The notes under the pieces are model-generated. The model was given only the letters and a program-made list of their open reading frames with translations. It ran no database searches and was not told the origin of the DNA. A stretch of DNA of 23,551 nt from a virus, in IMG/VR virus record IMGVR_UViG_3300050821_006219, positions 1 to 23,551 of that record, one strand, 5' to 3'. The position numbers and the translations under genes were made by a program. Of the stretch, positions 1 through 23,551 are shown piece after piece; position 1 is the stretch's first letter, and every line of letters starts with the position of its first letter.

Positions 1-498
1 TCTGGCGGCACGGCGCCGGTCAACAATAGCATCAACGCCAACGTCGTCCCACCAGCCTCCCCAGGCCCGCCTGTCGGCGCTGGCCTGCTCGACCAGTCTG
101 GCGTGGCGCGCAGCCCGGCCGGTGTTCTCACGCCAGGGGCGCCAGCGGCCCAGCCGGTGGCGGCGCCTGCGCCTGTTCCTGGGCCGCTCGCGGCAGGCGG
201 CGCTGCGGGCTCGGCCGCGACCTCCAACCCGCGCTTCGTCGGCATCGACCGGCCCAACGCCGATCCAACGGCGCGCAGGGGAAGCCCGCAAGGGACTGCG
301 CTCAACCTCGCTGGCCTGTTCGGCGGCGGCGGGCAGAACCCTAATGTGCCTGCGGCCAACGCGCAGCCGGTGTCGGCGCAGCGTCCCGTTCCTGGCCCGC
401 TCGCCAACGCGCCCCTGCCGCCGGTCATGCCCGGCGACATCCGCAACCAGCGCGTCAAGAACGCCATCGCCAATCCAAACTGGTGGCAGAACCTCTGA
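1..498 (+). CDS. C-terminal part of an Ala/Pro-rich phage protein (5' end outside window)
   Basis: The frame is open from base 1, so the gene begins left of the window. A GTG at 103 is only an internal candidate start. The visible 165 residues are dominated by Ala, Pro, Gly and Val, with the repeated short motif PVPGPLA (two copies) and a Gly-rich stretch (LFGGGGQN). They end in a less biased segment, GDIRNQRVKNAIANPNWWQNL. No catalytic motif or membrane segment is visible. Low-complexity tails of this kind resemble those of the virion proteins in the right half of the window, so a virion protein is possible, but I do not recognise a family. The stop overlaps the next start by one base (TGATG), so the two genes are probably translationally coupled. 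Confidence 0.6.
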   Translation, partial: SGGTAPVNNSINANVVPPASPGPPVGAGLLDQSGVARSPAGVLTPGAPAAQPVAAPAPVPGPLAAGGAAGSAATSNPRFVGIDRPNADPTARRGSPQGTALNLAGLFGGGGQNPNVPAANAQPVSAQRPVPGPLANAPLPPVMPGDIRNQRVKNAIANPNWWQNL

Positions 499-698
499 TG
501 CCGAAGATCCTCGACCGCGTCGTCAGTCAGCTCAAGGCCAAGGGCGTCGCCAATCCCTACGCCGTCGGGGTCTCGGCAATGCAGAAGGCGGGCAACCTGA
601 AGAAGGGAACGCTGCAGGCGACCAAGCAGGGCGTTCGACGCGGCGCCATGACCCCAGCCCAACGCGAGAAGGCGCGCGACGCCCGCGCCAAGCCTTAA
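498..698 (+). CDS. Small basic conserved phage protein
   Basis: This is a 66-residue Lys/Arg-rich protein. The ATG at 498 overlaps the previous stop (TGATG); a GTG at 483 is less likely. The pattern is KAKGVANPYAVGVSAMQKAG, then NLKKGT, ATKQG and RRGAMTPAQREKARDARAKP. I recognise this layout from many podovirus and prophage genomes, where small proteins with an A(I/V)xxxxxQKxGxLKKGT core followed by RGxMTPAxREK lie near virion or packaging genes and stay unnamed. No function is established that I know of. The basic composition would fit nucleic-acid or virion association, but that is inference. Confidence 0.65.
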   Translation: MPKILDRVVSQLKAKGVANPYAVGVSAMQKAGNLKKGTLQATKQGVRRGAMTPAQREKARDARAKP

Positions 699-725
699 AC
701 CGCCCGCCTCCAGTTGGAGGAACAA

Positions 726-914
726 ATGATGCAAGCGATGAGCGTGTTTGTCGTGATCGACATTGACCATAGCGATACGCCAATCGCCGGAGTTTGGCGG
801 AGCATGGAAGCCGCGTCGGAGCACTGTCCGCCCGGCTACGTCTTGCTGAAACTCGATTTGGACACAGACCTGACAGAGGGGGGCGTTAGACCGGCTCCTT
901 CGCCCGCCGGGTGA
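726..914 (+). CDS. Small hypothetical protein
   Basis: This encodes 62 residues. I chose the ATG at 726 because a perfect GGAGG (716-720) lies five bases upstream; in-frame ATGs follow at 729 and 738. The start MMQAMSVFVVIDIDHSDTPI continues into a compact alpha/beta-looking sequence with a CPPGY turn and an acidic LDLDTDL stretch. I recognise no family. Its 3' end overlaps the opposing gene (886-1164) by 29 bp, so both strands code there. The good ribosome site and amphipathic pattern support a real gene, but the short length limits certainty. Confidence 0.55.
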   Translation: MMQAMSVFVVIDIDHSDTPIAGVWRSMEAASEHCPPGYVLLKLDLDTDLTEGGVRPAPSPAG

Positions 915-1164
915 CCGCCTTGAACACGCAGTGGACGAGGAACTCGACCACCACGCGCATCTCCGCGATCTCGGCCTCGGCCTTGCTGTCGCTCATCGCG
1001 CCCTCGGCGACGCGCTTCGGATAAACCCATTGCCGCCGCGACAGCTCGCGCCGACAGCAGCCGAGCAGATCGTTGAGGTTGACCTCATGCCACTCCATCG
1101 CCGGATCGCTGATCTTCACCAACGGCTCGCGATGATCGCGCCTCTGCGGGAACGTCTTGACCAC
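886..1164 (-). CDS. Conserved small phage protein (EWHEVNLNDLLGCCRREL type)
   Basis: This encodes 92 residues and is the last gene of a three-gene reverse operon. The pattern EWHEVNLNDLLGCCRRELSR, then RRQWVYPKRVAEGAMSDSKAEAEIAEMR, is one I recognise from Rhizobiales-type phages (RRxVYPRxVAxGxM...A...EI..M). These are small helical proteins of unknown function usually placed among early genes. The start is uncertain. GTG at 1164 has a GGGAG site seven bases upstream but gives an 80-bp overlap with the previous gene. ATG at 1098, just before EWHEV, would cut the overlap to 14 bp but lacks a clear ribosome site. The 3' end overlaps the convergent gene 726-914. Confidence 0.6.
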   Translation of the reverse strand: MVKTFPQRRDHREPLVKISDPAMEWHEVNLNDLLGCCRRELSRRQWVYPKRVAEGAMSDSKAEAEIAEMRVVVEFLVHCVFKAVTRRAKEPV

Positions 1165-1384
1165 GCGGCTTCTCCCTCAGAAAGTGGTTAAAGGTCTGGA
1201 TCATGTTGATCGTACAGAAGCGCAGTTGCTGAAGCCGCACGGCAATCGCCATGAGATCGCGCTCGTCCGTGGCGTCGAACAGCTTCTGCGCATAGTCCTC
1301 GGCGAGGCAGGCGACACGCCCCACCTCCTCCAACGCCTCGCGGCGCAGGGCCTCGATCATCGACGGGTCAGGCGCGTCAGCCAT
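1085..1384 (-). CDS. Small helical hypothetical phage protein
   Basis: This encodes 99 residues. The first two thirds (MADAPDPSMIEALRREALEE onward to the IQTFNHFL region) look like a real amphipathic helical protein. The last 25 or so residues (PRGQDVPAEARSS...) overlap the next gene in another frame and look like a low-constraint tail. Its ATG lies within the end of the upstream gene with an 8-bp overlap (ATGGCTGA), implying translational coupling. I do not recognise a family and see no catalytic motif or membrane segment. Being second of three overlapping small reverse genes supports it as coding. Confidence 0.55.
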   Translation of the reverse strand: MADAPDPSMIEALRREALEEVGRVACLAEDYAQKLFDATDERDLMAIAVRLQQLRFCTINMIQTFNHFLREKPRGQDVPAEARSSRAVGEDQRSGDGVA

Positions 1385-1574
1385 TCTTCAGCGCCTGAGC
1401 CAGCCGGTAGATCCGCCACGACGACGCTCTCGGTCCGTCGGTCCACTGGCGGATGTCCGCTGCGTCGCGGAGGGCCTCTGCGAAGGCGGCGTCTATTGGC
1501 CTCGCGGGCGCGGATGAAGTGCGCTTACGTCGATGTTTAGGGAGCGGCAGGTCGAAACTTGGTTGTAGGTTCAT
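1377..1574 (-). CDS. Small basic hypothetical phage protein
   Basis: This encodes 65 residues and is the first gene of the reverse trio (1574 to 886). The ATG at 1574 is preceded by an AGGAGAGAGG purine-rich ribosome site about six to ten bases away. The N-terminus is basic and disordered-looking (PKHRRKRTSSAPARP). The C-terminal half is helical (DAAFAEALRDAADIRQW and WRIYRLAQALKNG). I recognise no family. Directly upstream is the hairpin-rich gene-free stretch 1595-2039, which, if transcribed on this strand, would be an exceptionally long structured leader for this operon. Confidence 0.5.
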   Translation of the reverse strand: MNLQPSFDLPLPKHRRKRTSSAPARPIDAAFAEALRDAADIRQWTDGPRASSWRIYRLAQALKNG

Positions 1575-1594
1575 CTGCTGACCTCTCTCCTGAG

Positions 1595-2039
1595 GAGGCT
1601 CCCGGCCCGCAGGGCCGCTCTGAACTTCGGTTCAGCCGGGGGGCAGGCACACTTCGCCCTTCGACAGGACGAAGCGCGCTCTGAACTTTCGGACGAACCG
1701 AGAGACAAAACACATCTGCCCAACAACCTACGGCTCACTGCGAGCCACGCGCCCAGGTCACCCGGTCTGACGCTCAGTTGCTGCTTCTTGCGACGGCGGC
1801 GATGAGCAGCTGGGCAGACAGCCGATCATCACGTGCTGGTGGTTGCCCCCAGCGTCACTGTGTGCGCTTTTGCTCCACCCTGGTCTTACGTCCCAGGGAT
1901 CGGCCTCAACGGGAGGCTCGCTATGTTTCGTGAATGGCACGCAACTCTCCTGAGCTTTGAAAACTTGCGCCTTCAAAGTGTTGTTAAAGTCTGCTAAAGG
2001 CTGGCCGAGGATGTCCTGATCAACACCTCACAACCTGGG
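1595..2039. ncRNA. Candidate structured RNA: hairpin-dense gene-free stretch
   Basis: No convincing reading frame covers this stretch. The only frame here (1758-1976, reverse) has no family-like pattern. It holds many perfect or near-perfect local stems. Paired arms are 1604-1608/1612-1616; 1620-1625/1630-1635 around TTCG closed by C-G; 1659-1663/1670-1674; 1686-1692/1698-1704 (one wobble); 1732-1736/1742-1746; 1809-1814/1848-1853 with a nested 1819-1822/1835-1838; 1878-1883/1893-1898; 1903-1907/1913-1917; and 1955-1961/1972-1978. An outer stem 1601-1605/1636-1640 can enclose the UUCG hairpin. The phrase CTCTGAACTTCGG recurs as CTCTGAACTTTCGG. Stable C(UUCG)G closure favours the plus strand, whereas genes on both sides are reverse. 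It could be a free-standing phage RNA or a long leader for 1574-886. I could not match it to a named RNA family. Confidence 0.4.
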
Positions 2040-2073
2040 CCTGGGCGGTGTTCGGCCATACGCGCCGCCCAGG
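2040..2073. terminator. Strong hairpin after the nuclease operon
   Basis: Perfect 9-bp arms (CCTGGGCGG at 2040-2048, CCGCCCAGG at 2065-2073) begin three bases beyond the reverse stop codon at 2077. The position suits transcription termination of the 3411-2077 operon. There is no T-run on the reverse strand. On the plus strand TTCTTACTT follows, so a plus-strand or bidirectional role is also possible. It could equally close the hairpin-rich stretch next to it. Confidence 0.5.
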
Positions 2074-2076
2074 TTC

Positions 2077-2544
2077 TTACTTCAGCACCTCCCTGGCGAA
2101 CTCCATCATCTCCATCTCTTGAGAGATCTTGCCCCAGTGGCGCAGCGGGCCGATGGGCAATTTGACGCCCTCGGAGAGGCCGCCGTCGCCGCCGCCGCGA
2201 AAGCGATTGTGGGCGACGGGATCGTTCTCGAAATAGCGCGCGAGCCTGCGCAACACAGGGACCGGAAAGAGCAGGGTCGCGATAGTCTCGTCGCGGTGCT
2301 TCAGCTCATGCGCCCAAACGCTCGCTTCGGTCGCCATGACGCCCGACGGGCGCCCATTCCAGGCCGTCTCGATGCAGATGTTGCCGTAATCCCACGGCTG
2401 GTGACGCTCGCATTTGTGTTCGAACTTGCCGTCGAGCAGGAGGCGGGCGAACGCATGTTCGTCGACCAGCGCGCGGTTGAGCTGGAAGTCGAACTTGCCG
2501 TCGCCGTTGAAGGCGACGCGGTCGCTGTCGCGCGCGTCGTTCAT
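2077..2544 (-). CDS. Conserved phage protein, possible PD-(D/E)XK-like nuclease fold
   Basis: This encodes 155 residues. I chose the ATG at 2544 because it overlaps the preceding stop (ATGA). Upstream extension to 2700 would only read the pentamer array. The core KFDFQLNRALVDEHAFARLL is followed by FEHKCER, the NICIE strand, NGRPSGV, ATEASVWAHEL and LLFPVPVLRRLAR, a pattern I recognise from many phage proteins of unknown function. The strand-like EHKCE followed by NICIE with a downstream PSGVxATEAxxW resembles the E-x-K core of PD-(D/E)XK nucleases, but this assignment is inference. It follows a VRR-NUC gene in the same operon, so a DNA-processing role is reasonable. The last 30 residues are helical (GKISQEMEMMEFAREVLK). 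Confidence 0.6.
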   Translation of the reverse strand: MNDARDSDRVAFNGDGKFDFQLNRALVDEHAFARLLLDGKFEHKCERHQPWDYGNICIETAWNGRPSGVMATEASVWAHELKHRDETIATLLFPVPVLRRLARYFENDPVAHNRFRGGGDGGLSEGVKLPIGPLRHWGKISQEMEMMEFAREVLK

Positions 2545-3032
2545 GCAGCCCCCGCCTGCGACGAAATATCCTTGCCTAGCCTTGCCTTCCTGCGCCACGC
2601 CGCGCCTAGCTTCGCCTCGCCAGACCACGCCCGGCCATGCAGGGCCTCGCCTTGCGTAGATGAGTTGATCTGCGAGATTTGCGGCCTCACCGCCCCCCAC
2701 AGTTCGAGAATTTTGATCGGCTGATCGCGGCCATAGGTCACGGCGTAGGGGACGCCGCGCGCGATCATCAGGAGCTTAAAGGCGTTCTGCGGCTCCGACA
2801 GTTTGCCGTCGTCGGCCTTGAGTTCCAGCCATCCCGTCCGGTCGCCGAGCGTAGGCGACATCACGACGAGGTCGAACAAGCCGCGCGTTAGGCCTGCTTG
2901 ACCAGCAGCTCGCGCATTTGGCACGGCGGCGACCAGGGAACCGGGAACTTGGAGGGCCTTCCAATGATCCAGCACAGCCTGCTGGATGAGGCTCTCGCGC
3001 GGCGCAAAAATATTTCGACGACGCCGCGCCAT
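2541..3032 (-). CDS. VRR-NUC domain endonuclease with array-encoded tail
   Basis: This encodes 163 residues. Residues 13-118 match the VRR-NUC branch of PD-(D/E)XK nucleases. They show ESLIQQAVLDHW, VPNARAAGQAGL, TRGLFDLVV (D54), GWLELKAD (E70, K72), LSEPQNAF (Q82), then GVPYAVTYGRDQPIKILELW. Phage VRR-NUC proteins act on DNA, probably on branched or flap substrates, and are usually 100-120 residues with nothing after the final helix. Here residues about 126-154 (QGEALHGRAWSGEAKLGAAW and on) are read from a pentanucleotide array. The stop overlaps the next ATG (ATGA). The gene follows the XRE regulator (stop at 3043) by about 10 bp. The tail is likely a passive extension, but this is not proven. 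Confidence 0.8.
   Translation of the reverse strand: MARRRRNIFAPRESLIQQAVLDHWKALQVPGSLVAAVPNARAAGQAGLTRGLFDLVVMSPTLGDRTGWLELKADDGKLSEPQNAFKLLMIARGVPYAVTYGRDQPIKILELWGAVRPQISQINSSTQGEALHGRAWSGEAKLGAAWRRKARLGKDISSQAGAA
2567..2656 (-). repeat. Pentanucleotide array 1 (GGCNN on reverse strand, 18 units)
   Basis: Read on the reverse strand, 18 consecutive 5-mers stay in perfect phase over 90 bp: CGCAA, GGCGA, GGCCC, TGCAT, GGCCG, GGCGT, GGTCT and so on, ending GGCTA, GGCAA, GGATA. Positions 2-3 of the unit are nearly always GC. The array lies inside the 3' end of the VRR-NUC gene, directly before the ATGA junction with the next gene. Two of the three reverse frames are open. The third is closed by TAG from GCTAGG. 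Confidence 0.85.
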
Positions 3033-3042
3033 CGCATGCCCC

Positions 3043-3411
3043 TCAGGCTGCTCGAAAAAACTCGGGCGAAACTTCCTGCAGGCGCTTGATCAGGCGGACG
3101 CGCTCCTCGACCACCGGCAAGGGGCCGAACATGTCGAGCCGCGCCTCAGGCGCCAGAACCGCAAGCCAGCGCAGCGCCAATTCCAGCGACGGCGCGCGGC
3201 GGCCCATCTCAATCGAGGTGAGGTGCAGCCGGGTGATGCCGATCTTCGCGGCGAAGTCCCGTTGCATCATGCCGGGATATTTCTGCTGTCGCAGCGCCAT
3301 CAGCTCTTGGAGGGGGGCTTGGCGCGGCGGGCGTTTATGCGGCTTTTGGTCCATCTGGACAAGATGCCGCTGGACCTGCTCTGTCGTCAATAGAATATTT
3401 GCGCTGTCCAC
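3043..3411 (-). CDS. XRE-family helix-turn-helix regulator (phage repressor/Cro-like)
   Basis: This encodes 122 residues from a GTG at 3411; an internal ATG (MDQKPHKRPP) is an alternative. Residues about 36-86 form an XRE-type helix-turn-helix: LMALRQQKYPGMMQRDFAAK, then IGITRLHLTSIEMGRRAPSL, then a hydrophobic closing helix (ELALRWLAVLAP). There is no C-terminal peptidase domain, so this is not a LexA/CI-type self-cleaving repressor. It is read away from the forward early operon and sits beside three palindromes at 3434-3485, its likely operators. The probable job is control of early genes and of its own operon, which also holds the VRR-NUC and 2077-2544 genes. Confidence 0.75.
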   Translation of the reverse strand: MDSANILLTTEQVQRHLVQMDQKPHKRPPRQAPLQELMALRQQKYPGMMQRDFAAKIGITRLHLTSIEMGRRAPSLELALRWLAVLAPEARLDMFGPLPVVEERVRLIKRLQEVSPEFFRAA

Positions 3412-3428
3412 AAGGTAACGACCGTTTT

Positions 3429-3485
3429 GTTAACTGTTAACAGGATCTGTAAACTGTTAACACGGGATCTGTAAACAGTTAACAG
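3429..3485. promoter_or_regulatory. Triple palindromic operator region
   Basis: Three 10-bp sites share the GTTAAC core: CTGTTAACAG (3434-3443, a perfect palindrome), CTGTTAACAC (3454-3463) and CAGTTAACAG (3476-3485). Centres lie 20 and 22 bp apart, about two helical turns, so proteins would sit on one DNA face. An extra GTTAAC (3429-3434) abuts the first. The first two sites are embedded in a longer direct repeat (ACTGTTAACA ... GATCTGTAA). Placement between the divergent regulator and ERF gene is typical of a phage control region. The binding protein is inferred. Confidence 0.7.
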
Positions 3486-3520
3486 ACGTGCGAATACTTG
3501 TGGACGACCCCTTATTACCG

Positions 3521-3549
3521 TTGACAGCTCGATGGCGCGGGGACAACCT
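3521..3549 (+). promoter_or_regulatory. Possible early promoter
   Basis: A consensus TTGACA (3521-3526) lies 47 bp before the ERF start and just downstream of the operator sites. At 17 bp spacing the -10 position reads CAACCT (3544-3549), a poor match, so the promoter call is tentative. A GGGAG ribosome site (3560-3564) precedes the ATG at 3573. Confidence 0.35.
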
Positions 3550-3572
3550 GGGGCTTTGCGGGAGCGATCTTA

Positions 3573-4400
3573 ATGAGCGATACTCAATCGACGGCGGCTG
3601 CGGTCCCTTACCAGTCGGCCGACGTTGCGCCGCCCTCGGAGCCGTCAACTGTCGCCGGGGGCGGCGGCCTGCTCGTGATGATCGAGCGGCTCGCCACCAA
3701 TCCGCAGCTCAACATCGAGGTGTTCGACCGGCTCCTGACCGCGCGCCGCCAAGAGGAGGACCGCGCCGCCGAGCGCGCCTTCAACCTCGCGATGAGCCTC
3801 GCCAAGGGCGAGCTTCAGCCGGTCCTGAAAACACGCGACGTTGACTACCCGTCGAGGAAGGAGGGCGGCGCACGCACCAAGTACAAGTACGAAAGCTTCG
3901 CCGATGTCGCCAAGGTCGTCGACCCGGTGTTCGCCGCGCACGGCCTCGCCTACCGCTTCGCCGTCGAGCAGGGCGGCGATCTGGCCAAGGTCACCTGCAT
4001 CATCTCGCACAGCGAGGGCTACAGCGACCGCGTCAGGCTGGAAAGCAAGGTCGACCCAGGCTCGACCGGCATGAGCTGGGTGCAGGCGCTGGGGACGGTC
4101 CTGACCTACCTGCAACGCTATTCGCTGCGCGCGGCCATCGGCCTCGCCGCTGGCGTCGACGACGACGGGCGCGGCGCGGGCGGAACATCGCCGAAGATCG
4201 TCCCCGAACAGGCCAACGAACTGCGCCAGCTTTTCGACGAGACGGGCCGCAGCCCGGCCGGGACGCTCAACCTCCTCGGCGTCGCTGAGATCGAGGACAT
4301 GACCGTCGACCAGTTCATGCGGGTCAGGGCCGCGCTCAACCTCGCCAAGGCCGAGCAGAGGCGCACCAAGCCAGGGAACGACAATGCTCCAAGGAACTGA
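3573..4400 (+). CDS. erf: ERF-family single-strand annealing protein
   Basis: This encodes 275 residues. The ERF core runs from about residue 36 to 195: a helical N-part (LLVMIERLATNP, EEDRAAERAFNLAMSLAKGE), the family signature KYKYESFADVAKVVDPV (103-119), GLAYRF and VTCIISHSEGY strands, and GMSWVQALGTVLTYLQRYSL (166-185) leading to RAAIGLAAGVDDDG. ERF proteins bind single-stranded DNA and anneal complementary strands, supporting phage genome circularisation and recombination. The C-terminal third carries a segment (IVPEQANELRQLFDETGR) often seen as a small helical domain after ERF and RecT-like cores. ATG at 3573 has a GGGAG site. It overlaps the exonuclease gene by 17 bp, making a two-component recombination pair. 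Confidence 0.9.
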   Translation: MSDTQSTAAAVPYQSADVAPPSEPSTVAGGGGLLVMIERLATNPQLNIEVFDRLLTARRQEEDRAAERAFNLAMSLAKGELQPVLKTRDVDYPSRKEGGARTKYKYESFADVAKVVDPVFAAHGLAYRFAVEQGGDLAKVTCIISHSEGYSDRVRLESKVDPGSTGMSWVQALGTVLTYLQRYSLRAAIGLAAGVDDDGRGAGGTSPKIVPEQANELRQLFDETGRSPAGTLNLLGVAEIEDMTVDQFMRVRAALNLAKAEQRRTKPGNDNAPRN

Positions 4401-5025
4401 CGAATGGCGCCAAGCGCGCTGCGGGTCGATAGGCGCGTCCGACGCGCCGCGCGTCGTGAGGCGCATCAAGAGCGGCGGCTACAGCGCGGATCGCGAGAGC
4501 CTGATGGCGGAAAAGGTTCTCGAACGCCTGACCTTGACGCCGTTCGAGAAGTTCAAGAGCGCCGCCATGCTGAGGGGGATCGAGCGCGAGCCTGAAGCGC
4601 GCCTGCTCTACTCGATGGTGCGCGGCGTCGAGGTCGAGCAGGTGGGCCTCGTCGAGCACACGTTCATCAAGGGCTCGCACGCCTCGCCCGATGGCTTCGT
4701 CTTGCAGTTCGGCGGCACGGCGATAGAGGGGCTGATCGAGATCAAATGCCCAGAGCCCGCAGCGCACCTCGACACGCTGCTCACCGAGACGATCAGCAAC
4801 GACTACACCGTGCAGATGACGTGGCAGATGGCCTGCACCAAGCAGGCATGGTGCGACTACGTCTCGTTCAATCCCGACTTCCCGCCGCACATGCAGCTCT
4901 GGATCTCGCGCATCCACCGCGACGCGGGGCTCATCGCCGAGCTGGAGCGCGAGATCGCGCAGTTCATCAAAGAACTCGACCAGAAGGTCGACAAACTCTC
5001 ACGCCGCTATGCGGTGGCGGCATGA
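4384..5025 (+). CDS. YqaJ/lambda-type exonuclease of the recombination pair
   Basis: This encodes 213 residues. The YqaJ-like viral recombinase fold is clear. It opens QGTDEWRQARCGSIGASDAP (typical QgsxeWxxaRxGxiTaS start), then GIEREPEARLLY (65-76), SPDGFV with D103, GLIEIKCPEP with E119 and K121, and YTVQMTWQMACT with Q about 144. These are the metal-binding D-ExK and helix residues of lambda exonuclease-type enzymes that digest 5' strands of double-stranded DNA to give 3' tails for the partner ERF protein. The end is a long helix (AELEREIAQFIKELDQKVDK). It starts 17 bp inside the ERF gene. Its stop sits in an ATGA at the edge of pentamer array 2. Confidence 0.9.
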   Translation: MLQGTDEWRQARCGSIGASDAPRVVRRIKSGGYSADRESLMAEKVLERLTLTPFEKFKSAAMLRGIEREPEARLLYSMVRGVEVEQVGLVEHTFIKGSHASPDGFVLQFGGTAIEGLIEIKCPEPAAHLDTLLTETISNDYTVQMTWQMACTKQAWCDYVSFNPDFPPHMQLWISRIHRDAGLIAELEREIAQFIKELDQKVDKLSRRYAVAA

Positions 5026-5269
5026 GCATGGCCATGCAGTCCTATGCTGGGCGATGCATGGCGCGGCAGCGCGACGCGCGTCTCGGCAGGGCGATGCGGG
5101 GCGTGGCATGGCCCGGCGCGGCAAGGCAGGGCAACGCTGTGCATGGCGGGGCCGGGAACGGCAAGGCGCGGCTACGCGCGGCGAGGCATGGCAAGGCTCT
5201 GCGGGGCCGGGCAGGGCACGGTCTGGCATGGCCTTGCGCGGCGCGGAGATGCTCGGCGAGGCGAGGCTT
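5025..5269 (+). repeat. Pentanucleotide array 2 (GGCNN, 49 units)
   Basis: Forty-nine consecutive 5-mers (245 bp) hold phase without an indel from AGCAT at 5025 to GGCTT at 5265-5269. Typical units are GGCAT, GGCGC, GGCAA, GGCAG, TGCAT, CGCGC and TGCGG. Positions 2-3 are almost always GC. All three forward frames are open. The frame from the ATG at 5022 (overlapping the exonuclease stop as ATGA) continues for 94 codons to 5306, past the next gene's start at 5290. The array fills the entire interval between exonuclease and the next ribosome site. Confidence 0.9.
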
Positions 5270-5289
5270 AACAACGAAAGGAAAAGCGC

Positions 5290-5889
5290 ATGTTCATCGA
5301 GATTGAAGTAGCAGGAACCACACCGTTAATTTGCAACCGTTTTACTGACGAGGCGGCGATGGCCTCGACCAATGGCGACCGGGGCTCCTCGGCCGGAATG
5401 GATCGCGGCACGCCGCTGGAGATCGCGGCGTCGAAGCTCTACCTCGGCGTCGGCGGCAAGCCGATGATCCCGTCGCCCAACTTGCTGCGGTCCATCGTCG
5501 ACGGCGGCATGCACACGAAAATCGGCAAACGGCAGATCACGACGGCGCGCTCGTCGTTGCTGTACGCCTGCCTGTCGATTGAAGCGGCCGAGATCGATAT
5601 TATCCACGACCAGCCGTGGAAGGTCGACACGCGCCCGGTTCGCATTCCTTCGACCGGCGGGCGCATCCTCTGCCACCGGCCCATGTTCGATGACTGGAAG
5701 CTCGCGTTCGAGGTCGACCTCGACACGACCATTCTGAACGCGAAGCTCCTGCGGCAGATCGTCGACGATGGCGGTAAGAGGGTCGGCCTGGGCGACTTCC
5801 GGCCGGTCTGCAAAGGCCCGTTCGGCAAGTATCTCGTCACGCGGTGGGCCGAGCAGCAGGCCCAGGCCACGACGCGACTGGCGGCGTGA
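5290..5889 (+). CDS. Conserved phage protein of the recombination module
   Basis: This encodes 199 residues. The ATG at 5290 follows AAGGA by about eight bases. The pattern (TTPLICNRFTDEAA, GKPMIPSPNLLRSIVDGG, QITTARSSLLYACLSIE, QPWKVDTRPVRIPSTGGRIL, HRPMFDDWKLAFEVDLD, then GLGDFRPVCKGPFGKY) is one I recognise from many phage genomes, always unnamed. It occupies the place next to an ERF/exonuclease pair where a single-strand binding protein often sits. The Gly-rich GLGDFRP...KGPFGKY loop (167-181) recalls the RNA- or DNA-contacting Gly loops of RAMP/Cas7-type folds. Both roles are speculation. There is no signal peptide or membrane segment. Confidence 0.75.
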   Translation: MFIEIEVAGTTPLICNRFTDEAAMASTNGDRGSSAGMDRGTPLEIAASKLYLGVGGKPMIPSPNLLRSIVDGGMHTKIGKRQITTARSSLLYACLSIEAAEIDIIHDQPWKVDTRPVRIPSTGGRILCHRPMFDDWKLAFEVDLDTTILNAKLLRQIVDDGGKRVGLGDFRPVCKGPFGKYLVTRWAEQQAQATTRLAA

Positions 5890-5897
5890 AATTCCCT

Positions 5898-6127
5898 GGC
5901 AATGCGGGGCGAGGCAGCGCGTGGCGAGGCAAGGCGTGGCTATGCGCGGCTCGGCATCGCAAGACCGGGCTATGCCGGGCGTGGCGACGCGAGGCGTGGA
6001 GTGGCGCGGCTACGCGCGGCAAGGCGTGGACCGGCGCTTCGCGGAGTGGCGAGGCAAGGCGCCGCCGGGCCGGGCGAGGCGCGGCGTTGCATGGCGTGGT
6101 CCGGCGAGGCCAGGCAAGGCAAGGAAC
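5898..6127 (+). repeat. Pentanucleotide array 3 (GGCNN, 46 units)
   Basis: Exactly 46 phased 5-mers (230 bp) run from GGCAA at 5898 to GGAAC at 6123-6127 without an insertion or deletion. Only a few units lose the GC core (GACCG, GGAGT, GGACC, TTCGC, GGTCC, GGAAC). All three forward frames and at least one reverse frame are open. GGCTA occurs three times and is always followed by T or C, so no in-array TAG forms. It lies between the genes at 5290-5889 and 6185-6679, starting eight bases after the stop codon. Confidence 0.9.
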
Positions 6128-6184
6128 TTTTGAAATCATGACCCGCAGCGGCCAGCCAAAACCCACTACTGCCGGGTAGCGCCC

Positions 6185-6679
6185 ATGTTGCGTTTCACGT
6201 GGAACGGCGCAGCGATGATCCCGACGAAGCTCCTGGCGGCGGTCAAGGCCTACGAGCCGGGCCGCCGGTACTGGCTTGAGGAGGTGAGCGACCGGAGCTG
6301 GATCAGCCACCGGCATGAGTTCGCATTCGTCGCCAATGCCTGGGACAATCTGCCTGAGGCGCTCGTCGAGACGTTCCCGACGAGCGAGCATTTGCGCAAA
6401 GCCGCGCTGATCGCCACCGGCTGGTATCGCGAGATGATCATCGAGGCTGGCAACGCGGCGGCGGCGCTGCGGGTCGCCGCCTACGCGCGCAGCAAGGACG
6501 AGTTCAGCCATGTCGTCACGCGCGGCCCGACGGTCATCGTGCGCTGGGCGCGCAGCCAGCGCATGCACGGCCAGGACCGGATGGACAAGGCCGAGTTCCA
6601 AAAGTCGAAAGACGACATCCTGCACTGGATCTCGCAATTGATCGGCGTCGATCCTGAGCGCCTCAGGGGGGCGGCGTGA
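6185..6679 (+). CDS. DUF1367-like phage protein
   Basis: This encodes 164 residues from the ATG at 6185; ATG at 6218 (MIPTKLLAAV) is possible. The layout EVSDRSWISHRHEFAFVANAW, NLPEALVETFPTSEHLRKAALI, GWYREMIIEAGNAAAALRVA, VVTRGPTVIVRWARSQRM and FQKSKDDILHWISQLIGVDP matches a common phage family resembling DUF1367, usually placed among recombination and replication genes. Biochemical function is unknown. There is no strong ribosome site. A 13-codon reading frame (6138-6179, MTRSGQPKPTTAG) with an AAGGAA upstream ends five bases before the start and might drive reinitiation. Its stop overlaps the HNH gene start (GTGA). Confidence 0.65.
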   Translation: MLRFTWNGAAMIPTKLLAAVKAYEPGRRYWLEEVSDRSWISHRHEFAFVANAWDNLPEALVETFPTSEHLRKAALIATGWYREMIIEAGNAAAALRVAAYARSKDEFSHVVTRGPTVIVRWARSQRMHGQDRMDKAEFQKSKDDILHWISQLIGVDPERLRGAA

Positions 6680-7026
6680 TCCGCATCGCGTTCTCGTCGG
6701 CCTCGAAGCGCGCCATCACGCTCCGCGCCACCGACTTGAAGGGGCGCATATGGTGCGAGCTGTGCGGCGTCGAGTGCTTGTCGCGCGCCGACTACGAGAT
6801 CGATCATGTGGTGGCCGAGGGCATCCTGCCCGCCAATGACAACCGGCCCCCGCTCACCGCCGAGGACGGAAAATTGTTGTGCCTGAAGTGTCACGACAAA
6901 AAGACTAGGCGCGACGTGCGCGAGATCTCCAAGACCAAACGCCTGGAGGGCAAGCACCGGCCCATCGACGGCGGCCCGACGGAGATCGCCCGGCGCTACC
7001 GCATCCGCCAGGAGCCCCACAGATGA
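6676..7026 (+). CDS. HNH endonuclease
   Basis: This encodes 116 residues starting at GTG 6676, overlapping the previous stop as GTGA. A zinc-supported HNH motif is visible: WCELCGVEC with Cys27 and Cys30, EIDHVVAEG with Asp43-His44, and LLCLKCHDKKTRRD with Cys69, Cys72 and His73. The final K-T-xx-D form is typical of phage HNH enzymes that nick or cut DNA, often linked to packaging or to early DNA metabolism. Length and motif spacing suit a free-standing single-domain HNH enzyme. It lies between the DUF1367-like gene and the small exported protein, with overlaps on both sides, so it is part of the same operon. Confidence 0.85.
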   Translation: MIRIAFSSASKRAITLRATDLKGRIWCELCGVECLSRADYEIDHVVAEGILPANDNRPPLTAEDGKLLCLKCHDKKTRRDVREISKTKRLEGKHRPIDGGPTEIARRYRIRQEPHR

Positions 7027-7466
7027 CCGTACGCGGCCTTTGGCTCGCTTTGGCTCTATTTGGCTCCGCGCCGACGGAGGCGGCGGCTCACTGCTATTCC
7101 CGCTGGCACTACCCCAGGCCGCAGCGGTGCCAAGTTGAAGGCCGAGTAGCGCGAGAGATGGCGCGCTGGCCTCAAGCGCCAAGTCGGCGAGTGGCGCAAA
7201 TAACCCCGACAGTCGGCGAGCAGGCTATTCTGCCATCATCTCCCCCCCTGCTGCGCCGACACAATCCCGAAAGGGGACACAACCCGACAAAATTTCGCGA
7301 AGTTCTGTCCCCCCTCGCCATATCAAATCAGGAACATGCTGCGAACAAACTAGGTATCCTCCTTCCCAGCCTCGCCAGCGCCGATCTCGACGGCGGCGAG
7401 GCGGATGAGCCCACCCGCGCAAAGGTCCTGCTACGGGCCGCCATGGAGGCGTTGGATGCCCACTAA
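7023..7466 (+). CDS. Small exported phage protein (AHCYSRWHYP type)
   Basis: This encodes 147 residues from an ATG overlapping the HNH stop (ATGA), with AGGAG about eight bases upstream. Residues 1-22 (MTVRGLWLALALFGSAPTEA plus AA) look like a cleavable signal peptide. Immediately after comes HCYSRWHYPRPQRC, a motif I recognise from small secreted proteins of alphaproteobacterial phages, with two Cys that could pair in the periplasm. The rest is Pro/Arg-rich with a helical end (RAKVLLRAAMEALDAH). Function is unknown. A role in the cell envelope or superinfection is possible. The middle is low in constraint, and the frame overlaps the next gene by 11 bp. Confidence 0.6.
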   Translation: MTVRGLWLALALFGSAPTEAAAHCYSRWHYPRPQRCQVEGRVAREMARWPQAPSRRVAQITPTVGEQAILPSSPPLLRRHNPERGHNPTKFREVLSPLAISNQEHAANKLGILLPSLASADLDGGEADEPTRAKVLLRAAMEALDAH

Positions 7467-7668
7467 GGTCAATGGTCCCCTGATCGAGGACTACAAGCGG
7501 GCGCTGAAGGCGGCGAAGTGGGCGGGCGTCAAGGCGGTGCGCATCGAAATCGGCCAGGGGGCTATTGTCCTGATCATGGATGATACTTATCTGGAGAAGT
7601 TGGCGTTGGGCCAACCTCCCGCACAGGAATTAAACGGGGAGGGGAAGCTGCCAAAGCCGAACTGGTAA
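7456..7668 (+). CDS. Small hypothetical phage protein
   Basis: This encodes 70 residues. I chose the ATG at 7456 because GGAGG (7445-7449) lies six bases upstream. An in-frame start at 7405 reads through the previous gene and is less likely. The sequence EDYKRALKAAKWAGVKAVRI then IEIGQGAIVLIMDDTYLEKL looks like a helix followed by two strands, a common small early phage fold, but I do not recognise a family. It ends about 10 bp before the integrase gene and is probably cotranscribed with it. Confidence 0.6.
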   Translation: MPTKVNGPLIEDYKRALKAAKWAGVKAVRIEIGQGAIVLIMDDTYLEKLALGQPPAQELNGEGKLPKPNW

Positions 7669-7678
7669 GGGACTGAAA

Positions 7679-8800
7679 ATGCAAACCGTTTCGCGTAAGC
7701 AGGACGACAACAACCATTGCACCCAGGCCTTTGGGCAGGGCCGCCGCAGGCCGAAAGGCCTGCACGCCGAAATCGACTTTCGCGGCAATCCGATCTGGAC
7801 CTATCGCGAAGGCCATGGGCCGCGCATCCGCATCAACGAGGCGTTCGGCACCCAGGCGTTCGAGGAGGCCTACTACAAGGCCCGCCTGACTTACGGCCAT
7901 GCCGATGCGCCCGTCGAGGCCCCGAAGCCGTTCGGCCTCGCGCCCACGAACCCCGCCTCGCTGGCGTGGCTGATCGACCAGTTCCTGCGCTCGCCGGGCC
8001 AGCGCCAGATGGCCGAGGGGACGCAGAAGCAGCGCCGCAACGTCCTGGGCCGGATCGCCAAGAAGAACGGCTCGGTTGCGTTCCGCGCGATCAACGACGA
8101 CTGGGTCAGGGGGCTGCGCGACCTGATCGCCGCCACCGGCAAGCTCACCGCCGCCAACGCCGCCATCGCCCATCTGAGGCTGGCGTTCGACTGGGCAATC
8201 GAGCAGAAGCACGTCGCCAAGAACCCCTGCGTCGGCGTCAAGGGCGTGAAGCACAAGGGCGGCACCAACCACGTCTGGAGCGACGCGGAGGCTTCCCGGT
8301 TCGAGCAGGCCTACCCGCTCGGCTCGCGCGAGCGGCTCGCCTACGCGCTCCTGCTCTACTCAGGCCAGCGCGGCGTCGACGTGGTCAAGATGGGCCGCCA
8401 GCACATCCACGCTGGCCTGCTGTCGGGGATCAGCGCGCAAAAGACCGGGAAGCCCATCGAGGTGCCGGTCCTGCCGGTCCTGCAGGAGGCCATCGACGCC
8501 TGCCAGGAGAAGGGCGACTTGACCTTCCTCCTCGATCCCAACACGGGCGCCCCGTTCGGGATCGAGCGGTTCGGCCGGTGGTTCCGCGCCGCCTGCGACA
8601 AGGTGGACGTGCCGAACTGCACGCCGCACGGCCTCAGGCACCTGGGCGCCACCCGCTTGGCGTCAAACGGCTGCAAGCACCAGACGCTGCAGGCGATCTA
8701 TGGGTGGAATTTGCAGACGGCGATCCGCTACACCCAGACCGCCGAACACGCCGCCACCGCGAAGGCCGAAATCCACCTCTTGGCCAAGCGCGCAGCGTGA
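7679..8800 (+). CDS. int: Tyrosine recombinase (phage integrase)
   Basis: This encodes 373 residues. A short N-terminal region (GLHAEIDFRGNPIWTYREGH then RIRINEAFGTQAFEEAYYKA) resembles integrase arm-binding segments. A SAM-like core-binding domain spans about 93-183, and the catalytic domain follows. Catalytic residues visible are Arg231 in SGQRGVDVVKM, Lys255 in AQKTGKPIEV, His317 and Arg320 in TPHGLRHLGATRLA, Trp343 in the HxxR-downstream position (YGWNLQ, usually His or Trp), and the nucleophile Tyr351 in IRYTQ. It should integrate and excise the phage chromosome. No excisionase gene is obvious. The stop overlaps the DUF3846 gene (GTGA). Confidence 0.92.
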   Translation: MQTVSRKQDDNNHCTQAFGQGRRRPKGLHAEIDFRGNPIWTYREGHGPRIRINEAFGTQAFEEAYYKARLTYGHADAPVEAPKPFGLAPTNPASLAWLIDQFLRSPGQRQMAEGTQKQRRNVLGRIAKKNGSVAFRAINDDWVRGLRDLIAATGKLTAANAAIAHLRLAFDWAIEQKHVAKNPCVGVKGVKHKGGTNHVWSDAEASRFEQAYPLGSRERLAYALLLYSGQRGVDVVKMGRQHIHAGLLSGISAQKTGKPIEVPVLPVLQEAIDACQEKGDLTFLLDPNTGAPFGIERFGRWFRAACDKVDVPNCTPHGLRHLGATRLASNGCKHQTLQAIYGWNLQTAIRYTQTAEHAATAKAEIHLLAKRAA

Positions 8801-9108
8801 GGGGCGTCCTCACCATCATCCAGGTCGACGGGGCCGTCAGTTCGGAAGAGCTGGCGGCCCCGCCTGCTTTGGAGGACCTCCAGGGCGGCGTAGGCGGCTA
8901 CATCGAGCTGGTCCCATACTTCACCAAGTACAAGGGCAGGCCGTGCGTGGCCTTCTGCGACGAGGACGGCAAGCGCAAGGGCCTCCCCGTCAACCAGCGC
9001 GCCACCTCTCTCTGGCACGCCCTGGTGGCTGCTCTGCGTGGCCGCGATGTCCTCGTCGGCCCCATCGTGATCATAACCGGCGACCGCGAACTCATGGAGG
9101 AGCTGTGA
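8797..9108 (+). CDS. DUF3846-domain protein
   Basis: This encodes 103 residues from a GTG overlapping the integrase stop. The family pattern is clear: LEDLQGGVGGYIELVPY, then CDEDGKRKGLPVNQRATSLW, then DVLVGPIVIITGD. DUF3846 proteins typically read LQxxVGGYIExVP ... NExGxxxxLPxNxxAT ... GxxVV and occur in phages and plasmids, sometimes next to anti-restriction genes. Function is unknown. An insertion (FTKYKGRPCVAF) between the first two blocks gives a slightly long form. The final codons overlap the zinc-ribbon gene start (TGATG). The family suggests an early accessory role. That is inference. Confidence 0.7.
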   Translation: MRGVLTIIQVDGAVSSEELAAPPALEDLQGGVGGYIELVPYFTKYKGRPCVAFCDEDGKRKGLPVNQRATSLWHALVAALRGRDVLVGPIVIITGDRELMEEL

Positions 9109-9437
9109 TGCCCAAGCGAAAGCCAGACCCCAACTGCTGCCTCTGTGGACTGCCCTACGAGCGGATCGGCAACAACCCGGCGCCGCTCGCGCAGAAGGGG
9201 CGCTGCTGCGACGCCTGCAACGAGGTCGTCATCGGAGCGCGCATCGATCCGAAGGGGGCCTTGGCCGAGGTCTCGCGCATCGAGGCGGCGCTGCTGCGCA
9301 TCAACTCCGCGCCGTTGCGCGAGATCGCCATCGCCGCGATGTGCGCCGCGCACGGCCCCGATCTATGGGCCATGCGCAAGGGCGGGAGGGCGCTGCTCAG
9401 AGAGCGGATTGAAGCTCACGAACACGACGGCGAGTGA
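9108..9437 (+). CDS. Small zinc-ribbon phage protein
   Basis: This encodes 109 residues. The ATG overlaps the previous stop (TGATG) behind a GGAGG site. The N-terminal half holds two cysteine pairs, CCLCGLPYERIGNNPAPLAQ and then GRCCDACNEVVIGARI, a layout I know from phage proteins (CCxCGxPxxGxGNNPxPxxxxGRCCxxCN), presumably a treble-clef or ribbon zinc site. The C-terminal half is helical (EVSRIEAALLRI and IAIAAMCAAHGPDL). The role is unknown. Nucleic-acid or protein binding is likely. The last 41 bp overlap the end of the opposite-strand PEP-CTERM gene, with both frames intact. Confidence 0.7.
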   Translation: MPKRKPDPNCCLCGLPYERIGNNPAPLAQKGRCCDACNEVVIGARIDPKGALAEVSRIEAALLRINSAPLREIAIAAMCAAHGPDLWAMRKGGRALLRERIEAHEHDGE

Positions 9438-10122
9438 AGCTCCCCCAGGCCATCGCGACCGCGCCGATGATCAGCATCGCCCAGGTCGACGGCTCAGGCA
9501 CGCCGGTCGTCATCGACTGGTTGAAGCCGGTGACTGACCCATCAGCCCGCAACGCCAAGGCTGCTCCTTCGGTCATGCTGAACGGCGCGGAGGCGTCGAA
9601 GGCGGCGAGCCTGGAGCCAGAGAAGCTGTCGGGATCGGTGACCGCATGGCCGCTCACCGTCTCAAGCAGAGAGCCCGGCGTGTTGGTGGGGTTCGCCCCT
9701 TGCGTGTCGGTCACGTCGGCCCAGAACTTCAGCGTGCTGTCGGGGGCGCCGACGTTGGCGTTGAAGGTCAGCGAACCGGAGTTGCGGACGAAGCTGACCG
9801 GCGCGGTGAAGCCCGTGTCGCTGGCGAGCAGCGTGACGGTGATCGGCACGCCGAGCGTGTCCTCGATGTTGCTCGACGAGAGCTGCAGCGAGTTGTGCGC
9901 CCCGAAGGTCGACTGGGTGAGCGTGAGCTGGACGAACGCGCCGCCGACGGTCGTGTCGACGGTGAGCAGGTTGTTGGCCCCGCCCGACTGGTCGCACGAC
10001 AGCTCGCCGTCGAAGCAGGTGAAGGTCGAGCCGCCAGACCCGATGCTGAGTTGCAGGCGGGCGTGGGCGGGCGCGGCGCCGAAGGCGAGCGCGAGCGCGG
10101 TGGTCAGAAGGAGAGTTTTCAT
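9397..10122 (-). CDS. PEP-CTERM sorting-domain exported protein (probable cargo gene)
   Basis: This encodes 241 residues. I chose the ATG at 10122 because it begins a clear signal peptide (MKTLLLTTALALAFGAAPAH ending at ARLQ); the frame extends upstream to 10212 without need. Two cysteines (FTCFDGELSCDQ) follow, then a Ser/Thr-rich beta-sandwich-like body. The C-terminus is a full PEP-CTERM tail: VPEPSTWAM (PEP at 209-211), a hydrophobic segment LIIGAVAMAWGSF, and an Arg cluster TRRRVRE. In bacteria such proteins are processed by exosortase and placed in or outside the envelope, usually beside exopolysaccharide. Finding one inside phage genes suggests lysogenic conversion. It has its own upstream space and a hairpin at 10199-10228 that may isolate it. 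Confidence 0.85.
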   Translation of the reverse strand: MKTLLLTTALALAFGAAPAHARLQLSIGSGGSTFTCFDGELSCDQSGGANNLLTVDTTVGGAFVQLTLTQSTFGAHNSLQLSSSNIEDTLGVPITVTLLASDTGFTAPVSFVRNSGSLTFNANVGAPDSTLKFWADVTDTQGANPTNTPGSLLETVSGHAVTDPDSFSGSRLAAFDASAPFSMTEGAALALRADGSVTGFNQSMTTGVPEPSTWAMLIIGAVAMAWGSFTRRRVRELQSAL

Positions 10123-10198
10123 GATGAAGAGCCCCTGGTCGAAGCGGTCGAACAATGCTCGACTGTAGCTGTTCGTCATGACAAGGGCGAGAACTATA

Positions 10199-10228
10199 AA
10201 ATCCCGCACCAAAAACCGTGCGGGATTT
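10199..10228. terminator. Perfect 11-bp hairpin in the control gap
   Basis: AAATCCCGCAC (10199-10209) and GTGCGGGATTT (10218-10228) are exact inverse copies around an 8-base loop, CAAAAACC. The A/T-flanked, GC-centred stem looks like an intrinsic, possibly bidirectional terminator, with ATTTCAG after it on the plus strand. On the reverse strand it would block transcription from reaching the PEP-CTERM gene, leaving that gene to its own promoter inside 10123-10198. Confidence 0.6.
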
Positions 10229-10410
10229 ATTTCAGTAAGAGGTTGTTTTCATTGAGGGCAGTTTGGGCTGCGGATTTAAACGCTAAAGCTGACAATCGAG
10301 AGAAAACAAGGGCTTAAGCAAAAATCTCCCGCACATCGCCCTAAGCAAATCCCTACGGCCCCAGCCTCGAAATCCCGCACCTTGGCCCGTGGGCGCAAAT
10401 CTTTGGCCCG
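10199..10410 (+). repeat. Iteron-like AAATC(T)CCCGCAC motifs in a gene-free stretch
   Basis: The stretch 10123-10478 has no gene and is more A/T-rich than its surroundings. The motif AAATCCCGCACC occurs exactly at 10199-10210 and 10370-10381, as AAATCTCCCGCAC at 10322-10334, and in weaker forms at 10347 (AAATCCCTACGG) and 10397 (AAATCTTTGGCCCG). TTGGCCC also recurs at 10382, 10403 and 10447. Such direct repeats could be arm-type recombinase sites, operators or iterons. Nothing chooses between these. Confidence 0.4.
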
Positions 10411-10445
10411 CATTAGCATGGCGCTACGCGGGCGACGTGTTATAT

Positions 10446-10477
10446 GTTGGCCCAAGGACAACATAGGAAGGGCCAAC
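10446..10477 (+). promoter_or_regulatory. Leader hairpin covering the ribosome site of the 10479 gene
   Basis: GTTGGCCC (10446-10453) and GGGCCAAC (10470-10477) are perfect inverse copies. The right arm ends one base before the ATG at 10479, and the loop contains the start of the GGAAGG ribosome site (about 10466-10471). When folded, the RNA would partly hide the ribosome site, so translation of the small operon may be controlled by this structure or by a protein binding it. Confidence 0.45.
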
Positions 10478-10478
10478 G

Positions 10479-10784
10479 ATGACCGCGTACTACGTGGCGG
10501 CGGGCAACCGCTACTTTTGGCAAACCCTCGGCGTTCAGGCGACGAGCGCCGACGCCGCAGCCGAGGCGTTCCGCGCCTACCTCGCCGCGCCCGCGCAGCA
10601 GACGGCCGAGGCCTACGAGCTGGAGCAGGCCGAGCAATTCGGGTCCGACGGCTCCGAGGGCGAACTCGACCGCGCGAGCTACGTCTACGACTTCGACGAC
10701 GGCATCATCGAGGAGTGCGACGAGCCCGACGCGCCCAAGGTCGGCGAGACTGTGCGCATGCTCGACAGCGGAGGGAACGGCTGA
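10479..10784 (+). CDS. Small acidic hypothetical phage protein
   Basis: This encodes 101 residues from the ATG at 10479, behind GGAAGG. The N-terminal half begins MTAYYVAAGNRYFWQTLGVQ and looks like a small folded unit. The C-terminal half is strongly acidic (YELEQAEQFGSDGSEGELDR, YDFDDGIIEECDEPDAP). I recognise no family. Such acidity is seen in DNA-mimic anti-host proteins among others, but nothing specific supports that. The gene is first of a small forward operon, and its stop overlaps the next ATG (TGATG). Confidence 0.6.
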   Translation: MTAYYVAAGNRYFWQTLGVQATSADAAAEAFRAYLAAPAQQTAEAYELEQAEQFGSDGSEGELDRASYVYDFDDGIIEECDEPDAPKVGETVRMLDSGGNG

Positions 10785-11002
10785 TGGCTCTCCAATTAGG
10801 CGCGCTCCGCGAGGCGCTGCTCGACGCGGGCGCGAGTACGGAGAAGGCCGACAAGGCCTCCGAGGAATTAGCCGGATACGACAGCGACCTCAAACTGCTG
10901 AAATGGATGGTCGGCGGGCTCTACGCCGTGCTGGTTGGCCTCGGTCTGCCCGCTCTGTGGCTGCTGCTGCGCCTCGCGGCGAAAGCGGGGGCGCTACCGT
11001 GA
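10784..11002 (+). CDS. Small phage membrane protein with N-terminal helix
   Basis: This encodes 72 residues. The pattern LGALREALLDAGASTEKADK, then ASEELAGYDSDLKLLKWMVG, then one transmembrane helix (GGLYAVLVGLGLPALWLLLRL), matches a frequent phage and prophage type (an LxxALxxAGxxxxxAxxAAEE helix, then an LKLLKWM-TM end). It should be anchored in the inner membrane with the helix on the cytoplasmic side. Function is unsettled. It could be a holin-like or regulatory membrane protein. It is coupled to the previous gene by TGATG and followed by pentamer array 4. Confidence 0.65.
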   Translation: MALQLGALREALLDAGASTEKADKASEELAGYDSDLKLLKWMVGGLYAVLVGLGLPALWLLLRLAAKAGALP

Positions 11003-11014
11003 TAACGCCCCCAC

Positions 11015-11104
11015 TCGCCGTGCCGAGCCAGCCGATGCCTCGCAGCTCCGCGCGCCGCCTAGCAGCGCCTTGCCGCTCCTGGCCGCGCCGTGCCAGCCAT
11101 GCGC
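11015..11104 (-). repeat. Pentanucleotide array 4 (GGCNN on reverse strand, about 18 units)
   Basis: On the plus strand, units of the form NNGCC (TCGCC, GTGCC, GAGCC, ATGCC, then GCGCC, TTGCC, TGGCC, GCGCC, GTGCC) keep one 5-bp phase over about 90 bp. A few units are degenerate (AGCCG, GCTCC, TAGCA, AGCCA). The array is looser than arrays 1-3. The G-rich strand is opposite to the genes at 10479-11293. It fills most of the gap between the 72-residue and 44-residue membrane protein genes. Confidence 0.7.
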
Positions 11105-11158
11105 CGCCCTACGGACTGCGCCGTTAGAAGTTAGCCCCCTGACAACTGGAGATCAACC

Positions 11159-11293
11159 ATGCAAACCATCGCGACCATCGTCATCGTCATCGCTTGCTTA
11201 GGCACTGCGCTGGCCGGGATCGTTTGGGCGGTCCAGATCTGCAGGAACTGGCTCCAACGCGCGACGGCGCTAATACGGCAGCATTGCCCTTAG
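11159..11293 (+). CDS. 44-residue single-span membrane protein
   Basis: The ATG at 11159 has GGAG seven bases upstream and the frame ends at TAG 11291-11293. Translation gives MQTIATIVIVIACLGTALAG, then IVWAVQICRNWLQRATALIR and QHCP. One long hydrophobic segment (residues 4-27) is followed by a basic tail, so the protein should insert in the inner membrane with the tail in the cytoplasm. Size and topology suit a small holin, a superinfection-exclusion peptide or a lysis accessory, but no family is recognisable. It follows the other small membrane protein and overlaps the convergent late gene by 24 bp. Confidence 0.55.
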   Translation: MQTIATIVIVIACLGTALAGIVWAVQICRNWLQRATALIRQHCP

Positions 11294-12214
11294 GTTTTGC
11301 AACGCGGTCTGGGCGTTGCCCCAGTTCGGGGACGCCGCCAAGTTCCCCAAGTTCTGGCCAGCGTCTGTCTGGGCTGCGGCTGGCTGTCCGCCGATAATCA
11401 CCTGCTGGATAGCCTGCTTAAGCCAAGGTGGCGGATCGGGTATGGAGCTGATCACGTTGCCTGCCTTTTCGGCGAAAGGCTTCACGAAGTTCTCGCTGAA
11501 TTTGTCGGCCATCCACCCCGTTCCAAAGTCGCCGCCGACTTTGTAGCCAATTCCCGCTGGGGCCTTCTCGATCCCATAGCGTACAATCGGGGCGACACTG
11601 CTTGGCTTCACGCCGCCGAGGATCTTGGCCGCCACGCCCGTCTCAGCGCCCGTGCGCGCGTCGGCGCCGATGGTCGACCAATCGTTCCCCTGGTTGAAGC
11701 TCGACAGCCCTCGATCTACGACGCCCTGCACGATTGGGCCGCCGAACCTGTTCAGCAACATATCTGGCGGCGTGAACTGAGCGCCGATGTCAGCGATGGC
11801 CTTCTGTGCTGGCGGCATCTGCGCGTCCATCTTCTGACGCTGGGCGCGCAGCGTCACCAAGTCGCCGCCGCCCACCGCCGACGTGATTGGATCGGCGGCG
11901 TTTTTGAGGACGTTGTTGGTGAAGCGGTCGACGATGTTGTGTTCCCCCTGCGAGCCAGGACCCCAGCCAGGGCCGAACACTGACCAGAAATTGCCCCCCG
12001 GCGGCGGATAGGACACGCCCGGCGTCCCCCGGTTCGTCAATCCAAAATGAAACTGCCCCAGATCGAAGCCGCCGGGGGCCGGGGCGTTGGGATCGGCGCT
12101 CGATTGCGGAGGAGGCGGGGCAGACGCCTTCGGTGCAGCAGCCGTCTGTGGCGCCGCAGGCGCGGCAGGCGTCTCGCGGGTTCTGAAATGCTCCTCGCCG
12201 GAAAATGCGCCCAT
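11270..12214 (-). CDS. Low-complexity probable virion protein, last gene of the late operon
   Basis: This encodes 314 residues. The N-terminal 60 or so are Ala/Pro-rich (PAAPAAPQTAAAPKASAPPP). The centre has helical and Gly-rich parts (NIVDRFTNNVLKNAADPITS, LRAQRQKMDAQMPPAQKAIA). The end is helical (WLKQAIQQVIIGGQPAAAQT, AQTALQNLRAMLPY). I recognise no family. Its place after the tail hub and virion hydrolase genes, in the position of P22-type ejection proteins, suggests a virion or ejection role. ATG at 12214 lies one base after the previous stop. The 3' end overlaps the convergent 44-residue gene. Confidence 0.6.
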   Translation of the reverse strand: MGAFSGEEHFRTRETPAAPAAPQTAAAPKASAPPPPQSSADPNAPAPGGFDLGQFHFGLTNRGTPGVSYPPPGGNFWSVFGPGWGPGSQGEHNIVDRFTNNVLKNAADPITSAVGGGDLVTLRAQRQKMDAQMPPAQKAIADIGAQFTPPDMLLNRFGGPIVQGVVDRGLSSFNQGNDWSTIGADARTGAETGVAAKILGGVKPSSVAPIVRYGIEKAPAGIGYKVGGDFGTGWMADKFSENFVKPFAEKAGNVISSIPDPPPWLKQAIQQVIIGGQPAAAQTDAGQNLGNLAASPNWGNAQTALQNLRAMLPY

Positions 12215-12215
12215 C

Positions 12216-13814
12216 TCACAGCCTCAGGTTTTGCAGGGGCTTCACATCGTAGTTGTTGGCGCGTGCGATCTTGATCAGGATTTGCCGCTCCTTTTCGGGG
12301 TCCTGCGCCGCCTTCATCTTCGCCGTCGCCTGGGCGATGTCGTCATTGCTCATCGGCATGGTCTTTTTGCCGAAGGGGTACATCGAGCCGCCCGGCAGGT
12401 AGGCGTCATTGATCAGCGGCTTGGTGTAGTCGGGCGCGTTCTCCGCTTCGCCCGCCGCGCCGTAGCCGTTGCCGAGCGCCTGATCAGCGGAGGTGATTGT
12501 CGTCTTGACGCCGTCGAGGTACCTGTCAAACCCCTTCCTGAGGTTTGTCATGTCATTTAGACCGGCGTTGAGTTCGGACACGTCGGATTGGCCGCGCCTC
12601 GGAGCGCGCTGGCCGAGCGTGCCGTACAGCGATTTCGGATCGGTCGTGGCCCTGACCTCGTCGAGGACAGCCTTCTCTTCCGGGGACAGCGCCGCGCCCA
12701 ACGCCTGCGTCGTTAGATCCTTCGGATCGGCTGAGAGATAGGCCTGCGCGCCCGGCTTCGATAGGGCGCTCTTGAGCAGCGCCTGCTTGGCCTGATCGTA
12801 GTCATCGGGATTGTTGGGATTGCCGCCGGGCTTGAGGCCGATGATGTTGCCGAGGTGGCCGCGCAGCTCGGTGATGTTCTGCTCGTAGCCCTTGTGGAGC
12901 TTGTCGCGCGCGTCCTCCTGATCCTTGACCATCTCGCCCTGCTTGGCTTTCCAGAGCCCGTAGGAGGAGGGGTTGTTGTCGCCCCACGGGTACGGCTCGC
13001 CGGGATGGTCGCGATCCCACATGATGCGATCCGTTTGCCAGCTCTTGGTCGTGGCGTCGCCGCCGCCAGCGCCGCCAGAGATGATGAACGGCAGGTAGTT
13101 GCGCTGCCAATCCTGTTCGGCGGCCTCTGGCGTCTGGCCCTGCGCGACGGCTCCCTTGATGAACATGTCGTGTTTCGCCTGGATGTCGCGCGTCTCGGTC
13201 GTCGGCTCCGACGCCTTGACGAGATCAGGGCCGCGACCGGCCATGATCTCCGCGCGCACGGTCCCCTCGTCCATGTTGAGCTTCTGCGCGATCTGAGGCG
13301 CCTGGGCGAGCAACTGCTGCTGCGCCGCCATCTGGTTCTGGGTGTTGTAGAGGCTCATCAGGTTGCCAACCGTCTGGCCCGCATCCTGGCCGCCGCCGGT
13401 CAGGGACTGCATGATGGCTTGGCGCATGCTGGGCGGCGAGTGGTTCGCGGCGATCAGCGCCAAGCCGCTATTAAACCCCTGCATCGCCTGATCGCGCTGC
13501 TGCATCTGCATGTAGAGGCTCATCAGGTTCGGCGGATTGGCGAGCGTCTGGTAGCTCGCCGACATGTCGGGCGACGACTGCAGCACAGTCGGCTGCGGCT
13601 GCGAGCCGGGAGGCGCGGGTTGTCCTGGCGCTGGGTTCGGCGCGTTGGGATCGGCGGCAGCGGGTCCAGCAGGCGCAGGGGGGCTCGCGCTTGGAGGACC
13701 CGCGCCTTGCGGAGGCGCTCCTTGGGGCTGCTGCCCAGAGAGCATCGCCGCGAGCTGCCGAGACGGATCGGGCTGGCCAGATAATGCCCACAATAAATTT
13801 GCTATACCGGCCAC
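12216..13814 (-). CDS. Large low-complexity probable ejection/virion protein
   Basis: This encodes 532 residues from GTG at 13814 with AAGGGA eight bases upstream. Residues 20-85 are Pro/Ala/Gln-rich. Residues about 90-190 are Gln- and Met-rich and helical (SLYMQMQQRDQAM, NQMAAQQQLLAQAPQIAQKL). Then comes a mixed charged body with a possible coiled coil (MVKDQEDARDKLHKGYEQNI). The C-terminal part repeats helical blocks (LSPEEKAVLDEVRATTDPKS). No enzyme motif is visible. Length, composition and order in the operon resemble podovirus internal/ejection proteins, but this is inference from context. Upstream (13815-13968) lie array 5 and a hairpin, so expression may be set apart from earlier late genes. 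Confidence 0.65.
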   Translation of the reverse strand: MAGIANLLWALSGQPDPSRQLAAMLSGQQPQGAPPQGAGPPSASPPAPAGPAAADPNAPNPAPGQPAPPGSQPQPTVLQSSPDMSASYQTLANPPNLMSLYMQMQQRDQAMQGFNSGLALIAANHSPPSMRQAIMQSLTGGGQDAGQTVGNLMSLYNTQNQMAAQQQLLAQAPQIAQKLNMDEGTVRAEIMAGRGPDLVKASEPTTETRDIQAKHDMFIKGAVAQGQTPEAAEQDWQRNYLPFIISGGAGGGDATTKSWQTDRIMWDRDHPGEPYPWGDNNPSSYGLWKAKQGEMVKDQEDARDKLHKGYEQNITELRGHLGNIIGLKPGGNPNNPDDYDQAKQALLKSALSKPGAQAYLSADPKDLTTQALGAALSPEEKAVLDEVRATTDPKSLYGTLGQRAPRRGQSDVSELNAGLNDMTNLRKGFDRYLDGVKTTITSADQALGNGYGAAGEAENAPDYTKPLINDAYLPGGSMYPFGKKTMPMSNDDIAQATAKMKAAQDPEKERQILIKIARANNYDVKPLQNLRL

Positions 13815-13850
13815 GTTCTTTATCCCTTAAGGTTGGCCCGCCGGTAACAC

Positions 13851-13946
13851 GGCAATGGCATGGCGGTGCTCGGCGGTGCGAGGCCCAGCAGTGCAGAGCG
13901 GGGCAAGGCAGCGCAGGGCTTGGCGCGGCAAGCCAAGGGAGGGCCG
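13851..13946 (+). repeat. Pentanucleotide array 5 (GGCNN, 18 phased units)
   Basis: After GGCAA at 13851 and one extra T, units from 13857 (GGCAT, GGCGG, TGCTC, GGCGG, TGCGA, GGCCC, AGCAG, TGCAG and on to GGCAA, GCCAA, GGGAG, GGCCG) keep phase to 13946. The G-rich strand is plus, opposite to the late genes. The last two units merge into the left arm of the hairpin at 13939-13967. The array fills most of the gap between stop 13969 and start 13814. Confidence 0.8.
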
Positions 13947-13967
13947 AGCCCGCAAGGTTCGGCCCTC
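13939..13967. terminator. Terminator-like hairpin joined to array 5
   Basis: GAGGGCCGA (13939-13947) and TCGGCCCTC (13959-13967) are perfect inverse arms around an 11-base loop. The hairpin starts one base after the reverse stop codon (13969-13971). No T-run follows on the reverse strand. It may attenuate late transcription or protect the 3' end of the upstream message. A hairpin in the same arrangement with an array is found at 17874-17893. Confidence 0.55.
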
Positions 13968-13968
13968 T

Positions 13969-14643
13969 TCATTGTTGCGGCCGGTTCTGGATGCCGCGCA
14001 AGGCGTTCAAAAAGTTTGCGTTCATTCCTTGCCCTGCGCCCGCCTGCTGCAGGAAGGCGTTATTCACACCGCCAGACGGTTGATAGCCGGTGACCTGCGG
14101 CACGGTCGCGCCCTGCGTCTGCACGCGGCCGGGGTTGGCCAAGGCGTTGATCGCGGCCTGCCAGTTGTTGGGCGGCCCGCTCGCCTGCTGCTGCGGCGCG
14201 GCCTGCTGCTGCATGCCCGCCGCCTGCCCCGGCATCTGCCCAGGCTGGGCGAATTGCTGGTTACGATACAGCTCCTGCGCCTGCGGGCTCATCATGCCGC
14301 CCCAGTTGGCCATGCCGAAGGCTTGGTTGCCAGACGGGTTGAGCGGGGACCGTCCCGCAAGCTGGCTCGGCTGCAAGCCGTATGTTTGGGGCGCGGCGGC
14401 GGGCGCGGCGGGCGTCGTGTTGATGCTCATGCCGCCGGGGTTGGCTTGCTGCCATTGCTGGAACGACTGGATCGGCTGGCCGGTCGCGGCGTTGACCGGC
14501 CCTCCCGCTCCCGTGTTGTAGGTCGGCGGCCAGGGCAGCGCGGCGTTGTTGTAGTTGGAGAACTGGTTCGACTTCTGCGTGGGGTCGAACATGGTCGGAT
14601 CGACCATCCACATGTCGGTGAGCTGGGCCATATTCTGAGCCAT
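13969..14643 (-). CDS. Gln/Pro/Asn-rich probable virion protein
   Basis: This encodes 224 residues from the ATG at 14643, with GGGAG six bases upstream; GTG at 14646 is one codon earlier. The sequence opens MAQNMAQLTDMWMVDPTMFD and is then rich in Gln, Pro, Asn, Ala and Gly (MQQQAAPQQQASGPPNN, QPGQMPGQAAG), with a helical end (NNAFLQQAGAGQGMNANFLN). No domain is recognisable. It lies between the virion hydrolase and the 532-residue protein and shares their composition, so a structural or ejection role is inferred. The stop is followed at once by a hairpin and array 5. Confidence 0.6.
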   Translation of the reverse strand: MAQNMAQLTDMWMVDPTMFDPTQKSNQFSNYNNAALPWPPTYNTGAGGPVNAATGQPIQSFQQWQQANPGGMSINTTPAAPAAAPQTYGLQPSQLAGRSPLNPSGNQAFGMANWGGMMSPQAQELYRNQQFAQPGQMPGQAAGMQQQAAPQQQASGPPNNWQAAINALANPGRVQTQGATVPQVTGYQPSGGVNNAFLQQAGAGQGMNANFLNALRGIQNRPQQ

Positions 14644-14654
14644 CACATGCTCCC

Positions 14655-15983
14655 TTACTGTCGAGCGTACATGTCATAGGGCGAAAGCGAGCCGCTCATC
14701 AGCGCCATCTGCAATTGGCCGGGCGAGTTGAGCGTCGTCCCCGGCATCGCGGGCATGCCGGTCGCTTGGCCGGGCGCCATCGGCTGGATCGTCGACTGGA
14801 TCGTCGAGGGGACGACAGGCTGGACGCCGCCGCCGCCGAACGCGGCCAGCGTCGGCTGCATCATGTAGCCCTGCTGGGCGAGCGCGTTCTCCGCCGCTCT
14901 GGCGCCGAACGTGTTCTGGCCGCCCGCCCCCATCATCATCGGGCCGCCCATCGCCCGCGCGGGGGGAGCCTGCATGAGCTGCATCGGCTGCGGCTCGTCG
15001 GCCTGACCGCCGTCCCCGCCCGCGCCCTTGCCCCCCGGCGTCAGCGGCTTCAATGCGCTCGCCAATTGGCCCGCCAAGCCCCCTGATGGCGCTGCGGGCT
15101 GTCCTGGGGCGGCAGGAGCCGCAGGGCCGCCAGCGGGCGTCGTAGAGGCTGCTGGAGGGTTTATGGCGTTCGACTGGATCACGCCGAGGGGCTGGGACGT
15201 GTCGATGCCTGGATATTTGGCCAGGACCGCGTTGACGGTCGACGACGCCCAGCGGTTGAGCGGGATCTGGTTCGCCACCGCGATCTGCACGTCGCGAGGC
15301 GCGCTGTCGGGCGTGGGGTACTTCTTGAGGTCGACGCCCGCCTTGGGAGCGAAGTCGGTCCACGTGCCGGTCGTGATCTGGGCGTTGCCCTGCGCCTGCC
15401 CGCTCGATGTCGTCTGGCGGGTGTTGTTGATGTTGCGGTCGCCGCTCTCGGCATTGAGGACGATGTCCAGCGGGCTCGAGTTGAGCGAAGTCCCCGGCGT
15501 CGTCGAGGCGACGCGCGTCGGCGCAGCCGTCGGGCCGGTGTAGGCGATGGCGCCGGTCGCGGGCGCGGGCTGGCTCTGAGGCCGCCAGTTGGCGAGATGG
15601 TACTCGTTGATGTCGCTGGCGAGGTCGCCGCCCAGTTGGATGTGGCCCTTGTCGCTCATGCCGATCCCGCTCAGGCCGTAGGTCGGGGCCATGGCCTGGA
15701 GGCGCGCATAGTCGTTTGGGTTCGTGAGATTGAAATCGGCGGCGAGGCCGTAGTTGTGGAACGAGCGCCACGGCGCTGCGACGACGGAAGGCGCTTCGAC
15801 GTTCGGGTAAGGCAGCGGTTGCCCGGCGACCTTCGCCTGATGATTGGCGTACATCTGCCCCTGGTACTCAGGCGAGCGATAGCCTGAGACGAGACTGTTC
15901 CCGATGCCCTCCTTGTTCAGCGCCTCGCGGAGCTGGCCGAGCCTTAACGAGAATATTGGATTGAGGTCGCTGAAGTCAGCCAC
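14655..15983 (-). CDS. Virion peptidoglycan hydrolase: M15 peptidase plus transglycosylase
   Basis: This encodes 442 residues. I chose GTG at 15983 (VADFSDLNPIF) because GGGAGG lies six bases upstream and the longer frame to 16121 only shadows the previous gene. Residues about 12-118 match M15-type D,D-carboxypeptidase/endopeptidases: LVSGYRSPEYQ, SFHNYGLAADFNL with zinc ligands His76 and Asp83, and KGHIQLGG with His114. Residues about 171-255 match phage lytic transglycosylase domains: LDIVLNAESGDRNINNTRQT with Glu179 as probable catalytic acid, SSGQAQGNAQITTGTWTDFA, then IPLNRWASSTVNAVL. Residues after 275 are Ala/Pro/Gly/Met-rich. Two bond specificities in one virion protein would open the cell wall during DNA ejection. 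It overlaps the previous gene by 8 bp. Confidence 0.8.
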   Translation of the reverse strand: MADFSDLNPIFSLRLGQLREALNKEGIGNSLVSGYRSPEYQGQMYANHQAKVAGQPLPYPNVEAPSVVAAPWRSFHNYGLAADFNLTNPNDYARLQAMAPTYGLSGIGMSDKGHIQLGGDLASDINEYHLANWRPQSQPAPATGAIAYTGPTAAPTRVASTTPGTSLNSSPLDIVLNAESGDRNINNTRQTTSSGQAQGNAQITTGTWTDFAPKAGVDLKKYPTPDSAPRDVQIAVANQIPLNRWASSTVNAVLAKYPGIDTSQPLGVIQSNAINPPAASTTPAGGPAAPAAPGQPAAPSGGLAGQLASALKPLTPGGKGAGGDGGQADEPQPMQLMQAPPARAMGGPMMMGAGGQNTFGARAAENALAQQGYMMQPTLAAFGGGGVQPVVPSTIQSTIQPMAPGQATGMPAMPGTTLNSPGQLQMALMSGSLSPYDMYARQ

Positions 15984-17427
15984 GCAGGCCTCCCGCGACG
16001 CGCGGCATGGGCATCTGAGGCCGCATGCGCTGCGGTCGCATGTTCGCGCCGAGCGCGCCGTTGAGCCCCATCGGCTGCGGCGGCGCGAGCGCCCCCGGCA
16101 CCCGCGTGGCGAATGCGCCATTGGCGCCCGGCATGCGCTTCGGCCGGATCGCAGGCCCGTTGTCGTTCGCGGGCATCGCGCCCATCGGCGGCCCGGCTTG
16201 ATTGAGCGCGTTCATGTTGACGGTATGCAGCGCCTGCCCGGTGGGCGCATGCACGCCCACCGTCTGGACCGCGTGCGGCGCGACCTGCATCGCGTCCTCG
16301 GCCATCGGCCCGGTGACCTTGGGGAAGCTCTTCGGATCGCCCTTATAGCGATAGCTGTAGAGCGGCAGGCCCGTCGCCGGATGGGTCCCAACCTTGGTGA
16401 TGTCGGTCTTGAGATGCCGGTCTGAGCCGCCGCCGAACAAGGCCGCCAACCCGGTCAACGCGCTTGTGCCGCCAGCCGGTGCGGAGGCCAGACTGCCGAG
16501 CGACTGCAAGCCGCCCGTGATATCGGCCATGAGCGACGGGGTCGTCGTCTGTTGCGTCTGCCCGGTCTGCGAGCCCATGGTCGTCGAGCCGTAGGGCGTC
16601 ATGCCGAGCGCCGATTGCAGGACGCCGAGCTGCTGGCCGGGATAGGCGTTCGCCTGATTGAACTGGTTCATCTGCGCCTGGATCTGGTTTTGCGCCTGCT
16701 GCTGCTGCTGCGCGCCAGCGGTGCTTTCCTCCAAGAATTGCTGGCGCTGGTTCTGTTGCGCCTGCGAGCCGAGCGAGCCGAGCCCGCCCGCCGCCTGGAT
16801 CAGCGAATTGATGTTGGCTTGGTTGGCGTTCTGGTTGCCCTGCGCCGCCTGGAGGTTGCGGCTGATGTCGCCGGTCGCCGCCGCCTGCGCCTGCTGGAAG
16901 TTGGCTTGGTTCAACTGGCTCGCCATTTGGCCGATGTTGAGCGCGCCCTGCGCTTGCGCCACGCCCTGCTGCACGCCCTGCCGCGAGCCGCCGAAGGCGT
17001 TCGCGCTGTTCGCCTGATTGGCCTGCTGGTTCTGGGCGAGCGCGTTCTGCTGCTGCATCAGCGGCAGCGTCGCGTTGATGACGCTCTGCGTGTACGGGTT
17101 CATGTAAGGCTGCAGGTTGGTGTTCGAGAGCTGCTGCGCGTTGACCTGCGTCGCGGGCGTCCCGGCCGCCGTGAGATAGCCAGCCTGCGCGGCGTTGTAC
17201 TGATCGGCGCCCGCGCCGCCGCTGGTCGCCGCCAAGTTCCAGGCTTGCTGGGTTTGCGGGCCGATGTCAGCGACCTGCTGTCCGCTGAACTGGGTCAAGG
17301 GCCTCATGGCGATATTTTCCGCGAGCGCATAGTTCTGCTGCGCGGCTTGATTGACCCACGGCGGCAACTGCGTCTGGCTGATGTTCTGCTGCTGCGAGGA
17401 AGTGTCGGTCGAGCCGGAACTGCCCAT
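15976..17427 (-). CDS. Gln-rich virion protein with S74-type chaperone domain
   Basis: This encodes 483 residues. The start region QTQLPPWVNQAAQQNYALAE, then YMNPYTQSVINATLPLMQQQ and AFGGSRQGVQQGVAQAQGAL, are signatures I know from podovirus virion proteins. Residues about 130-270 are extremely Gln/Asn/Ala-rich. At about 335-410 lies an S74-like intramolecular chaperone: SDRHLKTDITKVGTHPATGL, PLYSYRYKGD, GPMAEDAMQVAPHAV. S74 domains normally end a fibre, help it trimerise and cut themselves off before a Ser. Here about 75 Met/Pro/Arg-rich residues follow. ATG at 17427 lies one base after the upstream stop. Confidence 0.75.
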   Translation of the reverse strand: MGSSGSTDTSSQQQNISQTQLPPWVNQAAQQNYALAENIAMRPLTQFSGQQVADIGPQTQQAWNLAATSGGAGADQYNAAQAGYLTAAGTPATQVNAQQLSNTNLQPYMNPYTQSVINATLPLMQQQNALAQNQQANQANSANAFGGSRQGVQQGVAQAQGALNIGQMASQLNQANFQQAQAAATGDISRNLQAAQGNQNANQANINSLIQAAGGLGSLGSQAQQNQRQQFLEESTAGAQQQQQAQNQIQAQMNQFNQANAYPGQQLGVLQSALGMTPYGSTTMGSQTGQTQQTTTPSLMADITGGLQSLGSLASAPAGGTSALTGLAALFGGGSDRHLKTDITKVGTHPATGLPLYSYRYKGDPKSFPKVTGPMAEDAMQVAPHAVQTVGVHAPTGQALHTVNMNALNQAGPPMGAMPANDNGPAIRPKRMPGANGAFATRVPGALAPPQPMGLNGALGANMRPQRMRPQMPMPRVAGGLRG

Positions 17428-17428
17428 T

Positions 17429-17914
17429 TCAGAGTTCCTTCACGTAGAGATGGTTCGTCGACTTCAGCCGCCAGCCGAAGCGGCGGAAGCTTCCTTCGCG
17501 CAGCCAGCCGAGCCGCCCATAAGTCGAAAGCAACCCAGCGTTGACCTCGTCAGCGTAGGCCAGAATTTTGGCGTGTAGGGCGTCCACATCGGCGAGATCG
17601 CCTACATAGGCGACCAGCTCTAACTGCCGCGCCCGTGGAAAGTCGGCGACCTTCGTGATCGCCCAACTGTTGCCTTCGACGAACGACTGCATGCGCCCTT
17701 CGGCTATCGCGATCAAAATGTCCGACAAGAGGTACGTTCCGCCCATCCTGTCGAGTAGACGGCTCAATTTTCGATGGTAGGATGCAGCGTCGTCACGGTA
17801 CGGCAAGGCATGGCTCGGCATGCCTGGGCTAGGCAGGGCTGGGTCTTGCTTGGCGCGGCTTGGCAGAGCAAGGGGGGCGGCTTCGGCCGCCCCAACCGTT
17901 TCAAAGTCTGTCAT
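17429..17914 (-). CDS. Small GNAT-like phage protein with array-encoded N-terminal segment
   Basis: This encodes 161 residues from an ATG that overlaps the previous stop (ATGA). The conserved part starts near residue 45. It includes LLSDILIAIAEGRMQSFVEG, SWAITKVADFPRARQLELVA, YVGDLADVDALHAKILAYAD and GRLGWLREGSFRRFGWRLKS, a pattern I recognise from podovirus proteins encoded near the tail hub that look like shortened GNAT acetyltransferases. Enzyme activity is unproven. Residues 13-40 (APLALPSRAKQDPALPSPGM and on) are read from array 6, plus a hairpin just upstream at residues 8-14. Either the array expanded inside the gene, or true translation starts lower down, for instance at Met57 (17746), which lacks a good ribosome site. 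Confidence 0.65.
   Translation of the reverse strand: MTDFETVGAAEAAPLALPSRAKQDPALPSPGMPSHALPYRDDAASYHRKLSRLLDRMGGTYLLSDILIAIAEGRMQSFVEGNSWAITKVADFPRARQLELVAYVGDLADVDALHAKILAYADEVNAGLLSTYGRLGWLREGSFRRFGWRLKSTNHLYVKEL
17797..17876 (+). repeat. Pentanucleotide array 6 (GGCNN, 16 units)
   Basis: Sixteen phased 5-mers (80 bp) run GGTAC, GGCAA, GGCAT, GGCTC, GGCAT, GCCTG, GGCTA, GGCAG, GGCTG, GGTCT, TGCTT, GGCGC, GGCTT, GGCAG, AGCAA, GGGGG with no indel. The G-rich strand is plus, opposite to the gene that contains it. The final unit enters the left arm of the hairpin at 17874-17893. Confidence 0.85.
17874..17893. terminator. GC hairpin with TTCG loop joined to array 6
   Basis: GGGGCGGC (17874-17881) and GCCGCCCC (17886-17893) pair perfectly around TTCG with C-G closure, an unusually stable tetraloop on the plus strand (CGAA on the reverse strand). 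It lies 17 bases after the reverse stop at 17911 and inside the start of the 17914 gene. It could reduce transcription or translation of downstream late genes. No T-run follows on the reverse strand. Confidence 0.5.
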
Positions 17915-18213
17915 GGCTGGCCGCTCCCGGCGGGAACGAACGTCATCACGACTGTCGGCCCTGTCGGCGGCGAACCAGCCGTCGCCTTGATTGTCAGCAT
18001 GTAGACCGCGTTCGGCAGCGGGGCGCCCGTCGCATCATGGGCCTGCAACAGGACGCCCGGCAGCGCCTGATGCGCGGAGAGCTTGTCACGGAAGCCATTG
18101 CGGCACCACAGTGCGAAGGTGCGCAGATAATTGGTCATGGTCGCGCTCACATCCGGCATCGACGGCAGATCCGGCGGCGGCTGCTCGGTGGGGGCGGTGG
18201 GTTGAGACGCCAT
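17911..18213 (-). CDS. Small conserved phage virion-region protein
   Basis: This encodes 100 residues. A Pro-rich start (QPTAPTEQPPPDLPSMPDVS) leads to a conserved block, MTNYLRTFALWCRNGFRDKL, SAHQALPGVLLQAHDATGAP, then LPNAVYMLTIKATAGSPPTG. I recognise this block from other podoviruses, where such genes lie right after the gp10-like hub gene. Its role is unknown; it may be a minor tail component. The ATG overlaps the hub stop (TGATG), and its own stop overlaps the next ATG (ATGA), so it is tightly coupled on both sides. Confidence 0.65.
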   Translation of the reverse strand: MASQPTAPTEQPPPDLPSMPDVSATMTNYLRTFALWCRNGFRDKLSAHQALPGVLLQAHDATGAPLPNAVYMLTIKATAGSPPTGPTVVMTFVPAGSGQP

Positions 18214-20045
18214 CAGCGATCTCCTCTCGGCACAGCGTCGATCAGATGCTGCCCCAATGTGAACGGTTGGATGACCGGCGACGCCACATCGATGCGCAGG
18301 CGGATGTCGCGGCCGGTCTGGCGGAAGTCGACATAACCGTCCTGGCGCACCGGCTGGAGCGGCGACTGCAGCTCAGGCGAGCCCAGCGAGCGCGAGTTCC
18401 GGTAGAAGATCGAATAGCGCAAATTGCCGATGGCGTTGGCGGCCGAGATGTCGTCGGGCGCGTCGAGCGCCTCCACGTCGGGGATCATCTGCTTGACGGT
18501 GATCAGGCGCGAGCCGCCGAGGATGTTGAGGTCGAACGTCTCGGCGAACGGCAGTTGCACCGGGATCGAGGCGTTGGCGTAGGTCACGCCCACTTCATGC
18601 TGGAAGGCGACAGTGTCGTCGGCGAAGATCGGGTGCGCGGTGTAGGAGCTGGTGATGCCCGCCGAGCGCGACAGCCTGCACTGGCTGAACCATCCCTCTT
18701 TGTAGTTGTAGACCGCCGCCCGCGTGTTGGTCGAGCTGTTCAGCGTCGGGTAGAACCACCACCACTCATTGAACTCGCCGAGGTGGCAGGCGAAAGAGAG
18801 TTCGCGCACCGCGATGGGGTCGAGGCTGTCGTCGATCCAGGGCCGCACCATGCACGGCACCGGCACGACCGATGTGCCGTCGTAGGAGAACATGCCCTGC
18901 TCGGACATCCACAACGTCAGCGCCGACGTGGTCGTCATCGACTGCGGCGACCAGGGCGTCGTGCCGTCGGCCAGCTCGGTCGAGTTGTAGACGTAGGGCA
19001 GGCCGAGGAAGCGCGAGGCATAGACCTTCTTGCCGGTCCAGAAGATCACGCCGACGCGGGTGGCGAGCGCGCAGATGATCGGCGACGCGGGCTCGATGTC
19101 GAGGAACCCGGCCTGCGAGGTGACGTTGGAATAGTCCCACGCGCCGGGGTTCTCCTGGTCGCACCATGCGAACCTTCGGCTCGATCCGCCGCCGCTCGTC
19201 CCGTCCTGGGTCGAGCCGAAGATCATCACAAATCTTTCCGGCGTGATGACGAAGCAGCGCCCGTGCGGCACCGGGCCAGCGGCGCCAGAGGCGGGTTGAA
19301 CATGCGCGAGATTGAAGAAATACAGCGCGGCGCCCGATGCGCCAGCCGCCAGAGCGTTGGCGGTCAGGATCAGATTGGTTCCGACATAGCTCGACACTGA
19401 GCCAATCTGCTGAATGTCGCTCCAGACCTGCATCCCCGGCAAAACCGTGCCTGGGTTGGCGACCATGGTGATGTTGGGCGACGTGGTCGTGAACGCAGCA
19501 GTCGTGGCGAGGGTAATGTTGCTGCTCGGATCTCCCGCCCCTGGGTCCCACGTCAGGAGCCGACTGTCGGCGCTCGTCATAGCGTAGAGAATGGAGCCAA
19601 AATTATCGAGCGAGTAGACGTCGGGAACTTTGGTGATGGCGACCGAGCCGGGGATCGAGCGTTCCGTCCCGTAGTCATCGACATTGTAGAGGCCGTCGCC
19701 AAAGCCGCCCACCAGCCCGCTGGGCGCGACGATGCCGTCGACGGGCGAGATCTCGGTCAAGGTCCCGCCCGTGTCGACGTAGAGGTTCGTCTCGCAGAGA
19801 TAGGCGATGTGGTATTGGCCATCGAGGTCAAACCAGCCGTGGATCTTTTTGCAGCGGCTGGCGAACTGATATTGCTCGACACCGCCGACGATGTTCGAAA
19901 GCTGCGCCTGCCCGCCCATCGGGCTCAGTTGGCCCTCGCGCCAGCGCATGAAGTTGACCTCTGCCCAGTTCGAGGACTGCATCTTCTTCGTCGCCATCGA
20001 GACGACGCCGGGCGGGATCTGGACCGGGCGAAACTGCGTGCTCAT
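18213..20045 (-). CDS. P22 gp10-like tail hub / DNA stabilisation protein
   Basis: This encodes 610 residues. The start (QIPPGVVSMATKKMQSSNWA, then FMRWREGQLSPMGGQAQL at about 31-48) is the typical opening of podovirus packaged-DNA stabilisation proteins related to P22 gp10. A long beta-rich body follows with blade-like repeats (KIHGWFDLDGQYHIAYLCET, PHGRCFVITPERFVMIFGST, RRFAWCDQENPGAWDYSNVT, LWMSEQGMFSYDGTSVVPVP, HLGEFNEWWWFYPTLNSSTN). The end (GYVDFRQTGRDIRLRIDVAS) is also family-like. The protein would sit below the adaptor ring and close the packaged head, contacting fibres and needle. The position fits: adaptor and fibres upstream, ejection-type proteins downstream. The stop overlaps the next ATG. 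Confidence 0.8.
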   Translation of the reverse strand: MSTQFRPVQIPPGVVSMATKKMQSSNWAEVNFMRWREGQLSPMGGQAQLSNIVGGVEQYQFASRCKKIHGWFDLDGQYHIAYLCETNLYVDTGGTLTEISPVDGIVAPSGLVGGFGDGLYNVDDYGTERSIPGSVAITKVPDVYSLDNFGSILYAMTSADSRLLTWDPGAGDPSSNITLATTAAFTTTSPNITMVANPGTVLPGMQVWSDIQQIGSVSSYVGTNLILTANALAAGASGAALYFFNLAHVQPASGAAGPVPHGRCFVITPERFVMIFGSTQDGTSGGGSSRRFAWCDQENPGAWDYSNVTSQAGFLDIEPASPIICALATRVGVIFWTGKKVYASRFLGLPYVYNSTELADGTTPWSPQSMTTTSALTLWMSEQGMFSYDGTSVVPVPCMVRPWIDDSLDPIAVRELSFACHLGEFNEWWWFYPTLNSSTNTRAAVYNYKEGWFSQCRLSRSAGITSSYTAHPIFADDTVAFQHEVGVTYANASIPVQLPFAETFDLNILGGSRLITVKQMIPDVEALDAPDDISAANAIGNLRYSIFYRNSRSLGSPELQSPLQPVRQDGYVDFRQTGRDIRLRIDVASPVIQPFTLGQHLIDAVPRGDR

Positions 20046-20827
20046 TGGTACCGGATGACGAAATTGACGGCGACGTAGGGCGGGATGATCAGCATCGCCG
20101 CGCCTGAGCCGGTGTTGTTGGTGGTCGAGGGGCCTGGGGTCGCTGGGTTGACGGTGATGGCAGGCTGCGCCGCCTGAAGGTTGGTCACCGCGCTTTGGAT
20201 CGAAATGCCAGTGCTCGCCGCGTTGGTCGACGTGCCAGCCGGTGTAAATCCAGAGCCAGCCGCAAAATTGACGCCGCTCGCCGTTCCGCCGACGTTCAAA
20301 CTATGCACATGGGTGGGATCGTTGACGCCGTGCGTGTGGCCTGGATCTGGGTGGACGTGCGCGGGCTGAGACGCTGTGTGCGTATGAGAAACCGGCGTGA
20401 TGGCGTGCGCGTGCGCAGGCAGGTGAGCAACGTCAAGTGTGTAGGTAAACGACCCGCCAGCGGAACCCACTGGCAGAGAACTGGCAACCTCCGCTCCAAT
20501 CGGAAACGCCGCTTGCAGGTTGGGCAGGTTGAAGTTCGCGCCAGAACCGCCGTAGGCGTAGCCGATGACCGCGAACAGGGCAGCATAAGCTCCAGTGGTG
20601 GCGAGCGACGAGCCGTCGCAGATCAGCCAGTTCGTCGGCGGCGCGGGACCGGCGAACATCTTGACGTCGCCGATGTCCGAGCCCGCCACAACGATGGCTT
20701 GCTGGTTGGCGAACACCTGGGCGTCGACCTTCTGGGTCGTCGCGTTGAGCGTCGCGCCCCAGGTGTTGGCCGACGCGCCGGGGTCAGGCATCGTCCAGCC
20801 GAAATTGGCCGTCGTCGTCTCAGCCAC
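20042..20827 (-). CDS. Tail collar-domain fibre protein with His-rich segment
   Basis: This encodes 261 residues from GTG at 20827 with GGGAGG six bases upstream. Residues 1-40 (TANFGWTMPDPGASANTWGA) are a short adapter shared with the next fibre gene upstream. Residues about 52-112 are a phage tail collar domain: GDVKMFAGPAPPTNWLICDG, SLATTGAYAALFAVIGYAYG, FNLPNLQAAFPIG. Residues 135-176 contain many HxH pairs (HLPAHAHAITPVSHTHTASQ and HTHGVN, HVHS). In trimeric fibres such as T4 gp12 and relatives, HxH rows bind metal ions along the shaft. The C-terminus ends NFVIRYQ, usual for collar proteins. It probably takes part in host binding. Confidence 0.85.
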   Translation of the reverse strand: MAETTTANFGWTMPDPGASANTWGATLNATTQKVDAQVFANQQAIVVAGSDIGDVKMFAGPAPPTNWLICDGSSLATTGAYAALFAVIGYAYGGSGANFNLPNLQAAFPIGAEVASSLPVGSAGGSFTYTLDVAHLPAHAHAITPVSHTHTASQPAHVHPDPGHTHGVNDPTHVHSLNVGGTASGVNFAAGSGFTPAGTSTNAASTGISIQSAVTNLQAAQPAITVNPATPGPSTTNNTGSGAAMLIIPPYVAVNFVIRYQ

Positions 20828-20839
20828 GGCGAACCTCCC

Positions 20840-21739
20840 TCATCGCACCCGCCTTGCTCTGATTGTTCCCTGCGCCGCGCAAGTCCCGCCGGTAAAACCG
20901 GCTTGCGCCACCAGATAGACGGTCGTTGTCGCGGCGAGCGAGACGCGAAGGCTTCCGGTCGGTAATGTTCCGGCGCTGACCGTCTGGCCTGTTGCGATGA
21001 AAAGGTTGACGCCATCGTAAGGGGTGGCCGGGACGTTCGCGGAGGTTGTGGAAAGGGCTGCGCACATGATCTGACCGGCGGTCGAAAAACCAAAGTTGAC
21101 CCATCCTTCAACGTCCCAATCGCCCGCCGTCAGGCTGAGGGTTGTGATGTTTTTGTTGACTGCAGTGGTCAGCGCCACATTGGTGAGTTGGTCGGCTCGC
21201 ACAAATTCGCCAACCGCCCCGGCATTGGCGTTGTTGGCGGCGGTCGTCCCGACGATCCCCGCCGTCTGGCTGACCGTCAGCGCCCCGGTCATGGTCCCGC
21301 CCGCCAAGGCCAGCCGCGACGTGTCGGACGGATGAACGTGATCGGCCCGCGCCCACGTCGTCCCGGTCCCGACAGCGGCGGCCCCATTCATCGCGGGCGT
21401 GGTCGATGAGGCGACCGGCAATGCAGCGGTCACCTGCGCCGCCGTTTGGTAGCCGCTGGGGTTGGCCGCCGCATAACGACTGGTGTCGGTCGGATGGATG
21501 TGATCGGCGCGGGCGTAGGTTGTCCCGGTCCCTACCGTCGCCGTCCCGTCCATCGCAGGCGTAGTCGAGGAGGGAGCGGGTATAGCGTTGGAGACGCTCT
21601 TGACCGTGCCGTCGATGCCGTCGAGGTCGGTGTTGATGTAGCCGCCCCAGGCGTCGAGCGACGCGCCGACGGTCGGCTTGACCCAACCGTAGTTTGCGGT
21701 CAGCAATTCGCCCGTGCGCGGCTCGACCTCGTCAGCCAT
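20840..21739 (-). CDS. Tail fibre with duplicated GTTxARADHxHPxDTSR segment
   Basis: This encodes 299 residues. Residues 14-43 (TANYGWVKPTVGASLDAWGG) match the N-terminal adapter of the collar fibre. Residues 57-90 and 111-144 are a near-exact 34-residue duplication (SSTTPAM(D/N)G..., then ARADH(I/V)HP(T/S)DTSR), with a partial third copy near 161-183 (GTTAANNANAGAVGEFVRAD). Such segments are common in alphaproteobacterial phage fibres and form shaft repeats. The C-terminal 110 residues look like a beta-sandwich receptor head (DWDVEGWVNFGFSTAGQIMC to TIRARRVR). It overlaps the upstream gene by 8 bp (ATGGCTGA). Confidence 0.8.
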   Translation of the reverse strand: MADEVEPRTGELLTANYGWVKPTVGASLDAWGGYINTDLDGIDGTVKSVSNAIPAPSSTTPAMDGTATVGTGTTYARADHIHPTDTSRYAAANPSGYQTAAQVTAALPVASSTTPAMNGAAAVGTGTTWARADHVHPSDTSRLALAGGTMTGALTVSQTAGIVGTTAANNANAGAVGEFVRADQLTNVALTTAVNKNITTLSLTAGDWDVEGWVNFGFSTAGQIMCAALSTTSANVPATPYDGVNLFIATGQTVSAGTLPTGSLRVSLAATTTVYLVAQAGFTGGTCAAQGTIRARRVR

Positions 21740-22919
21740 TGCAAAGTTCGCTTTCTTCCCAATCGACCGGATCGCACGGCTCAGTCGGCGTCCACATCGA
21801 GGGCGGGCAAGGTTCGCTCGGCGCCCACGGCGGCGCGGCTGGCGTGTCAGGCGCCCATAGCGGGCCTGAAATTAGCCCGCTGGCGGCCAAGACGATCTGG
21901 AGAGGCAAATCCCCTTCGACATCGGCCGTGCCTGTCAGCGTGGCGCCCAGGCCGATTTGAGAGGTAATCCCGCCCGCCAGCCCGACCAGCAGGCCCAGAT
22001 CGGCGGCGAAGGTGACGACCGGCGCAAGGTCGCCGGTAAAGTCGTCGACGCCGCCGCTAAGGTCGCCCGCGAAGATCGGCGTGATAGCGCCGCTGCGGCT
22101 GTAAGATTTCGTCCCGTAGGCAAGCTTGCCGTAGGCCGAAGAGCCGCCAAGGTTGCCCGCCAGATCGACATAGTTGACCGGGATGGTAACAACCGAGATG
22201 TCGGCGGCGAACGCCAGCGATGGCGTTAAGTCGCCAGTCAGGCCGACGCTGAAGGCGAGCCCGGCGGAAAGAGCGACGACCGGCGCGAGGTCGCCCGCCA
22301 GATCCTGAGTGACGCCAGCGGGCGCATCCCACGCGCTGAACCCGCTTGGCGGGGCGTACTTCTGCGAGGCGGCGGTCGGCTGGAGGGTCCAGACGCCGCC
22401 ATTCGACCGCACGATTGACATGCCCGCAAACAAGGGACCGACCGTCGCAGGCGTGAAAGACACGACCGGCAGCGAAGCGGTTGCAGGATTACTGCTATTC
22501 GACCACACATTATCTTGAGCGATCCATATGCTCCCAGCCGTAAAATCGACCGCTAAAGCAAAGACGACGCCAGCATTAGGCTGATAGCTCGGTAAAGATG
22601 AGTTATAATGTGAGGTAAAACCTGCGCTGACATTCGTTCCGTCGCCTCCCACAAGTATTCCGCAAGAATAGTTTGATTTGCCAAGACCGCCACCGATGGT
22701 AAGATTGATGGTAGAATTTGCTAAACCTATGCTCCACTGCCAATCGGTTAGGCTGGTGCTAACGGCGAACTCTATATACAACTTACCAGATGTCTTAGAG
22801 ATTGAACTACGAATAGCGCCCCATGACGCTGTTCCCGGTTGCGCGACCGTCAGCCCGCCATTGCTCAACACCATGCCAGTGGCAGATGCGTCGCTCGCGC
22901 TCCAGACCGACGTGGCCAT
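21732..22919 (-). CDS. SPRY-domain tail protein with Gly-Asp-Leu repeats
   Basis: This encodes 395 residues. Residues about 4-197 match a phage SPRY (B30.2-like) domain: WSASDASATGMVLSNGGLTV, SSISKTSGKLYIEFAVST, WSIGLANSTINL, GVVFALAVDFTAGSIWIAQD, PLFAGMSI, then GFSAWDA. Residues about 205-350 are hydrophobic repeats of the form GDLAPVVxLxAxLxxxVGL. The end is Pro/Trp/Cys-rich (WAPSEPCPPSMWTPTEPCDP). SPRY domains in phage tail proteins are thought to bind host surface ligands. The DNA for the SPRY part (about 22470-22850) is visibly richer in A/T than its neighbours, suggesting separate acquisition. The start lies four bases after the upstream stop. Confidence 0.75.
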   Translation of the reverse strand: MATSVWSASDASATGMVLSNGGLTVAQPGTASWGAIRSSISKTSGKLYIEFAVSTSLTDWQWSIGLANSTINLTIGGGLGKSNYSCGILVGGDGTNVSAGFTSHYNSSLPSYQPNAGVVFALAVDFTAGSIWIAQDNVWSNSSNPATASLPVVSFTPATVGPLFAGMSIVRSNGGVWTLQPTAASQKYAPPSGFSAWDAPAGVTQDLAGDLAPVVALSAGLAFSVGLTGDLTPSLAFAADISVVTIPVNYVDLAGNLGGSSAYGKLAYGTKSYSRSGAITPIFAGDLSGGVDDFTGDLAPVVTFAADLGLLVGLAGGITSQIGLGATLTGTADVEGDLPLQIVLAASGLISGPLWAPDTPAAPPWAPSEPCPPSMWTPTEPCDPVDWEESELCNG

Positions 22920-22923
22920 CGTC

Positions 22924-23292
22924 TCAGTTCGCCGTGATGGTGAGCGCGTTGGCGGCGAAGCGCGCCGTGTCGCCTGAATTGACCGCCTTGGGCGTGGTCA
23001 GCGCGCCCGAGCCTTGAAACGTCCCGCCGCTCAACGCCGTCCAGACGCCGAAATAGCCAATCGTCCCCCAGGACGCAGTCGCCGCCGGATAGGTGAGGAT
23101 GGCGCTGTTCGAGGCGACCGTCGGATTATTCCCAGCGTTGGTGAAAGCGACCGGCCCTTGGCGCGCGTAAGCGCCGCCGGAAACTTCGCTCGCCCCGGTG
23201 TTGCCTGGATCGGCAGTGTGCAGCGACACGTAGGCGGTCGTGGTGAGCGGGGTGAGAACCGCCGCTTCGCCGCTTGAGGATAGGCCTGTCAT
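22924..23292 (-). CDS. Conserved phage tail protein (YVSLHTADPG type)
   Basis: This encodes 122 residues. The pattern AYVSLHTADPGNTGASEVSG, GAYARQGPVAFTNAGN, TASWGTIGYFGVWTALSGGT, then GALTTPKAVNSGDTARFAAN, is a very common tail-region family in phages of many hosts, usually named only as phage tail or tail fibre protein. It is beta-rich, with no enzyme motif. It lies directly downstream of the adaptor (start and stop overlap as TAATG) and upstream of the host-contact fibre genes, which suits a minor tail or fibre-attachment role. Confidence 0.75.
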   Translation of the reverse strand: MTGLSSSGEAAVLTPLTTTAYVSLHTADPGNTGASEVSGGAYARQGPVAFTNAGNNPTVASNSAILTYPAATASWGTIGYFGVWTALSGGTFQGSGALTTPKAVNSGDTARFAANALTITAN

Positions 23293-23551
23293 TATCCAAA
23301 GCTCCTGTGGCGTGGTCTGGTGACGCGCGAGCCCGACGCCTTCGCGCCGAGGTGGGCGGCGTTCAGTTTCTGGATCATGTCCTCGGCGAGCTGCTTCATG
23401 TTGGCCGAGGACTGCTCTTCGCCGACGGCGTGCAATCCGGCGTGCATCAACGCGGCGAACAGGTAGAGCTGCGGGTGCTTGGTGTAGATCCAGCTCGGCT
23501 GGGTGTCGCTGAACGTCGGGACCTCGCCGTAATAGGCGAGCTTGTACATGG
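23292..23551 (-). CDS. Head-tail adaptor protein, C-terminal part (5' end outside window)
   Basis: The visible 85 or so residues are LAYYGEVPTFSDTQPSWIYT, KHPQLYLFAALMHAGLHAVG and EEQSSANMKQLAEDMIQKLN, then a basic end (SRVTRPRHRSFG). This is the usual C-terminus of phage adaptor proteins of the P22 gp4-like class (LxYYxxIPxLSD..xNWLLxxxPxxYLYxALxxAxxY...). The complete family members have about 200 residues, so the gene continues beyond the right edge; the Met at 23549 is likely internal. The adaptor joins the portal to the tail hub, in line with the hub gene downstream. Confidence 0.75.
   Translation of the reverse strand, partial: MYKLAYYGEVPTFSDTQPSWIYTKHPQLYLFAALMHAGLHAVGEEQSSANMKQLAEDMIQKLNAAHLGAKASGSRVTRPRHRSFG

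Follow-up and report, generated by a model that had tools for sequence, protein, structure and literature searches.

Phase-locked pentanucleotide arrays in a phage contig as probable VIPR guide arrays directed at sibling phages

Six arrays of GGC-NN pentanucleotides in a phage contig very probably encode the guide RNAs (vrRNAs) of a Viral Interference Programmable Repeat (VIPR) system, with the product of the open reading frame at 5290-5889 as its RAMP protein; as linked cassettes, they would serve in the conflict among sibling phages. VIPR systems came to notice only a few months ago. According to the main text of a 2026 preprint (PMC13142463), it combines a RAMP protein with vrRNAs made of alternating GGY and NN units, 9-16 repeats followed by an invariable structured 3' tail. 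The NN dinucleotides alone read double-stranded target DNA, skipping one base per step at the codon wobble, and the system represses competing phages, with targeting shown for type II systems; the natural targets named in that main text are satellites and resident prophages.

We analyzed a 23,551-nt stretch (hereafter the window) of IMG/VR record IMGVR_UViG_3300050821_006219, a virus contig fragment whose gene content includes an integrase, an Erf annealing protein and a YqaJ exonuclease. The initial annotation had described six phase-locked GGC(NN) arrays, and all six are present where it placed them. The arrays, the putative vipr gene between arrays 2 and 3, and the predicted hairpins are as follows.

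2567-2656, minus strand: array 1, 18 units, overlapping the 3' end of the nuclease-like ORF 2541-3032
5025-5269, plus strand: array 2, 49 GGC-NN units in the vipr sense orientation, lying upstream and ending 20 bp before the vipr start codon
5290-5889, plus strand: putative vipr gene, 199 aa, phrog_4652; predicted single-RRM RAMP protein with G-loop GLGDFRP
5898-6127, plus strand: array 3, 46 units, beginning 8 bp past the vipr stop codon
10977-11020, minus strand: 3'-terminal hairpin tail of array 4 (-34.3 kcal/mol, z -4.6)
11015-11104, minus strand: array 4, 18 units, orphan array
13851-13946, plus strand: array 5, 19 units, orphan array
13937-13969, plus strand: 3'-terminal hairpin tail of array 5, terminator-like (-28.3 kcal/mol, z -4.1)
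17797-17876, plus strand: array 6, 15-16 units, orphan array
17872-17893, plus strand: 3'-terminal hairpin tail of array 6, with a UUCG loop (-21.7 kcal/mol, z -2.4)

GGC phase scores over 75 bp reached 0.84-0.93 in the arrays, versus 0.60-0.67 for the best of five first-order Markov shuffles and about 0.60 for the best stretch of the window outside the arrays. Identity at lag 5 was 0.48-0.60 within arrays compared with about 0.25 at most other lags. The single 5-bp phase with virtually no indels also held, with zero phase shifts in any window array. In the core, the middle G is present in about 90-100% of units, C in 72-94% and the first G in 68-88% (otherwise T or C), while the NN positions are variable. 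Coding repeats were ruled out, lag-15 identity being no higher than that at lags 5 and 10, as was a slippage microsatellite, given the high NN entropy and the importance of unit order. No Rfam family was found in the window.

Other descriptive claims fared unevenly. The G-rich strand was said to run with the genes in arrays 1-3 and against them in arrays 4-6; it is indeed sense to the genes in the first three (minus, plus, plus), and arrays 5 and 6 (plus) oppose minus-strand genes, but array 4 (minus) occupies a convergent junction, where it opposes the genes upstream and shares the direction of the next one. The arrays had been taken as intergenic DNA, which does not suit array 1, with its overlap noted above, or array 6, located within the 5' part of ORF 17429-17914 when that frame is called from its first ATG. 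The proposed two length classes disappear among relatives, where arrays range from 13 to 129 units. A stable hairpin directly ends arrays 4, 5 and 6 and likewise about half of the arrays in relatives; arrays in relatives that run into the ribosome-binding site of the next gene are without one, and no hairpin tail was found at arrays 2 and 3 (49 and 46 units).

ORF 5290-5889 matches phrog_4652 (E 2.3e-17), a family of unknown function, and has no Pfam match. The family profile (A1) matched PDB 36pp_D, the Vipr protein of SUSP1, with E 3.7e-44, and the window protein by itself matched 36pp_D with E 1.2e-4; in the reverse comparison SUSP1 Vipr scored E 1.8e-42 in the family model. An AlphaFold2 model built from an alignment of 76 relatives (pLDDT 89, pTM 0.85) had Csm3/Cas7 subunits as top Foldseek matches (E ~1e-6). 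SUSP1, used as a positive control, fits the family model and shows a 12-unit array. In silico, the product thus has the single RRM and the G-loop of a RAMP protein and is identified as Vipr. The Vipr family is too diverse for a profile-based search for relatives. Neighbours in the vipr region are Erf, the YqaJ exonuclease and phrog_15346 (function unknown); none was recognised as a vap accessory gene in comparison with the vap sequence of SUSP1, the only one compared.

We then asked how arrays and vipr are distributed among other phages. BLAST of the region matched Mycobacterium F1 phages via the arrays only and YqaJ-bearing phages via the exonuclease. A scan of IMG/VR for eight exact GGCNN units, (GGCNN)x8, gave at least 120 contigs with GC contents of 39-76% and high NN entropy, and the gene enclosed by array pairs was repeatedly a relative of ORF 5290-5889. 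Among the viral contigs listed, selected by (GGCNN)x8 alone, 85/120 encode a Vipr homolog, versus 6/121 loci of a comparison set (the window and bacterial contigs). Arrays are placed a few bases past the vipr stop or shortly before its start, and GGC lies on the vipr sense strand in 104/105 arrays within 400 bp of vipr, some of these loci being redundant. Seven named phage groups were found by protein similarity alone (Cheoctovirus, UmaThurman, Ecliptus, Trine, MakoManhole, LESphi2 and Cy-LDV1, with mycobacterial, gordonial, cyanobacterial and Pseudomonas hosts), and in 7/7 an array adjoins vipr; whole genomes of named phages show dense array matches beside vipr and almost nowhere else. Within the window's phage group, arrays are present in 6/6 vipr-positive records, with one clear array in 1/16 vipr-negative ones, and the same co-occurrence was seen in the 13 Mycobacterium F1 phages checked. 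The pattern scan of bacterial genomes (120 matches) placed vipr at only five bacterial loci, and the remaining matches appear to come from coding sequence or coincidence in genomes of high GC content. The arrays form one family and a dispersed element of the phage group, as the initial annotation had proposed; they are absent from many relatives.

To read the arrays, each was decoded to its NN series, and sequences with all arrays masked were searched at skips of 0-3. In a first sequence set, good matches occurred at skip 1 only, and the best ones were all in relatives of the window. An enlarged set held about 100 further relatives, designated here by L numbers, and comprised 43 unique arrays and 1.57 Mb. 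Counting as a match at most 3 mismatches in 22, it returned 225 matches at skip 1 (30 perfect), versus 1, 1 and 2 at skips 0, 2 and 3. Targets were assigned to 19 real arrays, compared with 0-1 in five unit-shuffled sets or with reversed, swapped or complemented guides. The longest agreements include an L007 array against L006 and an L329 array against L331, both 30/30. The wobble phase was consistent at 35/37 sites. The skipped base was codon position 3 at 21 of these; at the other 14 it was position 1 in an antisense ORF, an equivalent register. Judged in silico, the NN pairs thus appear to read target DNA with a 1-nt skip whose skipped base sits at the codon wobble. As the decoded matches are in codon phase, synonymous changes would not offer escape. 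The targets appear to lie in competing mobile elements, namely sibling phages; the sibling set was assembled through homology to the surroundings of known genes, which biases the result toward sibling targets, less so toward the same gene, and leaves targets outside the phage group invisible.

These matches weigh directly on the view that the arrays are neutral or spacing elements, either degenerate microsatellites or phased spacers aiding exchange of gene modules. Their dispersal at gene boundaries and their variable presence and length among relatives would suit it; however, NN order is informative, unit-shuffled guides losing their targets, and the arrays co-occur with vipr and run sense to it. 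We regard it as extremely improbable overall, and where targets have been matched, in roughly 20 arrays, it is already refuted. The initial interpretation is accordingly supported in part. The 5-bp phase is under selection, as suggested, but a conserved half turn of DNA is beside the point, the GGC core matching instead the scaffold of a VIPR guide RNA. Nor are the remaining bases freely varying, as the NN dinucleotides carry target information, two bases being read per codon.

Three of the six window arrays have targets among the relatives searched. The guide of array 1 fits the nuclease-like gene 2541-3032 in its L005 version (16/16 bases over 8 units, 18/20 over 10; L005:7425 minus), the window's own allele lying at about 2720, 64 bp away. 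The array 4 guide matches sibling homologs of gene 12216-13814 at the site TAQANAYGAAG, with 20/20 over 10 units in L271, L330, L331 and L332 and 21/22 in L005, L006 and L007; the own allele is 1474 bp away. For array 6, matches of 22/24 over 12 units and of 21/22 were found in the sibling genes L275:5450, L294:11734 and L259:12446, with the own allele at about 17438 and its gene about 0.36 kb away. Conversely, arrays of siblings match the following sites in the window.

576-608, plus strand: target of L327 array 6009-6098, 22/22 over 11 units
2715-2756, minus strand: target of L005 array 7304-7408, codons of GVPYAVTYGRDQPI in gene 2541-3032, 27/28 bases, 14 units
4848-4883, minus strand: target of L007 array 75-400, in the YqaJ gene, 21/24 over 12 units
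6589-6621, minus strand: target of L327 array 12034-12645, in gene 6185-6679, 21/22
12008-12043, minus strand: target of L329 array 17600-17679, GLTNRGTPGVSY, 23/24
13504-13539, plus strand: target of L356 array 4002-4091, 22/24

The YqaJ site (CDYVSFNPDFP) at 4848-4883 is also matched by L327 array 10617-10686. The L005 array at the place of array 1 spells the window's GVPYAVTYGRDQPI, two bases per codon, and window array 1 in turn matches the L005 allele; on these matches, the window phage and L005 each appear to target the version of a single gene that the other carries.

In this example, array and targeted gene are neighbours, and the same was found more widely. When the carrier's own copy was mapped through the homolog of the target gene, 20 arrays had such a homolog in the carrier, at a median distance of 170 bp and within 700 bp in 17/20 (combined Fisher p 2.4e-13). 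This would explain why arrays sit at module boundaries, since each adjoins the gene it targets in sibling phages, and it leaves little of the earlier suggestion that they are spacers promoting module exchange. The pattern recurs in an unrelated group, where the L114 array lies 20 bp before a terminase-domain gene and reads KWCVFDV; the site is KWCVFDVMEKC in four siblings versus KWCIIDTLQKC in the carrier. No local target was found in the Mycobacterium F1 and Gordonia siblings. Separately, units 15-23 of the Quico array match Squirty at 10288 (18/18 at skip 1); with about 0.1 such matches expected by chance, this was left uncounted.

Adjacency to the carrier's own copy of the target gene might also point to autoregulation, each array controlling the neighbouring gene of its own phage and not that of siblings. 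Yet comparison of each array with its own contig gave no match at 2 or fewer mismatches, and carrier alleles at the target site show 3-9 mismatches, versus 0-2 in siblings, which makes autoregulation quite unlikely. Over all 18 pairs, the carrier site has 105 mismatches versus 86 expected from the rest of the gene (p 0.03); in the nine gene pairs with a background of 0.20 or less, a subset chosen afterwards, there are 50/200 versus 27.5 expected (p 8e-5).

Arrays 2, 3 and 5 had no target among the relatives searched. Against IMG/VR, the guide of array 5 gave three 9-unit chance matches that do not extend, and that of array 2 none. Arrays at corresponding places in siblings do have targets: those of L005 and L007 homologous to array 2 target YqaJ of siblings, the L327 array at the place of array 3 targets homologs of the following gene 6185-6679, and the L007 array at the place of array 5 matches L006:11862 with 30/30 over 15 units. 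Read antisense, array 5 gives A(N/K)LLFPLLGSP(D/E)P, close to the start of the neighbouring gene 12216-13814 (MAGIANLLWALSGQPDP), and we predict that its target is a sibling homolog of that gene starting with IANLLFPLLGSPDP. The arrays with no target in the sequences searched could suggest that Vipr uses the arrays only as a structural RNA or a platform for binding, and that the NN pairs, left over from the copying of arrays from genes, have no guiding role today. Codon-phase matches of up to 30/30, insensitivity to the wobble base and changed carrier alleles fit active targeting instead, and targeting was shown for type II systems (PMC13142463, in the main text); we hold the platform reading to be very unlikely.

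Under the VIPR interpretation, and by analogy with PMC13142463, the arrays would be transcribed to RNA, Vipr monomers would line that RNA with one 5-nt unit each, GGC holding the protein, and the NN pairs would bind double-stranded DNA as NNxNNxNN and repress the target. Where an array flanks vipr, the operon mRNA would carry it; in arrays running against the genes, the end hairpin may terminate or cap a separate transcript. An array and its altered allele would then form a poison/antidote pair, linked as a cassette, which would put siblings that carry the other allele at a disadvantage in co-infection or in superinfection of lysogens and would travel with its immunity by recombination. We lean, with some reserve, toward a more specific form of this proposal, in which the VIPR arrays here are self-contained cassettes: each would sit beside a gene, target the sibling allele in codon phase and be linked to an immune allele, so that array and immunity spread like a gene drive, the guides deriving from the displaced or rival allele, two of every three bases of which would be written between GGC spacers. 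If true, this locality rule would explain the avoidance of self-targeting, the scatter of arrays at gene junctions and the origin of guides, and it offers a direct test of guide acquisition, an ancestor-type question for CRISPR. Arrays become translatable to peptide motifs, turning "hypothetical spacer DNA" into a readable record of sibling conflict, and the same system is present, unannotated, in phages commonly used for teaching (Mycobacterium F1, Gordonia).

Among known systems, class 1 CRISPR-Cas, with its Csm3/Cas7 backbone, shares the RAMP fold, the G-loop and RNA-guided recognition with periodic unpaired bases; in contrast, the period here is 5 nt, not 6, and two of three target bases are read. 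No CRISPR repeats or spacers (tandem repeat scan) and no further cas genes (among the ORFs) were found in the window. TIGR-Tas (PMC12045711) likewise has phage-encoded arrays with interspersed short guide pieces, but Tas, as that paper defines it, has another RNA-interaction domain, and unit and code differ; the modeled Cas7-like fold argues against membership. Compared with VIPR as presented in the main text of PMC13142463, the core here is nearly always GGC, with some TGC or CGC, and arrays reach 49 units (129 in relatives) against 9-16 repeats; arrays 1, 4, 5 and 6 have 15-19 units. The hairpin tails differ and no vap was recognised. Four of the six arrays are found away from vipr, dispersed across 15 kb and in some cases on the opposite strand, and arrays adjoin the gene targeted in siblings, two features that the main text of PMC13142463 does not describe. 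The likeness to VIPR nonetheless extends to a homologous Vipr, GGY/NN pentanucleotide arrays flanking vipr, the 1-nt skip, the wobble phase and targets in competing phages.

In the window's phage group, whose GGCNN arrays are the putative guide-RNA arrays of a VIPR system, one contig carries two loci of vipr, the RAMP protein gene, that are approximately 88% alike (L005 and L007). At the start of array 2 (window 5025-5269, + strand, upstream of vipr), exactly 127 identical bases are common to both loci (L005 9713-9839 = L007 1-127), which may reflect either an assembly overlap or recent recombination. Near the orphan array 4 (window 11015-11104, - strand), the order of an adjoining pair of small genes is swapped between the window (10478-10995) and L005 (15490-16012); one of the two is 98% identical between them, against approximately 80% in the surroundings. 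Elsewhere in the window, three imperfect copies of TGTAAACTGTTAACAG (3428-3485) form operator-like repeats that separate the Erf operon from a divergently oriented gene (3043-3411).

In L260, another member of this group, one clear array is present (whole record G007:26356-26448) and vipr was not found in the 38.7 kb of the fragment; either the array stands alone or vipr lies beyond the fragment ends.

Genes of another family, phrog_15946, repeatedly adjoin GGCNN arrays and vipr (contigs L098, L112, L129, L109 and L096); they share the motif HGFFEWDD..AA..YRL.QAR.LIR.I.V, and the family is a candidate accessory gene. Two unrelated contigs, L114 and L058, harbor a ParB-like gene between or adjoining GGCNN arrays.

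VIPR loci are also present in the named isolates Pseudomonas phage LESphi2 (L251), L252-L257, L003 and L004, where they are annotated as hypothetical proteins only, with long intergenic gaps. Array units 15-23 of Mycobacterium phage Quico gave a single 18/18 match to mycobacteriophage Squirty (10288) when NN dinucleotides were compared with one base skipped per step (skip 1), with approximately 0.1 such matches expected by chance.
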